64,000 nt of DNA from positions 1 to 64,000 of IMG/VR virus record IMGVR_UViG_3300044811_000020; one strand, written 5' to 3'. Both the position numbers and the translations under genes were made by a program. Numbering within the stretch: position 1 is the stretch's first letter; each line of letters starts with the position of its first letter. The stretch is from a virus. The notes under the pieces are model-generated. The model saw only the letters and a program-made list of their open reading frames with translations, did no database searches and was not told the origin of the DNA. This document shows, one piece after another, positions 1 through 64,000 of the stretch.

Positions 1-363
1 AACATGAGCGCCACATCGTATGCAGACCGGCTTTGGACCATCGTCCGTTTCGGTCAATCGATCTGTCGAGGAGACCGCAAGTCTGCGAATCCAATACTCA
101 ACCGGATGTTCGGTTTGTTCGCCGGATGACGGATAGGATTCCGCGACCTTGGCGCATTCCTCAATGATAGCGGCGCGATCTGCCGGTCTTTGGGCAAGAT
201 CGCCACGAAGAGTTGCGCACGCGAGGCCGATCCAATGGTTGCGCTCTTGCGGATCGATATCATCCCAAGGGATCGTGACGAGTTGCGTCAGTGCGTTGAA
301 TGACTGCATCCGCTTGGCAGCATCCAGGATGGCGGACTCGGGAGACGTAGGAAAGTCTGTCAT
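1..363 (-). CDS. Zinc-ribbon-like early protein, N-terminal part (continues at 64000)
   Basis: An ATG at 363 overlaps the stop of the upstream lipoprotein gene (ATGA) and the frame stays open to position 1. The in-window part is 121 residues, acidic and helical, ending in C-I-R-C-G, half of a CxxC knuckle. Joining position 1 to 64000 continues the same frame and adds the C-A-C-C pair encoded near the right end, giving a protein of about 165 residues with a plausible four-cysteine zinc site. Function unknown. It is one of the last genes of the leftward early operon before the window edge. Confidence 0.7.
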   Translation of the reverse strand, partial: MTDFPTSPESAILDAAKRMQSFNALTQLVTIPWDDIDPQERNHWIGLACATLRGDLAQRPADRAAIIEECAKVAESYPSSGEQTEHPVEYWIRRLAVSSTDRLTETDDGPKPVCIRCGAHV

Positions 364-527
364 CGTCCGCGCTCCATTTCCCGCTTGTCGATTTCATCGT
401 TGATGATTTCTCGGCGCACTTCGTCAGTCGGACGATAGCGGCCCTGCTTGTCGCTCCATGTGGATGCTGGTTCGTAGCATCCAGACAGCAGGAAACAGAC
501 AGCGACCAAGCCGGCTATGCGGATCAT
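360..527 (-). CDS. Small predicted lipoprotein (55 aa)
   Basis: The chain starts MIRIAGLVAVCFLLSGC, a signal peptide ending in a lipobox (L-S-G-C), so the mature protein should be a short, charged, lipid-anchored peptide of about 39 residues. Start and stop both overlap neighbours (ATGA on each side). Size and architecture resemble an Rz1-type outer spanin, but it sits in the early leftward operon rather than beside the endolysin, so that role is only a possibility. Too short for an automatic 60-residue cut-off; read directly from the minus strand. Confidence 0.65.
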   Translation of the reverse strand: MIRIAGLVAVCFLLSGCYEPASTWSDKQGRYRPTDEVRREIINDEIDKREMERGR

Positions 528-616
528 TGGAGGGCATCCCGTGTGTAGACCCAGCGCACGAAGCCGATCAGGAATAGGATCTCGCAGGAGAGAACGATGA
601 TGTTTGGGGCGGTCAT
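524..616 (-). CDS. Membrane micropeptide (30 aa)
   Basis: A 30-codon frame with one hydrophobic segment (residues about 5-20) flanked by charged residues. Its stop overlaps the next start (ATGA) and it begins two bases after the stop of the 88-residue gene upstream. Function unknown. The tight coupling to neighbours is the main support. Confidence 0.5.
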   Translation of the reverse strand: MTAPNIIVLSCEILFLIGFVRWVYTRDALQ

Positions 617-618
617 GG

Positions 619-885
619 TTAGTCCCTCACGAAGCTGAAGGAGTGGCCCGGCTTCCATTCGCGCAAATCACCCTTGGCGCGAACGTCAGCGGTGTATTTC
701 TCCATGTGCCGTTTCGCCGCTTCGTTGGTCATCTGGTGGCGGCCGGACCTCCGTGCCGCAAGCTGCCCATCCTTCCGGACCCAGAAGGCGAAATCAGCGT
801 ACTCGTCGGACTTCCAGTCGTTGTAAATCTCACGTACGCAGTGCTGCTGATAGGGCGGCATGTCGATATATCTAACGAGTGGCAT
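619..885 (-). CDS. Hypothetical early protein (88 aa)
   Basis: A basic, aromatic-rich small protein with no signal peptide or membrane segment. Its ATG overlaps the preceding stop (TGATG), which fixes the start. The C-terminal half (KRHMEKYTADVRAKGDLREW) is helical. I do not recognise the family. Confidence 0.7.
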   Translation of the reverse strand: MPLVRYIDMPPYQQHCVREIYNDWKSDEYADFAFWVRKDGQLAARRSGRHQMTNEAAKRHMEKYTADVRAKGDLREWKPGHSFSFVRD

Positions 886-1100
886 CAGCGCTCTCCCTTG
901 GGCCTCTCATATCGCCGCGATGGCGACTGGAATGCTTCACCACGCGAGATGCAGTCGATCTTCTCACGGCACGCCCGGCAGCCAGCGAGTTCGGCTTCCA
1001 GACGTCGGGAATGCGACTTGTAGTCCGCCAAGGTTCGCGGCGGCGAAGGCTTGTCCTCGGCCGGTGTCTTGACGCGCTTCCTGGGTTTCCGTTTCAGCAT
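885..1100 (-). CDS. Basic hypothetical protein with CxxC (71 aa)
   Basis: The start at 1100 is preceded by a good ribosome site (GGGAGC). The chain begins with a very basic stretch (MLKRKPRKRVK) followed by a helix containing C-R-A-C, and the basic N-terminus suggests nucleic-acid contact. Start and stop both overlap neighbouring genes in the leftward operon. Function unknown. Confidence 0.65.
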   Translation of the reverse strand: MLKRKPRKRVKTPAEDKPSPPRTLADYKSHSRRLEAELAGCRACREKIDCISRGEAFQSPSRRYERPKGER

Positions 1101-1198
1101 CGAATGCTCCCTAACCAGATAGGCCCGCCGATGCCGAGCAATGGCATCAACACGCAGATCACAGTGAACACGCACCAGCCGTGGATTGTCTTGGGCAT
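1094..1198 (-). CDS. Membrane micropeptide (34 aa)
   Basis: A 34-residue frame with a single hydrophobic segment (residues about 8-29). The start overlaps the upstream stop (TGATG) and the 3' end overlaps the next gene by seven bases. Function unknown. Confidence 0.5.
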   Translation of the reverse strand: MPKTIHGWCVFTVICVLMPLLGIGGPIWLGSIRC

Positions 1199-1362
1199 CA
1201 ATGGTTCCGTTGTCCGTGTTTGTCTGCGACTTTGGCGATGCCAATCAGTGCAAGTACGTATGGAATGCCGACACAGACGCCGAATAACATCAGTATATAT
1301 CTGACGATTAGGACGGTGAAAGGTTCACGTTCTGTCAAAATTCGTTTTGCGTTTTGTCTCAC
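1198..1362 (-). CDS. Small membrane protein (54 aa)
   Basis: GTG start at 1362 with AAGGA about nine bases upstream. A basic N-terminus of about 14 residues is followed by a hydrophobic stretch (residues 15-44) long enough for one long or two short membrane passes. The stop is coupled to the next gene by TGATG. No recognised family. Confidence 0.5.
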   Translation of the reverse strand: MRQNAKRILTEREPFTVLIVRYILMLFGVCVGIPYVLALIGIAKVADKHGQRNH

Positions 1363-1436
1363 TTGCCCGAATCCTTCTGAGGGGGCTATGGTGCGTGGCG
1401 CGTCTCGCCCATGGATGCGCGGTTGACACCTCCCTT

Positions 1437-1465
1437 CGGCCCCCGGGATATCCCTCCGGGGGCCG
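1437..1465. terminator. Perfect 10-bp GC hairpin between early genes
   Basis: CGGCCCCCGG and CCGGGGGCCG form a perfect 10-bp inverted repeat with a 9-base loop, just downstream of the coiled-coil gene that ends at 1474. In the leftward direction no T-tract follows, so it may be a processing, stability or Rho-pausing hairpin rather than a classical terminator. The 111 bases from 1363 to 1473 hold no other feature I can support. Confidence 0.5.
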
Positions 1466-1473
1466 TTGGCGTT

Positions 1474-1923
1474 TTATGCGGCTTTAGTCCCGCTACCGAA
1501 ACGAGGAGGGTTTGGTAACGGGGTGGTTTCCTCCTTTTCGAATCCGGCGGCGAACGTCTTGGCGATATTTTCGACGTCGACGGCGGTGGACTCGGGTTCG
1601 GTCACCTTGGCGGTTCCAGGAACCTTCGTAAATGCGGCATCGCGGATCTCGGCTTGCAGTGACTGGCATGTGGCGAGGAGCGCGGTCAGGGCGCCGTCGA
1701 GAATTGCCGTCGTCCGGATCGCTACCCGTTCGTATTGCTCGCGCGATGCGGTGAGGCGGACGGTTTCGGCGAGGAGAAAATCGTTCTTATAGGATAACTT
1801 TTCCTGCTCCGCCTTGCCGTCTCGGATCTGCTCGGAAAGCAGGGCGTTTTCGTGCCGGCATGCCTTCAAGTCCTCTTTGAGCGCGGTGTTGTGGTCAGCG
1901 AGGTACTGTTCTTCGGTCGTCAT
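1474..1923 (-). CDS. Coiled-coil hypothetical protein (149 aa)
   Basis: Residues about 1-65 are a heptad-rich coiled coil, followed by a helix and a low-complexity tail rich in Thr, Pro and Gly. The ATG overlaps the upstream stop (ATGA). No catalytic motif. A scaffold or partner role in recombination or regulation is possible but unsupported. Confidence 0.75.
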   Translation of the reverse strand: MTTEEQYLADHNTALKEDLKACRHENALLSEQIRDGKAEQEKLSYKNDFLLAETVRLTASREQYERVAIRTTAILDGALTALLATCQSLQAEIRDAAFTKVPGTAKVTEPESTAVDVENIAKTFAAGFEKEETTPLPNPPRFGSGTKAA

Positions 1924-2093
1924 GGTCGCTCCAATTGTAGGATCGTATCACGCACGATCTGGTTCAACTCATCGCCTCGGATGCCCTTCGCGTAGAGGGA
2001 CGCCCGGAAAACGGTCTCGGAAAATTCCTTGTCGAGAAACCGCGTTCTAATCGCCTCGATTTCAGAGGCTAAATCTCTCTCGTGATATGCCAT
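1920..2093 (-). CDS. Hypothetical early protein (57 aa)
   Basis: A short helical, mixed-charge protein starting MAYHERDLASEIEAIRTRFL. It begins three bases after the HTH gene stop and ends in an ATGA overlap. The layout of a long helix, a hinge and a second helix resembles small phage regulators, but I do not recognise it. Confidence 0.65.
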   Translation of the reverse strand: MAYHERDLASEIEAIRTRFLDKEFSETVFRASLYAKGIRGDELNQIVRDTILQLERP

Positions 2094-2619
2094 CGTTTAT
2101 CTCAATGTGCTCCACCGGCCGCCCTTCCTGATCTGCGCTATCGTGTGCTTGCTGACGCCAAAGCGGGTCGCCAGGTCTTGAGCGAGCCCCGGCCGCGCCT
2201 TGGTCGATCCGCGCGCCTTGGCTTCTTTGTCGGCCAGCCGATAGACTTTTCTGATAGTCCTCACGTCCTCCGGCTTGAGTTTCGGCCGGATCGCCGGCGA
2301 CAAGTGAGCCCGCGGAACGTATGGGGCTGATCTTGGATATCGCTTCTTGGCTTTTCGCATGATAGCCCTCGAGGTAGGCGAGACGTTCGGATTTGAGGCG
2401 CAGACGCTGTTCCAGATCGCCGATGCGCCAGGCTTGATCGGCGACCATGTTTTGGGTGCGTATTAGTTCGCGATCGGTTTCCTCGAGTTGGACGTCATAG
2501 CCGGCGATGACCTTCTCCTTATCGGCTCGGCCCATCTGCAGGGCGGCGATCGTGGCTTGCGCGACGTCTAACTGCCGGCGCAGCAGGCGGATGGTTACGG
2601 CGGGTTTCTCGCGCGCCAT
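2062..2619 (-). CDS. Coiled-coil protein whose 3' half overlaps the HTH gene
   Basis: The start at 2619 overlaps the exonuclease stop (TGATG). Residues 1-90 are a convincing coiled coil. Beyond about residue 90 the sequence becomes Gly/Arg/Ser-rich and looks like the shadow of the HTH gene, which lies entirely within this frame in the +1 phase. Possible readings are a true nested pair, a frameshift that fuses the coiled coil to the HTH domain, or a base error that removed the natural stop near 2350. Confidence applies to the N-terminal half. Confidence 0.55.
   Translation of the reverse strand: MAREKPAVTIRLLRRQLDVAQATIAALQMGRADKEKVIAGYDVQLEETDRELIRTQNMVADQAWRIGDLEQRLRLKSERLAYLEGYHAKSQEAISKISPIRSAGSLVAGDPAETQAGGREDYQKSLSAGRQRSQGARIDQGAAGARSRPGDPLWRQQAHDSADQEGRPVEHIEINDGISRERFSL
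2097..2360 (-). CDS. HTH DNA-binding protein (87 aa)
   Basis: A basic N-terminal arm (MRKAKKRYPR) is followed by a helical domain whose C-terminal half (LAQDLATRFGVSKHTIAQIR) fits a helix-turn-helix recognition unit. GAGGG lies five bases before the ATG. The whole gene lies inside the longer coiled-coil frame 2062-2619, read in another phase. Codon texture and the HTH match favour this frame as the expressed one here. Likely a phage regulator. Confidence 0.7.
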   Translation of the reverse strand: MRKAKKRYPRSAPYVPRAHLSPAIRPKLKPEDVRTIRKVYRLADKEAKARGSTKARPGLAQDLATRFGVSKHTIAQIRKGGRWSTLR

Positions 2620-3278
2620 CACTCGCGGTCCTTTTTGTAATGGACCTTGGCCTCGGGCATGTTGCCGGTCCGTTTGAGATAGCGCAGCAATTCCAGCGCG
2701 CCCTTGGCGTCGTTGATGGCGGAGTGATCGCCAAGGTTCTCGGAGCCGATGAAAAGCAGTGCCTCGGACAGCGCCGGCCATTTGTATCCGCCGCGGTTGC
2801 CGCGGGGCGGAATCTTGCAGATATCCGTCATGGCTCGCATGGTGCAGATGTTCGGCGAGTCCTCGAAACGGTCCTGCATGCCGGCGCGGCGGAGCTCGGC
2901 GCGCAACTGCTTCATATCGTGTTGCGAATTGTGGGCGACCATGATCCGGCCGTTGTCGACGGCGCTCAGATACTCGTTGAGCGCTTCGGTCACCGGAACG
3001 CCGTGCTCGTTGAGGAATTCGACCGTGAGGCCGTGCGCCTTCTGGGCGCCCTCGGTCATGGTGTAGTCGCTGACGTCCGGGCGGATGAATATTTGGCACT
3101 CGCGTTCGAGTTCCAAGTTCTCGTCGACATAGATGATCGCGAGCGAGGCCATGCGGGGTTGGCCTGGCGCGTCGGCCGGCTGCTTGTAATCGAATAAACC
3201 TGTGCCTTCGGTGTCAAAGCAGGCATATCCCGGGTGCGGTGCGGTGGTGGGGGCTTCGTTCTCAAAGTCGTCGCTCAT
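2619..3278 (-). CDS. DEDDh-type 3'-5' exonuclease (219 aa)
   Basis: A DnaQ-like exonuclease: Exo I F-D-T-E-G near residue 20, Exo II around V-A-H-N-S-Q-H-D, and Exo III H-S-A-I-N-D-A, with the His five residues before the final Asp as in the DEDDh class. The start MSDDFENE is chosen because GGAGAG lies five bases upstream; an in-frame ATG at 3290 is the alternative. Located in the recombination block with the Bet-like annealing gene, so end-processing during recombination or repair is the likely role. Confidence 0.85.
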   Translation of the reverse strand: MSDDFENEAPTTAPHPGYACFDTEGTGLFDYKQPADAPGQPRMASLAIIYVDENLELERECQIFIRPDVSDYTMTEGAQKAHGLTVEFLNEHGVPVTEALNEYLSAVDNGRIMVAHNSQHDMKQLRAELRRAGMQDRFEDSPNICTMRAMTDICKIPPRGNRGGYKWPALSEALLFIGSENLGDHSAINDAKGALELLRYLKRTGNMPEAKVHYKKDRE

Positions 3279-3320
3279 AATGCTCTCCATGGGGGTTAGG
3301 TGGTCGTACAGAGGAGTTCC

Positions 3321-3337
3321 GTTTGGGTGCCCCAAAC
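3321..3337. repeat. Small inverted repeat after the 66-aa gene
   Basis: GTTTGGG and CCCAAAC form a perfect 7-bp stem with a three-base loop at the very end of the gene stopping at 3337. There is no T-tract on the leftward strand. It may be an mRNA hairpin separating two translational units. Confidence 0.4.
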
Positions 3338-3537
3338 TAGCCGGGGCGTCGATAACGCCAGCCGATGGCTTGCGCTGACGATTTATCCAGCCATCTGATC
3401 GTAGCTTCGGCCATCTCGTCGGCTTTGACAGTGTTTCCATACTCGGTGACGTACCAAACGGCTCGTTTGGCGGCTGCGGTGGCCATGATGGCGAAAAGTT
3501 CCGCTATGGCGTTCTGTGCGGTCTTGCTGCGTTGCAT
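3337..3537 (-). CDS. Hypothetical early protein (66 aa)
   Basis: The ATG at 3537 overlaps the preceding stop (TAATG). The protein is short and helical, starting MQRSKTAQNAIAELFAIMAT, with a Trp-rich basic C-terminus. No recognised family. Confidence 0.65.
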   Translation of the reverse strand: MQRSKTAQNAIAELFAIMATAAAKRAVWYVTEYGNTVKADEMAEATIRWLDKSSAQAIGWRYRRPG

Positions 3538-4028
3538 TATGGTTCCTCGTAGGCTGATGCGGGTGGCTCGGGTCGGTCGTCTAGCGGCGGGCCGTTGTCG
3601 TGCCGCCGGTTCCGTTCGTCGATCTCGGGCAATAGGGAAATGGCGTCGAAACCCAAGATGCGGGATAGGACGTAGAGTGCGCGGTTTTTGAAACGCTTGA
3701 ATTCCTCTTCGCCAAGGGATGCGAAGTTGATGCTTTTCGGCAAAAATATCATCTGACCGTCGGCCTTCATGACCGGCCGAACGTGGTTGCAGGCAATCTT
3801 TAGGGCATCGAGTAGCGAGTCGGTGTCGGGATAATCTTCTAGGTGCTCGCAAGCCAGTCGGAGAATGGCGAAGAAATGCCGGTGGTTCTCCGGGTGGCGA
3901 GGCTTGCGCCAGTCGACTAAAACCTCTTTGCCCTCTGGCAACGCCTGTAGCCATTCCTCGGCGACAAAATCCGCCGGGACGAGGCAATTGCCCTTTCGCA
4001 AAAATCCTTTCGCGTCTAAATCAGCCAT
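3537..4028 (-). CDS. DUF1367-like phage protein (163 aa)
   Basis: Resembles the DUF1367 family found beside recombination genes in temperate and lytic phages: an N-terminal segment ending W-R-K-P-R-H-P-E-N-H-R-H-F-F, then a helical domain. The start MADLDAKGF has GGAG about eight bases upstream and lies seven bases inside the preceding gene. Function in the family is not established; its place between the annealing protein and exonuclease suggests recombination or repair. Confidence 0.65.
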   Translation of the reverse strand: MADLDAKGFLRKGNCLVPADFVAEEWLQALPEGKEVLVDWRKPRHPENHRHFFAILRLACEHLEDYPDTDSLLDALKIACNHVRPVMKADGQMIFLPKSINFASLGEEEFKRFKNRALYVLSRILGFDAISLLPEIDERNRRHDNGPPLDDRPEPPASAYEEP

Positions 4029-4665
4029 TAGGTGGCTCCGAGATGGCGCGATCAAGCGGCCATCCGCGCCGAATGCGCAGCGCGACTAGGCCGTAATCTG
4101 CGCCAGCGATCTCTACCGCCTCGGCCAAACACATATCCCGGCCGTGGTAATGCACGATTTTGTTTGACCGCGTATTGCGGGCCTGCGTTTTTTTGGTGGC
4201 CCACACGCAATTGCCGGGGGAATACCCTTCCCCATTTTTCTCCCGCTCTATCGTCATCATGGGAGACGGCTTCTTGCCCATATCGGCCAAGAAAAGATCA
4301 AACGAGTTGCGCCAGCGATCACACACCGCGATGCCTCGCCCTCCGTATGCGTGGAATCTTGCGTTGTTTGGATTTTTACAGCGGTCAATCATATTGGCCC
4401 ATGATCGATATTCTGGGCTAACTCCATCTGCCGCGGCATGGCCGTGGCGGCGCCTCGGGTTCCCGGCCTTTGCGTGGGCTATGCGTTCGCATTTGCAGGA
4501 TTTTTGCTTGCCGCTTCTCAATTTGTCTCCATAGGTTGCGGATTCGTTGCCGCAATCGCAACGGTATCGCCACCTGGCACTCCCATCTTTTGAATTTTCC
4601 GCTCTCGCGGTGACAGTTATTTTGCCAACGCGAAAGCCAACCATGTCAATGAAGTTGTATTTCAC
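4021..4665 (-). CDS. Homing-endonuclease-like protein, paralog A (214 aa)
   Basis: The N-terminal zinc ribbon (C-D-C-G ... S-C-K-C) is followed by a conserved block W..M..RC, Y-G-G-R-G-I-A-V-C-D-R-W, F-L-A-D-M-G, N-G-E-G-Y, G-N-C-V-W-A-T, and a C-terminal helical DNA-binding-like region. The last block resembles the end of HNH motifs, but the usual D-H is replaced by E-R, so catalysis by the standard HNH mechanism is doubtful. Two paralogs are at 9633 and 51508. GTG start overlapping the Bet stop (GTGA). Likely a selfish or formerly selfish nuclease. Confidence 0.65.
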   Translation of the reverse strand: MKYNFIDMVGFRVGKITVTARAENSKDGSARWRYRCDCGNESATYGDKLRSGKQKSCKCERIAHAKAGNPRRRHGHAAADGVSPEYRSWANMIDRCKNPNNARFHAYGGRGIAVCDRWRNSFDLFLADMGKKPSPMMTIEREKNGEGYSPGNCVWATKKTQARNTRSNKIVHYHGRDMCLAEAVEIAGADYGLVALRIRRGWPLDRAISEPPNG

Positions 4666-6086
4666 GGCTCAAGCCTCTTGGAATGCTTGCGATAGATGCC
4701 TTGCGCCTCCTCGACGTCCGGCGGAAACATTCCCTCCAGTTTGGGCTCTATCCGATCCACCCAGACATTTTCCAGATCCTCGGGCTCGGTGACGGCGGCT
4801 AGCGTCGCCTCCACCCATTTCAGGACGTCCTCGGGGTTGTCGCTGGGCGGCGCGCCAAGGGACTGATCCAACTGATCGTTGGCTGGCCCGTCCTCCATAT
4901 CCGACGGCTCGGCCTTCTTTGGCGCGGGCTTCTTCGCTGCCTTCTCGGCGGCCTTCGCCTGTGCATCGCGCAGGCTCTGCATGGTCGCCTCGATCGTCTT
5001 TCGGACGGTCGCGTAAACCGATGGTTTCTTCTGCTCGAGCCGTTTGAGCGGGCCGGTCTGCGGGTCTTTGCTGTCTGCGGTGGTGAAGTCCTTCGTATTT
5101 TCATCGATCCATTTATAGACCGTGGCGGTGTCCTCTGATGTCTTAACGAGGTCGGAAAACTTCTCGGCCCAACTCTCGAACGTGTGGCCGGCGCCGGGGA
5201 TGCGGTGCGGCTTCGGGCCGGGGTCTTTAAACCCATCTTTCCGCAGTGGCGTTCCGACCGGATCAGCCATTGATCCCGATCCCATCTTGTCGATCGGAGC
5301 GGCCTTGGGCGTGGTGCGCGGCGGGCCGCTGCTGATCGGGTCCTCCTTTGGCGGCGTTTTGGCCTCGCGCGGGGGCGGGTCTCCGTCGCGGACGTCCTCA
5401 GCCTCGATGACCGGCGGTTCGGTCTGCTCCGTGGTCGTCTCGGCAGGCTTGGTGATCTGGCGCGGCGGGCCTGCGTCGCGGTTCGGATCGATTTCGGCGA
5501 TCTTCTGGCCTTCATCCTCGTCGTAGATGCCGGAGAATCCGAACGCATAGCGCGCAGCCTGGATGAGCGCCTTGTGGCGCAGCATGCGGTGTTTCATCTT
5601 CCACGGGTCGGTCGATCGGACACATTCAGCATAATATTCGGTAACCACGACGGGATGCGTGCGGTCCTTCCGATACATGCTGCAGGTGCAGGAAATCAGT
5701 TTGTCGCCGTCGTGTTCCATTTCGAAGCTAAAACCGTCGCACTGGCCCTGCGCGTTGACGAGGTTAACCCAGCCGTCGACGGATACGATCGGCACGATGC
5801 CGCCACCGCGCGAGGGAAATGCATAGATTTCTTTCGTCAGCGGATTGAGGTTGTATTCCTTCGCGACCATGAGGAACGCGGCGAACTGAGCCGGAGCGCA
5901 GTCCTTCGGGACTACGGTGGCGCGCAGGGCCGCCTCGAAAGCTGGCGGCTCCATGTGGAAGCGGTCGGCCATATCCGTGATGACGGATTTAACCGCGCGC
6001 GGCTGGTCGATAACGGTCATCTCGGTCGATTTGGTCGCCATTGTATCGTCCTTCGGTTTGTTTTTTGAACCCTTTGGCCTAGGCAT
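4662..6086 (-). CDS. bet: Bet/RecT-type single-strand annealing protein (474 aa)
   Basis: Residues about 25-200 match the phage Bet (Red-beta/RecT) annealing family: P-A-Q-F-A-A-F-L-M-V-A-K-E-Y-N-L-N-P, K-E-I-Y-A-F-P, V-D-G-W, and K-H-R-M-L-R-H-K-A-L-I-Q-A-A-R-Y. The C-terminal half is a long, Pro/Lys/Asp-rich disordered region plus an acidic tail, longer than usual for the family. AGGGGA lies six bases before the ATG. The frame begins MPRPKGSKNK, an AT-hook-like basic arm. It should anneal single strands during phage recombination, with the nearby exonuclease as a possible partner. Confidence 0.88.
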   Translation of the reverse strand: MPRPKGSKNKPKDDTMATKSTEMTVIDQPRAVKSVITDMADRFHMEPPAFEAALRATVVPKDCAPAQFAAFLMVAKEYNLNPLTKEIYAFPSRGGGIVPIVSVDGWVNLVNAQGQCDGFSFEMEHDGDKLISCTCSMYRKDRTHPVVVTEYYAECVRSTDPWKMKHRMLRHKALIQAARYAFGFSGIYDEDEGQKIAEIDPNRDAGPPRQITKPAETTTEQTEPPVIEAEDVRDGDPPPREAKTPPKEDPISSGPPRTTPKAAPIDKMGSGSMADPVGTPLRKDGFKDPGPKPHRIPGAGHTFESWAEKFSDLVKTSEDTATVYKWIDENTKDFTTADSKDPQTGPLKRLEQKKPSVYATVRKTIEATMQSLRDAQAKAAEKAAKKPAPKKAEPSDMEDGPANDQLDQSLGAPPSDNPEDVLKWVEATLAAVTEPEDLENVWVDRIEPKLEGMFPPDVEEAQGIYRKHSKRLEP

Positions 6087-6095
6087 ATTATTCCC

Positions 6096-7043
6096 CTATC
6101 GGATGTCGGCTTTTTCCTCGACGGTGGCGCCGATCGCCACGAAACCTGCGGTGACCGTCTTTTGAGATAGGTCAAGCAGGAACGCATAAAGTTCGGGATC
6201 GTCGCGGAATTGTGCGAATGCCTTATCGATGTCGATGGCGGTCACAACCTTTTTGAGTTGGACTGATGCAGCGCGGCCGCTCGCGCCCTTGATCTTGGTC
6301 GATGGAGCCGGAGTATTCTGCGGAGGAGGCGGAGGGGCTGGCTTCCCCGCCTCCTCCGCTTCGCGCGCGGCCTTCGCTGCTTCGTCAGCGGCGCGGTGCG
6401 CGTTATCTCGTTTCACATCTTCCCACTTCCCCATCGCCTTGCGCAATGCGTCCGCGGCGTCGGCGGCCTCGTCGCGGAGCGGAAACCAGACCTTGCGAAT
6501 CCGTTGCTGCTCGTCGAGGAGCGGGCGGTTCAATGCCTCATAGGCCTTCGTGGCCTTCCCGCTCAAGCCTGTGAGCGCGCTGCGGAGCGTCTGCGCCTTG
6601 GCGGACTGCTCGTCGCTGTCGATCGACGCATAAGCGGCCAAGCCAGCCTTGGCGGCGGCGATCTCGGCAGCGAGTGATCCGGCCGGGTCGGCCTCGGGAT
6701 CAATCTCCGGTCCCTTGGCTGCTGCGGCTGCGCCAGCGTCCTCGTCATCCCATCGGCCGTGATCCATGAAATTCCAGTATGTCATGGCCGATATCGGATT
6801 GCGGGAGACGTAAGGCCACATCTCGAGCGCGCGCTGCATGTTGATGCTCTTGCCGTTTACCTGGCAGCGGAGCTCGCCTGTGTGTTCGTCGGCCCAATAG
6901 GCCACGGCCTGATATGGTCCCTGCGTGCGCCGGTCCTTGCCCTGCTCGCGCTGGCGGTAAAAACCGTGCATCGGCTCGCCATCGAATATCGGACCGCGGA
7001 TGCCTTTCAGCGCGTTCTCGTGCCAAGTGAAATCGCTACCCAT
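6096..7043 (-). CDS. Hypothetical recombination-block protein (315 aa)
   Basis: The start MGSDFTWHENALKG at 7043 has AAGGAC upstream and overlaps the preceding HNH gene by eight bases. The N-terminal 100 residues are globular and Trp/Tyr-rich; the rest is a long Ala-rich helical region with a proline-rich break near residue 240. The adjacent annealing gene suggests a helper in recombination or DNA metabolism. I do not recognise a family. Confidence 0.7.
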   Translation of the reverse strand: MGSDFTWHENALKGIRGPIFDGEPMHGFYRQREQGKDRRTQGPYQAVAYWADEHTGELRCQVNGKSINMQRALEMWPYVSRNPISAMTYWNFMDHGRWDDEDAGAAAAAKGPEIDPEADPAGSLAAEIAAAKAGLAAYASIDSDEQSAKAQTLRSALTGLSGKATKAYEALNRPLLDEQQRIRKVWFPLRDEAADAADALRKAMGKWEDVKRDNAHRAADEAAKAAREAEEAGKPAPPPPPQNTPAPSTKIKGASGRAASVQLKKVVTAIDIDKAFAQFRDDPELYAFLLDLSQKTVTAGFVAIGATVEEKADIR

Positions 7044-7449
7044 TGAATTTGCGTCCTTTCGGGAATGGTCGGCTCGGTATTTTCTGCCGCTGCTCTTTTG
7101 GTCTGCGCGGCTTGATTGTGGTCCGCTGTTTTTTTGGTTTGCCGCCCTTGCCTCCAAATTGAGTGTAGTAGTCAACGGCGAGAGAGAATGGATCGCGGCG
7201 CGTCCTGCGCCACCAGTCGCTCTCGTTGCCGTAGGCGTGTTGGCCGTCATGACACCATCGGCACAACGGCACGGCCCATTTATCGTCCGGCTTCCGTCCT
7301 GCTCCAGTCAGCGGCTTATCGTGACGGTCTGATGCTGACCGGATATGTGCGGGATCGCACGGAGGCGGCTTCCCGCAAACGATGCAGTACCTAGTCTTGA
7401 GCCAGTCGAGATATGGCCGATCATAGAGTCTTGGTCTCCGCTGGGTCAT
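7036..7449 (-). CDS. HNH-type nuclease, Ref/DUF968-like (137 aa)
   Basis: C-I-V-C-G-K and D-P-A-H-I-R-S, then V-P-L-C-R-W-C-H-D-G-Q-H, form a zinc-supported HNH (beta-beta-alpha metal) fold typical of phage recombination-associated nucleases such as Ref or DUF968 proteins. The C-terminus is strongly basic. The start MTQRRPRLYDRP at 7449 overlaps the upstream stop (ATGA), preferred to the ATG at 7473. Probably a recombination nuclease rather than a mobile one, given the context. Confidence 0.8.
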   Translation of the reverse strand: MTQRRPRLYDRPYLDWLKTRYCIVCGKPPPCDPAHIRSASDRHDKPLTGAGRKPDDKWAVPLCRWCHDGQHAYGNESDWWRRTRRDPFSLAVDYYTQFGGKGGKPKKQRTTIKPRRPKEQRQKIPSRPFPKGRKFNG

Positions 7450-7553
7450 CGATTCGCTATGTTGTAAAGCCATGTGATCAGCACGGCGTTGACGAGAAAG
7501 AACACGGCCACGCGCAGCAGGCGGGTGTGGAGGGACGGGCGGCGGGCGTTCAT
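7446..7553 (-). CDS. Membrane micropeptide (35 aa)
   Basis: A basic N-terminus of about 14 residues then one hydrophobic helix (L-L-R-V-A-V-F-F-L-V-N-A-V-L-I). Both ends are ATGA-coupled to neighbours, the main reason to believe it. Function unknown. Confidence 0.55.
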   Translation of the reverse strand: MNARRPSLHTRLLRVAVFFLVNAVLITWLYNIANR

Positions 7554-7702
7554 AGCGGCAACGAAAATAGAAAGCCGAAAACAGAGAACAGCGTGACGTA
7601 GCCTTCTAAACTGGTAAATTTTCGGTCGGGCTTTGCCATAGATTCAAGTGCCGATGAAATGAATATCCCTGCCAGCACTATTGCCCATGCGATCGATTTC
7701 AT
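7550..7702 (-). CDS. Small two-helix membrane protein (50 aa)
   Basis: Two hydrophobic segments (residues 3-20 and 36-49) are separated by a charged loop. ATGA overlaps on both sides. No known family. Confidence 0.55.
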   Translation of the reverse strand: MKSIAWAIVLAGIFISSALESMAKPDRKFTSLEGYVTLFSVFGFLFSLPL

Positions 7703-7893
7703 TTCTTCCTCCGATTGCCCTTGGCCGGCTTGTTCTTCATGCGAGCGGCTGTCGCCTTGACCTTCTGCTCGAGCACTTCCTTGCCCGCAGCGGCGGCCTT
7801 GCGGATGCCGGTGGTGATCTTGGCGTTCTCGGCAAAGCGGGCCTCGCGCATCTCGCGCAGAGCTCGCTCTCGCGGTCCCGGTTCTTTGCTCAT
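7699..7893 (-). CDS. Basic helical protein (64 aa)
   Basis: Highly charged: an acidic/basic helix followed by a Lys/Arg-rich tail (KPAKGNRRKK), suggesting nucleic-acid or membrane-surface binding. The start MSKEPGPRE at 7893 overlaps the preceding stop. Unknown function. Confidence 0.6.
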   Translation of the reverse strand: MSKEPGPRERALREMREARFAENAKITTGIRKAAAAGKEVLEQKVKATAARMKNKPAKGNRRKK

Positions 7894-8012
7894 GCCGGCA
7901 CCGCTACCCATGCGAGGATCATGCAAACGAGGAGGATGGCGACGCAGCCATAATAGGCGACGGTCCGGCCAACATAGGCGAGGGCGTCCAGCGCGTTCGG
8001 TTCGTACCTCAC
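7890..8012 (-). CDS. Membrane micropeptide, GTG start (40 aa)
   Basis: GTG at 8012 with GGGAGG about seven bases upstream, overlapping the upstream stop. The last 25 residues form one hydrophobic helix (YYGCVAILLVCMILAWVAV). Unknown function. Confidence 0.55.
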   Translation of the reverse strand: MRYEPNALDALAYVGRTVAYYGCVAILLVCMILAWVAVPA

Positions 8013-8185
8013 TTGAGCCTCCCAAGTTTCTCCACGACGTCGCGAATGGCGTCGTTGTAACCCTGCTGATAAAGATTATCAGGCGGTCTTATTTCTCTGA
8101 TCCGGTGGATTTCTGCGGTCTTGATGCAGAAATCTATGGTGCTGCGCTTCACGTCGTCGGCCAACTTGTCGAGAACATCTTTCAC
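8009..8185 (-). CDS. Helical hypothetical protein (58 aa)
   Basis: GTG start at 8185 preceded by GGGAG and overlapping the upstream stop (GTGA). Charged, all-helical, starting VKDVLDKLADDVKRS. Unknown. Confidence 0.6.
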   Translation of the reverse strand: MKDVLDKLADDVKRSTIDFCIKTAEIHRIREIRPPDNLYQQGYNDAIRDVVEKLGRLK

Positions 8186-8271
8186 AGCAAAACTCCCAAG
8201 CTGAAAAGGATCGTGATCCCGGTCATGGCGCTGGCGATCATCCAGTATTGGATATGCTCGGAGGAGGTCAT
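8182..8271 (-). CDS. Membrane micropeptide with strong ribosome site (29 aa)
   Basis: A 29-codon frame preceded by a near-perfect ribosome site (AAGGAGGG). Its second half is one hydrophobic helix. The strong site argues that the peptide is really made, early after infection. Unknown target. Confidence 0.6.
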   Translation of the reverse strand: MTSSEHIQYWMIASAMTGITILFSLGVLL

Positions 8272-8275
8272 TGCC

Positions 8276-8467
8276 TTAACCCTCCTTCTTGATGGATCTT
8301 TTCAGATCGTAGCATGCGGCGTTGACCGCGAATTTTCGATTGCTGAACCGACGGGTATTCAGGGCCGCGTCGACAAGGAAGTGGCCCTGCGGGTGTTGAA
8401 CCACAAACGTCTTATCGGACTGTTCATGGATCGAATAACCGACTGGCAGGGTTGGTGAGATGTGCAT
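8276..8467 (-). CDS. First gene of the leftward early operon (63 aa)
   Basis: Start MHISPTLPVGYSIHE at 8467 with CGGGAGA five bases upstream, immediately after the shared early leader hairpin. A small mixed alpha/beta protein with a basic C-terminus. As the first gene behind the leftward promoter it should be among the earliest made, and may target a host function. Unknown family. Confidence 0.7.
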   Translation of the reverse strand: MHISPTLPVGYSIHEQSDKTFVVQHPQGHFLVDAALNTRRFSNRKFAVNAACYDLKRSIKKEG

Positions 8468-8472
8468 GTCAT

Positions 8473-8501
8473 TCTCCCGGTTGGGTTGAGGCTGCGCCTC
8501 G
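8473..8501 (-). promoter_or_regulatory. Early leader element, copy 1 (hairpin plus ribosome site)
   Basis: On the minus strand CGAGGCGCAGCCTCAACC is followed four bases later by CGGGAGA, then five bases to the ATG at 8467. GAGGC-GCA-GCCTC forms a hairpin at the very 5' end of the predicted transcript. The same 18 bases, the same CGGGAGA and the same five-base spacing recur at 17273-17299 on the plus strand. Probably a shared translation or stability element of early mRNAs. Confidence 0.7.
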
Positions 8502-8507
8502 GGTTGA

Positions 8508-8534
8508 TATCGCGATAGTACCGAACGATTTCGG
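8508..8534. promoter_or_regulatory. Operator candidates in the early control region
   Basis: TATCGCGATA (8508-8517) is a perfect palindrome overlapping the leftward -10. CCGAA-N4-TTCGG (8521-8534) fills the leftward spacer. Related half-sites (ATTC-GG-GAAT, 8561-8570) lie at the rightward start point. A protein bound here, such as the Cro-like product of 8571, would shut off either promoter. Confidence 0.5.
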
Positions 8535-8542
8535 GTTGTCAA
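8515..8542 (-). promoter_or_regulatory. Leftward early promoter
   Basis: On the minus strand a perfect -35 (TTGACA, 8542-8537), a 16-bp spacer and a -10 of TACTAT (8520-8515). Transcription should start near 8508, placing the leader hairpin at the 5' end. The -35 overlaps the -35 of the divergent rightward promoter. Confidence 0.7.
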
Positions 8543-8563
8543 TATCCATTTTGCGGTTATATT
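8536..8563 (+). promoter_or_regulatory. Rightward promoter of the Cro-like gene
   Basis: -35 TTGTCA (8536-8541), 16-bp spacer, -10 TATATT (8558-8563). The start point should fall at about 8570, at or next to the ATG at 8571, so the transcript is predicted to be leaderless, as lambda cI is from PRM. Confidence 0.65.
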
Positions 8564-8570
8564 CGGGAAT

Positions 8571-8804
8571 ATGAAAAAGGCAACGAACCTCGACGGATAC
8601 AATCTGGCCCTCTCCCATTTCTACGTTAACGGCAGCCGCCACGGTGCCAAGAGCCGGATGGCGGAAGCGCTGGGCGTGAGTCGTGCCGTGGCGGACAGTT
8701 GGGAGCGCAACGGAATCCCGCTGAAATATATTCCAAAGCTGAAAGAACTGACCGGCCTCAAGGGGCGGGAAATCGTCCCTGAATTGGCGCGGTTGCTGGA
8801 TTAG
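8571..8804 (+). CDS. Cro/YdaS-like HTH regulator (77 aa)
   Basis: A small protein with a Cro/YdaS-like helix-turn-helix: S-R-M-A-E-A-L-G-V-S-R-A-V-A-D-S-W-E, then the typical I-P-L-K-Y-I-P-K-L-K-E-L-T tail that closes such domains. It is divergent to the leftward operon across a 103-bp control region with palindromic sites. It probably represses the leftward promoter, its own promoter, or both. No CI-like partner or integrase is visible, so this need not mean lysogeny. Confidence 0.82.
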   Translation: MKKATNLDGYNLALSHFYVNGSRHGAKSRMAEALGVSRAVADSWERNGIPLKYIPKLKELTGLKGREIVPELARLLD

Positions 8805-8841
8805 TTTATAGACGGCCTCCCCCAACCCGAAAGGAAACCAC

Positions 8842-9633
8842 GTGGTTCGCAGCAAAGTATCGAAGAATGACAACATCGTTGACCCGAAGCTCAAGCGTAC
8901 CTTTATCGAGATGAGGGACCATTTCCAGACCCTCGACGATCGGGCCAAGGGCGCGGCGGCCAAACGCCGGCAGTATCTGGCTGAGGTAAAAGAGGCCGGA
9001 TATTCGCTGCAGCAGATCAAGATTTCGCTGCTACTTCAAACCCCCGAGGGCGAGGCCGAGTTCAAGGCGGAGATGGCCAACCGGCTCCTCGCTGCGGCTT
9101 ATTCGGATGCGGATATCGGTGAGCAGCTTTCCCTGTTCCTAGATGGTGATCGTACGCCGGCGGCTGATCGGGCTTACAAAGAGGGCCAGACGCTCGCGAT
9201 GAAAAACGAGGCGATGGTCTGCACCAAATATGCGCCCGAAACGGACCAATATGCGGCTTTCGTTTCCGGATATCAGGACGAGCAGGAGCGCCAAGTTAAG
9301 GCCGGGATTGGGAAACTCGACGCCAAAGAGGCCAAAAAGAACGCGAAGGGCTCCAAAGCCAAGCCCGCGAAGGCCGCCAAGCCGGGTAAGAAACGGGGCC
9401 GCCCTGCCAAATCGGCCGCGGAAGCCCCTGCGGAGGCCAACGGCGCGCGTCTGATTACCAAGGCCGAGAAGGAGGCCAAGGCGGCCGCCCGTGCACCCAA
9501 GGCTGACGTTGGGCCGCCTCGGTGCCCTGCGGCTCAACCGGTGACCCGTGCGACGCTGGCGGCGCAGAAGGCCGCGGCAAAGGAGGAAGCGGACAGCTAT
9601 TTCAGTCGGGCTGAGCCGAAGGGTAATGCCTGA
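8842..9633 (+). CDS. AT-hook protein with Lys/Ala tail (263 aa)
   Basis: GTG start with AAGGA upstream. Residues about 15-115 are a helical domain. Residues about 155-190 are histone-H1-like, Lys/Ala/Pro-rich, with an AT-hook core (K-K-R-G-R-P-A-K). The part E-V-K-E-A-G-Y-S-L-Q-Q-I faintly recalls the GapR/DUF2312 nucleoid proteins of alphaproteobacteria, but I would not assign it. A DNA-coating or nucleoid-remodelling role early in infection is the best inference. Confidence 0.65.
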   Translation: MVRSKVSKNDNIVDPKLKRTFIEMRDHFQTLDDRAKGAAAKRRQYLAEVKEAGYSLQQIKISLLLQTPEGEAEFKAEMANRLLAAAYSDADIGEQLSLFLDGDRTPAADRAYKEGQTLAMKNEAMVCTKYAPETDQYAAFVSGYQDEQERQVKAGIGKLDAKEAKKNAKGSKAKPAKAAKPGKKRGRPAKSAAEAPAEANGARLITKAEKEAKAAARAPKADVGPPRCPAAQPVTRATLAAQKAAAKEEADSYFSRAEPKGNA

Positions 9634-10136
9634 TGGCCCGAACGAACCATGGGTGGTCTGAAACTCCGACTTATCGGAGTTGGCAGCATATGAATTCCCG
9701 GTGCCGGAACCCGAATTTCCCTGGCTACAACGAGTATGGCGGCAGCGGGATAAAGGTATGCGATCGGTGGAGAAATTTTCAGAATTTCTTGGCCGATATG
9801 GGGCCGCGCCCTCCCGGTAAAACATTGGATCGATATCCCAATGGGGCGGGGAACTATGAGCCGGGCAACTGCCGCTGGGCTACCGTAGACGAGCAATTAG
9901 TCAACCGTTGCAACACCATCCACCTTACGATCGACGGGGTAACCAAGCCCTTTGTTGATTGGCAACGCGAATCTGGGCTGGCCCGACATGTGATCTATGT
10001 TCGTCTCATGTCGGGATGGCCTCATAAGGACGCTGTATTCAAGCCGCCGCGTCAGTATGTGAAATCTGGAATCTATAACGGACGCATCGCACGTCGACGC
10101 GCAGCACGTGAGCAAATTTGCAGTGGCCCGAACTGA
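9633..10136 (+). CDS. Homing-endonuclease-like protein, paralog B (167 aa)
   Basis: Same conserved block as 4021 and 51508: Y-R-S-W-Q-H-M-N-S-R-C, Y-G-G-S-G-I-K-V-C-D-R-W, F-L-A-D-M-G, L-D-R-Y, E-P-G-N-C-R-W-A-T. It lacks the N-terminal zinc ribbon of the other two. The start overlaps the previous stop (TGATG). The D-H pair of HNH enzymes is D-R here. Probably a selfish nuclease or a domesticated DNA-binding descendant. Confidence 0.65.
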   Translation: MARTNHGWSETPTYRSWQHMNSRCRNPNFPGYNEYGGSGIKVCDRWRNFQNFLADMGPRPPGKTLDRYPNGAGNYEPGNCRWATVDEQLVNRCNTIHLTIDGVTKPFVDWQRESGLARHVIYVRLMSGWPHKDAVFKPPRQYVKSGIYNGRIARRRAAREQICSGPN

Positions 10137-10180
10137 CGGGCCTCAAACTGTCGGGACGACTGTAAGCGTCCGCTGTGACG

Positions 10181-10206
10181 GCGGCCTCGGGGAAACCCGG
10201 GGCCGC
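10181..10206 (+). terminator. GNRA-capped hairpin, possible terminator
   Basis: GCGGCCTCGGG, loop GAAA, CCCGGGGCCGC: an 11-bp stem with one G-U pair and a GAAA tetraloop, followed by TTGCTTT. It lies in the 92-base gap before 10229. It could be a weak intrinsic terminator or an mRNA-stabilising hairpin. Confidence 0.5.
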
Positions 10207-10228
10207 TTGCTTTAAGTAGGAGAGCATC

Positions 10229-11227
10229 ATGGAACAGAAAACCAGCATTTTGCATATGCGCGCGCCGCTATCTGACCCGATGGCGGCCATTCGGCTCAAG
10301 CCTACTGATCGGGATTCGTCCTTGGTCGATTTGGCCTTTGCCATGGACCGGTATCCGGAAGAAACGAAGGATCTGACGTTCGATCAACTGGGTGACTTCT
10401 TTCGGAAGAAGCGCGGCGAGGTGCAGCGGGCGGCGCGGGAGGCGAAGCGCTGTGATGCTGAAATGGAGATGCTGCAGCGGGACGTTGCTAGTTTGGATCA
10501 ACTCAGAGCATGGGCGGAGTCTGTCCCCGCCATGCAGAAGCCGCGCGAGCCTTCTTTCCGTAGGTTCCGCCGCGCCATGCTGGATTGGGAAACCGTGCAA
10601 TATGGCCCGAAATGCGAGAGCCGTGAGTTTGATCAGGAGGTTATGAAGTTCGTAGAGCCGTTCATGATTGAGCACGATTGGTCTGCGGCGCTGCGCGCTA
10701 GTTTTGATGGCGATATTCGGCTGCCTTACGAGGTATGCGCGTTTGAGTTCCGGTTCGGTGACCGGCCGGTGCTGGCGATCGCCACTCAATTCGAAAGCGA
10801 TATCATGTTTTCGTTGGCCGTCGAGATGGACCGGTGGGTATTCTGCGGCTGTGCCATGTCGGTTCATACCAGCCGGTCGACGGTAGCGGACGCGGTTGGG
10901 TCCGTGCATAGCCGAGTGGCGGATCAGATTCGGGCTGTCTGTATCGCACTAGACGCGGAGGTGGCGGTTTCTGAGGCGGCGCGCGCGGACCATCCTGGCG
11001 CGGCCTCTGCGGCGCTGCGCGTGCCGGGCCGGGATTATCACGTCGTCTCGCTGGCTACGCGCCACGCGCGCCCTGCGCCGCTGGGCGGCGATCCTACTGG
11101 CCGCCGGGTCCGGCTGCATTTCCGCCGCGGCCATTGGCGCCATTTCGACAACCACAAGACTTGGATCCGGTGGATGCTCGTCGGTGATCCTGATCTCGGG
11201 TTCATCGAAAAGCATTACACGCTATGA
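10229..11227 (+). CDS. Hypothetical protein with C-terminal RRGHWR motif (332 aa)
   Basis: AGGAG lies eight bases upstream. Three parts: an N-terminal helical region with a coiled coil (residues 50-95), a central alpha/beta domain (110-260), and a C-terminal module H-F-R-R-G-H-W-R-H-F ... T-W-I-R-W ... G-F-I-E-K-H-Y seen in other phage proteins of unknown role. The stop overlaps the RuvC-like gene start, suggesting a DNA-metabolism context. Confidence 0.7.
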   Translation: MEQKTSILHMRAPLSDPMAAIRLKPTDRDSSLVDLAFAMDRYPEETKDLTFDQLGDFFRKKRGEVQRAAREAKRCDAEMEMLQRDVASLDQLRAWAESVPAMQKPREPSFRRFRRAMLDWETVQYGPKCESREFDQEVMKFVEPFMIEHDWSAALRASFDGDIRLPYEVCAFEFRFGDRPVLAIATQFESDIMFSLAVEMDRWVFCGCAMSVHTSRSTVADAVGSVHSRVADQIRAVCIALDAEVAVSEAARADHPGAASAALRVPGRDYHVVSLATRHARPAPLGGDPTGRRVRLHFRRGHWRHFDNHKTWIRWMLVGDPDLGFIEKHYTL

Positions 11228-11745
11228 GGATAGCCGCATTTGACCCCGGGATTAACGGCAGCGCGGCGCTCCTGAGCCATGGCGGGGATTTTGATCCCGG
11301 CCATCCTCAGTTCCTCGATATGGTCGACCTTGCGACGGTTCCCGACGGTGAGAAGCGCCAGTTAGACGCCAGTTTCATCTGCGATCTGATGGAACGATGG
11401 ATTCCCGATGCGGTGGTGATTGAGAACGTCCAGCCGATGCCCTCGATACCTGGCGCGGATGGCGCGCGCCGGTCAATGGGCGCGGCGAGTTCGTTCCGGT
11501 TCGGCCTCGCCTGCGGGATGATTCGGGGCGTGGTCGCGGTCTATACGACGCCGGTGACGATGGTTCACCCGCAAAGCTGGAAGCGTCATTTCGGGCTCAA
11601 GGGCGCGGATAAAAAGCCCGGCGTCGCGCTGATCAAAAAACTCTATCCGTCCTGTGAACCTTTTATCACGCTGGTTAAACACCATGGCAGGGCTGACGCC
11701 GGGCTGATGGCGGCTTGGTATGCTGAAAAACGAGGGATGCTGTAA
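11224..11745 (+). CDS. RuvC-like Holliday-junction resolvase (173 aa)
   Basis: An RNase-H-fold nuclease: the first acidic residue is in F-D-P-G-I-N-G near residue 7, V-V-I-E-N-V supplies the glutamate, and the C-terminal R-A-D-A-G-L-M-A-A-W-Y segment supplies the final Asp. Length fits phage RuvC-type resolvases (150-190). It would resolve branched DNA before packaging. The ATG overlaps the previous stop (ATGA). Confidence 0.83.
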   Translation: MRIAAFDPGINGSAALLSHGGDFDPGHPQFLDMVDLATVPDGEKRQLDASFICDLMERWIPDAVVIENVQPMPSIPGADGARRSMGAASSFRFGLACGMIRGVVAVYTTPVTMVHPQSWKRHFGLKGADKKPGVALIKKLYPSCEPFITLVKHHGRADAGLMAAWYAEKRGML

Positions 11746-13124
11746 TGGGCGAGACATTTTTGGACGGCCGCGTGACGATGCTGCTGGGCGATGTGCGGGA
11801 GCGGCTGCGCGGGCTGCCGGCGGACCATTTCGATTGCGTGGTGACTTCGCCGCCATATTGGGGGCTGCGGGATTATGGGACCGCTACGTGGGAGGGTGGC
11901 GACGACTTTTGCGACCATCGATCACCAACCATGAAAGATGGACGCAACGAGGCGCGCGCGACAATGCCGGGATCGGTGGCGACGAATTCGGCGCAGCTGC
12001 TGCTGGCGCATCGGTCGGCGTGCGGGCGCTGCGGCGCGGTCAAGGTGGATCGGCAGATAGGTCTGGAGCCAACGCTGGGCGAGCACTTGGCCGTCATGGT
12101 CGATGTTTTCGAGGAAGTGCGGCGCGTGCTCAAGCCAACTGGAACGCTCTGGCTTAATTACGGGGATTGCTATGCCACGGCGCCGAACGGGCGGAGCGCG
12201 GCGGATATCAAACTGCTGGGGACTGATGACCGGACATATCGGGATAAGCCGTTCTCAACCGTGGGGAAAATATATCCGCCGACTGGCGATGATCCGTTCA
12301 ACCGCGCCGCTGGCGGCCGTCGCGGTGGCGGATTGAACAGCGATCCGATGCTTAAAGCCAAAGACCTTTGCATGATCCCGAACCGACTGGCGATCGCGCT
12401 GCAGGAGGCTGGCTGGTGGGTGCGGTCGGAAATCATCTGGCACAAGCCTAATCCGATGCCGGAGAGTATTACGGATCGCCCGACGACCAGCCATGAGAAA
12501 ATCTGGCTTCTGACGAAAAGCGAGCGATATTTCTATGATGCGGAGGCTATCCGCGAGCCGGTGACTGGCACCGCAAACGATCGGCGCTTGGACGGTGAGT
12601 ATCTGCCGGCGAAGGGCGCTGATCCCAATGACAGGCGAGTCGGTACTTGGAAAACCGGGAAAGCCAAGAAAATTAAAGCGCCGGACGGTTGGGATACTGG
12701 GTCTGGTGCGCATGGTTCAGTCCATCGGAATGGGCGTGAAAAAGGCAAGACGGTAGTGGTCGACCATTTGCCTGAGACGCGCAATGCCCGGAACGTCTGG
12801 ACAATTCCGACCGCGGCATTCTCCGAGGCTCATTTCGCGACGTTCCCGCCTGAGCTCGCGGAGCGGTGCATCAAGGCAGGCTCGCCGGCGGGCGGGAGTA
12901 TCTTGGATCCGTTCGGTGGCTCGGGCACGACGGCCATGGTTGCCGCCTCTCTGGGCCGCATAGCCACGCTAATCGAGTTGAACCCTGAGTATGCCACCCT
13001 GGCCCGCGCGCGCATCGAGGCGGCGTTTATGGGCCGTGAGGAGGGTGCCCGGCATATGGTGAAAAAGCTCGGGAAACTAGCGGTAGATGCCGGACCGCTC
13101 TTTGCACAACCCCTAGAGGGATGA
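11745..13124 (+). CDS. DNA methyltransferase, probably N4-cytosine or N6-adenine (459 aa)
   Basis: Catalytic motif T-S-P-P-Y-W near residue 36 and, at the C-terminus, the cofactor-binding motif D-P-F-G-G-S-G-T-T. That order (motif IV before motif I) is the beta class of amino-methyltransferases; S-P-P-Y is commonest in N4-cytosine enzymes. A central insertion of about 120 residues may hold the target-recognition domain. No restriction partner is adjacent, so it is probably an orphan protecting phage DNA. The start overlaps the previous stop (TAATG). Confidence 0.88.
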   Translation: MGETFLDGRVTMLLGDVRERLRGLPADHFDCVVTSPPYWGLRDYGTATWEGGDDFCDHRSPTMKDGRNEARATMPGSVATNSAQLLLAHRSACGRCGAVKVDRQIGLEPTLGEHLAVMVDVFEEVRRVLKPTGTLWLNYGDCYATAPNGRSAADIKLLGTDDRTYRDKPFSTVGKIYPPTGDDPFNRAAGGRRGGGLNSDPMLKAKDLCMIPNRLAIALQEAGWWVRSEIIWHKPNPMPESITDRPTTSHEKIWLLTKSERYFYDAEAIREPVTGTANDRRLDGEYLPAKGADPNDRRVGTWKTGKAKKIKAPDGWDTGSGAHGSVHRNGREKGKTVVVDHLPETRNARNVWTIPTAAFSEAHFATFPPELAERCIKAGSPAGGSILDPFGGSGTTAMVAASLGRIATLIELNPEYATLARARIEAAFMGREEGARHMVKKLGKLAVDAGPLFAQPLEG

Positions 13125-13164
13125 TGGGCATTGACGATTCGCGAGGAATAGCCTTACAAATGCG

Positions 13165-13195
13165 AAAGGCCCCGGGGTGCAAACCCGAGACCTTT
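13165..13195 (+). terminator. Imperfect hairpin after the methyltransferase gene
   Basis: AAAGG pairs with CCTTT and CGGG with CCCG around a small loop, with a 3x3 internal mismatch. It lies 40 bases past the methyltransferase stop. There is only a short T-stretch, so termination would be partial. Confidence 0.35.
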
Positions 13196-13245
13196 CTAAA
13201 ACCGATGTAGCTTTGGCGGCCATCGGGGAGCGCAAGAATTGATTT

Positions 13246-13353
13246 ATGGCCTTTGTGCCTTTTCGTCAACTCCTGTTCCCTCACAATCCCGCCAAGTCAG
13301 ATCGGTTCCCGTGGCAGCGTCACGCGCACACCGATCCGCGCTGTCACGTCTAA
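13246..13353 (+). CDS. Candidate micro-ORF 1 (35 aa)
   Basis: First of three short frames in the otherwise gene-less 13125-13700 stretch. Reads MAFVPFRQLLFPHNPAKSDR onwards with a basic, His-rich end. GGGGAG is present but about 15 bases upstream. Unknown, weakly supported. Confidence 0.3.
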   Translation: MAFVPFRQLLFPHNPAKSDRFPWQRHAHTDPRCHV

Positions 13354-13361
13354 ACCGGCCG

Positions 13362-13532
13362 ATGGATGGACCGATATCGGCGGCCGGCGGGCATGGCTTG
13401 GGAGTAAAGCCCGGATATCCGCGTCCTCGGCGCGAACAAGACTCCGCGAATGACCGGGCCGAGATGCCCCCGGCATCGTGTCGCAAGTGCTGTGTCGATT
13501 TTTGTGCCCATCTTGGATGGTCGAAAAAATAG
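13362..13532 (+). CDS. Candidate micro-ORF 2, Cys-rich end (56 aa)
   Basis: A Gly/Pro-rich start and a C-terminal cluster C-R-K-C-C-V-D-F-C that could bind metal. It follows the first micro-ORF by eight bases and overlaps the third. No clear ribosome site. Unknown. Confidence 0.35.
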   Translation: MDGPISAAGGHGLGVKPGYPRPRREQDSANDRAEMPPASCRKCCVDFCAHLGWSKK

Positions 13533-13630
13533 ACATTGCCCCGGCAGCCGAAGGCGGGACTCCGGTCCTGCCTTGGGTGGCCTATGTCGCCATTTACCTC
13601 GCTATCGCTCGGGTAAATGGTGCGCTCTGA
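13517..13630 (+). CDS. Candidate membrane micropeptide (37 aa)
   Basis: An acidic, Pro/Gly-rich N-terminus then a hydrophobic helix (LPWVAYVAIYLAIARV). It overlaps the end of the second micro-ORF by 16 bases. Layout resembles other single-helix peptides in this genome. Unknown. Confidence 0.4.
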   Translation: MVEKIDIAPAAEGGTPVLPWVAYVAIYLAIARVNGAL

Positions 13631-13700
13631 AAGAAGGTAAAGGTCTATCAGGTAAGTAAGAAATACAGACCGTCATTGTTGAAACAGGGGAAATATAAAT

Positions 13701-14054
13701 ATGCCGATAAAGCCTGAAAACGCCGCGCGATATCCAAAGGATTGGAAAAAGGTTGTTGTGCCGCGTATCCGGGCAAGGTCGGGCGATCGTTGCGAATGCC
13801 GTGGTGAATGCGGTGATGGCGAAAATGAGCACGGCGGACGCTGCAAGGCGATGAACCGCCAGCCGCATCCGGTGACGAAATCAATGGTAGTGCTCACGGT
13901 GGCCCATCTGAATCACACTCCGGAAGATTGCCGCGAGGAGGTGCTGCGGCATATGTGCCAGCGCTGCCACCTTCGATATGACAGTTCCCATCATCAGAAA
14001 AATGCGCGCGTGACGCGATTCAAGAAAATCGGGCAGGAGGATTTTGGACTGTGA
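13701..14054 (+). CDS. HNH-type nuclease (117 aa)
   Basis: C-E-C-R-G-E-C-G near residue 31, a central V-A-H-L-N-H-T, then M-C-Q-R-C-H-L-R-Y-D and H-H-Q-K-N: a zinc-stabilised HNH fold of the kind seen in phage DNA-processing nucleases. AGGGGA lies about nine bases before the ATG. Coupled by GTGA to the next gene. Could take part in replication or host-DNA degradation. Confidence 0.75.
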   Translation: MPIKPENAARYPKDWKKVVVPRIRARSGDRCECRGECGDGENEHGGRCKAMNRQPHPVTKSMVVLTVAHLNHTPEDCREEVLRHMCQRCHLRYDSSHHQKNARVTRFKKIGQEDFGL

Positions 14055-14278
14055 AGCAAACTCGCAAGGCATCTCTCGTTGAATCGTTTTTGAACGTGGC
14101 TATCGGGTACGGGATAGCGTTGGCGTCCCAAATCATCGTATTTCCGTGGTTTGGGATAAATATCCCTCTATCCAGCAATATCGCGATCGGGGTTATTTTC
14201 ACGGTGGTTTCCATCGGTCGGAGTTTTGCCATCCGCCGATTGTTCGAGGCGATGCGCGTTAACGGGCTGCTCCGATGA
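14051..14278 (+). CDS. Small membrane protein, DUF7220-like (75 aa)
   Basis: A basic N-terminus, two hydrophobic segments (residues 14-33 and 41-58) and a basic C-terminus with I-G-R-S-F-A-I-R-R-L-F-E-A. This matches my memory of a small phage membrane family often placed near replication genes. GTG start overlapping the HNH stop. Could tether replication to the membrane; holin activity is not excluded. Confidence 0.65.
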   Translation: MKQTRKASLVESFLNVAIGYGIALASQIIVFPWFGINIPLSSNIAIGVIFTVVSIGRSFAIRRLFEAMRVNGLLR

Positions 14279-15696
14279 GTGAATATTCCGATTTGAGCGT
14301 CGAGCAGCAACTTCTTGGCGCCGTCCTCATGAACAATGCAGCCTATGGGCTGGTCGAGGATATCGTTAAGGCGGAGCATTTCTTCGAGCCGCTACACAGG
14401 CATATCTGGGAAGTCTGCGGCTCCCTGATATCGCACGGAAAACTGTGCTCGCCGGTGACGCTGCGGACCTTCCTGCCGGCCGATGTGCGGGTTGGGGATA
14501 TGGGGCTGCGGGAATACGTTGCCGCGCTCTGCGCGGAAGCGACGACGGTGATCAATGCACCGGACTTCGCACGAATCATCCGCGATCTGGCTGACCGGCG
14601 GATAATCATCGAGGTCGGGCTGGAACTGCAACAGTCGAAAGAGCGGGACAATCTGACGCTTTCGGCATGGGCAGTGGATTATCTCGACGGCATCGTGGCA
14701 GCGCAGTCGATGAATGACGCGCCTGCGGTCGATATGAAGCAGGCGGTAACGCGGGCGATCGACGCGGCAGCCCATGCGTTCCAGCGCGACGGCAAGGTCC
14801 GTGGGGTTGCGTACGGGCTGGCTGGGTTGGATCAGAAAACGCTCGGGGCGATGCCGGGGCAGTTGATCGTGATCGCTGGCCGTCCTGGTATGGGCAAATC
14901 GGCGCTGGCGCTCGGGATCGCGCGGAATATGGCGGAGGATGGCAACCCGGTGCTGTTCTGGTCCGGGGAGATGGGCGATGTGGATCTGACCACCCGCATG
15001 ATCTCGGACAAGCTTTGGTCGCCAAGTCACCGGCTGACGTATTGGCAGATTGCCTCGGGCAAAATGCGAGAGGAGCGGTTTCAGGATATCATCCGGGTGG
15101 GGCGCGAGCTCGCCGAGTTGCCGATCCGGATTGAGCAGCAACCGGGCTTGACAGTCTCGCAGATCGGCGCGCGCGCGCGGCAGTGGAAGCGCAAGCATGG
15201 CCTCAAGGCACTATTCGTCGACCATCTGGGGCTTATTCGGGCCTCGGGCCGGTATGCCGGCAACAAGGTCAATGAGACTGGCGAAATCACCATGGGCCTC
15301 AAGATGCTCGCCAAGGAGCTCGGGGTGCCGGTGTTCCTGCTCTGCCAGATCAACCGCGGCGTCGAGCAGCGGGAGGACAAGCGGCCCTCGCTGTCGGATC
15401 TGCGCAATTCTGGCGATATCGAGCAGGATGCCGACACGGTGATGATCCTCTATCGGCCGGCATATTACCACGCCAAGAAAGAACCGCACCCGGCCAGTGC
15501 TGAATTCATCATCTGGGCCGATGAAATGGCCAAGTTCGAGCATCGCTTGGATGTCGCAATCGAAAAACAACGGTCGGGTCCGGTGGGGACGGTGCGGCTC
15601 CACTGCGATATTGCGAGCAACGCCTGTAGGGATGAAATTTCGGAAATGGATGATTCGCTGCTGACGCCCGGAGAGGCGATAGGAGATTTTGTCTGA
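14275..15696 (+). CDS. dnaB: DnaB-type replicative helicase (473 aa)
   Basis: N-terminal DnaB domain (S-V-E-Q-Q-L-L-G-A-V-L-M) and RecA-fold motor with Walker A G-R-P-G-M-G-K-S near residue 205, Walker B-type L-F-V-D-H-L near residue 315, and the C-terminal S-D-L-R-N-S-G-D-I-E-Q-D-A-D segment of DnaB/SPP1-type helicases. Normal length. It unwinds the phage fork. No phage polymerase is visible, so host Pol III is presumably recruited. The start overlaps the previous stop (ATGA). Confidence 0.93.
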   Translation: MSEYSDLSVEQQLLGAVLMNNAAYGLVEDIVKAEHFFEPLHRHIWEVCGSLISHGKLCSPVTLRTFLPADVRVGDMGLREYVAALCAEATTVINAPDFARIIRDLADRRIIIEVGLELQQSKERDNLTLSAWAVDYLDGIVAAQSMNDAPAVDMKQAVTRAIDAAAHAFQRDGKVRGVAYGLAGLDQKTLGAMPGQLIVIAGRPGMGKSALALGIARNMAEDGNPVLFWSGEMGDVDLTTRMISDKLWSPSHRLTYWQIASGKMREERFQDIIRVGRELAELPIRIEQQPGLTVSQIGARARQWKRKHGLKALFVDHLGLIRASGRYAGNKVNETGEITMGLKMLAKELGVPVFLLCQINRGVEQREDKRPSLSDLRNSGDIEQDADTVMILYRPAYYHAKKEPHPASAEFIIWADEMAKFEHRLDVAIEKQRSGPVGTVRLHCDIASNACRDEISEMDDSLLTPGEAIGDFV

Positions 15697-16133
15697 TGGT
15701 CGCATATGGATTCAAAAAGCAATTTATAGAGCCGATATTTTGGGGGCTTGATGGGATGCGCGGCGTCTGCCAGCTGCGGCGCCCAAAATGCCAGACTATT
15801 CGCGCAGTAGGTAAGCGGCGGCATGCACGCCCTGGCGAGATAATCCAACTTTATACAGCGATGCGGACGAAGCAGTGCCGCAAACTCGGCGATGCGCGCT
15901 GCGTCAGCGTCGAGGGTGTTCTGCTGAAATGGTCCGAGTGGCCATCATTCTGCACCTTCGATATCGGCCCGGACGGTCGGCGCGTTGGGTCTATTCGGGA
16001 TATCGGGGATATGGAGGAGTTTGCGCGCAGCGATGGTTTTCCTGATTTTGCCGCTATGCGCAAGTTTTGGGCCGATGAGCATGGGCCAGAGACATTCGAG
16101 GGATATCTGATCAAGTGGGAGCCAATGGCATGA
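15696..16133 (+). CDS. ASCH-domain protein (145 aa)
   Basis: The segment K-R-R-H-A-R-P-G-E-I-I-Q-L-Y plus the following beta strands, and the later W-A-D-E-H-G, fit the ASCH RNA-binding or processing fold found in many phage replication operons. The start overlaps the helicase stop. A likely role is RNA binding or nucleotide modification; it is unproven. Confidence 0.7.
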   Translation: MVAYGFKKQFIEPIFWGLDGMRGVCQLRRPKCQTIRAVGKRRHARPGEIIQLYTAMRTKQCRKLGDARCVSVEGVLLKWSEWPSFCTFDIGPDGRRVGSIRDIGDMEEFARSDGFPDFAAMRKFWADEHGPETFEGYLIKWEPMA

Positions 16134-16660
16134 CGTTTACGAGCACGACTATCCGGAAGCTGCGCGCATTAAATCTGGATCAGGATACTTTCGACAAGGT
16201 GCTCGAGATATTCGAGGAGGCGAGAGAGGCAAAGCCGAAAAAGAAGGGATGTGCTGCCGATCGGCAGGATCGCGCCACGCGGTTGCCGGACGATTGGGCT
16301 CTGCCGGAGGACTGGAAGCAGTGGGCGCTGCGAATTGGGCTGCAGCCGCGCGAGGTGGTGCGGGAGGCCATATCCTTCAAGAGCTATTGGCTGAATTGCG
16401 CAGGCGAGAAGGGCCGGAAACTCGTTTGGAAGCTCACTTGGCAGACCTGGTGCCGGCGGATGCTGGAACGGGCTGGGCGCCAGCCGATCGAGCCTGACGC
16501 CATAAGCGCTGCGGTGCCGGTCGAGGGGCCGCAGACATTCACGGATGCGACATGGCGGGCCATCGCCAAGCGCTATCAATCCACAGGGCAATGGAATGCT
16601 AGTTCATGGGGTCCGTCGCCTGAGATGATGGATTGTCTGATGCCGGAGCGATATCTGTGA
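16130..16660 (+). CDS. DnaT-like replication protein (176 aa)
   Basis: Start MTFTSTTIR at 16130, overlapping the previous stop. An N-terminal coiled helix, then R-L-P-D-D-W-A-L-P-E-D-W and F-K-S-Y-W ... W-K-L-T-W-Q-T-W-C-R-R, the tryptophan pattern of the DnaT DNA-binding domain found in phage helicase-loading proteins. Beside dnaB it may act as loader or primosome accessory. Confidence is moderate because no loader ATPase is present. Confidence 0.6.
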   Translation: MTFTSTTIRKLRALNLDQDTFDKVLEIFEEAREAKPKKKGCAADRQDRATRLPDDWALPEDWKQWALRIGLQPREVVREAISFKSYWLNCAGEKGRKLVWKLTWQTWCRRMLERAGRQPIEPDAISAAVPVEGPQTFTDATWRAIAKRYQSTGQWNASSWGPSPEMMDCLMPERYL

Positions 16661-17262
16661 GATATTCAGTGCGAGAGATGCGGCAGATGATTGCGGCCCA
16701 TCATTACACTCACTCCTTGCCGGCTGGAGAGAATATTTTCACTCAGTTTGAAGAGGCTGTTTTGATATTTTCGAGGCCGGCGAATATGAATATCAGCCGA
16801 TGGCTTGTAGGCGACGATAACCAGGTTTGGGAACTCTCTAGAATGTGGGCTCCGGATGGCCATAGGCGAAACTTGCTTACGCAGGCGATTGCGTCTTGCA
16901 CGGTTGATTTTTTGGCCGCCGCTCGTCGGATGTCGTCCGGGGAATGTACTGCTCTTATCAGTTATGCTGACCCGAACGTGGGCCATAGCGGCCTCATTTA
17001 TCGGGCGGCGTCGTGGGTATATCTTGGACAGTCGGAGGAAGGGCGCTATTATACAGGTCCTGGCGGTGAAGTTATGTCGCGTCGGAGTTTCCATTCATCA
17101 AGCATTGGGAAAACAAAATCGGAAATTCTATCTCTTGGATATTCCGAGGATCGAAAGCCCGGTAAGCATCGTTTTGCTCGTGGCCTGACGAAAGCGGCCA
17201 AGAAAAAGATTGAATCTCGCAAAATAAAAATTGACCTCGCTGGTGGCCGCGCTATTCTATGA
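16657..17262 (+). CDS. mom: Mom-like DNA modification protein (201 aa)
   Basis: Resembles the Mom family of phage Mu, a GNAT-fold enzyme that makes an unusual adenine modification protecting phage DNA from restriction. Visible landmarks are A-H-H-Y-T-H-S-L-P near residue 16, E-L-S-R-M-W-A-P-D-G-H-R-R-N, and Y-A-D-P-N-V-G-H-S-G-L-I-Y-R-A-A. GTG start at 16657 overlapping the previous stop, preferred to a TTG at 16633. A Mom partner such as Com is not seen. With the orphan methyltransferase it points to modified virion DNA. Confidence 0.75.
   Translation: MRYSVREMRQMIAAHHYTHSLPAGENIFTQFEEAVLIFSRPANMNISRWLVGDDNQVWELSRMWAPDGHRRNLLTQAIASCTVDFLAAARRMSSGECTALISYADPNVGHSGLIYRAASWVYLGQSEEGRYYTGPGGEVMSRRSFHSSSIGKTKSEILSLGYSEDRKPGKHRFARGLTKAAKKKIESRKIKIDLAGGRAIL
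17231..17258 (+). promoter_or_regulatory. Second rightward promoter
   Basis: TTGACC (17231-17236), 16-bp spacer, TATTCT (17253-17258), inside the end of the mom-like gene. The predicted start is about 17265, just ahead of the leader hairpin. The same spacer length is used by both promoters at 8.5 kb. Confidence 0.6.
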
Positions 17263-17272
17263 CGGTCGCAAA

Positions 17273-17299
17273 CGAGGCGCAGCCTCAACCTTCGGGAGA
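17273..17299 (+). promoter_or_regulatory. Early leader element, copy 2
   Basis: CGAGGCGCAGCCTCAACC, two bases, CGGGAGA, then five bases to the ATG at 17305. The 18-base block and the ribosome site are identical to the minus-strand element at 8473-8501. The transcript would begin with the same GAGGC-GCA-GCCTC hairpin. Confidence 0.7.
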
Positions 17300-17304
17300 T
17301 GCAG

Positions 17305-17520
17305 ATGAACCGCTCCGAAATCCTCAAAGCCGCCCATGAAGTCGCCCGCCGCGAGCGCAAGTATTGCGGTTCCTACCGCGAGGCGATGGCGGAAGGGCTC
17401 AAGGCCGTTTACGCCACCCTGCGCGCCGCGCCCTCCTCCACCGGTTTCCAGATTGTAGAACCGTCCTATAAGCGCCGCATGTGGTCGCAGCACCGCCCGG
17501 TCGGTTGGGTGACGCTATGA
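17305..17520 (+). CDS. First gene of the second rightward operon (71 aa)
   Basis: Start MNRSEILKAAHEVARRERK set by the CGGGAGA ribosome site. A small, basic, helical protein. As first gene behind a promoter sharing the early leader, it is probably early-expressed. Unknown family. Confidence 0.7.
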   Translation: MNRSEILKAAHEVARRERKYCGSYREAMAEGLKAVYATLRAAPSSTGFQIVEPSYKRRMWSQHRPVGWVTL

Positions 17521-17687
17521 GCCGCGATCCGATCAAGGTCAAATTCGATCCGCCCCCGATTCTATATCGCGGTGCCGACTGGACAGCGACATTCGGCGAT
17601 TGGGATTTGGGCGATCCGATCGGCACGGGCGCGACGGCTGAGGAGGCTATCGCCGATCTCCAGGTGGATGCGGGAGACGACGAATGA
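17517..17687 (+). CDS. Hypothetical protein (56 aa)
   Basis: The start overlaps the previous stop (ATGA). The pattern Y-R-G-A-D-W-T-A-T-F-G-D-W then G-A-T-A-E-E-A-I-A-D-L recalls HicB-like or RNase-H-like antitoxin folds, but it is too short to be sure. Both ends are coupled. Confidence 0.6.
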   Translation: MSRDPIKVKFDPPPILYRGADWTATFGDWDLGDPIGTGATAEEAIADLQVDAGDDE

Positions 17688-17893
17688 GGGAATACCCCGT
17701 CTCGGTCCACGTCTGGATCGCCACCCGCGCTGGTGACCGCGAATATTCCAACTCGCGCAAGCTGGGTGCCTCGGTCATGAATTCGATTCGCTCGGCGCGC
17801 CAAGTGCAGAAGGATATCCTGCTGATCGCGGGGAGCGAGGAAAAGGCGGCGGTGCATCTGCCGTCTCGGCTGATCGGTAACGGCCTCAAATGA
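17684..17893 (+). CDS. Hypothetical protein (69 aa)
   Basis: Two beta strands then a helix, in a chain beginning MREYPVSVHVWIATRAGDRE. ATGA coupling on both sides. Unknown function. Confidence 0.6.
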   Translation: MREYPVSVHVWIATRAGDREYSNSRKLGASVMNSIRSARQVQKDILLIAGSEEKAAVHLPSRLIGNGLK

Positions 17894-18165
17894 ACGCCAA
17901 AGAATTAAACGATGCGCGCCATTCCTTTGGCCTCGGCCGGAAAGACTTCGGCCGAATGATGCTTGGGTTTAGCGGTGATCCCCGAAATATCTGGGTGACG
18001 GTCAAGCGCTGGGAAAACGGCGAGCGCGCCATTCCGGAGAATATCGCGCGCCTGGTGCAACTGCTGGTCTGGTTCAAAGAGGACCACGGGTGCCTGCCCG
18101 ATCTCGACGCCGGGACGCGCGGGCCGCTGCGAATTCCGGAGAAATGGGAGATGACCAGTGATTGA
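17890..18165 (+). CDS. XRE-like HTH protein (91 aa)
   Basis: R-K-D-F-G-R-M-M-L-G-F ... W-V-T-V-K-R-W-E-N-G-E-R is the pattern of an XRE helix-turn-helix, followed by a helix and a short tail. Probably a transcription regulator of this accessory block. ATGA start overlap. Confidence 0.75.
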   Translation: MNAKELNDARHSFGLGRKDFGRMMLGFSGDPRNIWVTVKRWENGERAIPENIARLVQLLVWFKEDHGCLPDLDAGTRGPLRIPEKWEMTSD

Positions 18166-18316
18166 TCCCAAAGCCGAACCGATCGAACACCGGCCGCCAT
18201 ACAAGCGGATTGATCTGGCCGCGCGCCGGCGGATTATCTGTCCCTACTGCGGCTCCGACAAACCACCAAGCCACAAACCGGGATGCGACTCGCCCCTCGC
18301 TGAACCGGTATTTTAG
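18158..18316 (+). CDS. Zinc-knuckle micro-protein (52 aa)
   Basis: GTG start overlapping the HTH gene by eight bases. C-P-Y-C-G ... H-K-P-G-C gives a likely metal site. Unknown function. Confidence 0.55.
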   Translation: MIDPKAEPIEHRPPYKRIDLAARRRIICPYCGSDKPPSHKPGCDSPLAEPVF

Positions 18317-18331
18317 GAAGGGAATAAAATA

Positions 18332-18571
18332 GTGCGAAAATATATCCTGATATCCGCCCTCCTAGTAAATACGGGCGCACTATCTCAAGAGGCCAAGCCC
18401 CTGACGTTCACGGTAACGCCGCAGGAACTCGGCGTCATGGCTCAAGCGCTCGGTGAGCGGCCATATCGCGAGGTGGCCCCGTTGCTCAACAAGCTTGAGG
18501 CGCAGTTGCAAGAGCAGCGCGCCAAAGCGGCGGTGGAACCCAAGCAGGATCAACCGGATAAGCCGCAGTGA
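18332..18571 (+). CDS. Exported small protein (79 aa)
   Basis: Begins MRKYILISALLVNTGALSQ, a signal peptide with a likely cut after residue 18, then a soluble helical, cysteine-free domain ending in a Gln/Lys-rich tail. GTG start with AGGAAGGGA upstream. A periplasmic role is likely; details unknown. Confidence 0.65.
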   Translation: MRKYILISALLVNTGALSQEAKPLTFTVTPQELGVMAQALGERPYREVAPLLNKLEAQLQEQRAKAAVEPKQDQPDKPQ

Positions 18572-18903
18572 GGAGTGCAAGGCAAAAGGCTGCGATGCAG
18601 CGGCCCAAGGTATTCCAGCGCGCGATCGACGCCCGGAAGCTCCTGACGGGGCTGTGCCTGGATCGCGGGATATCGATCGACGAGGTGCGGACGCAATACG
18701 AGCGCTCGCCCTTAGCCATTGAGATTAGAGCAGAATTTTCAAGAATGACGGCGGAACACAAGATCGGATCGGTTATAGTCGCGCGGATTCTCGGGGTTTC
18801 ATGCTGGACCGTCCAATACTGGCGCAACCCGGTGACGCGAGCGAAGAAGCAGGAACGGAACCGCATTGCGCGGAGACAGCGCCAGGAAACGAGGTCATCA
18901 TGA
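18568..18903 (+). CDS. DNA-binding HTH protein (111 aa)
   Basis: Central I-G-S-V-I-V-A-R-I-L-G-V-S-C-W-T-V-Q-Y-W is a helix-turn-helix, followed by a very basic tail (R-A-K-K-Q-E-R-N-R-I-A-R-R). The layout recalls the DnaA C-terminal type of HTH seen in phage regulators. GTG start overlapping the previous stop. Confidence 0.65.
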   Translation: MRSARQKAAMQRPKVFQRAIDARKLLTGLCLDRGISIDEVRTQYERSPLAIEIRAEFSRMTAEHKIGSVIVARILGVSCWTVQYWRNPVTRAKKQERNRIARRQRQETRSS

Positions 18904-19112
18904 CGGAACTAGGCTCGACGGTGGTTAAGCTGGAATTGGAAGCCGATAAGGCAGCGCGCCACAAGCAGGCGCTATCGAATGCCATGCTGGTCGTCTGCGC
19001 TGTTGCTGAGGAAGCACGGCGAGACGGATTCTATGTGGAATTCGGGCTCGGTATGGATCAGTTCGGCCGGTACGTGATCAATCCGCCGGCGACCATCCTC
19101 AAGAGGTATTGA
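18900..19112 (+). CDS. Hypothetical protein (70 aa)
   Basis: An N-terminal helix then a short beta-rich part with F-G-L-G-M-D-Q-F-G-R-Y. ATGA start. Unknown. Confidence 0.6.
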   Translation: MTELGSTVVKLELEADKAARHKQALSNAMLVVCAVAEEARRDGFYVEFGLGMDQFGRYVINPPATILKRY

Positions 19113-19115
19113 GCC

Positions 19116-19352
19116 ATGGAGGGCGCGGTATTCTGGCTGTTCTTTGGTTCCGCTGTGATCGGCTCGCCATTTGCGCACTTGGGCCGGGTTGGGCCAATGA
19201 CGGAACAGCAATGCGAGCGCGCCGTGGCTGCGCTCGGGCCGGAGGCGTCATGCCGGAGGTCGATCGGCGCTATGACGTGCGGCGGTAGCCGGGCCGGTTA
19301 CATTTGCCCTTTATTTGAGGGCGATATATCCGTGCCAGTGGGGCCGCGATGA
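19116..19352 (+). CDS. Exported or anchored Cys-rich protein (78 aa)
   Basis: The N-terminal 20 residues are hydrophobic (F-W-L-F-F-G-S-A-V-I-G) and could be a signal or anchor. The rest has four cysteines (Q-C, S-C, T-C, I-C), an even number that suits two disulfides after export. Unknown. Confidence 0.6.
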   Translation: MEGAVFWLFFGSAVIGSPFAHLGRVGPMTEQQCERAVAALGPEASCRRSIGAMTCGGSRAGYICPLFEGDISVPVGPR

Positions 19353-19543
19353 TGTCACCGCAGGGCTATTACGGATATATATCCCGTTGGCGGGATTATA
19401 CATTTGGGGTTCCGACTGAAAGGGGACTCGAAATGTTGAAAATCGCCTTTTGCTTGGTGCTGACGTCGTGGATGACGGCATGCATCATGCTGATTATCTA
19501 TTCTCGCGAGATTGCAGAATTTATGCTGGAGAGGATGCAATGA
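19349..19543 (+). CDS. Single-pass membrane protein (64 aa)
   Basis: A Tyr/Arg-rich N-terminus, then one hydrophobic helix (I-A-F-C-L-V-L-T-S-W-M-T-A-C-I-M-L-I-I-Y). ATGA overlaps on both sides. Unknown. Confidence 0.6.
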   Translation: MMSPQGYYGYISRWRDYTFGVPTERGLEMLKIAFCLVLTSWMTACIMLIIYSREIAEFMLERMQ

Positions 19544-19821
19544 AACCGATTGAGCAGGCTCGCGCCGATCTGAATGCGGCTCAAGCCGCGGATCCGGGCT
19601 GGGAAAAGTTCGAGTTCGTGCTGCGCACCGGTATCAGGCTAAAACAGGTTATGGTCGCGAAAGGGCTGACGCTCGCCAAGACGAAGTGCCCGAAATGCAA
19701 TGGCGCTGAGGCGCTGCACGGTCGGCTCGTCACGGGGCTGGCGGCTGGTCGGCGCGGGCGCAGCGGCGGCGCATTCCGGATGTGGTGCGATGCCTGCCCC
19801 GATATCAGGATGATGGAGTGA
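19540..19821 (+). CDS. Zinc-ribbon protein (93 aa)
   Basis: C-P-K-C in the middle and C-D-A-C near the end make a four-cysteine ribbon, with a Gly/Arg-rich loop between. Start fixed by ATGA overlap. Could bind nucleic acid; unknown. Confidence 0.65.
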   Translation: MKPIEQARADLNAAQAADPGWEKFEFVLRTGIRLKQVMVAKGLTLAKTKCPKCNGAEALHGRLVTGLAAGRRGRSGGAFRMWCDACPDIRMME

Positions 19822-19824
19822 ACC

Positions 19825-20097
19825 ATGGAAGCTTATCCACCGACTGCCGCTGACTATGCGCAGGCTGCAGCTGACAATGCCAAGTACAGACTTGATGAAC
19901 TCGGAGGGCCGATATCGCTGCGCGACTACTTCGCGGCGCAGGCTCCGATCGATGCCAAGATGGTGCTGGCTGTATGGGGAGATGAGAGTTTGGCCGGCCC
20001 GCCGTCTGATGACAGGGCGCGCGCGTCATTTATGGCTGTTTGGGCGTTGTTGCGGTACGAATACGCGGACGCAATGTTGGAACACCGCAAGCAGTGA
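19825..20097 (+). CDS. Small conserved phage protein (90 aa)
   Basis: An all-helical acidic protein with I-S-L-R-D-Y-F-A-A-Q-A, a sequence I associate with conserved small proteins of proteobacterial phages. The role is not known. It ends in GTGA coupling with a membrane peptide. Confidence 0.65.
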   Translation: MEAYPPTAADYAQAAADNAKYRLDELGGPISLRDYFAAQAPIDAKMVLAVWGDESLAGPPSDDRARASFMAVWALLRYEYADAMLEHRKQ

Positions 20098-20204
20098 CGC
20101 CCCGCGAGCGCCGCGACTGGCCATATCTCGCCGGCGCATTCGCCCTCCTGCTCGGGTTCGTGCTGATGCAGGCGTTTATATATTTGGGAGTGCTCGGTGG
20201 GTAA
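20094..20204 (+). CDS. Membrane micropeptide (36 aa)
   Basis: GTG start overlapping the previous stop. One long hydrophobic helix (A-G-A-F-A-L-L-L-G-F-V-L-M-Q-A-F-I-Y). The next gene starts inside its end. Unknown. Confidence 0.5.
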   Translation: MTPRERRDWPYLAGAFALLLGFVLMQAFIYLGVLGG

Positions 20205-20388
20205 TCTATCGACTTGGAAGGAATCGGTATCGGCACAAGCTCGGCGCAAGCGATTGCCGATCGAATATTTTGTGGGGTATAGCCTGGTTTGCCAGTGGTG
20301 TGAGCAGGGGTTTCGCTGCTTCCGTGAGTTCGAACCGTTCTGCGGGGCGTGTAGGGATTTGAAAGGTGCGCCTGATGGGAGGTTCTAA
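20197..20388 (+). CDS. Zinc-binding protein (63 aa)
   Basis: C-Q-W-C and, near the end, C-G-A-C form a likely zinc site; the N-terminus is basic. GTG start with GGGAG upstream. It overlaps the next gene by 14 bases. Unknown. Confidence 0.6.
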   Translation: MGNLSTWKESVSAQARRKRLPIEYFVGYSLVCQWCEQGFRCFREFEPFCGACRDLKGAPDGRF

Positions 20389-20977
20389 GAAGGGCGAGCG
20401 CCGCGGCGGCGCCAAGCCTCGCATCGTGCGCAAGCCCAAGATCGAGGGCGCGACCAAGCGCGGGTTCGGCACCGGTGGCGGCCGCGTCAAGGGCTCAAAG
20501 AACAAGCCCAAGACTGAGGAGAAAATGAAAGAGCGGGTCAACGAGATACTGAACCGCCATATCCCGGTCGCGCGCAAGGAGCAGGAAATCGAGGCGTATT
20601 TCATGGCGGTGGGCAAGCGGCTGCGCTTGCCGAAAGAGGTCATGCTGGATGCGATGCGGTTTTTCGAGGAAAACGCTATTGAATGGGCTGAGGTGCAGCG
20701 CGCAAACCTGATCCAGTCTGCGCAGGCTCGCACGATCGAGGAGCGGGCGGTTTATGAGGCTGCGGTCGCCACGGCCGATATGCGGATGCGGGAATATCTG
20801 ACGCAGGCGGTCGACGTCGCGTACAAGGTGGCGCCGTATGTTCATCCTCGTTTGGCCGCGCTGATCACAAATCCGCAGGATGACCGCAATCCGCTGAACG
20901 CGGTGGCGATGCTGTTCAAGGAACTCGACGAGGCCGGGCGGCCGCCGACTTACATAGATCACGATCCCGCCGAATGA
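20375..20977 (+). CDS. Possible small terminase subunit (200 aa)
   Basis: Start MGGSKKGERRGG with GAAAGG upstream. A basic Gly/Lys-rich arm (residues 1-55) is followed by a helical domain; the tail is acidic. Size, basic N-terminus, helical core and position just before the portal fit a TerS, but no diagnostic motif is visible and the large subunit lies 29 kb away. Confidence 0.5.
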   Translation: MGGSKKGERRGGAKPRIVRKPKIEGATKRGFGTGGGRVKGSKNKPKTEEKMKERVNEILNRHIPVARKEQEIEAYFMAVGKRLRLPKEVMLDAMRFFEENAIEWAEVQRANLIQSAQARTIEERAVYEAAVATADMRMREYLTQAVDVAYKVAPYVHPRLAALITNPQDDRNPLNAVAMLFKELDEAGRPPTYIDHDPAE

Positions 20978-21168
20978 TTAGCCCCAACAAACGGTCAATC
21001 GTTGAGATTGAGGCTATTCGTTCGCGCGAGACGTGCCCTCGGCTGCCGGGCGAGCCTGAGAAGGAATATTTCTGTCCAATTCTGGTTACTTGTCCTCATT
21101 GGCTGGACAAGTGCCATGACAACGGCTGTCAGCATCCGGAGGCCATTAAGATGCGGGAGGGCAAATGA
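20974..21168 (+). CDS. Cys-rich small protein (64 aa)
   Basis: Five cysteines (T-C-P, F-C-P, T-C-P-H-W, K-C-H, G-C-Q-H) with histidines nearby, consistent with a metal site. ATGA coupled to both neighbours. Unknown. Confidence 0.6.
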   Translation: MISPNKRSIVEIEAIRSRETCPRLPGEPEKEYFCPILVTCPHWLDKCHDNGCQHPEAIKMREGK

Positions 21169-21338
21169 GCGTGCAGGAACTCAGGCTGAATGGCGGTGCT
21201 GTGCAGGTTAAGCATGTCGATGGGACAGATATAATCTCGATTGTAGTGACCGGCGGGATGAACACGCTTTCCGCGCTACTCACTCGAAATGAGCAGCACA
21301 TGCTATTCCTGTATTTGCAGGAGAGGCTGGCCAAATGA
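21165..21338 (+). CDS. Hypothetical protein (57 aa)
   Basis: Two beta strands then a helix, ending L-F-L-Y-L-Q-E-R-L-A-K. Start and stop are both ATGA overlaps. Unknown. Confidence 0.6.
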   Translation: MSVQELRLNGGAVQVKHVDGTDIISIVVTGGMNTLSALLTRNEQHMLFLYLQERLAK

Positions 21339-21526
21339 CGCGCATCGGTAAGATCACGATCGACCGCGCGGCGCCGCAGATCGCACATCTCAAACTCGGC
21401 GATTATTATTTCGGCTACGTGGTCGAGGATGGTGCCCCAGCGTTGGGTGTGTGGCGGCTTGAGGCCGTTCGAAACATATATGGGCGGTCCCCGGTATCTG
21501 AGGTTTGTTTGAGCCGAGTGTCATAG
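21335..21526 (+). CDS. Hypothetical beta-rich protein (63 aa)
   Basis: A short beta-rich protein with G-D-Y-Y-F-G-Y-V-V-E-D-G. ATGA start. Followed by a 61-base gap before the next gene. Unknown. Confidence 0.6.
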   Translation: MTRIGKITIDRAAPQIAHLKLGDYYFGYVVEDGAPALGVWRLEAVRNIYGRSPVSEVCLSRVS

Positions 21527-21587
21527 GCTGGCAAATCGGGTCCGATCGCGGTATAGGTTCCAGACGCGCATCAAACCGGAGTGCCGA

Positions 21588-22085
21588 ATGTCGCACCTCT
21601 TGCATACCGTAAATCCCCAAGCATCCGACAACATCCGCCCAATCCCACCCCGCCAGCCGCTTCCGGGCGTCGGTGAAACGGTAATCTACACCATGAGGCC
21701 AGGTCATGGCCGGAGCGGCCGAACGCGCTTCCCGGCCCTCGTGATGGGCGAGCAAGGCGGGCGGCTCCTCCTGACGGTCATCATCGACGCCGGCGACATG
21801 ATCGACGAATCGCTGGTCGAGGAGGCTGGGCCCGGCGCTGAGTTCCATTGTTGGGAGCGTGTGGCACCGACGGCCCTCCCGGGCATCCATGGCACGGTCT
21901 CGGCCCTCCATGAGCGGATTGGCGATCTCGAGGCGCAGTTCAAGCAATTGAGCGCCACTGTCCTCGGCGACTTCGAACATCCGAAGATTTCGCTTATTTC
22001 GATTCTCCAGGACTTTGAAAATCGGCTTCGATCGCTCAAGCAGGAAGCGAATGCACCGGCGAAGGCTGGCAAATCCAAGAAGTGA
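21588..22085 (+). CDS. Hypothetical pre-portal protein (165 aa)
   Basis: An N-terminal beta-barrel-like region (V-G-E-T-V-I-Y-T-M-R-P ... R-L-L-L-T-V-I-I-D) and a C-terminal coiled coil of about 60 residues. Nine bases before the portal gene. Possibly a packaging or portal accessory protein; not recognised. Confidence 0.65.
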   Translation: MSHLLHTVNPQASDNIRPIPPRQPLPGVGETVIYTMRPGHGRSGRTRFPALVMGEQGGRLLLTVIIDAGDMIDESLVEEAGPGAEFHCWERVAPTALPGIHGTVSALHERIGDLEAQFKQLSATVLGDFEHPKISLISILQDFENRLRSLKQEANAPAKAGKSKK

Positions 22086-22093
22086 GGAAGTAA

Positions 22094-24451
22094 ATGGCCG
22101 CTCGCCGGGAATTGCTCGAGGACGTGTCCTATGAGGACGTCACCGACAAAAAAGACGATTATTTTACCGGTGAGGGAAAGTCGATCGACAAGGACGATAA
22201 CGACTGGTCGAGCGAAAGCGATACGGTCGGCATCGGCCCTGACGATATCCAGATGCGCCCGGTCAGTAAGCTCGGGCCGCGGGACCGGTTCATCATCCTG
22301 CAGCGCTGGTGGTATTCCGACCAGGAGGCGAGCGCGACCTGGCGCTCTCAGGCCACGGACGATCTCGGGTTTATCGCCGGCGAGCAACTGTCGGACGCGG
22401 ACAAGGCCATTCTCGACGAGGCCAACCGCCCTCATGTGGTGTTCAATCGGGTGCTGACGATCATCAAGGCGATCGCGGGCATGGAAATCAATGGCCGGCA
22501 TGAGATTGTGTTTCTGCCGGAGGAAAACAGCGATACGCAGGTGGCTGAAATCCTGTCCGGGACGTCGAAGTGGATGGGGAACAAGTGCGACGCTGAGGAT
22601 GAGCAAAGCGAGGCGTTCCAGCAGTGCGCGGTGACCGGCCTAGGCGTCACCGAATCCCGCTTCACGTATGAATTCGGGCCCAAGGGCAAATATATCGAGG
22701 AAATGTTCGATTGCCGGGAATTCTTCTGGGATCGGACGGCGAAGAAGAAAAACCTCGTCGATGCGCGCCGTATGCACCGGGTTCGCCGCATGCCGCTGTC
22801 GGATGCGATGCAGATGTTCCCGGGCAAGGATCGGAGGCAGTTGGACGCGTCATGGGCGGATGCGGGTATTTATTACGATACCGGGCCGCGGTCGATCGAG
22901 GAGAAGCGGATCCGCGACGGGAAAAACTCATATCTCGATTGGGATGATACCAACGAGGTCACGATCGTCTGCACGCAATGGTGGGAGCGGGAGCCGTATT
23001 ATCTCGTTGCCGACGAGGCCTCGCAGGAAATGGTCGAGATGTCGCCCAAGGAATACAAGCTCTTGGACCGGCTGCGGCGGCTGCAGGGGATGCCCAAGCT
23101 CGACGGCGTGCGGATGTCCAAGCGGGTATTCAAGCAGGCGTTCCTCGGCAATGAGGAGTTGGGCTGCGGTCCGGCGCCTTGCGGTGAGCAGTTTAGCTGG
23201 GGCGTGATGACCGGCGAGTGGGACGCGAAGAAGCGTTTCTGGTATGGGCTGACCCGCGTGGTGCGCGATCCGCAGATGTGGGCTAACAAGTTCATGTCGC
23301 AGGTAATGCACATCATGAACTCGACGGCCAAGGGTGGTATCCTGGCGGAGCGCGATGCGTTCGATGACGAGATTGAGGCTGAGGAGAGTTATGCCCTAGC
23401 CGATATGATCACTTGGCTCAAGTCTGGCGCTTTGAGTGGCCAGAATCCCAAGATCATGCCGAAACCGGGCCAAGGCAGCGCTGACGCCTATGTGCAGTTG
23501 CTGCAATACGCAGTGAACGCCATTCCGCAGGTGACGGGCGTCAATTTCGAACTCCTCGGGCAGCAGGACGTGCAAAACCCGGGCGTGGTCGAGGCGATGC
23601 GCAAGCAGGCCGGCATGACGGTGCTGGCGACGTTGTTCGATGCACTGCGGCGATATCGGAAGATATTGGGGCGGATCCGGCTGAATGTGATCCAAACCCG
23701 CATGAGTGATGGGCGGATTATCCGGATTGTCGGTCAGCAATATACGGGCGCGGTGCGCCTGGCCAAGGATATCACTGCCGGCGAATATGACGTTTCGGTG
23801 GCTGACGCGCCGACGTCGCCGAACCAGAAGGAAGCGAATTGGGCGATTATCCAGACCTTCCTGCCGGTGTTTAAGGAGCAGTTGATGGCGGTGCCGGAGG
23901 TGCTGGTCATGGTGCTCGAATATTCGCCGCTGCCCTCTGAGCTCGTATCCGGCATGAAGCGGGTTATCCTCCAGAAGCAGCAGGATCCGGCCGCGCAGCA
24001 GGATCAGCAGCAGATGAAGGAACTGGCGATGGCTGAATTGCTGTCCAAGGTCAGCCTGAACGATGCCAAGGCCAATGAGGCCAATGCTAAGGCGGGCAGC
24101 CAGCAGGCCACGGCGGCCTATGACGTGGCGATTGCGCAGAACATGATGCACGATAACGCGTTGCAGCGCGGCAAGCTTCTCGTCGACGCCAAGAAGGGCG
24201 ATGCTGAGGTTGGGCTGATCCACGCCAAGGCCGCGCGCGAGGTTGCCAGTATCCACCACGACTCGGCGTCGACGGCTACGGACGTGCTGAACGCCCGAAC
24301 CAAGCATATCGAGGCGATGGACAAGATCCATACGAACCGGGTCGGGGCACTGGCTGGCGCGCACCATGATCTCGCCTCGGCGTTCCAGAAGCGGGTTGCG
24401 GCCATGGTCGCGGCGCGGCAGCCGGCCAAGCCTGTGGGTGCGAGCAAATGA
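22094..24451 (+). CDS. Portal protein, P22-like (785 aa)
   Basis: Long N-terminal region with the P22-type portal landmarks V-F-N-R-V-L-T-I-I-K-A-I-A-G-M-E-I-N-G-R and F-W-D-R-T-A-K-K-K-N-L, then the stem/wing region and a long Ala/Gln-rich C-terminal coiled coil (residues 640-785) like the P22 portal barrel. It forms the dodecameric vertex through which DNA enters and leaves. Slightly longer than P22 gp1. First gene of the head module. Confidence 0.88.
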   Translation: MAARRELLEDVSYEDVTDKKDDYFTGEGKSIDKDDNDWSSESDTVGIGPDDIQMRPVSKLGPRDRFIILQRWWYSDQEASATWRSQATDDLGFIAGEQLSDADKAILDEANRPHVVFNRVLTIIKAIAGMEINGRHEIVFLPEENSDTQVAEILSGTSKWMGNKCDAEDEQSEAFQQCAVTGLGVTESRFTYEFGPKGKYIEEMFDCREFFWDRTAKKKNLVDARRMHRVRRMPLSDAMQMFPGKDRRQLDASWADAGIYYDTGPRSIEEKRIRDGKNSYLDWDDTNEVTIVCTQWWEREPYYLVADEASQEMVEMSPKEYKLLDRLRRLQGMPKLDGVRMSKRVFKQAFLGNEELGCGPAPCGEQFSWGVMTGEWDAKKRFWYGLTRVVRDPQMWANKFMSQVMHIMNSTAKGGILAERDAFDDEIEAEESYALADMITWLKSGALSGQNPKIMPKPGQGSADAYVQLLQYAVNAIPQVTGVNFELLGQQDVQNPGVVEAMRKQAGMTVLATLFDALRRYRKILGRIRLNVIQTRMSDGRIIRIVGQQYTGAVRLAKDITAGEYDVSVADAPTSPNQKEANWAIIQTFLPVFKEQLMAVPEVLVMVLEYSPLPSELVSGMKRVILQKQQDPAAQQDQQQMKELAMAELLSKVSLNDAKANEANAKAGSQQATAAYDVAIAQNMMHDNALQRGKLLVDAKKGDAEVGLIHAKAAREVASIHHDSASTATDVLNARTKHIEAMDKIHTNRVGALAGAHHDLASAFQKRVAAMVAARQPAKPVGASK

Positions 24452-24714
24452 GCGAACTGCCCGAAGGCGTCAAAAGCGTCATGTTCCTGCGGGACGGCTG
24501 GCCCTATGCGGTCGTCTGCAAGGTGGTGATGGATGACGATTGCGTGGGGATCGGCATGTATCGGGCAAAAGGCACGTTATCCCCGGATACCTTTGACCAA
24601 TTGGCGATGATGGATGCGATGCAGAATATCGGGCTGAAGCCTGCGGATTATACCGAGTTGCAGGCTCATATCGCCAAGGTGAAGGCGGCGGCTGAGGCCA
24701 AAGGTCCAAAATGA
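24448..24714 (+). CDS. Hypothetical head-module protein (88 aa)
   Basis: A small alpha/beta protein, overlapping the portal stop (ATGA). The C-terminal 25 residues are a basic Ala/Lys helix. Unknown, possibly portal- or scaffold-associated. Confidence 0.65.
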   Translation: MSELPEGVKSVMFLRDGWPYAVVCKVVMDDDCVGIGMYRAKGTLSPDTFDQLAMMDAMQNIGLKPADYTELQAHIAKVKAAAEAKGPK

Positions 24715-25094
24715 TCCGCTCCGACTCCGCGCTGCTACGGCATGCGCAGGACTTTTTCCTATCCGATCTCGTCGGGCTATATACGTGGGGCGATGTTAAG
24801 ATTGCCCCGCCGGAGGAGCGGCCAGGTATCCCGCCGAACGTCGACTATCGGGAGCGGCGCAGGCAGATGGAAGCGCGGGTGGGCATGGGCCGCCATCTCG
24901 AGCAGGCCCGGATTGTTTTCAAGCCGTGGGAGTTGCTGATTTATTCGTCCAACGAGCGGCCGCCCCTCGGCGAGGTGGCGCTTCGTGACTTCGATAATGG
25001 TGTTTCGCTGGTGTCGGGCCCGGTCGACGCGGCGACATGGGCCAAGATCGGGATTGTGATAAGGTCCAGCCATGGCAACCGACGAGCAAGTTAG
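24711..25094 (+). CDS. Hypothetical head-module protein (127 aa)
   Basis: An aromatic, mixed-charge protein with an N-terminal segment D-F-F-L-S-D-L-V-G-L-Y and a basic middle (Y-R-E-R-R-R-Q-M-E-A-R). ATGA start overlap; a 55-residue gene begins inside its end. Unknown. Confidence 0.6.
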   Translation: MIRSDSALLRHAQDFFLSDLVGLYTWGDVKIAPPEERPGIPPNVDYRERRRQMEARVGMGRHLEQARIVFKPWELLIYSSNERPPLGEVALRDFDNGVSLVSGPVDAATWAKIGIVIRSSHGNRRAS

Positions 25095-25239
25095 GAATAG
25101 CCTGATCCTGCTGGCGAAAGACGCGCGGGACCGTAAGGATTATGATCTGTGCATACTCTATGCGAATTCGGCCATTCGGCTCGGTGATAAATTGATAGAC
25201 GATATCGGCAAGCATCAAAGGAAACCGCATCATGACTAA
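25072..25239 (+). CDS. Small helical protein (55 aa)
   Basis: AAGG six bases upstream of ATG 25072. All-helical; reads like a short tetratricopeptide-type pair (Y-D-L-C-I-L-Y-A-N-S-A-I-R-L-G). Overlaps the previous gene by 23 bases and the scaffold gene by eight. Unknown. Confidence 0.55.
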   Translation: MATDEQVRNSLILLAKDARDRKDYDLCILYANSAIRLGDKLIDDIGKHQRKPHHD

Positions 25240-26587
25240 ATATACCGAACGCCTCATGTCTCGGGCGTCTGTGGCTGCCATGGCGGCGTTTGCGCCAAAG
25301 TCTGACCCCGCGTCGACAATACCCAATTTTGCGGAGCGCGTCGACGATAACGCGGCCGGGGGCGGCGGTGACGATGACTTACTCGACGGGCTGAGCGCGG
25401 AGGAACAGGCGCAGTTCGCGGCGATGAACGGCGGCAAGCCCGCTGGCGATCAAGGCAACGTAGATCCGGCCGGAGATGGCGCGGGGGAGGGAGACGACGA
25501 TGGAACAGATCCCGAGTTGGATGGAGGCGCTGATGGACCTGATGATCCCGCTGGGGCTGTTGATGATCGGGCAGATGGTACTGACGCTGGCAAGCCGGAT
25601 GCGCAGGCGAGCGATAAGCGCCCGGCCCCCAAAACTGTAAGCTACGGCAAATACCAGCGCGAGCTCGCCAAGGCACAAAAGGAGCGGGATGAGTTCGCGG
25701 CCAAGTATGACGGTGCCACCAAGGAGACGGTTAAGGAGCGTGAGGAGCGGATCAAGCTCAACGAGCGGACGCGGCTATTGCTCGAGGCGATCAATACCAA
25801 GCAACCTGCGGCGGCCGCTGCGGAGACTGAGGACAAGGATCCGGAGCCGGACAAGGATTCGGACCCGCTCGGCCATCTGGAATGGCGAAACCGGAAGCTC
25901 GAAAATACCGTTAACGAGATGCGCACCGGCCGGCAGCAGGAACAGCAGGTTACGGCGGCGGAGCGGGAGGAGCAGCAGGTTTACGGCGCGTTCTCGGCCG
26001 ATCTCGAGCGGGCGGCGGGTGCTGATCCGACATTTGCCGATGCTTTCGTGCATCTGCGGGAGACCCGATATCGGGAACTCGGGTTTATTTATGCGGATAT
26101 TGATATAACCGATACCGCGCAGGTAGCGACACTGAGCGGGCCGGAACAGGCGGCATTATCCCAAAACATCAAGAAAGCGTTTTACAACGAGCAGATTATG
26201 GTCGCGCGCGGCGCGATGCAGGCGGGCAAGTCGCCGGCCAAGGTGGTTGAGAACTTGGCTCGGGCCCGTGGCTTCGTGCCCAAGGCGGCTGCGGCGGCGC
26301 CTGATGCGGCTGCGGCGGCTGGCAGCGGCGCGGCCAAGCCACGCAATGGGGCGGCTCCGCCTGCCCGTGTGGAAGCGGCTCCGCAGGGTACGGTGAGCGA
26401 CCAACTGGAACAGATAAGGCAGAACGCTGCGGCTTCCCGGTCCCTGTCGGACGCGGGCGGCTCGCCTGGCGGCGATCTGACGCCGGAGCGGCTCGTTGCG
26501 ATGGATGACGATGAGTTCGAGCAGTTGGTGGCGACCATGCCAAAGGGTCGGTTGGATAAACTGATGGGCAAGGGGCCCGGCCAATGA
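25232..26587 (+). CDS. Scaffolding protein candidate (451 aa)
   Basis: A low-complexity acidic N-terminus rich in Gly/Asp (residues 25-110), long coiled-coil middle (140-260), Ala-rich linker, and a short C-terminal domain. Acidic, helical, disordered-ended proteins directly between portal and coat are typical scaffolds, which would be expelled or cleaved during maturation. AAAGGAA ribosome site. Confidence 0.72.
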   Translation: MTKYTERLMSRASVAAMAAFAPKSDPASTIPNFAERVDDNAAGGGGDDDLLDGLSAEEQAQFAAMNGGKPAGDQGNVDPAGDGAGEGDDDGTDPELDGGADGPDDPAGAVDDRADGTDAGKPDAQASDKRPAPKTVSYGKYQRELAKAQKERDEFAAKYDGATKETVKEREERIKLNERTRLLLEAINTKQPAAAAAETEDKDPEPDKDSDPLGHLEWRNRKLENTVNEMRTGRQQEQQVTAAEREEQQVYGAFSADLERAAGADPTFADAFVHLRETRYRELGFIYADIDITDTAQVATLSGPEQAALSQNIKKAFYNEQIMVARGAMQAGKSPAKVVENLARARGFVPKAAAAAPDAAAAAGSGAAKPRNGAAPPARVEAAPQGTVSDQLEQIRQNAAASRSLSDAGGSPGGDLTPERLVAMDDDEFEQLVATMPKGRLDKLMGKGPGQ

Positions 26588-27051
26588 GGTATTATCTCGA
26601 TTGCGAGTTCAATGGCTATCAGGGCGGATTGATCAGTATGGCGCTCGTCAGGGATGACGGGCCTGAGCTATATCTGGCTTGGCCGCGAAACGACTGCATT
26701 CCGTGGGTCGAGGCCAACGTGGTGCCGATCGTTGAATGCCGCGGCGCGTCGCCTCATATGGTCAGGCTTAGTTCATGGGGCGGCATGATTGAGACATTCC
26801 TGCGCGGCGATTCGCTCCCCACGGTCATTGCGGATTGGCCGGACGATATCCGGTATTTCTGTGAGTGCCTGATCACCAGTCCGGGCGAGATGATTGATAT
26901 TCCGACCGACCGCGCCGCGGCACCGTATAATCGAGTAATCCAGTTCGTGGTCGAGCGCATTGACGCTTATCCGACCGATTTACCCGGCGCGGTGCAACAT
27001 AATGCTCTGTGGGATGCGCGAGCGCTGCGGCACAAGTTGAGCATTCGATAA
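26584..27051 (+). CDS. Small DEDDh exonuclease (155 aa)
   Basis: Y-L-D-C-E-F-N-G at the N-terminus (Exo I), A-D-W-P-D-D-I-R-Y-F (Exo II), and H-N-A-L-W-D-A-R-A-L (Exo III, His-x4-Asp) are the DEDDh signature. At 155 residues it is a minimal exonuclease domain. It is ATGA-coupled to the scaffold gene, an odd place for a nuclease. Probably a late-acquired gene that trims DNA or RNA. Confidence 0.75.
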   Translation: MRYYLDCEFNGYQGGLISMALVRDDGPELYLAWPRNDCIPWVEANVVPIVECRGASPHMVRLSSWGGMIETFLRGDSLPTVIADWPDDIRYFCECLITSPGEMIDIPTDRAAAPYNRVIQFVVERIDAYPTDLPGAVQHNALWDARALRHKLSIR

Positions 27052-27098
27052 ACCGCGCCGGACGGATTCCGGCATTCCCTCAATATGAGGTAAGACTA

Positions 27099-27491
27099 AT
27101 GCGTGAGATAACAGGCTTTGCGATCAATCCCGCGAACGAGAAGTTGAAAATCGAGGTTACGGACGAGCCGGGCGCCGGTGGCGCTAACCATCGGTATATT
27201 ATCAGCGGGTTTGATCTCGCCACTAACCCCTCCGGGAAAGGAATCGATGGCTCTTATGGGCTGCCGGTTATTTTCCAGAACGGCACCATTCCCGAGAATG
27301 GCGTCAATGGCGTTACACAAGAGGCACTGCTGGCGATCGTGATTGATCGACTACGCTCGTTTCAGGCTGGAAAGTTCGCTTGCCGCGAGAATGCGCTGGC
27401 GGTGACGAAACTGGAGGAGGCGATGCACTGGTTACAGCATCGCACGCGATCGCGCATTGACCGCGGCGTGGAAGGGGCGCACAAGGCTTAG
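27099..27491 (+). CDS. Acb2/Tad1-hairpin-like protein, possible cyclic-nucleotide sponge (130 aa)
   Basis: The C-terminal helical hairpin (residues about 73-125), with C-R-E-N-A-L-A-V-T-K-L-E-E-A-M-H-W-L, fits the Acb2/Tad1 hairpin shared by phage proteins that soak up the signalling cyclic nucleotides of CBASS or Thoeris defence. The N-terminal part is a beta domain with I-I-F-Q-N-G-type spacing (V-I-F-Q-N-G-T-I-P-E-N-G-V-N-G-V-T). GAGGT ribosome site. Assignment is from recalled family motifs, not a search; activity is unproven. Confidence 0.6.
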   Translation: MREITGFAINPANEKLKIEVTDEPGAGGANHRYIISGFDLATNPSGKGIDGSYGLPVIFQNGTIPENGVNGVTQEALLAIVIDRLRSFQAGKFACRENALAVTKLEEAMHWLQHRTRSRIDRGVEGAHKA

Positions 27492-27526
27492 ACTTGGTTC
27501 ACCCCAAGTATCCTCCCAAAACTTGG

Positions 27527-27554
27527 ACCGGCCCCGAAATGGGTCGGTTTTTTT
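27527..27554 (+). terminator. Intrinsic terminator
   Basis: ACCGGCCC, loop CGAAAT, GGGTCGGT (8-bp stem with one G-U), followed by seven T residues. A textbook intrinsic terminator just after the Acb2-like gene, splitting the head operon. Confidence 0.82.
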
Positions 27555-27565
27555 CGGAGACGGTT

Positions 27566-27898
27566 ATGTTTAAGAAAAGCGCCGATTTGATCCATCTTCA
27601 CGAAAGAACTGGCAGCCATTCCACGAAGGGGAGCGGTCGCGGCACGGTGTGGTGGTACGTCAGTGGGCCGGGGCGTCGCGAACTCGATGAGGCGCGCCTT
27701 ATAGAATTGCGCAAAACCATGACGATCGTCGGGGAGGAATATCGGCGAGTGGTTAAAATACATAATAGCGCATGCGATGCTAGGAACGGCGATCTCATGC
27801 GCGCAGTTCGTCCGAGTGTGCACAAGCTTCGCAAAAGTCTGAAACGCCTCAAGCGCGAGAAGATTGAGTTAAAGGCCCAACTCCGCGAGAAGTATTGA
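27566..27898 (+). CDS. Basic coiled-coil protein (110 aa)
   Basis: Start MFKKSADLIHLHERTG with GGAG upstream. It starts with a WWYVSGPGRR-type beta segment and ends in a strongly basic coiled coil (K-L-R-K-S-L-K-R-L-K-R-E-K). It lies directly behind the terminator, so it needs read-through or its own start. Possibly DNA-binding; not recognised. Confidence 0.6.
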   Translation: MFKKSADLIHLHERTGSHSTKGSGRGTVWWYVSGPGRRELDEARLIELRKTMTIVGEEYRRVVKIHNSACDARNGDLMRAVRPSVHKLRKSLKRLKREKIELKAQLREKY

Positions 27899-27923
27899 CG
27901 GAATAATATTGCGCCGCTATATG
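27895..27923 (+). promoter_or_regulatory. Candidate promoter upstream of the coat gene
   Basis: TTGACG (27895-27900), 17-bp spacer, TATATG (27918-27923). It would restart transcription after the terminator and drive the coat gene, which has a roughly 200-base leader containing a GGGCGCCC palindrome. The rest of 27924-28134 holds nothing else I can support. Confidence 0.45.
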
Positions 27924-28134
27924 TGAATTGCCCACTGAGGAGCGGGCGCCCTCCATATAGGTAGGGAAACAAGGCTCCGGCATTTTAGGTTTCCGGGCGT
28001 ATCGTAAATGCCCGAATGGCGGCCTCGCATTGCTGAGGCTCTGTCCTGCTCCTGGACGACATAAACCGGTGCATCCCGCAAAAGCTCGAAACCTGAGTGG
28101 CCGTTAGCGCGGCCCTCGATTCGCAGGGTGCCTC

Positions 28135-29250
28135 ATGTCCACTACCAACTTCCCGCAAAATGACGCCCTTGCGGTAAAACTCTGGGCGCGAGTCCTCGAA
28201 ACGGAAGCGCTCAAGTATACCGCGATCCGTCCTTTGATCGGCTCCGACGAGAATTCCGTCATCCACCTGCAGAACGCGCTATCGAAGGGCCCGGGTGACC
28301 AGATCACCTATGCCATCGTCATGCAGCTTGCGCAGGCTGGTTTCACCGAAAACCAACTCGCGGAAGGCAACGGCGAGGCTTTGACCACCTATTCCGATGC
28401 GCTCGTGATCAACGAGCTCATGGGCGTGGTCGGCGTCAAGTCGCGCCGCACGATCGATCAGCAGCGTATTCCGTGGGATCTGCGCGATACGGCCAAGGGC
28501 CGGCTGCGCGACTGGTACGCCAAGCGCTATTCGGTCGAGTTCTTCAATCAGGTGTGCGGATATACGCCGCAGACCGACGTGCGATACACCGGCCTGAACG
28601 CCGTCACGGCGCCGTCGGCAACGCGCGTTATCCGGCAGTCTGGGCGCGCCTCGGACGACCTTCTGACCTCGGCGGATACGTTCACGCTGGGTCTGATCGA
28701 CGCGGCGAAGGAACTGGCGATCACGGCGTCGCCGATGATTCGCCCGATCCAGTACAAGGGCACCTCGATGCGTGAAGGCGGGCGCTCCGACTTCAACAAC
28801 ACGCTCGAGGACATGTTCTGCATGTACCTACATCCCTATCAGGTGACGGCGATGCGCCGGAATACCTCGACGGGGCAGTGGCAGGATCTGCAGAAGATGG
28901 CCTATATGGGCCTCCGCCAGACCGGCAACCCGATTTTCTCGGGTGCCATCGGCATCTATAACGGCGTGATCCTCCGCCAGGCCTTCGACGTCACGAACGG
29001 CGTCTCGGCGGCCGGCGCGGACGTCCCGACCGTCAAGCGGGCGGTTCTGCTCGGTGCGCAGGCGGCGATGATGGGTTTCGGCCAGGACAACGGCCCCACC
29101 AAACTGACCTGGAACGAGGAGCTTTTCGACCACAAGCGCCGGCTCGAAATATCCGCCCTCACCATCCACGGTCTGAAAAAGACCCGTTACAATGCGGTAG
29201 ACTACGGCACGGTGGTCGTTTCGACCTACGCCGCAGCCTCCACGTTCTAA
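28135..29250 (+). CDS. Major capsid protein, N4-gp56 family (371 aa)
   Basis: Matches the N4-gp56 type of coat proteins: N-terminal W-A-R-V-L-E-T-E-A-L-K-Y-T and F-T-E-N-Q-L-A-E-G-N-G-E-A-L, a central R-P-I-Q-Y-K-G-T-S-M-R-E-G-G-R-S-D-F region, and a C-terminal alpha/beta domain ending in a small residue-rich strand. Length 371 fits. The long leader and separate promoter candidate fit high expression. Confidence 0.9.
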   Translation: MSTTNFPQNDALAVKLWARVLETEALKYTAIRPLIGSDENSVIHLQNALSKGPGDQITYAIVMQLAQAGFTENQLAEGNGEALTTYSDALVINELMGVVGVKSRRTIDQQRIPWDLRDTAKGRLRDWYAKRYSVEFFNQVCGYTPQTDVRYTGLNAVTAPSATRVIRQSGRASDDLLTSADTFTLGLIDAAKELAITASPMIRPIQYKGTSMREGGRSDFNNTLEDMFCMYLHPYQVTAMRRNTSTGQWQDLQKMAYMGLRQTGNPIFSGAIGIYNGVILRQAFDVTNGVSAAGADVPTVKRAVLLGAQAAMMGFGQDNGPTKLTWNEELFDHKRRLEISALTIHGLKKTRYNAVDYGTVVVSTYAAASTF

Positions 29251-29277
29251 CGCTCAGAGCACAGAGGAGAATCCGAT

Positions 29278-29697
29278 ATGACTACCGGTGTTCTGGGAAC
29301 CAATGCGCGGCAAGATCCGCGTCAAGTCGCCAACACGCTGAAAAAGACGGTCAATTTCAATGACCCGGGCGTTGGAACGGGTATTCCGTTCGACAATCCG
29401 CTGCCGCAGAATGCGTTCATCCTGCGGGTGCTGGTCGAGATCGTGGCGGTATTCAACGCGGTGACGACCAACGTCCTGACGGTCGGCACGGTCGGCGCGA
29501 CGTACAATAACATCGTGGCCGCGGCGGACGTGAACGAGGCAGTTGCGGGTGTCTATGACGTGACGCGCGCGCTCGGGCGGGCTCTGACGGCAGCGGGCGA
29601 TGTTCTGCCCTATGCCATGTATACCCAATCCGGCACGGCGGCCACGACCGGCCAGGCGATCATCGTGATCGAGTTCGAAGGCGGCTGGACGACCTAA
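29278..29697 (+). CDS. Head decoration or fibre-like protein (139 aa)
   Basis: Beta-rich, cysteine-free, without signal peptide; the pattern N-A-F-I-L-R-V-L-V-E-I-V-A-V-F-N-A-V-T-T fits a jelly-roll or head-fibre strand order. GAGGAG ribosome site. The usual position for a decoration protein, immediately after the coat gene. Confidence 0.6.
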   Translation: MTTGVLGTNARQDPRQVANTLKKTVNFNDPGVGTGIPFDNPLPQNAFILRVLVEIVAVFNAVTTNVLTVGTVGATYNNIVAAADVNEAVAGVYDVTRALGRALTAAGDVLPYAMYTQSGTAATTGQAIIVIEFEGGWTT

Positions 29698-29749
29698 CGG
29701 CCGTCCACCTCAATTCGTCGCTGTCGCTTTTAGATAAGGGAACTCGGAT

Positions 29750-30130
29750 ATGAAGAACTTCTGGACGAAACTGGCATCGGCGGCTCTGGCGCTTGTCGCG
29801 TCGGCGGGGCTGTCGTTCGCGGTCTATCAGTCGTCAGTTGACGGCATCGGCCTTGGCTCCACTACGGCACCGGTGCTTACCGGCTGCGGCACTGGCTCCC
29901 CGACCATTGTCGGCAATGACATGGCCGGCACGGTCACCACCGGTACCACAGCTACCGGCTGCGTTGTCACGTTCAACTCGGCCAAGAGCGCGGTCCCTGC
30001 GTGCGTCGTGACGCATCAGGTGGCACCGGCTACGTCGACCCCGGCCTATACCGTCACGGCGACCGCGATCACCGTCGTGCAGGCTTCGCAGACCGGCAAC
30101 AAGTTCAATTACGTCTGCATGGGTCTCTGA
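29750..30130 (+). CDS. Exported Cys-paired protein beside the coat genes (126 aa)
   Basis: Starts with a signal peptide (MKNFWTKLASAALALVASAG, likely cut after S-F-A near residue 24). The mature part of about 100 residues is a Thr/Val-rich beta protein with four cysteines (G-C, G-C, A-C, V-C). A signal peptide in the head operon is unexpected. One of nine such proteins. Probably exported and disulfide-bonded; function unknown. Confidence 0.75.
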   Translation: MKNFWTKLASAALALVASAGLSFAVYQSSVDGIGLGSTTAPVLTGCGTGSPTIVGNDMAGTVTTGTTATGCVVTFNSAKSAVPACVVTHQVAPATSTPAYTVTATAITVVQASQTGNKFNYVCMGL

Positions 30131-30139
30131 CATCTGGCG

Positions 30140-30155
30140 GGGCCCTTTGGGGCCC
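30140..30155 (+). terminator. GGGCCC hairpin
   Basis: GGGCCC, TTTG, GGGCCC, then TT: a short, very stable hairpin in the 59-base gap between two exported-protein genes. Too few T residues for efficient termination; may tune expression. Confidence 0.35.
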
Positions 30156-30189
30156 TTCCGCTCGTTTCAATCCACAACGGGGTTTTGCC

Positions 30190-30684
30190 ATGCTGAAGCG
30201 CTTGCTTCTCTCAATCATCACGTTGGCGGCCATCTTTGGCGTCGCGCAGGCGGTGAATATCTCCGGCACGGACTCCAGCGGGGAATTTTCCGTCATCAAG
30301 GTCGGCTATATCCGGCAGTCGGTTACGGATACGATCACCGCCTTTGCGGGCGGCGGGCAGACCAGCGCGACGTTGCTGGATTCCGGCTATAATCGGGTCA
30401 CGGTCGTGGCTAGCGCGAATGATAGCGTCAAGCTCCCGTCATGCCATTCGGGTCCCAGCAACACCGGTCCGATGCCGTCCGGCGTGATTTCGGGGAACAC
30501 CACGGGGCTCATGCTCTGGGTGACGAACGCGGACTCCGCCGATTCGATGAACGTATTCCCGCAGACCGGTGAATTCATCAACGCCTTGACCGTGAACTCG
30601 GCCTATGCGGTGGCGGCGAACAAGACGGTTGGCTTCCTTTGCAGCCCGGGCGGCTCTATCTGGTATTCCGTCCTCGGCGGCTAG
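30190..30684 (+). CDS. Exported beta-rich protein (164 aa)
   Basis: Signal peptide MLKRLLLSIITLAAIFGVAQ with a cut after Q-A near residue 21. The mature chain is beta-rich, with two cysteines (S-C-H, L-C-S). The start is chosen because the signal peptide begins there, although the ribosome site is weak. Second exported gene of the head region. Unknown. Confidence 0.72.
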   Translation: MLKRLLLSIITLAAIFGVAQAVNISGTDSSGEFSVIKVGYIRQSVTDTITAFAGGGQTSATLLDSGYNRVTVVASANDSVKLPSCHSGPSNTGPMPSGVISGNTTGLMLWVTNADSADSMNVFPQTGEFINALTVNSAYAVAANKTVGFLCSPGGSIWYSVLGG

Positions 30685-30698
30685 ACTGGTGGTGAATA

Positions 30699-31385
30699 AT
30701 GGCCACCGGGAATTCCCGCGATGCGATGGTGATAGCGATCACCTATGAGCTCGGCGCGCGGTCAGATTTGGCCGCGAACGGGACCATCCTCCGCTATATT
30801 AACAACGCGATCGAGATTTACCAGAAAGAGCGGTTCCGGTTCAACGAACTGACGCCGCGGACGCCGTTCACCCTGAATACTCAACAGGGGAAATTCTATT
30901 ACGACGGCACGGATGATCCGAATATCCCGCTGCTGTTCGATATCGATTATATCAATTATATCCTCGGAACTACGGTCGAGAAGATGCTGCGGGAGACGCC
31001 TGAAAACGTCTATCTCGCGCTCCAGACCGGGCAGGAGGCGGGCCCGCCGCAGACTTGGGCGTGGGACGGCCAATCGATCATCATCTATCCGAACCCGCCG
31101 GCGCAGGTTTATCAACTGACGATCGGCGGCTATTTGCAGTTCGCCGGGCCGGGCCCTGCGGACGGTGCTATTACGACCAATGTCTGGATGAATGAGGCAG
31201 AAATGCTGATTCGTTCTCGTGCCAAGTTCGAGATTGCGGCGCAGGTAACGCGCGACGAGAAGATGATGGCGCGGATGAGCCCGGTTCCCGGTAGTAATGG
31301 GGCGGCGGATATGGCCTATCGGATGCTGAAATCGGAGGCTTCGAAAATCCGCGGGACAAGCCGGGTCCGCGCAATGCAGTTTTAG
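30699..31385 (+). CDS. Head-tail adaptor candidate (228 aa)
   Basis: A helical N-terminus (Y-I-N-N-A-I-E-I-Y-Q-K-E-R-F-R-F) and a beta insertion, followed by a C-terminal helix. Order (coat, then this, then stabilisation protein) and size match the P22 gp4-type or gp11-type adaptor. It would dock on the portal. Confidence 0.65.
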   Translation: MATGNSRDAMVIAITYELGARSDLAANGTILRYINNAIEIYQKERFRFNELTPRTPFTLNTQQGKFYYDGTDDPNIPLLFDIDYINYILGTTVEKMLRETPENVYLALQTGQEAGPPQTWAWDGQSIIIYPNPPAQVYQLTIGGYLQFAGPGPADGAITTNVWMNEAEMLIRSRAKFEIAAQVTRDEKMMARMSPVPGSNGAADMAYRMLKSEASKIRGTSRVRAMQF

Positions 31386-31388
31386 ACC

Positions 31389-33095
31389 ATGCCGGTCGCA
31401 GAATTCCCCGCATTCCGCCCCGATCTGACCGAGCTAGGCACTGGCAGTTCCACGCTGATCAGCGGCGTTATTCCGCGCGGCGACGGCTATGGTCCGTTCA
31501 AGGATTTCGTGGGGTTTACGCAGGCGCTGCCGGCCGCCTGCCGCGGCTTCTTCTTCGCGCGGCGCTCGGACGGATCGATCGCGGTGTTCGCCGGGACGGT
31601 CGATCGGCTTTATCTGCTCGATAATACGACGTTCCTTTGGGTCGACGTGAGCAAGGGCGGGGTGGCCTATGGTGGCCTCGTCACCAACAAGAATTGGCGG
31701 TTTGCGCAGTTCAACGAATTCGTGCTCGCGGCGCAGATTAATACGGTTCCGCAAAAGTATGTCCTCACGGCTGGTCCGACGTTTGTGGATCTCGGCGGAT
31801 CGCCTCCGCAGGCGGGGCAGATTGCGATCGTCAACCGGATTGTGGTGCTGACGGAACTCCTGTCGAACCCGCGCCGCGCGCAGTGGTCGGACCTGGACGC
31901 GCCGGAGACATGGACGGCCGGCGTCGGTCTGGCGGATTTTCAGGACTTCCCGGACGGTGGCGTGTGCCATGCGCTCTCGGGCGGCGACGCCTATGGAGTG
32001 GTGTTTCAGGACGAGGCTATTCGCAGCCTGACGTATGCGCCGGGTTCTCCGGTGACGTTCCAGATCGCGCGTATATCGACGCAGGATACTCTCTTCGCGG
32101 AATATTCCGTGGTGAACGCCGGGACGCGGACGTTTTTCCTGTCTGCGCAGGGGTTCAAGGTTATTGTCGCCGGCGGGGAGCCGGTCGCGATCGGTAAAGA
32201 GTACGTCGACCGGTTCTTTTTCGAGGATGTGGACCGGAATAACCTGCAACTTGTCATTGGCGTCGCCGATCCGCAGGCCACGCGCGTCGGCTGGGCGTAT
32301 AAATCGCAGGCGGGCAACGCGGGTCTGTTCGATAAAATACTCTGGTTCGATTGGTCGATAAAGGAACGGCCATGGTCGATTACTCCGATGTCGGGGCAGT
32401 TCCTCGGATATCTGGCGCGCCCGGGGCTGACGCTCGAGGCGCTGGACTTTATCGCGCCTGGCGGGCTGACGGTGCTCGGTGCCGCGGCTGGTACGGCGGG
32501 GCGCGTGCGGCTGACGCTGGATGCGATCACGAATGCCTTTTTCTCGATTTCCGGGCAGAATTTCATCAATGTGCAGGGAATAAACCCGGCCTATATGAAC
32601 GGGCAGTGGGTTCCCATCATCATCGACGCCACGCATATCGAGTTGACCGGGTCGACCTTCGGTGCCGCGTGGGTGAGCGGCGGACGGATCGGCGGTTCGC
32701 TGGATGATCTTCCGTTCTCGCTGGACAGCATCTCGACGTCGGCGGTCGCGGCGCTCGCGGCCTTTGGCCCCACGAATATCCTCGGGTTTTTCACCGGACC
32801 GAATATCGAGGCCATCCTTGAGACGGCGGAGCAGGATGCGGATGGGCCGCTGGTGTTTATTGCCGGATTGGCACCGATGACGGATTCTCAGGATGCGATG
32901 TGCTCGGTCGGCTATCGGATGCGGCCGATGGACGTGGTTTCCTATACGGCGGAAACGCTCGTGAACACGGAAGGCGATTGTCCGGCTCAGATTGAGGCGA
33001 GGTTCTGTAAGGCGAGATTACGTATTCCTGCTGGTTCCACTTGGAGGTATGCTAGGGCAATTCGCCCTAACGTTCAGCAGGCAGGAGATATGTAA
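31389..33095 (+). CDS. Tail/packaged-DNA stabilisation protein, P22 gp10-like (568 aa)
   Basis: A long beta-propeller-type protein with repeated W/F-D-L patterns (S-D-L-D-A-P-E-T-W, F-Q-D-E-A-I-R-S-L, W-F-D-W-S-I-K-E-R-P-W). Length and order agree with P22 gp10 (472) and related podoviral tail-hub proteins that seal the head. The stop overlaps the start of a homing gene (TAATG). Confidence 0.75.
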   Translation: MPVAEFPAFRPDLTELGTGSSTLISGVIPRGDGYGPFKDFVGFTQALPAACRGFFFARRSDGSIAVFAGTVDRLYLLDNTTFLWVDVSKGGVAYGGLVTNKNWRFAQFNEFVLAAQINTVPQKYVLTAGPTFVDLGGSPPQAGQIAIVNRIVVLTELLSNPRRAQWSDLDAPETWTAGVGLADFQDFPDGGVCHALSGGDAYGVVFQDEAIRSLTYAPGSPVTFQIARISTQDTLFAEYSVVNAGTRTFFLSAQGFKVIVAGGEPVAIGKEYVDRFFFEDVDRNNLQLVIGVADPQATRVGWAYKSQAGNAGLFDKILWFDWSIKERPWSITPMSGQFLGYLARPGLTLEALDFIAPGGLTVLGAAAGTAGRVRLTLDAITNAFFSISGQNFINVQGINPAYMNGQWVPIIIDATHIELTGSTFGAAWVSGGRIGGSLDDLPFSLDSISTSAVAALAAFGPTNILGFFTGPNIEAILETAEQDADGPLVFIAGLAPMTDSQDAMCSVGYRMRPMDVVSYTAETLVNTEGDCPAQIEARFCKARLRIPAGSTWRYARAIRPNVQQAGDM

Positions 33096-33649
33096 TGCCG
33101 TGGAAATTCGAGGATTGCGTTTTCTCGCCGAAATCGTGCGCCCATTGCGGGCAGTCTTTTGTCCCAACCAGCGGTTCAGCCAAATTCTGCTCGGCTAAAT
33201 GTCATTTACTGTTGGGTGCGGTACGGCAAGATGACGGATGTCTGATTGGGCGATTCCATTTGGATCGGTATGGTTATGGCCAACTAACTTTAGCTGGGTC
33301 GGGGCGAGTAAATACGACGTCTCACAAAGTTTCCTACCGCGAAAATATTGGGCCGATTCCTCCCGGGATGTGTGTCTGTCACACCTGCGACAATCGCGCA
33401 TGCATTGAACCTAGCCATTTTTTCCTCGGAACGCATGGAGATAACGCCGCCGATAGCGCTCGGAAAGGGCGGCGGGCTCGGGGCGAGGGCCATCCGAGTA
33501 ATGTCCTGTCGGAAGAAAAGGTGCATGCGATCCTTGGGGATTCGCGTGCTCGCAGGTTTGTTGCGGTCGATTACGGCGTTTCGCGTGCGACAGTCGACGA
33601 TATCCGAACCGGTAAGAGTTGGGGTTGGTTGACGGGAAGAGGCTTATAA
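33095..33649 (+). CDS. HNH homing endonuclease (184 aa)
   Basis: An N-terminal zinc ribbon (C-A-H-C-G ... C-S-A-K-C), then HNH motif C-H-T-C-D-N-R-A-C-I-E-P-S-H-F-F-L-G-T, then a C-terminal HTH (V-A-V-D-Y-G-V-S-R-A-T-V-D-D-I) of the NUMOD kind. A typical free-standing homing enzyme. It is inserted without disturbing either virion gene: its start overlaps the upstream stop and the next ATG follows its stop directly. Confidence 0.85.
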   Translation: MPWKFEDCVFSPKSCAHCGQSFVPTSGSAKFCSAKCHLLLGAVRQDDGCLIGRFHLDRYGYGQLTLAGSGRVNTTSHKVSYRENIGPIPPGMCVCHTCDNRACIEPSHFFLGTHGDNAADSARKGRRARGEGHPSNVLSEEKVHAILGDSRARRFVAVDYGVSRATVDDIRTGKSWGWLTGRGL

Positions 33650-33982
33650 ATGGCCCTCCAAATCCCCTTTGATCTCGGGTTCAATATCGCCGGCTGGCGG
33701 CGGATGGTCGATTCGGTCATTCAATTGAATAACGGGCGCCATTATGCGGGCGGCGTGGTGCAGTTGGCGGCGGGCCCAGCTACGTCCACGGTCGTCAGTC
33801 ATCCGAACTGCTCGAAAGACTGCTTCCCGCTCCTGACGCCCGCGAACGCTGGTGCGGCGACGGAATATGGTGCTGGTACGTGCTATGTCGACGAGACGCA
33901 GGTGGATCAGGGTTCTTTCGTCATTGTGCATTCTGCGAGCGCGACGGTCCGGCGCTTCTTCTACACCGTGACAGGTGGTTGA
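33650..33982 (+). CDS. Small virion protein candidate (110 aa)
   Basis: A beta-rich protein with a Cys pair (N-C-S-K-D-C). Followed by a TGATG overlap. Position suggests a tail or head accessory protein. Not recognised. Confidence 0.6.
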   Translation: MALQIPFDLGFNIAGWRRMVDSVIQLNNGRHYAGGVVQLAAGPATSTVVSHPNCSKDCFPLLTPANAGAATEYGAGTCYVDETQVDQGSFVIVHSASATVRRFFYTVTGG

Positions 33983-34395
33983 TGGCCGTCATTGTGGAAG
34001 CGGTCGAGCCGGGCACTGCGGTTGGAATTTGGCCAAGAGTGCGCGATATGATCGACGCCGGGCTATCGGCCTGCGACGAGGTAATGCCGGAGGATATTCT
34101 GGACCGAATCGGCAGTGGTCGGATGCTGCTTTGGGTCGCGATCGAGGAAGCGAATGGCATCATCATCGCAGCCATGACCACGCAACTCGTCAAGCAGCGG
34201 TCGGGGCTGGTGTGCTGGATGTGCCAATGCGGCGGCGATCGGATGCGCGATTGGTCTCGTTTCCACGTCAAGATCGAGGAATATGCGCGCGTTGAGGGCT
34301 GTGTTAAGGTCGTTTTGGAAGGCCGCGAAGCCTGGCGGAAGGTGTTGGAGGGCTACAGCGTTCGCAGCGTCCGACTTGAGAAGGCTTTGACATGA
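33982..34395 (+). CDS. GNAT-like small protein (137 aa)
   Basis: Strand-helix order and the end C-V-K-V-V-L-E-G-R-E-A-W-R-K-V-L-E-G-Y resemble small GNAT-fold proteins that occur between tail genes in podoviruses. No clear acetyl-CoA P-loop, so activity is uncertain. Confidence 0.55.
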   Translation: MAVIVEAVEPGTAVGIWPRVRDMIDAGLSACDEVMPEDILDRIGSGRMLLWVAIEEANGIIIAAMTTQLVKQRSGLVCWMCQCGGDRMRDWSRFHVKIEEYARVEGCVKVVLEGREAWRKVLEGYSVRSVRLEKALT

Positions 34396-35513
34396 GCAGC
34401 AGCAGCAAAGAGACGCAACAGACGCAGCAAAGCCAGAGCCAGCCGTGGGCACCCGCGCTGCCGCTGGTGAACCAATTGCTCGGCCAGTATGGCGGAATGA
34501 GTACGGGCGTCACTGGCGATCAATCGGATGCGCTGGCGGGGCTGAAATCGTCGCTATCGAATCTGCCGAACTTTGGAGCGAGCGGCGCGGACGCGATATC
34601 CAAACTGTTCTCGTCAGATAGTTCGCCGCAGGTGGGCATGCTGCAGGGCGCCTATGGTGATCTCAAGTCGAACCTGGGCGCGACGGCGAGCGGTGCAAAC
34701 CTCAATCCGTATGATACGCCCGGCTTCTCGGATGCACTCAAGACGGCGACGGATGACGCGCTGAACCGGGTCAAGGGCGTCTATGCCGGCTCGGGCCGCG
34801 ATCCGTCGGGGGCGGGCTCGTTTGCTGGCTCGGCCGCGCGCGGCATTACGCAGGGCACGGCACCGACGATCGCCAACCAGTACAACCAGAATTACTCGAA
34901 TATGGCGGGCGCTAACAACGCGCTGTTTTCGGGTGCCGGATCGACGGCTTCGGGTATCACAAACCTGCGGCAGTCGGACTTTACGAACATGCTGGCAGGC
35001 TTGCAGGGCGCGAGCTCGCTGCCGGGGCTCTATGCCGCGCCGGCGGCGGCACAACTCGGTGCGGCCAATGCTGCCTATTCGCAGCCCTACCAGAACTTGG
35101 CGCAACTTCTCCAGCCGTCGGTTTCGTTGGCTGGCCTCGGCACAACGTCGAGCGGCAGTGGCCAGTCCACGCAAACGTCGACTCCATCGTGGTTGGATTC
35201 GATCAACTCGGGCTTTGGCCTCGCCGGCAAGGGCATGGGCGCTCTGAGTTCGCTGATGGCGTTCTCGGATGCCAATCTGAAAGAGGATGCTGCCCCGGTC
35301 GGCAAGTTGAACGATGGACAGACCGTTTGGAAATATCGCTACAAAGGCGATCCGGTGCCGCGGCTTGGTCTCATGGCGCAGGAAGTGCTCGAACATGAGC
35401 CGGAGGCGGTCGGCAAGCATTCGTCCGGCTTCCTCATGGTGGATTACGACCGCGCCACGAAGCGCGCGCGCGGCATGGGCGGACCGGTCGGTGCGCTGCG
35501 GGAGGCGGCTTAA
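34392..35513 (+). CDS. Internal virion protein with S74-like C-terminal domain (373 aa)
   Basis: An N-terminal Gln/Ser-rich arm, an Ala/Gly-rich helical body, and a C-terminal segment (residues about 285-355): S-D-A-N-L-K-E-D, W-K-Y-R-Y-K-G-D, R-L-G-L-M-A-Q-E-V, P-E-A-V. This is the peptidase-S74 intramolecular-chaperone pattern usually found on tailspikes and fibres. Here it sits just before the ejection genes. It may self-cleave after folding. Confidence 0.75.
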   Translation: MSSSSKETQQTQQSQSQPWAPALPLVNQLLGQYGGMSTGVTGDQSDALAGLKSSLSNLPNFGASGADAISKLFSSDSSPQVGMLQGAYGDLKSNLGATASGANLNPYDTPGFSDALKTATDDALNRVKGVYAGSGRDPSGAGSFAGSAARGITQGTAPTIANQYNQNYSNMAGANNALFSGAGSTASGITNLRQSDFTNMLAGLQGASSLPGLYAAPAAAQLGAANAAYSQPYQNLAQLLQPSVSLAGLGTTSSGSGQSTQTSTPSWLDSINSGFGLAGKGMGALSSLMAFSDANLKEDAAPVGKLNDGQTVWKYRYKGDPVPRLGLMAQEVLEHEPEAVGKHSSGFLMVDYDRATKRARGMGGPVGALREAA

Positions 35514-37184
35514 ATGGCATGGCTCGACGACCTTCTGGCCCAACTCCAGGGCGGCGCGCAGCCTCCGATGTTCGCGCCTCCCTCCTCTGCGTCGCCGTTC
35601 CCCGATGTGAAGGGGCCGCCGACGGGCGAAGAAATATGGGCGCAGATCGAGGCGCAGAACGCGCGGGATAACGCTGGGGCTGATCGGCGCAACGTTGCCG
35701 GCATGACGCGCGCGCCGATCGGCGGCGGTCCGCAGTTCGGTGACAATCCGATGTCGGCGCTCGCGGCCGCGGTCCCGACGACGCTCCAGCAGCCGCAGCC
35801 GGGCGCTGATGGGTCTCCGTTCGGCATGGTGCCGCCGTCGTTCGCTCTGGCCAAGAGCATGACGGCCAATGCCCCACAATCTGAGCCCGAACCGCTGCCG
35901 CCTGGCGCTATCCCCACGCCGCGACCGCGGCCTGTGTCGACCGATGTGAGCGCGGCGGCGCGCGGCGGAGAGGCTGGCTCCGCGCCGGCTCCGTCCGGTC
36001 CGCCGGTGGCCCCGCCGCCCGCTCCGATGAGCATTGCCGCGCCTCCTCCGGCCGAACCGTCGTTCATGAGCCGGTTGAGCGATGGAGCGAAGGGTATGGC
36101 GCCAGCGCTTCTGGCCGCTGGCGCGGCCTTGCAGGGCGATAACAGCATTCCGGCGGCGATGATGGCCAAGCGCGAGGCGCAGGCTTTGCAGGCGCAGCAG
36201 GGCAACGCCACGGCGCGTCTATTGCAGTCCAAGGGGGCGTCGGCTCCGGAAATACAGGCGGCCATCGCTGGCGGTCCGGAAACGCTGAAGGCCTTGCTCG
36301 GCCAGTATATGGGCAAGGATAAGTTTTCCGTCGTCCAGACCAAGGAGGTCGAGGATCAGTATGGCGGCAAGCGGAAGGTGTTCCAGATATTCAATGCGAA
36401 CGATGGAACTTTCAAAGATGTGCCGGGGAATACTGCGGCTGAGGCGAAGATGGCCGCAGGCGAGGGCGGCGGGATTGATCTGACGCCGGACCAGAAAAAC
36501 CGGGTGCAGGCGATTATCGAGGGCCGCGAGCCCTACCCGGCGATGTCGCGCGCGACGGATGCGGCGAAGATCCGCGCCGCGGTTCACGAGGCCGATCCGG
36601 CGTTCGATGCCGTGAATTACAAGGCGCGGTCGGAAACCCGCACGAAATTCACCAAGGGCAAGGGTGCGGATAACCTGACGGCGTTCAATACGGCGATCGG
36701 TCATCTCGGATCGCTGGATAAGTCGATCGACAATCTGAACAACAGCGGATTCCCGGCTTGGAATAAATATATCGCCAACCCGGTCGCGGAGCAGTTTGAC
36801 CCCAAATATCAGAAGGGCCTCAAGGAATTCCAGACCGCGCGGACTGCCGTGGCTGACGAGCTCACGCGGGCGTTCCGCGGCTCGGGTGGCAATGTGCATG
36901 ATATCATCCAGTGGGAAAATGCGATCAACGCGGCTGATTCGCCGGTGGCGCTCAAGGCGGCGGTGCGCGCGGCGGCAGAATTGCTCAATAGCCGTATTGT
37001 CTCGATCGGCGACGAATATAACCGCGGCATGGGCACCACGAAGGATCCACTGGAATTGCTCAATCCGAAAGCAGCGCAGGCGTTCCAGCGCATGATCGAG
37101 GGCAGCAAGCCATCGTCGGCACCGGCCGCGCCGGTCAAGCCGGGGAACTATGTCTGGAAGAACGGGGCTTTGGTGCCTGAATGA
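35514..37184 (+). CDS. Ejection/internal virion protein 1 (556 aa)
   Basis: A Pro/Ala-rich disordered N-terminal third, then a helical domain with conserved-looking F-N-T-A-I-G-H-L-G-S-L-D-K-S. Long, repetitive, Ala/Gly-rich, directly after the S74 protein and before the 1093-residue protein: the pattern of podoviral ejection proteins (P22 gp7/gp20/gp16). Confidence 0.7.
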   Translation: MAWLDDLLAQLQGGAQPPMFAPPSSASPFPDVKGPPTGEEIWAQIEAQNARDNAGADRRNVAGMTRAPIGGGPQFGDNPMSALAAAVPTTLQQPQPGADGSPFGMVPPSFALAKSMTANAPQSEPEPLPPGAIPTPRPRPVSTDVSAAARGGEAGSAPAPSGPPVAPPPAPMSIAAPPPAEPSFMSRLSDGAKGMAPALLAAGAALQGDNSIPAAMMAKREAQALQAQQGNATARLLQSKGASAPEIQAAIAGGPETLKALLGQYMGKDKFSVVQTKEVEDQYGGKRKVFQIFNANDGTFKDVPGNTAAEAKMAAGEGGGIDLTPDQKNRVQAIIEGREPYPAMSRATDAAKIRAAVHEADPAFDAVNYKARSETRTKFTKGKGADNLTAFNTAIGHLGSLDKSIDNLNNSGFPAWNKYIANPVAEQFDPKYQKGLKEFQTARTAVADELTRAFRGSGGNVHDIIQWENAINAADSPVALKAAVRAAAELLNSRIVSIGDEYNRGMGTTKDPLELLNPKAAQAFQRMIEGSKPSSAPAAPVKPGNYVWKNGALVPE

Positions 37185-40100
37185 CCATTTCCGTAAAGGG
37201 CCCGGACGGTTCTAGTTTTGCCTTTCCCGACGGCACGGATTCGGCTGTCATTTCGGAGGCGATGACCAAGCATTACGGGGGCGGGGAGGCTAGGCCCGAT
37301 CCGGTGACCGTCAATCAGGTGGCGCGCTCGGCTGCCACGGGCGTTCCGATCGTGGGTGGCGTTCTGAACCAGATGGATGCGGCGACGAATGCCGCGCTGG
37401 CACCGGTGCTCAACCCGCTGTTCGAGGAAAAGGACCAACTCAAGGGCAAGACGTTCGCGGAGCGGCGGAAAGAGGCGCTGGCAATCCAAGAGGGCATGGA
37501 TAAGCGTTTCGAGGAGCAGCACCCGATAGTCGATACCGCGGCCAAGATCACGGGCGGGGTTGCTGGCACCATCCCGGCCATGATGGCCGCGCCGGCGGCG
37601 TTCGGCCTGACAGGACCACTGCCCCAGATGGTCATGCGCGGCGCGGCGTCGAATGCGGCGCTCGCAGCTGCTGATGCCGCGGTGCGCGGCGAGAATATCG
37701 TGGCCCCGGCTGCGATCGCTGGCGCGGCGGGTGCTGCGGCTCCACTGGTCGCGCGCGGGGTGGGTAAAGTGGTGCAGGGAGTGCGGGATTGGCGCAATCC
37801 TCCGCCTGTTGTTGCACAAAACGTTGAAAAAGTTGCAGGCGTCGATGTGCCGCTGACCACCGGGCAGGCGATGGCTGATCCGACCGCGCAGGCGGAGGAG
37901 GAAATCATGCGCCGCGGCGCGCGCGGCTCGTCGGCGGAGGCTATCGCCCGGCAAGCGGATGAGGAGGCCAAGAAGGCGCTTGAGGAGGCGACGTCTGGCA
38001 TCGCGGCCTCGTTGGACCCATCTGGCGCGTCGCCGCGCACGGCACCGCAGGCGGCTGGGCAACTCGTACAATCCGAACTAGCGGCGCAGGAGGCGGCTCG
38101 AGCGGCCGCTGAGGCGTCTGCGGTCTCCCGGGTCGGGGCAGAGGGGGAAACCCTGGCTCGCGGCCTTGGTGGGGGCGCGGCTCCGGTCTCTCCGTTTGAT
38201 GCGGCGGAGAAAACCGGGGCCGCCGTCGCCGCGCGGCGCGCTGCGTCGGTAGAGCGGACTAAACAGGCATATAAGGCGCGCGATGAGGTTCCGGGCGAAT
38301 TTGATCCGTCGGTACCGCGCGGCTTGGCGGAAGATATCCGGGCGCGGCTGAATACCGGGCCGGCGGAGGAGCGGATACACGTCGATCCGGTGAATGAGGG
38401 CGTCGCAAACAGGGCTCTGAAGATCATTGATCAGACGGTGGGGCGGGATAGCGGGCTGTTCGCCGATGCCGCGATCAAAAAGCTTGAGCAGCCCGGACCG
38501 GCGCGTGCCGCGGTCGGATTGCCGGAGAAGGCAACGGAGGATGAAACCGTTGCTGCACTGCGGGCGAAGTTCGGCGATAGTGTTGCGGATGCCTATGCCA
38601 AGCAGAATGCGCCTCCTCCTCTGAGCCTGATCGAGTTCATCGCTTCCAAGGGCGGCCTAAGCCCCCATGGCGAACTCGATGCGATCGGCCTCAACCAGAG
38701 TCATCGCGCGCAGATCCCGGGCCAGAAGGGATTTTTCGGCGTCGTTCGGAAGAATGGTTCGGATATCGATCGCATGCGCGAGGCGGCGGAGGAGGCCGGC
38801 TATCTGCACGGTTCGCACGATGGGACGTCGACGCCAGCCCAATTTCTGGATGCGATCGACGCGGAGTTGCGCGGTCAGAAGAAATATCCGGCCGGGTTTG
38901 AGGGTTTTAAGGGCAAGCGGGAGACCGCGGCCACTGGCACACGCGAGAGTGCCGCGAATGAGCAGATCAACCGCGGCTTTGAGGATGATTTGGCGGCTGC
39001 TGGCCATGGTGGGCTTGGTCCGGACGTCAAAGCGCGTGCGACGGCGATCATGCGCGAGGAGGGCATGGCGGCGGATGATGCGGTCGAGACGGCGTTCCGG
39101 CAGTTGGAGCAGGAAGATGCGGCGGGCGGGGCGCGCGCGGCCGCCTCTGACTTCCCGGGCGATCGGGCGGCGACGGTTCCTGCCGCGGCAGAGGCAAAGC
39201 CGGTTGATCTACGGACGATGGATGACGCGCGCAAGCAGCTGGTGACGCTCTATAAGGATGCCAAGCGCAAGGCAGTGATGCAGGGCGACTCCTCCGATTT
39301 GCGGGCGATGGGGCGCATTCTGCACGAATTCGACAACTCTATTTCCGATGCGATGGCAGCGGGTAGGTTTTCCGGCGATGCCAAATTGGCGAAGGAACTC
39401 CAAGAGGCGGCGCGAAAGTCGCATGCGGAATATAAGGAGACGTATTCGGCCAAGCCTGGCGATGAAATCGGCCGCGCGATCGAGAAGATACTGGGCCGAT
39501 ATTCCGATACTGCAGCGACGCCAGAGCAGATTCAGGCGCTGTCGTATGGTCCTAAGGGCAATCCCGGCACTGGCAATTCGGTCAAGGTCGCGCTGCGGCT
39601 CAAGAAAATACTTAGCCCGGAGGAATTTGCGCAATGGAAGTCGGGGCTGTTCAAATATGTGGATGATCCGGAACTATCCATGGCGAAGCGCGCGGGGCGC
39701 ATCGACAATTTCCTGCAGACGAGCCTTGCCAAGGGTGCAATGACGGCTGAGGAGCGCACGTCAATGTCGGCTTATTCCCGGAACCTACGGGCGGCCGAAC
39801 CGTCGGGGCGGCCCTCGAACGATCTGGAAAAGGCTGTGGCGCGGATCGCGGGCACGGACGGCCATCTGCCGGCCTCGCCTATTGAGGTGGCGGACATGCT
39901 CTATTCCCGCACCGGCAAGGGCGACAAGGGCGTGTCGCAGCGCCTGGCTGCCCATCTCAAGCAGAACCTGACGCCGGAGAGTTGGACCGCGGTTCGGCAG
40001 GGCATGTGGGAAAAGCTCGTCAACGCCGGCGAGGGCAAGATTCCGTTCGAGGCGCAGGCGCTATCGCAGCGGCTCCATGAATTCCTCAACGAGAGCGGCA

Positions 40101-40462
40101 AGGGGCTGTCGACCATCCTGTTCACCGCGCAGGAGCGGGCTGAAATAGCCAAGCTCGCTGGCGTCTATAAGCGGATGATCCCGGCGAAGGGCACAACGAA
40201 CCCATCGGGGAGCGCCACGATCGGTGCCCGGATCGCGCGCAAGTCGCTGGATCACCTGGGGGCCATGCTCGGATACGGCGCGCACGGCCTGCCCGGGGCG
40301 ATTGTCGGCCATATGGTGCAGAAGGGCGCTGGAGCGCTCAAGGACGCGCGTGCGGCGAAGGAAGCGACTCGGCTATTCTTCGGCGCGCAACCCAAGCGGA
40401 CGGTTCAATCGAGCCGGTTGCCGATGTTGCTGGCACCGGCCATTCCGGCTTCACAACGATAG
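37181..40462 (+). CDS. Ejection/internal virion protein 2 (1093 aa)
   Basis: Begins MTISVKGPDGSSFAFPDGT, the short N-terminal module typical of large phage internal proteins. Residues about 120-230 contain hydrophobic Ala/Gly-rich stretches that could insert in membranes; the rest is a very long charged helix array. Likely ejected ahead of DNA to form a conduit. ATGA start overlap. Confidence 0.72.
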   Translation: MTISVKGPDGSSFAFPDGTDSAVISEAMTKHYGGGEARPDPVTVNQVARSAATGVPIVGGVLNQMDAATNAALAPVLNPLFEEKDQLKGKTFAERRKEALAIQEGMDKRFEEQHPIVDTAAKITGGVAGTIPAMMAAPAAFGLTGPLPQMVMRGAASNAALAAADAAVRGENIVAPAAIAGAAGAAAPLVARGVGKVVQGVRDWRNPPPVVAQNVEKVAGVDVPLTTGQAMADPTAQAEEEIMRRGARGSSAEAIARQADEEAKKALEEATSGIAASLDPSGASPRTAPQAAGQLVQSELAAQEAARAAAEASAVSRVGAEGETLARGLGGGAAPVSPFDAAEKTGAAVAARRAASVERTKQAYKARDEVPGEFDPSVPRGLAEDIRARLNTGPAEERIHVDPVNEGVANRALKIIDQTVGRDSGLFADAAIKKLEQPGPARAAVGLPEKATEDETVAALRAKFGDSVADAYAKQNAPPPLSLIEFIASKGGLSPHGELDAIGLNQSHRAQIPGQKGFFGVVRKNGSDIDRMREAAEEAGYLHGSHDGTSTPAQFLDAIDAELRGQKKYPAGFEGFKGKRETAATGTRESAANEQINRGFEDDLAAAGHGGLGPDVKARATAIMREEGMAADDAVETAFRQLEQEDAAGGARAAASDFPGDRAATVPAAAEAKPVDLRTMDDARKQLVTLYKDAKRKAVMQGDSSDLRAMGRILHEFDNSISDAMAAGRFSGDAKLAKELQEAARKSHAEYKETYSAKPGDEIGRAIEKILGRYSDTAATPEQIQALSYGPKGNPGTGNSVKVALRLKKILSPEEFAQWKSGLFKYVDDPELSMAKRAGRIDNFLQTSLAKGAMTAEERTSMSAYSRNLRAAEPSGRPSNDLEKAVARIAGTDGHLPASPIEVADMLYSRTGKGDKGVSQRLAAHLKQNLTPESWTAVRQGMWEKLVNAGEGKIPFEAQALSQRLHEFLNESGKGLSTILFTAQERAEIAKLAGVYKRMIPAKGTTNPSGSATIGARIARKSLDHLGAMLGYGAHGLPGAIVGHMVQKGAGALKDARAAKEATRLFFGAQPKRTVQSSRLPMLLAPAIPASQR

Positions 40463-40471
40463 GAGAGTCCT

Positions 40472-40666
40472 ATGCCGATCGGTTTATTGTTCTGGATGCT
40501 GATGGTCTTGTGGCTGATCTTTGGGATTGTCTGGTACCGCAATGGAGTGGGTTGGGCCTATGGATGGCACGGCAATACGATTTTGCTGTTCGTGCTGCTT
40601 TTCCTGCTCGGTTGGAATGACTTCGGGTTCATCCTGCAGGGCGGCCGCGGAAGCCCTTTCCACTAG
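40472..40666 (+). CDS. Two-helix membrane protein (64 aa)
   Basis: Two hydrophobic segments (residues 3-20 and 36-50) separated by a Trp/Gly loop. AGGAG upstream. Positioned right after the ejection genes. Unknown; could be a holin-type or membrane-pore accessory. Confidence 0.6.
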   Translation: MPIGLLFWMLMVLWLIFGIVWYRNGVGWAYGWHGNTILLFVLLFLLGWNDFGFILQGGRGSPFH

Positions 40667-40730
40667 ACCCCGGTCAGGAAAACTGTCGGCGTATTAACGG
40701 GGCGATGGATTGCAGACCCCCGTTGCCGCC

Positions 40731-40748
40731 GGCGGAGCCTGCTCCGCC
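40731..40748. terminator. 7-bp hairpin between convergent frames
   Basis: GGCGGAG, CCTG, CTCCGCC: a perfect stem just past the rightward membrane gene and touching the stop of the antisense frame 40748-40945. Flanked by TAGTATTTG on the plus side; could end either transcript weakly. Confidence 0.45.
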
Positions 40749-40945
40749 TAGTATTTGCCGGGGGTGCTAGGTTCGATTCGGTAGGCGATCGCGATGCAAG
40801 CGGCGATGACGAAAAGGGCGGCAATCGGGCCAAGTTGATGTACAAGGCCAGTGGCGGCGAGTTTCACGGCAAGCAGGACGGCGAAAAGCAGGATTATCAG
40901 CACGATGGCCTCCCAGATGAACCCGGAACTTGCTTCGGCCATCAT
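40748..40945 (-). CDS. Antisense membrane protein candidate (65 aa)
   Basis: A leftward frame inside the rightward late operon: M-M-A-E-A-S-S then two long hydrophobic segments and a polar tail. It reads like a real small membrane protein, and the 238-base plus-strand gap here has no rightward gene. Its 5' end overlaps the start of the transglycosylase-like gene by about 40 bases. There is no good ribosome site. Confidence 0.4.
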   Translation of the reverse strand: MMAEASSGFIWEAIVLIILLFAVLLAVKLAATGLVHQLGPIAALFVIAACIAIAYRIEPSTPGKY

Positions 40946-41630
40946 AGCGTCCGCGAAGCGGCTCGGCGTTGATCCCTTGCATATAGGAACGGCTCTTTCC
41001 TATGAAACTGGCGGGACGTGGAATCCCAATAAGTGGGGCGGCAAGGACAGCAATTATCTAGGTCTGATCCAATTCGGCCCCGAAGAGCGCGCGAAATACG
41101 GCGTGAAGGAAGGCCAGACCGCGCCGGAGCAGATGCAGGCGGTAGAGAATTTCCTGCGCGACCGCGGCGTAAAGCCTGGAATGGGTCTGATGGATATCTA
41201 TTCCACGATCAACGCCGGATCGCCCGGGCTCTACAATCGCAGCGACGCCGCGAACGGCGGTGCCCCCGGTACGGTCGCCGATAAGGTTAACTCCCAGATG
41301 ACCGGCCACATGGGGAATGCGGCCAAGCTGCTCGGCGTCGACGCGCCGGTGGGGGCTTTGGCGGCCAAGGCGATTCCCTCAGATCCCGTGAGCCCGATCA
41401 ATCCGACGTCGACGGTTTCAGAGGTGCCAACGGCCGGCCCTGGCGCGCCGGCACCATCCGCCCTCGACAAACTGGCGTCCTCTCTGAGCGGTCCGGTCCA
41501 AGGCGGGCAGGCGGCGGCAGCAAAGGCGGTTGAATATGCGCCGTTGCAAAATATCCAGATGCCCCAGCCGATGGCCGGGCAAAGCCAACAGATCGCCGCG
41601 GCGCTGGCCAAGGCTTATGGGCTCGCATGA
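40905..41630 (+). CDS. Transglycosylase/tail-lysozyme-like protein (241 aa)
   Basis: I-G-T-A-L-S-Y-E-T-G-G-T-W-N-P then Y-L-G-L-I-Q-F-G-P-E is the phage tail lysozyme pattern with the catalytic Glu in Y-E-T-G-G. The C-terminal half is Pro/Ala-rich linker and helix. Start chosen at MASQMNPEL (GCAGGAT upstream); an ATG 12 bases later is also possible. It would open peptidoglycan during DNA entry. Confidence 0.75.
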   Translation: MASQMNPELASAIIASAKRLGVDPLHIGTALSYETGGTWNPNKWGGKDSNYLGLIQFGPEERAKYGVKEGQTAPEQMQAVENFLRDRGVKPGMGLMDIYSTINAGSPGLYNRSDAANGGAPGTVADKVNSQMTGHMGNAAKLLGVDAPVGALAAKAIPSDPVSPINPTSTVSEVPTAGPGAPAPSALDKLASSLSGPVQGGQAAAAKAVEYAPLQNIQMPQPMAGQSQQIAAALAKAYGLA

Positions 41631-41860
41631 CCGAAATCACCAACGTGGATACCCGGAAGTTCGCTGACGAGCTCCGGCGCGCCGCAGATGAGATCGAGGC
41701 TGGCGATATGATCGCGATGGCGCTCATAACCTGTGACCACGAAGGAAATTCCGGAAACTGCTGCATGGTCGATCAGCACCGCGCCACGCATGAACTCCTC
41801 GACGAGATGGTGTATGCTGCCAAACAGATGATGTTCGATTCATTCGAGGACGGGAAATGA
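41627..41860 (+). CDS. Hypothetical helical protein (77 aa)
   Basis: All-helical and acidic with C-D-H-E-G-N-S-G-N-C-C, a possible metal site. ATGA overlaps with both the lysozyme and the HNH gene. Unknown. Confidence 0.6.
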   Translation: MTEITNVDTRKFADELRRAADEIEAGDMIAMALITCDHEGNSGNCCMVDQHRATHELLDEMVYAAKQMMFDSFEDGK

Positions 41861-42360
41861 AAAGAAATCGATACGTCCTACCTTCTCAGTTAATTCTGTT
41901 GAAGTATTTTTCCTATGATCCAGATACGGGGATCGTGAGAAATTTGATCAAGAGAAAGGGGGCAAATATTGGTGACGTAGTAGGGAGTGACAGCGGGAAG
42001 GGCTATCTCTATGCGTCCTTCCATGGGGTGAAATACCGATTGCATCGGCTGATCTGGAAAATGGTGACCGGCCGAGACCCTATAGCGCAGATTGATCACG
42101 AAGATTTAGACGGCATCAATAATAGGTGGGTCAACTTAAGAGAGGCGACCCAAGCCCAAAACCAAACGAATAAGCCGGGATGGTGCAAGAGTGGGCTGAA
42201 AGGAGCGTATCTCCACCACACCGGGAGATGGGTATCCCGCATTACGGTGGATAAGAAAGGCATCCACTTGGGTATCTTTGATACGATGCAGGAAGCTCAC
42301 CGCGCCTATGTGGCTGCGGCGCTGAAAATTCGCGGTGAATTTGCACGAGGCGGAAAATGA
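41857..42360 (+). CDS. HNH-AP2 homing endonuclease (167 aa)
   Basis: Complete HNH motif: H-R-L-I-W-K, I-D-H-E-D-L-D-G, N-N-R-W-V-N-L-R-E-A-T, followed by an AP2-like DNA-binding domain (residues 108-165: G-A-Y-L-H-H-T-G-R-W-V-S-R-I). A classical free-standing homing enzyme. Both ends are ATGA overlaps with neighbours, so it is coupled into the late operon. Confidence 0.88.
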   Translation: MKRNRYVLPSQLILLKYFSYDPDTGIVRNLIKRKGANIGDVVGSDSGKGYLYASFHGVKYRLHRLIWKMVTGRDPIAQIDHEDLDGINNRWVNLREATQAQNQTNKPGWCKSGLKGAYLHHTGRWVSRITVDKKGIHLGIFDTMQEAHRAYVAAALKIRGEFARGGK

Positions 42361-43436
42361 AAAAAGAGATCGTTAAATTTCTGATCCTGCTCATGGTGGC
42401 CGCTGGCGCTGGTCCCGCTGGCGCTGCCATTTGGAGTTGGAGCACGACGGCATCGACCAATGCTACGGCGGATCCAAGCATTAACTGGGCTGAAGGAATG
42501 GCCCCGTCTGCTGTGAATGACAGCGCCAGAGCCATGATGGCAGTTTTGGCGGCTTGGCGCAATGACGTGAGCGCGACGAATACAACGGCTGGCACGTCGA
42601 CCGCTTACACCTTGGCGACGTCCGAGGGCGTGAACACCACGCCAGCCAATGGCCAAATGCTCTCGTTCATCGCGCATGCGACGAATGGTGCTTCTCCAAC
42701 ATTGCAGGTAGACGGCGGCAACACGTATCCGCTCTGGCTGAATGGCTCGGTGGTTGGTTCTGGAACGCTCTTGGTCGGCTCTCCCTATCGGGTGGCATTT
42801 AGCGTAGCGAATAGCGCGTGGTTGCTCGAGGCGGGTTATGGGAACACCGGCACGCCTCTCGGCGCAATCCTCTGGTCGACGTCGCCGACTGCTCCCAGCA
42901 GCAACTTCGTCGCTCCATCCGGACAGTGCATTTCGACAACCACCTATGCGGCCTATTGGGTACAGCAGGGATCGCCAGCGAGCGGTGCGTGTCCAGGTGG
43001 TCAGTTCGCGATTATCGACATGCGCGGCCGCGTTGCCGCGGGGCTCGATACGCTGAATGCGTCGGCTGCTAATCGATTGACGAGCTCAGCGACGGGCTGC
43101 GGAACTGCCATGACGTCGGTTGGGGCGGTGTGCGCTAACGGCACGCAGGGGTCGGTGATACCGCTGGCGCAACTTCCTACTGGCATCGTGTCGTCGGTCA
43201 GTGTGGTTTCACCTTCATCCAATTATTTGACGTCTCCCGTGACGGGCTACGGCATTACGTCATTCAGCGCAAATTCGGGCGGTACGGTTTGGCAGGCATT
43301 TTCGCAGGGTGCCTCGATTATTGTCTCTGCTACCATAACCTCAACTGGCACGGCGACATCGGCCAATACGAGCGGTTTGGTTCGCCCGAATGTGCAGGAT
43401 ACCATCGGTCTCATCCCCTATCTGCGGATTCTCTAA
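42357..43436 (+). CDS. Exported tail-fibre-like protein (359 aa)
   Basis: Signal peptide of about 22 residues (MKKEIVKFLILLMVAAGAG), then the usual N-terminal module of phage tail fibres (W-S-W-S-T-T-A-S-T-N ... I-N-W-A-E-G-M-A-P-S), then a collar-like domain (F-A-I-I-D-M-R-G-R-V-A-A-G). Four cysteines in the mature chain. A fibre module behind a Sec signal is the anomaly. ATGA start overlap. Confidence 0.8.
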   Translation: MKKEIVKFLILLMVAAGAGPAGAAIWSWSTTASTNATADPSINWAEGMAPSAVNDSARAMMAVLAAWRNDVSATNTTAGTSTAYTLATSEGVNTTPANGQMLSFIAHATNGASPTLQVDGGNTYPLWLNGSVVGSGTLLVGSPYRVAFSVANSAWLLEAGYGNTGTPLGAILWSTSPTAPSSNFVAPSGQCISTTTYAAYWVQQGSPASGACPGGQFAIIDMRGRVAAGLDTLNASAANRLTSSATGCGTAMTSVGAVCANGTQGSVIPLAQLPTGIVSSVSVVSPSSNYLTSPVTGYGITSFSANSGGTVWQAFSQGASIIVSATITSTGTATSANTSGLVRPNVQDTIGLIPYLRIL

Positions 43437-43894
43437 TGTCGGTCATTCAAACAGATTTGCGAGTTAATCCGGTCGCCGCGGCGCGAAATGTCTCATACGC
43501 GCCGACGGCTCCATTGACGGCCATCACGGTGCAGGCTGCAATCGACCAATTGCAGGGAGAAATCACAGTCGGGTCAGTGACCCCTCCGGCTATTGTGCCA
43601 ACTCCGGTGACTTTTGCTCAGTCGCCTTACACGGTCCTGTCGACGGATTATCTGCTTGAGGTCGACACGACGGGTGGGGCGGTGACGATCCAGACCGCCG
43701 CATCGGCGTCGCGCGGCAACAAGCCATTCACGGTCAAGGATATCGCAGGAAATTCTGCCGTGAATGCCATATCGATTCTGCGCACTGGCGCGGAGACGAT
43801 CGATGGTATGACGTCCTATCCAATGGATTCCGCGTATGACGCCAAGACGTTCAAGCCCAAGTTGGCTGGGACCGGATATGAGGTTGAAGCATGA
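43436..43894 (+). CDS. Fibre-associated protein without signal peptide (152 aa)
   Basis: Starts MSVIQTDLRVNPVAAARNVS with a fibre-type N-terminal motif and beta-rich body, cysteine-free. Overlaps neighbours at both ends (TAATG, ATGA). Contrasts with its exported neighbours, so it is probably a virion baseplate or fibre connector. Confidence 0.68.
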   Translation: MSVIQTDLRVNPVAAARNVSYAPTAPLTAITVQAAIDQLQGEITVGSVTPPAIVPTPVTFAQSPYTVLSTDYLLEVDTTGGAVTIQTAASASRGNKPFTVKDIAGNSAVNAISILRTGAETIDGMTSYPMDSAYDAKTFKPKLAGTGYEVEA

Positions 43895-45030
43895 AGATTT
43901 TACGTGTCGCTGTGGCCTGGCTGGCGCTGTGCGGCGCAGCCTACGCACAGTCGCAGGTGCCGGCTGGTGGCGTCATGGGCAACTCGACCGCGGGACAACG
44001 ACCCGCGCGCGCAGAGACCGTCACATCCATTCTGGACCGGGCTCTGGGCTCCACGCGAGGGGCCATTCTTGAGCGCGGCGCGGCCAGTTGGCAGATCGTT
44101 GTGCCCAACGCGACGGCTGGCCTGCCATTTGTGTCCGCTGGCACCGGTGCTGATCCGCTCTATCAGTTGCTGGGCGTGGTCGGCGGCGGGACCGGGCAGA
44201 ATACTTACGCGATCGGCGATATTTTGCAGGCGTCAGCGTCGACGACCTTGGCGCGGCTGGCTGCGGTAGCAACGGGCAACGCGCTGATTTCTGGCGGGGT
44301 CGGCACCGTTTCATCGTGGGGTAAAATCGCATCCACGCATCTGAACATCACGACAACGAGCTGCACTAATCAATTTGTTTCGGCGATATCGGCCGGCGCG
44401 GTGGGAACATGTGCGAGCGTTCCAATCGGCACCGCGGTTTCTGGCCTTGGGACCACGGTGGCAACGACGCTGGCTGCCGCGGTGAATGCTACGGGGGGCA
44501 TAGTTTCGCCGACTCCGACGCGGGCCGGAGATATTATTTATTGGAACGGGTCAAATTGGGTCACATTGGCCGGAAATAATTCCGGGACCAATATTCTTCA
44601 GGAAAACGCATCTGGCGTGCCGTCTTGGGTTGCCAACGCTGGATTTACGGCAGCGACGAAGGCGGACCAGCAGGCCGCAACGAGCAATGTAGTAGCGATA
44701 ACGCCGCTGCATCAGCAGGATCACGATAGCGCGGCTAAGGTTTGGGTGAATTTTACCGGGTCGACCGGCGCGATTCTCACTTCATACAATGTCGGGTCAA
44801 TGAGCCGGACTGGCGTCGGGGAATATACGATAAATTTCACGACGGCCTTTGCGACCGCAAATTATATGTGCCAAGTCACGTCGGAAACTGGCGGAACCGC
44901 GCCGTTGGCCTTTGTTTATACGGGCGTGGCCAAGACGACGGCTCTTGTGCATATCGGATTTGAAAACGCGGCGGGTGGGGCTTTTGTGGACCCGACGATC
45001 GGTCATGTCGTCTGCTTTGGAAGGCAATAG
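43891..45030 (+). CDS. Exported tail-fibre-like protein (379 aa)
   Basis: Signal peptide MKILRVAVAWLALCGAAYAQ; mature chain with fibre repeats (G-V-M-G-N-S-T-A, G-D-I-I-Y-W-N-G-S-N-W-V), and a beta C-terminal domain with a conserved F-E-N-A-type strand. Four mature cysteines. Adjacent to the endolysin gene. Probably a host-facing or virion adhesin. Confidence 0.78.
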   Translation: MKILRVAVAWLALCGAAYAQSQVPAGGVMGNSTAGQRPARAETVTSILDRALGSTRGAILERGAASWQIVVPNATAGLPFVSAGTGADPLYQLLGVVGGGTGQNTYAIGDILQASASTTLARLAAVATGNALISGGVGTVSSWGKIASTHLNITTTSCTNQFVSAISAGAVGTCASVPIGTAVSGLGTTVATTLAAAVNATGGIVSPTPTRAGDIIYWNGSNWVTLAGNNSGTNILQENASGVPSWVANAGFTAATKADQQAATSNVVAITPLHQQDHDSAAKVWVNFTGSTGAILTSYNVGSMSRTGVGEYTINFTTAFATANYMCQVTSETGGTAPLAFVYTGVAKTTALVHIGFENAAGGAFVDPTIGHVVCFGRQ

Positions 45031-45039
45031 GAGCGCATC

Positions 45040-45825
45040 ATGATTTCTCAACTCGTCCCTAAAGGCACATATTTCCGTCTCGGCTCGTCCGGTCCTGCGG
45101 TCAAGGAAATTCAGACCGCGCTTGCCAAGCTCGGCTACAAACTGAGCGGCACCGGGTATTTCGGCAATGGCACCGATACCGCGGTGGAGGCGTTTCAGAA
45201 ACGTGCTGGTCTCGACGTTGACGGTGTGGTTGGGACCGCAACCGCGGAAGCGATTGACCGCGAGATTACTGGCGTGATCCCGCCTCCGGCCAAAGACGAA
45301 AAAGAGGAGATCGCGCAACCGTTGTGGCTCCAGGCAGGGCTCAAGCTTTTGGGCACTAAGGAAGCGGCGGGGTCGAAAGACAATCGCGTGATCATTGATT
45401 GGGCGAAAGAGATCGGGGGAGATATCGCCAAGGAATATACCCACGATGAAATCCCTTGGTGTGCCCTCCTACAGAACCTGATTCTAGCCCGGGCCGGTGC
45501 GAAGGGAACGGGGACGCTTTGGGCACTGGATTTCGCCGGGAAGTGGCCTTCAGTCAAACTGTCGGGGCCTGCAGTCGGCGCTATCGCGCCGATGCTTCGA
45601 AATGGCGGGGGGCACGTAATATGTGTGGTTGGCCGCGATCAGCGCGGTAATATCATGGGGCTCGGCGGGAATCAGTCAGACCAGACCTCGATTGTCCCGT
45701 TCCCGACGTCTCGCCTCAATAAAGGATTCTGGTGGCCGGCTGGCGTGCCGGTTCCCGCCAAGATTGGCTTTTCGAGTCTGCCTATCGTACAAAGTGACGG
45801 GAAAATTTCACGCAACGAGGCATAG
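45040..45825 (+). CDS. Endolysin: PG-binding domain plus TIGR02594-type hydrolase (261 aa)
   Basis: Residues 1-75 are a peptidoglycan-binding domain (G-P-A-V-K-E-I-Q-T-A-L-A-K-L-G-Y ... F-Q-K-R-A-G-L). Residues about 90-230 match TIGR02594 peptidoglycan hydrolases with I-P-W-C-A (catalytic Cys), G-G-H-V (His) and L-G-G-N-Q. AGGAG ribosome site. It would lyse the cell wall at the end of infection. Confidence 0.87.
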   Translation: MISQLVPKGTYFRLGSSGPAVKEIQTALAKLGYKLSGTGYFGNGTDTAVEAFQKRAGLDVDGVVGTATAEAIDREITGVIPPPAKDEKEEIAQPLWLQAGLKLLGTKEAAGSKDNRVIIDWAKEIGGDIAKEYTHDEIPWCALLQNLILARAGAKGTGTLWALDFAGKWPSVKLSGPAVGAIAPMLRNGGGHVICVVGRDQRGNIMGLGGNQSDQTSIVPFPTSRLNKGFWWPAGVPVPAKIGFSSLPIVQSDGKISRNEA

Positions 45826-45839
45826 AGGGGAATTGCATC

Positions 45840-46295
45840 ATGGCTTTGAGCCTTCCTACCGCCGATCAGGTAAAAGCGGTCTCCCGGCACATGGGGACGG
45901 CGGTGGCGTCGATCCTGGGCACGCTCGCGGCGCTCAAGATCATCAGCGGCACTGACGTTTCGTCTCTTCAGTCGTCATTTGATCAGATTAGCCACGGGGT
46001 AGCTGAGACCGTTACCGGTCTTACGGCGCTCAGTGTCGCTGCCACGACGCTTTATTCCGCCCTTTCCGCTAATCCGCTGCTCCAGTTCCTCAAAGGGTCG
46101 AAAGCGGTTGCTGCGGATCCAAGTCTCGTACAGGGAACCAACGTCTCGGATGCAGATCAGGCGACGGTCGCCAAGGCGGCCATCCAACTTCCGAAGGTCG
46201 AGAGCATTGTGGCCGCTCCAGAGGTAGCCAATGCCGTGCCGAGTCCGGCGGTACAATCCACTGATGACGTCAAAGTCGTCGATAAGGCAGCATAG
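45840..46295 (+). CDS. Holin candidate (151 aa)
   Basis: Two hydrophobic helices (residues about 18-38 and 56-78) followed by a polar, Ala/Val-rich tail. Next to the endolysin and with a strong AGAGGGG site, it is the best holin candidate. The long tail is unusual. Confidence 0.65.
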   Translation: MALSLPTADQVKAVSRHMGTAVASILGTLAALKIISGTDVSSLQSSFDQISHGVAETVTGLTALSVAATTLYSALSANPLLQFLKGSKAVAADPSLVQGTNVSDADQATVAKAAIQLPKVESIVAAPEVANAVPSPAVQSTDDVKVVDKAA

Positions 46296-46305
46296 GGAGG
46301 CTTCG

Positions 46306-46698
46306 TTGAAACGCATTCTCGCATCCATGGCCGTCGTTCTCGTGCTCGGCGGCTGCAGCACCCTAGCCACGGTGCAAAAGGTCGCGACAGCGACTGTTCC
46401 GGCTGAGGTGGTGACCCCGGCGGCAAACACGTTCACTATCCTGAAGAACGCGGCCGCCAACTACGGCGAATACTGCATCAGCAAGCAGATGGCACCGGCG
46501 ATTTGTTCGGCCGGCACCCGCCGCATCGTTGTTAGAGCCGTGCGGGTCGGCACCAATGCTCGCGACCAGATGACGGCGAATCTTGAGAATGGCACGCCTG
46601 CCGCGTCGTCTGTTTTCAACCTGATGGTGGAGGCGATCGACGATCTTAAAAACTCGCCGGCCGCTGCATCTCAATTTACAGGGATACCAGTCCAATGA
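46306..46698 (+). CDS. Lipoprotein of the lysis region (130 aa)
   Basis: TTG start at 46306 placed by AGGGAGG upstream; the chain opens with a signal peptide and lipobox L-G-G-C-S near residue 17. The mature part of about 114 residues is helical with two further cysteines. Position after holin and endolysin suggests an outer spanin-type role, but it is larger than Rz1. Confidence 0.7.
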   Translation: MKRILASMAVVLVLGGCSTLATVQKVATATVPAEVVTPAANTFTILKNAAANYGEYCISKQMAPAICSAGTRRIVVRAVRVGTNARDQMTANLENGTPAASSVFNLMVEAIDDLKNSPAAASQFTGIPVQ

Positions 46699-46994
46699 CC
46701 GCAACGGCTATCGTAAACACCATCAATTCCGTCGTCGACTTGGTGCAGAAGTTCCTCCCGCTGATCCACAAGGACAACTCCGGCCTGGTCGATCAAGTGA
46801 TCGATACGCTGCAGTCTGTCGCCCCTCTGGCGATTGACCAAGCGGAGGTCACTTACACGGGGTTCAAGAATATCCTCGCCGCCGTCCAGCATAAGGCGAC
46901 GACTGCCGAACAACTGGCGGCGCTCAAGGAACTCAATAAGCGGGTCGATGACAAATGGAACGCGATCGAGCGGCAGCTTGATCCTGACGCTTAA
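46695..46994 (+). CDS. Lysis-region helical protein (99 aa)
   Basis: Amphipathic all-helical protein, no signal peptide, ATGA overlap with the lipoprotein gene. May partner with the lipoprotein. Unknown. Confidence 0.6.
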   Translation: MTATAIVNTINSVVDLVQKFLPLIHKDNSGLVDQVIDTLQSVAPLAIDQAEVTYTGFKNILAAVQHKATTAEQLAALKELNKRVDDKWNAIERQLDPDA

Positions 46995-47036
46995 TGTGAT
47001 CTGTATTATACAGCGGGGGCGCGCGAACGGTGCTAA

Positions 47037-47249
47037 ATGACACTGCCGGAACTCTTGGAATACGTGAAGGCCGGCGGTGGCATCCTTGCACCGGTTTTCG
47101 CCATTCTTTGGTGGTTAGAGCGGGGGGAGCGCCAAGACTCACAGACGGAATTGAAACAAGTTTCGGAGAAGTCCGTTGTGGCTATAACCGAACTCAAGTC
47201 ATTGATTGGCCAACTGGCAACCATTTTCAAGCCCAATGGCGGGCCGTGA
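47037..47249 (+). CDS. Single-pass membrane coiled-coil protein (70 aa)
   Basis: One hydrophobic helix (residues 13-26), then a charged coiled coil of about 40 residues. This membrane-plus-coiled-coil layout resembles an inner spanin (Rz). With the lipoprotein at 46306 it is a plausible spanin pair; unproven. Confidence 0.55.
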   Translation: MTLPELLEYVKAGGGILAPVFAILWWLERGERQDSQTELKQVSEKSVVAITELKSLIGQLATIFKPNGGP

Positions 47250-47473
47250 TGGGATGGGTCATGCGTCTGTACGAGAAGCTAACAGGCATCGCCCATCGCC
47301 ATGACAACGCGGACCGCGTTGCTCGGGCTGCGGATGGATTGACGGACAGCATTCGGGAACTTTCCGCGACCTTGAAGCCCTACCGCGAATCTGATGACCC
47401 TTTGGTGGCGTTGATGACTGACGTGTTCAATCGACGGCAGTTAAGGGACCGGCGTGACAAGCTTCATTCTTGA
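47249..47473 (+). CDS. Hypothetical protein (74 aa)
   Basis: Start ATG 47249, or a GTG three bases earlier that overlaps the previous stop. Basic and helical, ending in R-R-Q-L-R-D-R-R. It overlaps the next gene by 20 bases. Unknown. Confidence 0.5.
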   Translation: MGWVMRLYEKLTGIAHRHDNADRVARAADGLTDSIRELSATLKPYRESDDPLVALMTDVFNRRQLRDRRDKLHS

Positions 47474-47879
47474 ACAGGTCAACGGGGTCGCTTCGATCCT
47501 GACCTTTTGCTTGCTCGTATTCCTCACATTTTATCTCTGGGATTGGCTGGTCTACAAGCACACTTCCGTATGGAAGGCGCTATGGATCGGTCTCCCGCCT
47601 GCGATCGCGCTCGCCGGGGTCATATACCTGGAGAAGATGGGCACGCTGATGACCCGCGCCGTTGTTTGGATGTGGCGGGCGGTGTCCGACGGTATGGTCC
47701 CGTTCACCGGCGTCGAGATGTTCTTTCTGCTTTTGGGGGCGCTAACCACCTCTGCGGCTCTACTTCTTATGATCCGGCTCCTGAGCCGTCCCCGGTTCGG
47801 CGAATGGCCTTGGTTGGCCTCGTTGCTATTGGCTGGCGGATTTGTGCTAATTTCTACGGTAGTGCACCTGTGGGGTTAG
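47454..47879 (+). CDS. Multi-pass membrane protein (141 aa)
   Basis: GTG start. Four hydrophobic segments (about residues 10-32, 42-58, 86-108, 118-138). Function unknown; possible alternative holin or a membrane-modifying protein. Confidence 0.65.
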   Translation: MTSFILEQVNGVASILTFCLLVFLTFYLWDWLVYKHTSVWKALWIGLPPAIALAGVIYLEKMGTLMTRAVVWMWRAVSDGMVPFTGVEMFFLLLGALTTSAALLLMIRLLSRPRFGEWPWLASLLLAGGFVLISTVVHLWG

Positions 47880-47882
47880 CCG

Positions 47883-48095
47883 ATGATCGACGCCGTTCTG
47901 GTTTCCATCCTTGTCATGGTCATGCTCGGGCTTAATGGATATACAACTTTCTTGTCTTGGCGGACGCGCAAGGACATGAGCGATTTGGAGCGCAACACGA
48001 ATTCCAAAATGGATGCCATGTTGGCGCTGACGGCTAAATCCTCGCGCGCGGCCGGGCTGCAGGAAGGCCGCGACGAGAAACGGGAACCCAAATAG
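47883..48095 (+). CDS. Single-pass membrane protein (70 aa)
   Basis: N-terminal hydrophobic helix (residues 4-22), then a charged helical tail. Like 47037, it is of the membrane-anchor-plus-coil type. Unknown. Confidence 0.6.
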   Translation: MIDAVLVSILVMVMLGLNGYTTFLSWRTRKDMSDLERNTNSKMDAMLALTAKSSRAAGLQEGRDEKREPK

Positions 48096-48143
48096 GATTG
48101 CGGCGTTATAGCGGCGCATCGCCCTCGTTCTCGGAGGCGTCCC

Positions 48144-48308
48144 ATGCTCGTTACCATCCTAATCGTTATTCTGATTTTAGCATTGCTTGGTGGCGGGCTT
48201 GGCTGGGGTGGCCGCGGGCCATACTACGGCGGCGGCCCATATCTGGGCGGCGGCCTCGGCTTGGTTCTAGTTATAATTATCATTCTTGTGGTACTCGGCC
48301 GCGTGTAG
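48144..48308 (+). CDS. DUF3309-like membrane micropeptide (54 aa)
   Basis: Hydrophobic helix, a Gly/Tyr/Trp-rich loop (G-G-G-L-G-W-G-G-R-G-P-Y-Y-G-G-G), and a second hydrophobic helix ending V-V-L-G-R-V. This matches the layout of the small bacterial DUF3309 proteins. Strong GGAGG ribosome site. Probably acquired from a host; role unknown. Confidence 0.7.
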   Translation: MLVTILIVILILALLGGGLGWGGRGPYYGGGPYLGGGLGLVLVIIIILVVLGRV

Positions 48309-48378
48309 TCTATTCTAAACGAACTCGCATCATGCTAAATCGTTAATATTCATCCGCTTAACTCTTGCGAGGAAACCC

Positions 48379-49464
48379 ATGACCGTCTCGAAGGAAGTAG
48401 CCGACACCGTTGCGAGGATCCGCGCGCAGCAGGACTACATCAAGGCTGACAAAGAGGCGGACAAGCTCCGCGACAAGCAGCTTGCGGACGCACTCGCTGC
48501 GCGCAAGGACGCAGAGGACAAAATGGCCGATCTGCAGGCCAAGCTCGATGCCATTCCGGTTCGGCAGGAACTGAGCCAAGAGGACAAGGACGCCCTGCAA
48601 CACGCCTTCGACGAGGCCAACGATGCGCAGACCAGCGCGGGCGAGGCACTGGATACGGCCAAGGAAACCCACGACGATCTCAAGGATGCGGTGCCGGCCA
48701 ATGCCAATTCCCCGTCCTCCGGTCAGTTGGATGGCCTCCAGCCATCTCCTGCGCCGGCCAAGGTCGAGGCGGAAGAAATCCCGACCGATCCGGAAGGCGA
48801 GCGGCCCGATCCGCTGCCGGGCACCGCTCGGGGTGATGGCGCGCCGCTGATGCCTAATATGGCCTTTGATCCCGATCCCACGGGCAGCCGTGGCAAGGGC
48901 GATGCTGGCCAGCCGAACCAGCCAGCTGCGATTGAAACCGCTGGTGGCTTCGTTGTGAGCGGTGGCGGCACCACCCAGCGCGCGCCTGGTTCCATGCCCG
49001 ACTCTCCGTCGAGCTCGCAGGTTGTGCCTCTGGATCCGGACGCCAAGGCGCCGGCGAACAATGCCGATCTGCTCAAGTCTGGTTTGGGCGATTCGAGCCA
49101 GAACGCCTTGCTCGGCAACGATGGTCAGCCGATCAGCCAAGGCCCGGGTATCGTGAAAGAGCCGACGGATGCGGAGCGCGAGGCTGCGCAGAAGCAGCAG
49201 GACGCTCTGAATGCGGAGAAGGCCGCGCGTGAGGAGAATCCTCTCAATCTGGCACCGGCCGGCACTCCGCAGGCTGGCTCGCCTGATGCTGAGAAGGCCA
49301 GCCGTGAGGCTGCATTGGATGCGCAGCGCAAGGCGCAGGATGACGCCAAGAAGCAATCGGACGATGAGAAGGCGCGCAATTCGGATCAGAAGGGCGTCGC
49401 TGACGACGGATCGAGCAAGCCGACGTCCGATTTCCCAGATGAGAAGGTTGCGAACCCTTCGTAA
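48379..49464 (+). CDS. Disordered coiled-coil protein (361 aa)
   Basis: N-terminal coiled coil (residues 1-105), then a long Pro/Gly/Ser/Asp-rich disordered region with a C-terminal Lys/Ala/Glu helix. Good ribosome site (GCGAGGAAA). Ends a transcription unit before a clear terminator. Possibly a head-interior or host-interaction protein; not recognised. Confidence 0.65.
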   Translation: MTVSKEVADTVARIRAQQDYIKADKEADKLRDKQLADALAARKDAEDKMADLQAKLDAIPVRQELSQEDKDALQHAFDEANDAQTSAGEALDTAKETHDDLKDAVPANANSPSSGQLDGLQPSPAPAKVEAEEIPTDPEGERPDPLPGTARGDGAPLMPNMAFDPDPTGSRGKGDAGQPNQPAAIETAGGFVVSGGGTTQRAPGSMPDSPSSSQVVPLDPDAKAPANNADLLKSGLGDSSQNALLGNDGQPISQGPGIVKEPTDAEREAAQKQQDALNAEKAAREENPLNLAPAGTPQAGSPDAEKASREAALDAQRKAQDDAKKQSDDEKARNSDQKGVADDGSSKPTSDFPDEKVANPS

Positions 49465-49509
49465 TTCAGCGGGTTCACGTTCCTTCCGGCACCCGACTGA
49501 GTGTGAGAG

Positions 49510-49538
49510 GCCCCTGTCCCCATGGCAGGGGCTTCTTT
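49510..49538 (+). terminator. Intrinsic terminator
   Basis: GCCCCTG, nine-base loop, CAGGGGC (perfect 7-bp stem), then TTCTTT. It lies 45 bases past the coiled-coil gene and closes the lysis-region transcript; the large-terminase unit starts about 50 bases on. Confidence 0.75.
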
Positions 49539-49586
49539 GCGTTTGGTTCCTGTGCTATCCGTTGACGATCATTTTCGGAGGCATCC

Positions 49587-49949
49587 ATGCCAAATCTGCG
49601 AATTTTCGGGTATTCGGGCGTCGTCCAGCTAGAGCAGCGGATGGTGAAATCGTTTAATTCAGACTCGCAGTTTGTCCGCATGGAACCATATCTATGGGCA
49701 TCGGGGCCGATCACCCTCAATGGTGCCACTCCGGTTGCGTCGCTAGTGCAGCCGAACGATAACGCCACCTTCGTCGTGGTCGAGGTCGACGACGGCGCGG
49801 CGGTGCGATACGAGCTCAATCCTAACGGTCCGTTGGCGGCCAATGCGCGCAACGCCTCCGTGAATTCCCCCCGTCTACAAGGCGAAAATATCTTTCAGTG
49901 GTTCAAGGGTGCCACGATGTCATTCGTCGACAAGGCCGCGACGGGATAA
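49587..49949 (+). CDS. Hypothetical protein before large terminase (120 aa)
   Basis: A beta-rich soluble protein, no signal peptide, TTCGGAGG ribosome site. Three bases from terL. Could be virion-associated. Unknown. Confidence 0.6.
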   Translation: MPNLRIFGYSGVVQLEQRMVKSFNSDSQFVRMEPYLWASGPITLNGATPVASLVQPNDNATFVVVEVDDGAAVRYELNPNGPLAANARNASVNSPRLQGENIFQWFKGATMSFVDKAATG

Positions 49950-49952
49950 GCC

Positions 49953-51515
49953 ATGAGCGACGCATCAGCGATCGAGGCGGTCCGCGATACCCGGGAATGG
50001 AAGGCTTCCAAAGCGCAGTTGGCTGACCGGACTTTCCGCCTCAATAATCTCTACGCCATCAAGAATGCCGACGGCTTGCCGGTGCCGTTCCGGCTCAACG
50101 CGGCGCAGTCGCACTATGCCGGTCGGGAATGGTTTCGCGACACCATCCTGAAAAGCCGAAAACTAGGATTCTCGACGTTCATCAGTATTCGGATGCTGGA
50201 TGCCTGCATATTCGCCTCGAATACCACGGCCGGCATCATTGACCAGACGCTGGATGATGCCAAGGCCAAGCTTGCAATGGCCAAATTTGCTTATGAGCGC
50301 ATGCCGGCATCGCTGCGCCAGGGGATGCCGCTCGTCATTGATAATCAAGAGGAATTGAAGTGGCAGAACGGCTCCAAGATCGTCGCCGGCACGTCCTATC
50401 GCGGCGATACTCCGCAGTTGCTGCATATTTCTGAGTATGGGCCGATATCCGCCAAGTCGCCGCTGATCGCCAAGGAAATCAAGACGGGCACCATCGAATC
50501 GGTGCCGATAAACGGCAAGATATGGGTGGAATCGACGGCCAAGGGCACCTCGGGCGAGTTCTTCGATCTCGTGAAGGCCGGGGAGCAGTTGCAGGCCTCA
50601 CGCCAGCGGCTGACGCAAAGGGACTTCAGACTCCACTTCTACTCATGGAACATGAACCCCGCGAATAGGCTGCCGATCAATCTGGTTCATATCCCAAGCG
50701 ATATGAGAGAGTATTTCGAAGAGCTTAGGGAAAAGCACGGCATCGTCACAGACGGTGAACAGCAGGCGTGGTACGTCAAAACGCGCGAGTTTTTAGGGCC
50801 CGATGAGATACGTGCTGAACATCCGTCCGTCGCAGATGAATGCTTCTATGCGTCGCTTGAGGGTGCTTATTTCAAAAATGAAATGAATGCAGCGAGGCGC
50901 GACAAGCGCATTGGATACCCGATTGCCTACGACTCCACGCGGCCAGTCCATACGGGGTTGGACCTCGGCATGGATGGCGCGATGGCAATTATCTTTTTTC
51001 AGACCGATGGCGTGCGGCATCGCTTTATAGACTTCGCGCGGGGCGAAAGTGCCGGACTCTCAGACTTCATTCGGATCGTGAAAGAGAAAGCGACCACGCG
51101 CGGCTGGCTCTACGGCACCCATTATTCGCCGCACGATATTGAGGTTCGTGATTGGAGTAATATGAGCGGCATTACCGCCAAGACTCGGCGGGAGGTGGCG
51201 GCGGAGCACGGCATAAACTTTACGGTTGTCGGCCGGGTGCAGGACAAATCAGATTCTATCGAGGCTGCGCGGCGCTTGATATCGTCAAGCTGGTTTTGTT
51301 CGGATCGCGCTGATGGCCTAGTCGAAGCACTGGATTCGTACAGCCGGCAGTGGAATAAGACCACAATGCAGTGGATGGCTCAGCCCGCGAAGAATGGTGC
51401 GGATCACCCAGCCGACGCTTTTCAACAAATCGCCATGGGTTTAATCCCAGATCGCGTCCTCAGACGTGATATGATCACCGGGGGCAAGAGGAAAGGATCG
51501 CATTGGAGTGCGTAG
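49953..51515 (+). CDS. terL: Large terminase subunit (520 aa)
   Basis: Packaging motor and nuclease: the Walker-A-like region K-S-R-K-L-G-F-S-T near residue 70, the Walker-B-like L-L-H-I-S-E-Y-G near residue 156, and RNase-H-type nuclease acidic motifs G-L-D-L-G-M-D-G and the final H-P-A-D-A. It cuts and pumps DNA through the portal. It lies 26-30 kb from the portal and the TerS candidate, unlike the usual adjacent order. Confidence 0.9.
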   Translation: MSDASAIEAVRDTREWKASKAQLADRTFRLNNLYAIKNADGLPVPFRLNAAQSHYAGREWFRDTILKSRKLGFSTFISIRMLDACIFASNTTAGIIDQTLDDAKAKLAMAKFAYERMPASLRQGMPLVIDNQEELKWQNGSKIVAGTSYRGDTPQLLHISEYGPISAKSPLIAKEIKTGTIESVPINGKIWVESTAKGTSGEFFDLVKAGEQLQASRQRLTQRDFRLHFYSWNMNPANRLPINLVHIPSDMREYFEELREKHGIVTDGEQQAWYVKTREFLGPDEIRAEHPSVADECFYASLEGAYFKNEMNAARRDKRIGYPIAYDSTRPVHTGLDLGMDGAMAIIFFQTDGVRHRFIDFARGESAGLSDFIRIVKEKATTRGWLYGTHYSPHDIEVRDWSNMSGITAKTRREVAAEHGINFTVVGRVQDKSDSIEAARRLISSSWFCSDRADGLVEALDSYSRQWNKTTMQWMAQPAKNGADHPADAFQQIAMGLIPDRVLRRDMITGGKRKGSHWSA

Positions 51516-52146
51516 GATAGGCACCAGCAACGCCCTTGATTTGGCGGGCATAAGATATGGCCGGCTCTTGGTTAAGAGCCGTGGCCCGAATAATAAGTGG
51601 TCGCAAACCACTTGGTTTTGCGTTTGCGACTGTGGCGTTGAGCGGTTATTTGCGGGGCGCGATTTGCGAGGTGGCGACACCAAGTCCTGCGGCTGCTTAG
51701 ATGCTGAATCTCGCAAAGAGCGGCATGTAACGCATGGGCACGCGCGCGTTGGGCAACTTTCGCCGGAGTATAGCGTCTGGCGTGCGATGCACGGGCGCTG
51801 CAATGATATGACTGATGAACGCTACGGCGGTCGGGGGATCACCGTTTGTGAGCGGTGGGCCGACTTTGAGGCGTTCTATGAGGACATGGGTCCGCGTCCG
51901 TCCATGGAGCATTCAATCGAAAGAACCAAGAACGGCGAGGGCTACAGCAAAGAAAATTGCATTTGGGGAACTCGGGATCAGCAGGCTCGTAATCGGCGGT
52001 CGAATATCGTTGTTGAATATCGCGGTGAAGAAATGGTGCTGACCGACGCATGCAAACTGGCCGGGCTGCCATTCTCCACGGTGAGGGCGCGTATAAAGGT
52101 TTTGGGGTGGGATACTGCCCGGGCGCTGATGGAGCCTATCCGATGA
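51508..52146 (+). CDS. Homing-endonuclease-like protein, paralog C (212 aa)
   Basis: GTG start eight bases inside terL. N-terminal zinc ribbon (C-V-C-D-C-G ... S-C-G-C), conserved core W..M..RC, Y-G-G-R-G-I-T-V-C-E-R-W, M-G-P-R-P, E-N-C-I-W-G-T and a C-terminal helical region (F-S-T-V-R-A-R-I). Nearest relative is paralog A. Genes beside terL are common homing targets. Confidence 0.65.
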   Translation: MRRIGTSNALDLAGIRYGRLLVKSRGPNNKWSQTTWFCVCDCGVERLFAGRDLRGGDTKSCGCLDAESRKERHVTHGHARVGQLSPEYSVWRAMHGRCNDMTDERYGGRGITVCERWADFEAFYEDMGPRPSMEHSIERTKNGEGYSKENCIWGTRDQQARNRRSNIVVEYRGEEMVLTDACKLAGLPFSTVRARIKVLGWDTARALMEPIR

Positions 52147-52364
52147 GCCGCCACGATCGACGAGCGCGGGCAAAAGAGGCGGGGCTGGATTGGCGGGCGA
52201 ATCAGCGCGCCAGTAGAACAGCCGCGCGCGTGGAGCGGGCCGTGCTGGCGATGCGCCCAGATGAGGCTAGGAAGATTTTAGCCGAATGGGCGGCCGAGAC
52301 AGGCCGCTCTCAGGCCGATGTGGATGCGCTGAACGCGAGGGTGGGCGATGGTCAGGCGAGATGA
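52143..52364 (+). CDS. Hypothetical basic protein (73 aa)
   Basis: A basic helical protein, MSRHDRRARAKEAGLDWRAN, ATGA start overlap. Unknown. Confidence 0.6.
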   Translation: MSRHDRRARAKEAGLDWRANQRASRTAARVERAVLAMRPDEARKILAEWAAETGRSQADVDALNARVGDGQAR

Positions 52365-52533
52365 CCCGATCGAGGATCGTCGGCGCGCGCTGATGCGCCA
52401 GGCGGCGGCGATGTCCAATAGCAAATTCAGCCTTAGCGGGCGGGAGAAGGAGGGCGGCTACAAGCCGCGCAAGCCTTCGCTGCCGAAAATGCCTTGGGAT
52501 GACAAGGCGGAGGGCGATAATGGGGACGCGTGA
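52348..52533 (+). CDS. Hypothetical basic protein (61 aa)
   Basis: Highly charged and likely disordered, overlapping neighbours at both ends (16 and 14 bases). Unknown. Confidence 0.5.
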   Translation: MVRRDDPIEDRRRALMRQAAAMSNSKFSLSGREKEGGYKPRKPSLPKMPWDDKAEGDNGDA

Positions 52534-52753
52534 GCTCAAAGATAGCTTCAATCAGGTTGCCGCGCCGGTTGCTACCTGCACCAAGGCGCTGATGGAGACG
52601 TTGCCGGGCGGTATCCAGAAACTGTATTTCAGCGGAAGCTATGCGGATGGCGCGGGGTTTGTTATAGAGAGCCCGCAAATCAGACCCGGGGTTGACCTCG
52701 TTCTCGCATCACGAGACGTCGCCGCGGAGCTTTTAAACCGGACGAGGGCATAA
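52520..52753 (+). CDS. Hypothetical protein (77 aa)
   Basis: Start MGTRELKDSF with GGAGGG upstream. Alpha/beta, ends in TAATG overlap with the first exported gene of the distal cluster. Unknown. Confidence 0.6.
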   Translation: MGTRELKDSFNQVAAPVATCTKALMETLPGGIQKLYFSGSYADGAGFVIESPQIRPGVDLVLASRDVAAELLNRTRA

Positions 52754-53112
52754 TGATGCGATTCATTGCGACGTTTCTTGCGTCCATTCTGTGGTGCGGC
52801 GCGGCATTTGCGACGGACTGCTCCGGGACGATCGCGACGGGCGGGACGGCGCAGACGATCTTCACGAGTTCGAACGTCCGCACGCTGATGGTGATGAACA
52901 ATTCCGCGAATCTGATGTGCATGTCCATCAGCGGGGTTGCGGCAACGATCGCAGGCACGAATTGCGGGGCGGGCTCCTATGTTCTCCAACCTGGTTCGGC
53001 CACGGCCGCCGGTGGCTCGTTTTACAAAGACGGGAATGGTCCGGCGATAAGCACGGTCTCGATTATATCTTCTGGCACCGGGGATAGATTCTCGTGTGAG
53101 CGGGGCAGTTAA
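52753..53112 (+). CDS. Exported Cys-paired protein (119 aa)
   Basis: Signal peptide MMRFIATFLASILWCGAAFA; the mature chain of about 99 residues is beta-rich with four cysteines (D-C, M-C, N-C, S-C). The C-terminal 17 bases overlap the next exported gene. Likely folded with two disulfides outside the cytoplasm. Confidence 0.75.
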   Translation: MMRFIATFLASILWCGAAFATDCSGTIATGGTAQTIFTSSNVRTLMVMNNSANLMCMSISGVAATIAGTNCGAGSYVLQPGSATAAGGSFYKDGNGPAISTVSIISSGTGDRFSCERGS

Positions 53113-53338
53113 CGTGCTCCGGATCGCGCTGGCGGGTGCCCTCATGCTGGCCTCGGTCGGCGCATATGCTCAATTCAATAAATGCGGCCGCGGGTTCTGT
53201 CCCGGCGGCATTAACGGTCCCGGGGTGACGACGCCGGGCGGCGCGATTGCGCCTCCATCGTGCAGCCCGGGTGCGGCCACGGGCGAGATGGATTTCTCTA
53301 AATGCAGCAATATCGCGATTACGGCCGCTCTTTGGTAA
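53096..53338 (+). CDS. Exported small Cys-rich protein (80 aa)
   Basis: Signal peptide in the first 26 residues (V-L-R-I-A-L-A-G-A-L-M-L-A-S-V-G-A-Y-A); an in-frame GTG 18 bases later may be the true start. The mature part of about 54 residues has four cysteines (K-C-G-R-G-F-C, S-C, K-C). Resembles a disulfide-knotted secreted peptide. Unknown. Confidence 0.68.
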   Translation: MSGAVNVLRIALAGALMLASVGAYAQFNKCGRGFCPGGINGPGVTTPGGAIAPPSCSPGAATGEMDFSKCSNIAITAALW

Positions 53339-53349
53339 AGGAAACGATC

Positions 53350-54549
53350 ATGCGCAGATTACTCGCTCTCTTTGCAGTCGGGCTGGCGCTGGTCGCTTCT
53401 CCGGCTGCCGCGGACTGGACCGGCAAGAATGCCGCCGGCACCACGATAACATTTTTCAACGGAGTGGATTGCACCAGCGTCGTCTGCGTACCGATCGCGG
53501 CGCTCGTCAACGCGGCTGGTGCCACGGCATACGGCACTGCTGGAGCGTCGAATGCGGCGGTCCTCTCGGTGCAAGGCATCGCCTCGGGCACGCCTCTGCC
53601 GATCAGCGGCACGGTGACGTCGAACGTCGGCACCGGCACCCGCGCGGTTAGTATTGCCTCGGGGCAGGTGGCGTCTGGGGCCATCGCCGCGGGCGCTCTC
53701 GCTTCCGGATCGATCTCCGCTGGCGCGCAGGTTGATCTGTTGACCATGCGCGGCACGGTGGCGGCCGGTACTGCGGCGGCCAACTCAATGCTGACGGGAT
53801 GTATCTATAACTCGAGCCCGATCACATTGACGACCGGCCAAGGTGCGGCTGTGCAATGCAGCGTCAATGGATATCCGACCGTTGTGGTCTCGAACACGCT
53901 AACTGCGGTTACGCCTGGTGATGGCATCACGACGACAATCTACGGAACGGCCGCGGCTTCTCCAGTCATCGGCGCAACGTTGCTCTGGAACGGCACCACC
54001 TATGATCGATGGAAGTCCTCCGGTTCGACCGGAATCGCCGCTGCTGGACTCTTCCAGGGCGCCACGGCGCTTTCGGCGACCAACGGTATTTTCGCCAATA
54101 TCTTACAGGGCAACGCGGTTCTGTCGGCGACTAACCCATCCTTCGCTCGTTCAACCGACGGCACTCGCTCTGCGATCATTGATCCATGCGAGGCTAATCT
54201 GCAGTCCTACGCTCCGATCAGCATAACGACTGCGACCACCACGCGCATCGTGGCCCCATCTGCCAGCAACAAAACGTATATATGCCATCTATTCCTGACC
54301 TCGGCGGCCGCTGACAATATCGGCATTGTCGAGGGCACTGGCGGCACCTGCGGCACCGGCACCGCTGGTGTGATCGGCGGCACCACTGCGGCGAACGGCC
54401 CGAACTTCGCGGCGAATGGCGGCGTTGCTCTCCATGCTGGCGGCAAGGTAGCGGCGGCGCAGACGGCTGGAACGAACGTTGATCTCTGCCTGATCACCTC
54501 GGCAGCCACGCCGCTCGCCGGCGGCATCAAATACGTGCAAGCGCCGTAA
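53350..54549 (+). CDS. Exported fibre-like protein (399 aa)
   Basis: Signal peptide MRRLLALFAVGLALVASPAA, then a low-complexity Ala/Gly/Thr region and a beta C-terminal domain. Eight mature cysteines (an even number). AAAGGAA ribosome site. Content resembles tail fibres in repetitive G-T-A-G and A-S-G-S runs. Confidence 0.75.
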   Translation: MRRLLALFAVGLALVASPAAADWTGKNAAGTTITFFNGVDCTSVVCVPIAALVNAAGATAYGTAGASNAAVLSVQGIASGTPLPISGTVTSNVGTGTRAVSIASGQVASGAIAAGALASGSISAGAQVDLLTMRGTVAAGTAAANSMLTGCIYNSSPITLTTGQGAAVQCSVNGYPTVVVSNTLTAVTPGDGITTTIYGTAAASPVIGATLLWNGTTYDRWKSSGSTGIAAAGLFQGATALSATNGIFANILQGNAVLSATNPSFARSTDGTRSAIIDPCEANLQSYAPISITTATTTRIVAPSASNKTYICHLFLTSAAADNIGIVEGTGGTCGTGTAGVIGGTTAANGPNFAANGGVALHAGGKVAAAQTAGTNVDLCLITSAATPLAGGIKYVQAP

Positions 54550-54560
54550 GGAATCCCGCC

Positions 54561-55490
54561 ATGAACAAACTCTTTGGCCTTTTCCTTCTCGCGATCGCGT
54601 TCCTGGCGCCGGATGCCGCCTATGCGGTCAACTGCTTTTGGGTTGGTGGCACAGGTCCTTGGACTAGCGCTAGCATCGCTAATTGGGCACCTACAACTGG
54701 CGGGGCTGCAACTGGATGCCAGACCAGCAACGCTGCCCCTGCGGCGGGCGATACTATCACGTTCGATTCCAGTTCGGGCGGCGGAACGGCGACTCCTGAC
54801 TCGTCTATCAACGGCATTGCATTTGGCGCTCTGTCAGCAGGTGGCTATACCAACGGAACGCTTGCGTTCAACACAAACAACCCAAGTCCAACATTCGCTT
54901 CGGTAAGCTTCACTGGCGCTGTAACGCGCACCATCAATATGGGCAGCGGAACGTGGACGATTACTGGCAGCACTTCGACTATATTTACTGTGGCGACCGC
55001 TACCGGCCTGACGGATACTTTTCAAAACGCAACCATCGCGTTTACAGCAACGACATCTAACACTCGGTTCTTCTTGAGTGCAGGAAAGACCTTTGGGGCA
55101 TTTACGGTAAGTAACAATACCAGCCTTGGCATAGTCAGCATGACAGGTGCCAACACGTTTGCTTCGATGACCATTGGGTCTGGGACTACTATCGGTATTC
55201 CTGTGAATACAACAACCACCATATCAGGTGCATCGACATTTACAGGAACAGCTGCTGCGCCTTCGGGAATAATTGGAGATTCACTAGGCAACGGGAATAC
55301 CGCCACGATAAGCTTCTCGGCTGGCACAACTACAATGGTTTGGGGAGCATTAGTTAACATAACCACAGCCGGGGCGGGCACATTCACAGCCACTAATAGT
55401 TTTAACAACCGCACAGTCCTCGATGCAGGGGACACTATTTCGCCTCCGAGCGGAAGCGGTGGCGGTGGCGGCAGGATCATTGGTGGATAA
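54561..55490 (+). CDS. Exported beta-helical fibre-like protein (309 aa)
   Basis: Signal peptide MNKLFGLFLLAIAFLAPDAA, mature chain rich in Thr/Ser/Gly with repeating strand units (T-F-T-G, A-T-I-S-F), two cysteines near the N-terminus, and a Gly-rich tail (S-G-G-G-G-G-R-I-I-G-G). Visibly more A/T-rich than most of the genome. Probably an adhesin or receptor-binding partner of the tailspike. Confidence 0.75.
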   Translation: MNKLFGLFLLAIAFLAPDAAYAVNCFWVGGTGPWTSASIANWAPTTGGAATGCQTSNAAPAAGDTITFDSSSGGGTATPDSSINGIAFGALSAGGYTNGTLAFNTNNPSPTFASVSFTGAVTRTINMGSGTWTITGSTSTIFTVATATGLTDTFQNATIAFTATTSNTRFFLSAGKTFGAFTVSNNTSLGIVSMTGANTFASMTIGSGTTIGIPVNTTTTISGASTFTGTAAAPSGIIGDSLGNGNTATISFSAGTTTMVWGALVNITTAGAGTFTATNSFNNRTVLDAGDTISPPSGSGGGGGRIIGG

Positions 55491-57802
55491 TGAAGTGGAA
55501 ATTCATTGCGGCGATTTTAGCCTTACTCATACCGAGCGCTTGCTACGCTGCATTCGCAATCTTTCAAACTGCTACCACAGGGGTAGTGGCGGCTGCATCA
55601 TCGTGTAACGTCATTACTGGCGTTGCTACCGGGATGGATGCGGGGACGTGCTTAGTCACTCCCGCGACATGCGACGGTGTGGCAGATGATCGTGTTGCCT
55701 TAGTAGCCGCTAACACTTGGGGGCGGGCGACCACCGCACAGACTGCTGGCTTGGTTGTTGAGCTTTATATTCCACCCGGCAAAACTTGCATGATCCTGTC
55801 CGGCGTGGTGCATTTTGCTCCCGTTTTAGCCGGACTAAAGAAGGGTCGCCTAACCGCTTACGGCTCCTCCATTAACGGTGACGGCGTACACAGTATTGCC
55901 CTTGGGGCAACGACCACGCAGGGTGGCGTGTGTCAGGTGGGTATTACTTTCGCAGGCGGTTGCAGCGCTCGAACAGCGTCAGTCACAGCGGGTGCTTCGT
56001 CTGTCACGCTTGATGCTACGGCATCCGGGGTTTCATTGGCAACTCTATGCGCGCGCTTTCATAACAACGGTTATGTGGCGGTGGCAGGGTTTGACTTGCA
56101 AGGCGCGTTTTCCAGCGCTTACGGTTTCCCACCGAATCCTCAATGGTCTGAGTGGATAAAAATCGCCCCAACGGGAGTGAATAGCTGTTCCGGGTCGGGA
56201 GTAATTACGTTCGCAACCACTCTACAAAACAGCTATCTCTCAACATGGCCGTTGTATTCGAGCGGCGCTGCCACGGAGGCCGATCAAGGAGGCCCTGCTA
56301 CCATTTACTCTGTGGGCAGCGGGATCGCCGCCCCCATAAGTGTAGATAGCTGGGATGGTGAAGCTGAAGTCTATGGCCTTACCACCGATATAAATCTCTA
56401 CGTGATGGGCCGTTCGTTTTACGGCAAAGACATAACGATGAATGGGACGGGATGCATCTGGCCGTCACAGAATGGGAGTGCCACTTTCGTAAATACGTCC
56501 GGACTGAATTGCATCATCGAAGTTGATAAGATGATAGGGACGCTTACGTATGATAATTCGCCGATCAAGCGTATCTTTTTCCAGAGTTCCTCTACAGCTG
56601 ATCTCATTGTCCGAAACACAGTCTTTCCAAACAATAGCCCGACAGCCAACATAGATGGCACTCCTCGGCGCGCAGCGATTTCAAATTCAACTATTCCGTT
56701 TTTGAAATTGGGGCCGCAGGCGTATGGGGAAGCAGACAGCTTCTCCTGCACCAATTGCGTGATTGGCAACGTACTCACGGGCCCGTCTGTAATCTTCAAA
56801 GGAGGTACGGGAGACCCCGGCGCAAATGTCTTCTTCGCCAGCCCAAACATTGCCAGCGGTGTTTTCAGTATTCCTGATTCCATGGCTGTTACAGGCTTTG
56901 CCAATAACGGCTCTGGCTTCGTTCGTTTAACTGTCGCGAGCACCACAGGATGGGCTACCGGGCTTCGGCCGGGTCATCAGGGATTATTCGGAAGCTGCCC
57001 CGGTACTTGCGCTGCAAGCTTCATATTGACTGTTGTCGATGCTACCCATTTTGACACCAATTTGGCATTCGCCAGCTACACTTGGTCTGGTGGTGGCTCG
57101 ATGACCCTTGGGGCACAGCAATGGAATGTCCCCGGCCACTATTTCAGCTTTAGCAGTTCAACTGGTCCCGCCACGCAGTTCTACCAAATCACTGGCGTAA
57201 CGCAGGACGCGACCGGCACGCATGTAGCAACAACATTTCCCGGCAGTGCAATTCCGACAATACCGCTGAGTGGCCCCGCTACGGTATTCCTACCGCCGTC
57301 CATTGCAAACTTTACTTGCACCAATTGCACCGGCACTGCTCAAGCCGTAGACATGAGCACATGGCCCGCAAATAAGCCCATATTTCAATACTCCAACAGG
57401 TCGTACTCAAACTTGACGGCGATGGAAACCGGCACGCTCTTAGGTGCAGTGACTAGCATCACCATCACTGTGTCGGATGCTTATACCGGCGCAACGAACC
57501 CGATGCGGTTTCAGTTGTTTGGGAATACTGTGAATGCAGCCGGAACGCTGCAGAACTATGCTGGTATAATCAACCTTCGTCAGGCGGGCATTCGTGTTAT
57601 CACCCCTGCGGGAGTTACCTGCGACACAGGCGGCGGCCCAGTTGGGGGTGCCTGCTCTGGTGACAGTAGTCTGACGCTGCCAGCTTCCACTTCCAGATTT
57701 GCCAACACCCTGACGCCATCAAAGCTCGATGGCTCACCAGTCGATGATACGTGGGCGATGAACTACTCATTTGTCTTAGATCAGGGCGTGGTGTGGCCGT
57801 AG
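55490..57802 (+). CDS. Exported beta-helix tailspike/depolymerase candidate (770 aa)
   Basis: Signal peptide MKWKFIAAILALLIPSACYA; next C-D-G-V-A-D-D-R-V-A-L, the usual opening of phage tailspike beta-helices, then long Thr/Ser/Gly-rich coils. Eighteen mature cysteines, an even number, including two F-[ST]-C-T-N-C repeats. Probably binds or cleaves a surface polysaccharide. A signal peptide on a spike is unexpected. Confidence 0.75.
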   Translation: MKWKFIAAILALLIPSACYAAFAIFQTATTGVVAAASSCNVITGVATGMDAGTCLVTPATCDGVADDRVALVAANTWGRATTAQTAGLVVELYIPPGKTCMILSGVVHFAPVLAGLKKGRLTAYGSSINGDGVHSIALGATTTQGGVCQVGITFAGGCSARTASVTAGASSVTLDATASGVSLATLCARFHNNGYVAVAGFDLQGAFSSAYGFPPNPQWSEWIKIAPTGVNSCSGSGVITFATTLQNSYLSTWPLYSSGAATEADQGGPATIYSVGSGIAAPISVDSWDGEAEVYGLTTDINLYVMGRSFYGKDITMNGTGCIWPSQNGSATFVNTSGLNCIIEVDKMIGTLTYDNSPIKRIFFQSSSTADLIVRNTVFPNNSPTANIDGTPRRAAISNSTIPFLKLGPQAYGEADSFSCTNCVIGNVLTGPSVIFKGGTGDPGANVFFASPNIASGVFSIPDSMAVTGFANNGSGFVRLTVASTTGWATGLRPGHQGLFGSCPGTCAASFILTVVDATHFDTNLAFASYTWSGGGSMTLGAQQWNVPGHYFSFSSSTGPATQFYQITGVTQDATGTHVATTFPGSAIPTIPLSGPATVFLPPSIANFTCTNCTGTAQAVDMSTWPANKPIFQYSNRSYSNLTAMETGTLLGAVTSITITVSDAYTGATNPMRFQLFGNTVNAAGTLQNYAGIINLRQAGIRVITPAGVTCDTGGGPVGGACSGDSSLTLPASTSRFANTLTPSKLDGSPVDDTWAMNYSFVLDQGVVWP

Positions 57803-57841
57803 TCGAGGCTGAGCAAAAATCTGTTTCCATCCCCAAACCCT

Positions 57842-58372
57842 CTAGCTGCAGCAAGTGATTAGCGGATAGTTTCCATTGCCGATTGATACCGATCGAAACT
57901 TTGATTTCAGAAGTTCGACGAGATCGTTCATGGAATACCGAGCGTCCCGCGGGGTTCGGTCAGCCTCGACTATTAGGGTGCTGATGGGGGTGTTCCACAG
58001 ATCCTTGTCGCCGAGCAGAATATCGTACTCTGCACCTTCCACGTCCACCTTTAGGAAATCGAGCTGCTTGATTTGACGGGAACCCAGAGTGGTGCTGAGC
58101 TTTTCGGCGGGCACCGAAACCCGTCGCTGGCTGCTCGTATCGATGATATGCTGAAGATTGGGATCTGCAGAAGGATAGCGGGACGACCAGCCGCTTGTGT
58201 TGCAGGAGAAGAAATCGATCTGACCAGACTCCGAGGCTACAGCCTGGTGCCCGTCTAATCTAGGTCTTGACGGCGGGATATTGGGGACATCAGCCCGGAG
58301 TTTGGCCATGACCGCGAGTGCTAACGCTGCGCCCCTGGCTTGTATGGGGCGGGCCGATCGCTGTAATTCCAC
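57842..58372 (-). pseudogene. Truncated FkbM-type methyltransferase (about 156-176 aa)
   Basis: Only the C-terminal half of a Methyltransf_21/FkbM enzyme: A-V-A-S-E-S-G-Q-I-D-F-F, then L-D-F-L-K-V-D-V-E-G-A-E-Y-D-I-L-L-G, then E-A-D-R-T-P. The SAM-binding V-D-V-G-A-N-x-G segment is absent and the first 50 residues are not family-like. The start is unclear (58372 or ATG 58309, neither with a ribosome site). It lies against the tailspike gene on the opposite strand, so it looks like a remnant or a recent fragment insertion. Confidence 0.65.
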
Positions 58373-58527
58373 CAGCGGCAGTCAGCAGGGTAGGCGACTG
58401 CGGCTCTAAGGACCGGCCAATAATGCCCGACTTTAGCAAAGGCTCGCCTGACCCGTTTCTTCGGCTCATTAGGCGGGTAAACCCAGCGCATTGTCTTGCG
58501 TCGTTTCATGTTTCCATCTCTGCTCAT
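58321..58527 (-). CDS. Basic hypothetical protein (68 aa)
   Basis: Start MSRDGNMKRRKTMRWVY overlaps the upstream stop (ATGA); an internal ATG at 58509 is the alternative. Trp/Arg/Lys-rich; may bind nucleic acids. Unknown. Confidence 0.6.
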   Translation of the reverse strand: MSRDGNMKRRKTMRWVYPPNEPKKRVRRAFAKVGHYWPVLRAAVAYPADCRWWNYSDRPAPYKPGAQR

Positions 58528-58706
58528 GACCGCGACGGCGGGGCGTCTTTGCTCCGCACCATCTCGTCAAACTGTCGCTTGATTTCCCTCGCGCTCGGCG
58601 GCGGCCGGTACTGCGGACACCACGTTGAATGCGGGCTGATCCCGTTCGGCATTTCCTTGCGGGGATCTACGTTACACCAGAAGCAAGTCGTTCCAGGCTG
58701 GGTCAT
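58524..58706 (-). CDS. Cys-containing small protein (60 aa)
   Basis: C-F-W-C and W-C-P-Q-Y suggest a zinc-finger-type site. GAGGT upstream. ATGA at the end. Unknown. Confidence 0.6.
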   Translation of the reverse strand: MTQPGTTCFWCNVDPRKEMPNGISPHSTWCPQYRPPPSAREIKRQFDEMVRSKDAPPSRS

Positions 58707-58725
58707 TGTCTACCTCGATCTTCGG

Positions 58726-58962
58726 TCAAGTCCGGCCGTCTGGGTGCGGGCGCTCGATATCGTCGCGAGTCAAGCCTTCCGCGGATCGCTCAAATTCGTA
58801 AACTCTGAGACAGTCTAACAGGACGCTGAATGGCAGGCGCTCCCCGTCGAAACCCAGCTTTTGGTGCCTCTCAATTGCCGCGCCCCAAACTTTGCAGGCT
58901 TCAATGTACGGGCGCGCCGGAAGGTCTGTCATCAAGCGCGGATCTGTATTGTCTGCTGTCAC
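58726..58962 (-). CDS. Helical hypothetical protein (78 aa)
   Basis: GTG start at 58962 overlapping the upstream stop (GTGA). Mixed charge, with E-A-C-K-V-W-G-A-A-I. Unknown. Confidence 0.6.
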   Translation of the reverse strand: MTADNTDPRLMTDLPARPYIEACKVWGAAIERHQKLGFDGERLPFSVLLDCLRVYEFERSAEGLTRDDIERPHPDGRT

Positions 58963-59192
58963 TTGCCTACTCCATTTGGACTCGCAAGCGCCGCGTCGAT
59001 CATAGCTTGCCATGCTTCGGTTGCACTAAAGCAATCGACAATGGCGTCGTGCATTGCCGGCGTAGGCTCGCGCATGGCCTTGATAGCGGCGCGAGCGGCG
59101 GTGCGATACATCTCTCCCATAGGGAGATGGGCGCCAGCCGCGATATCCACTTGCCGCAGTGCCATCGCCACCTGCTCAATCATCTCGCTCAT
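58959..59192 (-). CDS. Conserved small phage protein (77 aa)
   Basis: M-Y-R-T-A-A-R-A-A-I-K-A-M-R-E-P-T is a pattern I recall from many proteobacterial phage early regions. Helical; GGAAAGAG upstream. Function unknown. Confidence 0.68.
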   Translation of the reverse strand: MSEMIEQVAMALRQVDIAAGAHLPMGEMYRTAARAAIKAMREPTPAMHDAIVDCFSATEAWQAMIDAALASPNGVGK

Positions 59193-59220
59193 TTGCTCTT
59201 TCCGTCTCCTTGCCTGATCG

Positions 59221-59397
59221 CTAGTCCAAACTGCCGGCCGCGGTGCGCGGCTCCCGCTCCTCGACTAGCCCGATCTTGGCCACTCGTTCCGATGTGCACG
59301 CTGGGCAGCGCAAATCAATCTCGCCGCTCGGAATGACGATTCTGACTAGCTGTTCTTCGGGGTGCTTTGGGCACCAAATTCCACGGCGCTGTTTCAT
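59221..59397 (-). CDS. Zinc-ribbon micro-protein (58 aa)
   Basis: C-P-K-H ... C-P-A-C in a short chain starting MKQRRGIW, with AAGGAC upstream. Consistent with a zinc ribbon, nucleic-acid-binding. Unknown. Confidence 0.6.
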   Translation of the reverse strand: MKQRRGIWCPKHPEEQLVRIVIPSGEIDLRCPACTSERVAKIGLVEEREPRTAAGSLD

Positions 59398-59429
59398 CCT
59401 TCGTCCTTCGAATTATCGGCCTGACCGGC

Positions 59430-59666
59430 CTAGCTGCGTTTCACGTCGAGTTCGTGGACATCAGTCCAACCGAGGAAAAGCTGGATGCGTTCCCAATAGG
59501 TCAGCCAGTGAAGTTGCCCGTTCGTGAGGTGCAGGAGCGGCCCGTCAATGTGCTTCCAGTTGATCTCGGCAGGCTGGAAGTTCTGTTGATAGCCAACCCA
59601 GCCAGTACCGGAGCGCGCATAGGTGTAGCCAGCGCGCTTCATCGACTTGTCAGAGATGATGTGCAT
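59430..59666 (-). CDS. Trp-rich hypothetical protein (78 aa)
   Basis: GGGAGA upstream of ATG 59666. Aromatic-rich, several Trp. Unknown. Confidence 0.6.
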   Translation of the reverse strand: MHIISDKSMKRAGYTYARSGTGWVGYQQNFQPAEINWKHIDGPLLHLTNGQLHWLTYWERIQLFLGWTDVHELDVKRS

Positions 59667-59682
59667 CTAAGTCTCCCGTTCG

Positions 59683-59904
59683 CTACAGAGGGCTTCCCAT
59701 CGCCCGATCGATCTCGTCGATCCTGGCGTTTATCTTCATTCCTTCGGGCTCGTTGAACTGGCGAGCGCTCATCTTGTTGACCTTCGTCATCAGAAGATCT
59801 CGCTCCTCTGCCAAGAGGAAGCGATCAAGCCCTGAAAGATCGACTGCCGGTCCGCAGTTCATATGGCAGGGCACCACACCATTTCCGCAATCAAAGCACT
59901 GCAT
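59683..59904 (-). CDS. Zinc-binding hypothetical protein (73 aa)
   Basis: N-terminal C-F-D-C-G ... C-H-M-N-C metal site, then a helical tail. AGGAGA upstream. Unknown. Confidence 0.65.
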   Translation of the reverse strand: MQCFDCGNGVVPCHMNCGPAVDLSGLDRFLLAEERDLLMTKVNKMSARQFNEPEGMKINARIDEIDRAMGSPL

Positions 59905-59919
59905 TGGATGTCTCCTGTT

Positions 59920-60102
59920 TCAGTGTTTCGGACAGCCGGCCAAACTCTGGGCGGCCTCGACAGCCTCTTTGCGCGTGTTAAATCCCGAAAAGGGAAACTT
60001 GCCACCAACGATGATCTTCCCATCAACGACGGGCAACCATCGAAGCTTCATATCTGGTGAGAAGCGACGCGGTATTGCTTCATACTTGGTGGGTTCAGTC
60101 AT
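59920..60102 (-). CDS. Hypothetical protein (60 aa)
   Basis: Start MTEPTKYEAIPRRFSPDM preferred at 60102; an in-frame ATG at 60153 would add 17 residues but has no ribosome site. A small alpha/beta protein ending in a helix (T-R-K-E-A-V-E-A-A-Q-S). Unknown. Confidence 0.6.
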   Translation of the reverse strand: MTEPTKYEAIPRRFSPDMKLRWLPVVDGKIIVGGKFPFSGFNTRKEAVEAAQSLAGCPKH

Positions 60103-60142
60103 GTTTAACTCTTTCGGATAGCCGGCCACTACGAAAGTGTGG

Positions 60143-60283
60143 CTACGGTGCATCGCGATATGCTATCTGGAAGCCAAGTATCAAAAATGCTTTTGCGCCA
60201 AGTCGGTTTGAGTACATAGGCTTGAGTAACCATTTCCACCCCTCCCACCTTATGAGAAGTCGGCCGCCGTCATAAAGAGTCAT
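60143..60283 (-). CDS. Micro-protein (46 aa)
   Basis: Start MTLYDGGRLLIRWEGW, overlapping the upstream stop (ATGA). Basic, aromatic; possible membrane-surface peptide. Unknown. Confidence 0.5.
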   Translation of the reverse strand: MTLYDGGRLLIRWEGWKWLLKPMYSNRLGAKAFLILGFQIAYRDAP

Positions 60284-60369
60284 GTCATGCCCCAAACGGC
60301 AGCTACGGCGAACGCACCGAGAGCAAACCACATTGCGTTTTCTTTCCATGTATACGGGTTGCGTTTCAT
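60280..60369 (-). CDS. Membrane micropeptide (29 aa)
   Basis: GCGGAA upstream. Basic start then one hydrophobic helix (W-F-A-L-G-A-F-A-V-A-A-V-W). ATGA end. Unknown. Confidence 0.5.
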   Translation of the reverse strand: MKRNPYTWKENAMWFALGAFAVAAVWGMT

Positions 60370-60376
60370 ATTTCCG

Positions 60377-60454
60377 CTACCAGTTGACGATCAGCAATCC
60401 GACCATTGCCGCGCAAGCAAGGAAGGCGATGAAGAGTAGTCCTAACCATTCCAT
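60377..60454 (-). CDS. Membrane micropeptide with strong ribosome site (25 aa)
   Basis: AGGAGG seven bases upstream of the ATG and an almost wholly hydrophobic 25-residue chain (L-G-L-L-F-I-A-F-L-A-C-A-A-M). The strong site supports real translation. Unknown target. Confidence 0.55.
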   Translation of the reverse strand: MEWLGLLFIAFLACAAMVGLLIVNW

Positions 60455-60496
60455 GGTATCCTCCTCAGACAGCCGGCCAGACCGGACATTGCCTGC

Positions 60497-60679
60497 TCAG
60501 GACGGTGAGGGTGCGGCGTTTTGCGCCTCGACCAATTTTCGCGCCAGCATCAGCGCCGTCTCATAGCTCTGACTGACGGTTGCGTGGTCGCTGTGGTAGA
60601 ACTCTGCAATATCGTTGTGGTCCTCATCGCAAACGAGAATGGCGTGGTCGCGGTCATCTGAGACAATTTCCAACTTCAT
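60497..60679 (-). CDS. Acidic hypothetical protein (60 aa)
   Basis: Start MKLEIVSDDRDHAIL overlaps the HTH stop (ATGA). Alpha/beta, acidic. Could be an antitoxin-like or inhibitor partner; unknown. Confidence 0.6.
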   Translation of the reverse strand: MKLEIVSDDRDHAILVCDEDHNDIAEFYHSDHATVSQSYETALMLARKLVEAQNAAPSPS

Positions 60680-60867
60680 TTCACGTCCTCCGGTTTCAGG
60701 TTTAATTTGACACAAAGCCGCAATAGCTTTGCCACAGGTTCAGGCACCGGATACTCGCCCAGCGCGTAGCCCTGAGACGTTCGTCGGCCGATACCTAGCC
60801 AATCCCCCGCGCGTTCCTGGGATAGCTCCAGCGCCTTTAGAGCGGCCTTGTATTGTGTCGGCGTCAT
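60676..60867 (-). CDS. XRE-type HTH regulator (63 aa)
   Basis: Almost entirely a helix-turn-helix of the kind E-R-A-G-D-W-L-G-I-G-R-R-T-S-Q-G-Y-A, with a helix before and after. It lies behind the palindrome cluster at 61.2 kb with one gene between and ATGA coupling. Likely a local regulator. Confidence 0.75.
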   Translation of the reverse strand: MTPTQYKAALKALELSQERAGDWLGIGRRTSQGYALGEYPVPEPVAKLLRLCVKLNLKPEDVK

Positions 60868-61166
60868 ACCGCCTCCGCCAGCGAATTGACCCCGCGGATC
60901 ATGGCGGCGGTGTTTTCCATGATCCAGTCAACGAGGTTCATGTGCGGGGGCAGCTTTCCGATGGTGGTCATGCCGCAGGGAACCAAAACGGTGTTTGCCT
61001 TGATGTACGCTTCTTCGGACTTCATCGCAGCAATGTACGCCTTGTGCAGTGCGGGGCGGTCGTTTGCCTCGATGGCAATCGCGGCGTCCAAGAAAGCCTC
61101 GTAGGCGCCAGCAACATCGAAGATGCTGAAGTTGGGGAAGAAACCGTGTGCGCTCATCAGGGACAT
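60864..61166 (-). CDS. Hypothetical helical protein (100 aa)
   Basis: Start MSLMSAHGFFPNFS with GGAG upstream. All-helical. First gene downstream of the palindrome cluster and coupled to the HTH gene. Unknown. Confidence 0.65.
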   Translation of the reverse strand: MSLMSAHGFFPNFSIFDVAGAYEAFLDAAIAIEANDRPALHKAYIAAMKSEEAYIKANTVLVPCGMTTIGKLPPHMNLVDWIMENTAAMIRGVNSLAEAV

Positions 61167-61195
61167 TTGCTTGCTCCGTTTCGATAGACACAACA

Positions 61196-61229
61196 TACGC
61201 TAATTCCGCGTATACGCAAGCCCCGCGTA
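61196..61229. promoter_or_regulatory. Palindrome cluster, operator candidate
   Basis: TACGC (61196-61200), the perfect palindrome GCGTATACGC (61208-61217) and GCGTA (61225-61229) are spaced over 34 bp in an 88-base gap ahead of the 100-residue gene and HTH gene. Regular half-sites of this type are typical operators. No convincing promoter hexamers found. Confidence 0.5.
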
Positions 61230-61254
61230 ATCACGTATTGTTACAGCGTCGTTT

Positions 61255-61683
61255 TTAACACCGCGAGAGCGTTGCGCGGGCGTCGCTCAAGCGAGCAGCC
61301 GTATATCCGCTGATGCCCTTTCCGCCCTTGTCGCTGTCCATCTCAACAGCTTCTATCAAGCCGAGTATGGCATCTCTCAGCCCGTCGATTTTCTCGCACC
61401 GATGGTTTCCGTAGTCGTCGCCGTAACCAGCGTGGCATTGGTTTGCGGCGAGAGCAAAACACTCAGCCTTCAGTTGCTCAATACCCTCTGCCGCCGGTAA
61501 GCCACCAGACGCCACCAGATCGGAATATGAGCAGTGGTCCATCCAGGCTGATCGTGCGGCCTTGACCTTTCGGCACTCATCGCAGTGTGGCTGCGGGTCG
61601 GTTGTTTTCCACTTGCTTGGGCACCTAGCTTCGCACACCACCTCGGCGGCTATGGTCAGGGCGTCGTAAATTTGCTGTTCCAT
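61255..61683 (-). CDS. Cys-rich hypothetical protein (142 aa)
   Basis: GAGGAA upstream. Seven cysteines, including C-E-A-R-C and H-C-D-E-C. The C-terminal half is helical. Could bind metal and nucleic acid. Unknown. Confidence 0.65.
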   Translation of the reverse strand: MEQQIYDALTIAAEVVCEARCPSKWKTTDPQPHCDECRKVKAARSAWMDHCSYSDLVASGGLPAAEGIEQLKAECFALAANQCHAGYGDDYGNHRCEKIDGLRDAILGLIEAVEMDSDKGGKGISGYTAARLSDARATLSRC

Positions 61684-61733
61684 GGGGGTTCCTCAGTGTT
61701 CAATTTTACTGTTCCGGTCTGTTTGAATGATCG

Positions 61734-61955
61734 CTAGGCGCCGAGCGGTGGGTTGAAGTCGCGGAGGCGGCTTTCCAGGATCATGACGGCCTGACACAGA
61801 TCACGCTCCTGCTGCGCCGTGACATCGACGGCGTATTCGGCGTCGCCGGGGGTATCGAAGTCAGACTTGACCTTCTCGTCATAGGTCTGCTTATCGAGCG
61901 AACCGTGCAGCGGGTTGAGAAGGTCGAGAAGGGTTTGGATTGTCTCGCGGTCCAT
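61734..61955 (-). CDS. Helical hypothetical protein (73 aa)
   Basis: Start MDRETIQTLLDLLNPLHG set by GGAGA seven bases upstream. It is in phase with the unshifted frame of the gene at 62183, so unshifted ribosomes could make a 149-residue fusion; the internal ribosome site and the change in texture argue for this separate start. Confidence 0.65.
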   Translation of the reverse strand: MDRETIQTLLDLLNPLHGSLDKQTYDEKVKSDFDTPGDAEYAVDVTAQQERDLCQAVMILESRLRDFNPPLGA

Positions 61956-61989
61956 TTTAAGTCTCCAGTCTAATTTTGAGGTTGGAATG

Positions 61990-62183
61990 TTAGGCTCCCA
62001 CCACGACTTCACGGGTGGGCTTGCCGGTGTACTGTGCGCCAGAACCATCAGCGGCGACCCAAACCGCCTTGTAGATGCGGCAGATCGAACCTTTGGGAGC
62101 CTTAGCTTGCGGATCAGCTCCGCGTCGCTCAGGTAGTACTTGTCCTTTTCGCGCTCGATCGTCTCGGGTGCCGGGGTGGTCAT
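61990..62183 (-). CDS. Early protein probably made by -1 frameshift (64 aa)
   Basis: ATG at 62183 overlaps the upstream stop (ATGA). The first 31 codons read a natural acidic/helical peptide (E-K-D-K-Y-Y-L-S-D-A-E-L-I-R-K). Codons 29-31 hold the slippery C-CCA-AAG; after a -1 shift the frame adds G-S-I-C-R-I-Y-K-A-V-W-V-A-A-D and ends at TAA 61990. In the zero frame the text becomes Ser/Arg/Pro-rich and looks non-coding until 61955. A base error is the alternative. Confidence 0.55.
62091..62097 (-). promoter_or_regulatory. Slippery heptamer CCCAAAG
   Basis: X-XXY-YYZ heptamer in the correct phase (C CCA AAG) at codons 29-31 of the gene starting at 62183, comparable to the GGGAAAG of the lambda tail frameshift. 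Shifting by -1 opens a 33-residue natural-looking extension. Confidence 0.55.
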
Positions 62184-62401
62184 CGCTTTACCTTCCGCAA
62201 CTTCCCGCCCACGCGATGCACGCCCAGCCCGAAACGGGCGGCGATCTGGTTGGCCATGTCCAGCTTATTGACAAGACCGGCGATAGCTTGTCCGCGCTCT
62301 ACAGATTCCGGCTGGAGCATCAGCACATCCATATGCGCGAGGAAGTAATGCACTTCCGCTTCTAGCTTTTTGAGATTGTTGTGTACTTCGCTGGTGGTCA
62401 T
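62180..62401 (-). CDS. Hypothetical helical protein (73 aa)
   Basis: Start MTTSEVHNNLKKLEAEVH overlaps the upstream stop (ATGA). N-terminal helix, basic C-terminal end (K-L-R-K-V-K-R). Unknown. Confidence 0.65.
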   Translation of the reverse strand: MTTSEVHNNLKKLEAEVHYFLAHMDVLMLQPESVERGQAIAGLVNKLDMANQIAARFGLGVHRVGGKLRKVKR

Positions 62402-62646
62402 TCGCTCTTGCCTACTTTCGTCACGCTCGCGATGGAAAGACCTTTTAGGGCGGCTTGGGCCTCCGTCATGCAGTAGCCGTACCCGTCCTCCGGGCAACCA
62501 TCCTTCGCCCAATCTACAAGCTGCTGGAGAGCATCGCGCAGCTGCTCGATCTCATCCGCGGCGTTTCTTAGCCACTTGGGATCCTCACCTGTCTGCAGGC
62601 GCATGAAGTCCGCCGCGCTACGTAAGCCTTCAACACTGACGCTCAT
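62398..62646 (-). CDS. Hypothetical helical protein (82 aa)
   Basis: Helical with a C-P-E-D-G-Y-G-Y-C loop. ATGA end. Unknown. Confidence 0.65.
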   Translation of the reverse strand: MSVSVEGLRSAADFMRLQTGEDPKWLRNAADEIEQLRDALQQLVDWAKDGCPEDGYGYCMTEAQAALKGLSIASVTKVGKSE

Positions 62647-62668
62647 GGGTTGCTCTTTCCTTCTTTCG

Positions 62669-63406
62669 TCATGTCCGCGACAGTGCCGCGCGCCCTAGCG
62701 CTACGGTCCCCCTGATAGACGGGCGGAAGCCTTGCCCATCCACGAAGGCGTCTAGGCGCACCAGATGGTCAATGGCTTGCTCTAGGGCGGTCGTTAGGCG
62801 CAGGATGTCCTCAGCTTCTCGGGCATCTGAGTTTACAGACGCCACTCCCTCAAGCTGAGGACTGGCAGAGGGCTTGCCGTTATCTTCAAGGATGGCGATC
62901 GAGGTAAATGGCTTATGCTTCGGAGGCCACCGTTCTCGGGAGCGGTCCAATATCCGTTGCGCCATCCCCTTCAGTTGTTCGCTATCGGCATGCATCATTG
63001 ATAGTAGAGCCAAGCGCAGAGAGCCAACTTCCCCTGATGCCGATTTGAACTGTTCATCCAAATCCACGGCCATTTTGTATAGATCCGCATTGTCGGCGCA
63101 CGGATGGCACCAAATCGCACCATCAACAAGTGCGGCTTCACCCTTTGTATAGCATCCGCATTTGGCGCATTTTTCGCTCTCGCTATCTCTGGCAACTATT
63201 GCAAGAGCAATAAGTGATCGGTGCGCTGCATGTGCTCGCTCTAAGTTTACGAATTTGATGCTGATGAAAGGGTCAATTCCAGGCCCGCAATTAACTGTCA
63301 TAAAGCCATGGTTCATAGTATGGAGAAAATTGTTTATCGCTGTCATGGGCACGTTAGGCACCTTAATGTGCCCTTGAGAGCTATAGGAGTCCTGTCTATC
63401 GCTCAT
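62669..63406 (-). CDS. Zinc-containing hypothetical protein (245 aa)
   Basis: A central C-A-K-C-G-C ... W-C-H-P-C site (residues 80-102), a long helical region, and a C-terminal helical bundle. The largest gene of the right part of the leftward operon. Not recognised. Confidence 0.7.
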   Translation of the reverse strand: MSDRQDSYSSQGHIKVPNVPMTAINNFLHTMNHGFMTVNCGPGIDPFISIKFVNLERAHAAHRSLIALAIVARDSESEKCAKCGCYTKGEAALVDGAIWCHPCADNADLYKMAVDLDEQFKSASGEVGSLRLALLSMMHADSEQLKGMAQRILDRSRERWPPKHKPFTSIAILEDNGKPSASPQLEGVASVNSDAREAEDILRLTTALEQAIDHLVRLDAFVDGQGFRPSIRGTVALGRAALSRT

Positions 63407-63410
63407 GTTT

Positions 63411-63869
63411 TCACTCGTTTCTGTTGAGGTGAGGGAGACCGTCGCTCAGATCGTCCGGCGGATCTTCATCGCACTCACATGTACCGCCGCACCACGCACA
63501 CCATTGGCGCTGGAAAATGTGTGTATCTGCAATCAATGGGAGCGCTCTCAGCGCTATTTGAGTTGCCTCAATCAGTTCTGCATTGTCGGGCAGGTGCGCA
63601 ATTTCATGCAGCGCTAGTTCAGCCCTATCTGCCCGATCGTGATATCGCTGGATGGCAGCAGGCATACTAGTAACCCAGTTGTGCCTTTCGTCTCGCAGCT
63701 CTTGAAGTTCTTCCTGGATATCTTTGGCTATCACCCGCGTTGGGGCCGCCGCTAAAATCTCGGCCCACACTTCATCATGATCGCGTCGCGGGCCATCTTC
63801 GATTTTGGCCATCACCTCGCGCATGGTTTCGTCAAGCTGTTCCGGAACTAATTTCCATAATACGCTCAT
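63411..63869 (-). CDS. Coiled-coil protein with Cys-rich tail (152 aa)
   Basis: Coiled-coil N-terminal two-thirds, then W-C-A-W-C-G-G-T-C-E-C near the end, a likely metal site. ATGA overlap at its start. Unknown. Confidence 0.7.
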   Translation of the reverse strand: MSVLWKLVPEQLDETMREVMAKIEDGPRRDHDEVWAEILAAAPTRVIAKDIQEELQELRDERHNWVTSMPAAIQRYHDRADRAELALHEIAHLPDNAELIEATQIALRALPLIADTHIFQRQWCAWCGGTCECDEDPPDDLSDGLPHLNRNE

Positions 63870-64000
63870 GATTTGCCCTCGCGGTTCGTTGATCGGAAAG
63901 CGCAGGCCGGGTTATCGCAATCGGGCGTTGGGATTTGCTTGCAGCAGGCACACGCGGGGCCGGCACCAATTACCTCGGTGCCATTCTGATCTACCAAGCG
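63866..64000 (-). CDS. Zinc-ribbon-like early protein, C-terminal part (continues at 1)
   Basis: The frame enters the window at 64000 in phase with the open frame that leaves at position 1. It contains C-A-C-C-K and C-D-N-P-A-C, then a stop at 63866 overlapping the next ATG. Together with 1-363 it makes a complete gene of about 165 codons. If the window is not circular this is simply the 3' end of a gene lying beyond the edge. Confidence 0.65.
   Translation of the reverse strand, partial: RLVDQNGTEVIGAGPACACCKQIPTPDCDNPACAFRSTNREGKS

Follow-up and report, generated by a model that had tools for sequence, protein, structure and literature searches.

Putative Sec-exported, cysteine-paired fibre and decorating proteins in a tailed phage

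Known systems and the locus

The accepted view is that tail fibres fold in the cytoplasm, a reducing compartment, and lack disulfides. Fibres with a collar domain (PF07484; e.g., the short tail fibre gp12 of T4, that of cyanophage A-1(L) with the structure 8kec, and that of phage ppBeUSDA76-2) begin with a methionine directly at their N-terminal domain, have no signal peptide and usually contain no cysteine or a single one. The tailspike and fibre proteins of P22 are not known to carry a signal peptide either; the P22 tailspike can join finished particles last, in extracts. Exported virion proteins are already known in filamentous phages, whose coat proteins pIII and pVIII are exported by Sec and whose pIII is disulfide-bonded; inovirus assembly takes place at the inner membrane and involves no lysis. 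Even cysteine numbers are already known in DsbA substrates: a signal peptide together with an even number of cysteines is an accepted criterion for them in Gram-negative bacteria, and the substrates so described are host proteins (PMC7678975). In an incomplete library of open-access papers, no tailed phage was reported to have fibres with a signal peptide and paired cysteines, and a periplasmic route of fibre maturation is not described there for such phages. The “signal peptides” of eCIS were considered as a parallel and rejected; they are disordered loading signals, not Sec signals (PMC12210884).

The DNA analysed here (the window) is a stretch of 64,000 nucleotides from an IMG/VR record of 66,456 bases. 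It belongs to a tailed dsDNA phage and carries genes for a portal and a terminase as well as endolysin-type genes. The P22-type portal (PF16510, 6e-100), the major head protein (phrog_334) and the DNA ejection protein (phrog_4287) are common to this phage and the P22-like podoviruses, from which it differs in nine signal-bearing genes among its late genes. Export by Sec is proposed for them as it is established for pIII and pVIII, although here it is predicted from sequence; the portal and terminase place the phage outside the inoviruses.

The nearest long records are viral contigs of 62–66 kb. Prophages with capsids 46–59% identical to that of the window occur in the bacterial family holding Bradyrhizobium sp. 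BTAi1, and the host of the window phage likely belongs to the same family; the phage group appears to originate from soil or rhizosphere, as read from the host family. A TerL search of genome contigs gave no match.

The first-pass annotation singled out nine genes as exported, fibre-like and even in their cysteines. All nine open reading frames were found, 53350 being an internal ATG of a longer frame that opens at 53302. They are listed below (export is predicted, and cysteines are counted in the mature part), together with a signal-less gene located between two of them.

29750..30130, + strand: predicted exported protein of 126 aa; signal MKNFWTKLASAALALVASAGLSFA; 4 mature cysteines
30190..30684, + strand: predicted exported protein of 164 aa; signal MLKRLLLSIITLAAIFGVAQA; 2 mature cysteines
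42357..43436, + strand: predicted exported collar-type tail fibre; signal, canonical fibre N-terminal domain, and collar domain with 4 cysteines
43436..43894, + strand: signal-less, cysteine-free fibre/baseplate-like protein, coupled between the exported fibres 42357 and 43891
43891..45030, + strand: predicted exported fibre module protein; signal MKILRVAVAWLALCGAAYA; 4 mature cysteines; the C-terminus matches phrog_11355 (tail fiber)
52753..53112, + strand: predicted exported protein of 119 aa; 4 mature cysteines, all four columns retained in four relatives
53096..53338, + strand: predicted exported protein of 80 aa; 4 mature cysteines (4 or 2 in relatives); not clearly fibre-like
53350..54549, + strand: predicted exported protein of 399 aa; 8 mature cysteines, the columns gained or lost as four pairs in relatives
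54561..55490, + strand: predicted exported Thr/Ser/Gly-rich protein of 309 aa; 2 mature cysteines (4 in the G003 homolog)
55490..57802, + strand: predicted exported protein of 770 aa; 18 mature cysteines (20, 12 and 12 in homologs); spike-like from composition only

Five of the nine genes form one block 3' of the terminase gene, and for some of the nine no known family was matched.

The description of all nine proteins as fibre-like holds in part. Gene 42357 encodes a fibre/receptor-binding protein (see below), and the same identity is supported for 43891 and 30190; for the remaining exported proteins, including 54561 and 55490, the likeness is one of composition only. The 80-aa product of 53096 is not obviously a fibre, and both it and 52753 may have other roles. 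Similarly, of the two genes credited with a recognisable fibre or spike module, 42357 does encode a collar-type fibre, while 55490 matched no Pfam or PHROG model. The nine proteins gave no Pfam or PHROG match to a lysis domain, which SAR endolysins and spanins carry behind an N-terminal anchor.

Some of the domains recur elsewhere. In one relative (G021), the four-cysteine domain of 29750 forms the C-terminal part of a larger exported protein. The 30190-type domain ends a secreted protein of beta-helix type (L300) encoded in a bacterial genome, and it also occurs in a signal-less tandem form (L299). The module of 43891 is present in signal-less fibres as well, one of which (L255) joins it to the domain of window gene 43436 within one polypeptide. 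A tblastn search of isolated phages with 55490, 43891, 30190 and 29750 gave no match; nor did an IMG/VR scan for 55490, or one with the 30190 profile.

Gene 29750 is placed between the capsid/29278 genes and 30699. In six related prophages the 29278-homolog follows the capsid gene and is itself followed by the 30699-homolog; no gene resembling 29750 or 30190 was called in between, nor was any exported fibre in the structural region. In the group of the window phage, the exported genes adjoin highly conserved ones yet diverge much faster; the identity between relatives is 41–72% for 29750 vs 67–100% for 29278.

Signal peptides and cysteine pairs

The N-termini were evaluated by our own Sec/SPI score, which combines the charge of the n-region, a 9-residue hydrophobic core and an A-x-A-type site. 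At the cut-off of 4.0, only 2 of 8,772 internal sequence windows, 0.2% of shuffled N-termini and 1 of 63 non-exported E. coli proteins (from 87 kb of E. coli K-12) pass. Of 14 known SPI substrates of E. coli, the score detects 12, at 3.67–5.19. The Sec-type signal ascribed earlier to each of the nine proteins was recovered in all of them, with scores of 4.09–5.16. Each has a positive n-region, a hydrophobic h-region and an A-x-A-type cut; in most, the n-region is classical and the h-region short. A lipobox cut occurs in none of them, so these are not superinfection-exclusion lipoproteins of the T5 Llp type. One lipoprotein is encoded nearby, at 46231.

Recounting the cysteines after the cut confirmed an even number in all nine proteins (4, 2, 4, 4, 4, 4, 8, 2 and 18 in gene order); 43891, 52753 and 55490 have one additional cysteine each, within the signal itself. 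To put this in context, parity was counted for proteins with at least one cysteine among the genes called in the window and in 23 related phage records or loci. The number is even in 73 of 80 signal-bearing proteins vs 218 of 511 signal-less ones (43%). The chance of 1 in 512 given in the first-pass annotation was therefore computed under the wrong null; the observed frequency yields about 0.43^9, or 1 in 2,000. The figure of 1 in 512 was also a post-hoc count. The accompanying statement that signal-less structural neighbours have no cysteines is correct for 29278, 34392 and 43436, but the choice was selective: other signal-less virion genes do contain them (2 in the major capsid protein, 5 in 31389 and 3 in 33650).

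Lipoprotein-like N-termini, where one cysteine would be lipidated, can account for the odd number in four of the seven odd signal-bearing proteins. Parity exceptions with a signal include G015_17542 (9 cysteines), G013_117 (3), G010_47845 (3) and G016_50603 (3, the signal being doubtful), and, in bacterial genomes, L298 (3) and L300 (7). The homologs of 43891 have from 0 to 18 cysteines, almost always an even number; two signal-less relatives of its module have even counts, too (L253 and L262).

The effect of kinship was reduced by pairing each protein with its nearest unused homolog and comparing the pairs that differ in cysteine number. Of the signal-bearing pairs, 8 of 9 differ by an even number, vs 25 of 84 signal-less ones (Fisher p=0.0009), and the single signal-bearing pair with an odd step is of the lipoprotein type.

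The alignments show the same at the level of columns. In the family of 53350, eight cysteine columns act as four pairs: (31,36), (148,167), (304/306,337) and (361,411). G003 lacks the first pair and G012 the second; G010, G016 and G019 retain the last two, with one partner displaced by two columns; G020 and G021 retain the last pair only; and the four cysteines of the distant G001 member form another set. In the family of 30190, ten members have the pair (71,147), three have (144,157) in its place, and three have neither pair. Such paired gain and loss is the pattern expected of disulfides, not of free thiols, and even, pairwise conserved cysteines are what the DsbA-type criterion calls for. 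The earlier reading of the set as exported and disulfide-bonded gains from these data, since signal and paired cysteines co-occur across homologs and cysteine numbers shift by two; we believe that predicted export plus disulfides is well supported for the set.

The fibre 42357 with and without a signal

The mature chain of 42357 starts from about residue 24. Its homologs include the “tail fiber protein” of Bradyrhizobium phage ppBeUSDA76-2 (43.5% identity, 56% of the query), with which it shares the N-terminal domain, and a tail-collar protein, that of Microcystis phage Mae-JY35. The family profile finds collar-fibre structures in PDB (8kec at 1.6e-12 and T4 gp12 at 9.9e-6), and a fold search with a model built with 64 homologs (pLDDT 74) again finds 8kec (6.7e-6); an AlphaFold model made without an alignment had a pLDDT of 31 and was set aside. 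A signal-less sister (L057) matches PF07484 at 5.6e-14; the window protein alone does not match PF07484 and is assigned to phrog_8763 (tail protein) at 2.5e-5. Both the fold homology and the retained N-terminal domain are thus those of a collar fibre. Unlike the known ones, it has a signal before the domain and four conserved cysteines in the collar.

Alignment scans with the N-terminal domain yielded 80 loci from viruses and as many from bacterial genomes; duplicates were then removed. In 134 non-redundant homologs, methionine directly precedes the domain and there is no signal; they contain 0 (36 proteins), 1 (56), 2 (26), 3 (10), 4 (4), 5 (1) or 8 (1) cysteines. In eleven homologs a signal peptide precedes the domain, and all of these have 4 or 6 cysteines. 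L127, with an ambiguous hydrophobic N-terminus, has 2. The Fisher test gives p=1.1e-5 for parity (among homologs with cysteines) and 1.2e-12 for having at least four, values that are not exact considering the few independent events. Indeed, the tree requires about 4 changes of the signal label, all within one 17-row group (SH-aLRT 93), so the homologs, 145 in all, do not amount to as many independent tests; the tree-independent pairs number 2–4.

In the alignment, every one of the 11 signal-bearing rows has the four collar cysteines (columns 197, 217/218, 256 and 268). None of the nine aligned rows that lack a clear signal has them; of these nine, six belong to the same clade as the signal-bearing ones. 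An extra pair (85,120) occurs jointly in two signal-bearing rows (L050 and L053). A cut near A/AIW (the slash marks the cut) would restore in this family the N-terminus of the signal-less homologs.

In the signal-bearing phages, dN/dS is about 0.07 for the N-terminal domain vs 0.12–0.15 for the rest; these values are rough (dS is near saturation) and suggest strong purifying selection on the domain. From its N-terminal position, the domain would be the site of attachment to the tail. A fibre of this type is found in one copy per phage, and its gene comes after the ejection-protein genes, like the fibre gene in Bradyrhizobium, Microcystis and Paracoccus (KLEP18-1) phages.

Proposed route and alternative explanations

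We consider it probable that the products of the nine genes are receptor-binding fibres and smaller decorating proteins, which leave the cytoplasm through Sec, become oxidised in the periplasm and are added to virions at lysis. As read from the sequence, the Sec signal peptide of each protein would be removed by signal peptidase I. In the oxidising periplasm the cysteines would then very likely pair into disulfides, probably via host DsbA, to give hardened fibres. Virions assembled in the cytoplasm would meet the exported proteins once the envelope breaks at lysis, and the fibres would attach by the conserved N-terminal domain, completing the particle much as the P22 tailspike can in extracts. 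It was earlier left open whether the set is added to virions or alters the infected cell; conservation of the N-terminal domain of 42357 favours the former, and we infer attachment to the virion for the exported proteins. The explanation also requires that a periplasmic fibre reach virions efficiently. The more general statement, that tailed phages of this group complete their virions outside the cytoplasm, with fibres or decoration disulfide-bonded in the periplasm and joining the particle only at lysis, seems to us about as probable as its opposite.

If the proposed route is true, virion assembly spans two compartments, lysis doubles as an assembly step, and host Sec and DsbA could be needed for phage adsorption. 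A signal peptide, even and paired cysteines and a fibre module would make a sequence rule by which metagenomes could be searched for such fibres, and a fibre that occurs both with a signal and without one offers a natural pairwise comparison for testing the route.

The exported, disulfide-bonded proteins could instead never enter virions and act on the infected cell or its debris, e.g., as ligands that bind the receptor after lysis or from the envelope side and so block superinfection or the re-adsorption of progeny. Export and disulfides fit this equally well, modules of the receptor-binding type and fast divergence suit a receptor ligand, and the small exported 52753 and 53096 need not be virion parts. 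On the other hand, 42357 keeps an intact N-terminal domain, more constrained than the tip, which a pure decoy would not need; and the exported fibre is the only copy, at the usual fibre position 3' of the ejection-protein genes. We find this explanation rather unlikely. Receptor masking is the main rival to addition to virions.

It is considerably less probable that the hydrophobic N-termini are not export signals and that the proteins fold in the cytoplasm, the uncut segment remaining in the virion (e.g., for membrane entry at infection) and disulfides arising from air after lysis. Virions do meet oxidising conditions after lysis, and an internal virion protein of Klebsiella phage JKP2 has been reported to carry a predicted signal (PMC10194101). 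However, most of the nine have the classical signal structure with its A-x-A site, and the cut near A/AIW would recreate the N-terminus of the signal-less homologs; moreover, the collar cysteines accompany the signal only, and the same-clade signal-less sisters lack them although exposed to the same air.

To a similarly small degree we allow for the set being ordinary secreted accessory products, either cargo or lysogenic-conversion factors, whose genes occur among virion genes by chance. Lambda and similar phages have exported accessory genes near their tail genes, and the block after the terminase gene, with its members of no known family, would agree with such an origin. Nevertheless, 42357, 43891 and 30190 are akin to fibre or spike modules. 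A tyrosine integrase was found neither in the record of the window nor in seven of the eight long relatives searched, which makes lysogenic conversion unlikely; the one relative with an integrase (G016) has a fibre without a signal.

Finally, chance parity or an annotation artefact, suggested by the post-hoc nature of the original count and by start codons and signals being the analyst's own choice, is hardly credible: the outcome is the same across the window and the 23 related records or loci, it recurs in independent homologous pairs as well as in the paired columns, and five isolates with related genes have a single signal-bearing gene among the 167 called.

Integrase and the exported set

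Among the nine long records searched (the window's record and eight relatives), a tyrosine integrase is found in one only, the related phage record G016 (L215-L218). Considering that the fibre of this integrase-bearing record is without a signal and that its exported genes are few, the pattern hints at an association of the exported set with a non-temperate life style.

Individual genes of the window

18332-18571: small Cys-free ORF, N-terminus signal-like
33095-33649: HNH homing-endonuclease gene (HNH_3)
34392-35513: DNA-ejection-type protein (phrog_4287 and Peptidase_S74 self-cleaving chaperone domain)
41857-42360: HNH homing-endonuclease gene (HNH_3 and AP2 domain)
46231-46698: lipoprotein (lipobox LGGC and two more cysteines, closely spaced)

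Both HNH_3 genes adjoin structural genes, the one with the AP2 domain being the immediate upstream neighbour of the exported fibre gene 42357, and these endonucleases might be helpers in the mobility of fibre genes. The lipoprotein gene has lysis-type genes as neighbours; its product is possibly an outer-membrane spanin component. The small signal-like ORF is located in the early region, not among the virion genes.

A 30190-type domain in a bacterial genome

In bacterial genome G095, the locus L300 encodes a secreted protein that ends C-terminally in a domain of the type seen in 30190 (an exported 164-aa protein of the window) and whose start, judged by eye, resembles pectate lyase. Its mature cysteines number 7, an odd count, which breaks the parity rule (even mature numbers in 73 of 80 signal-bearing proteins with cysteine).
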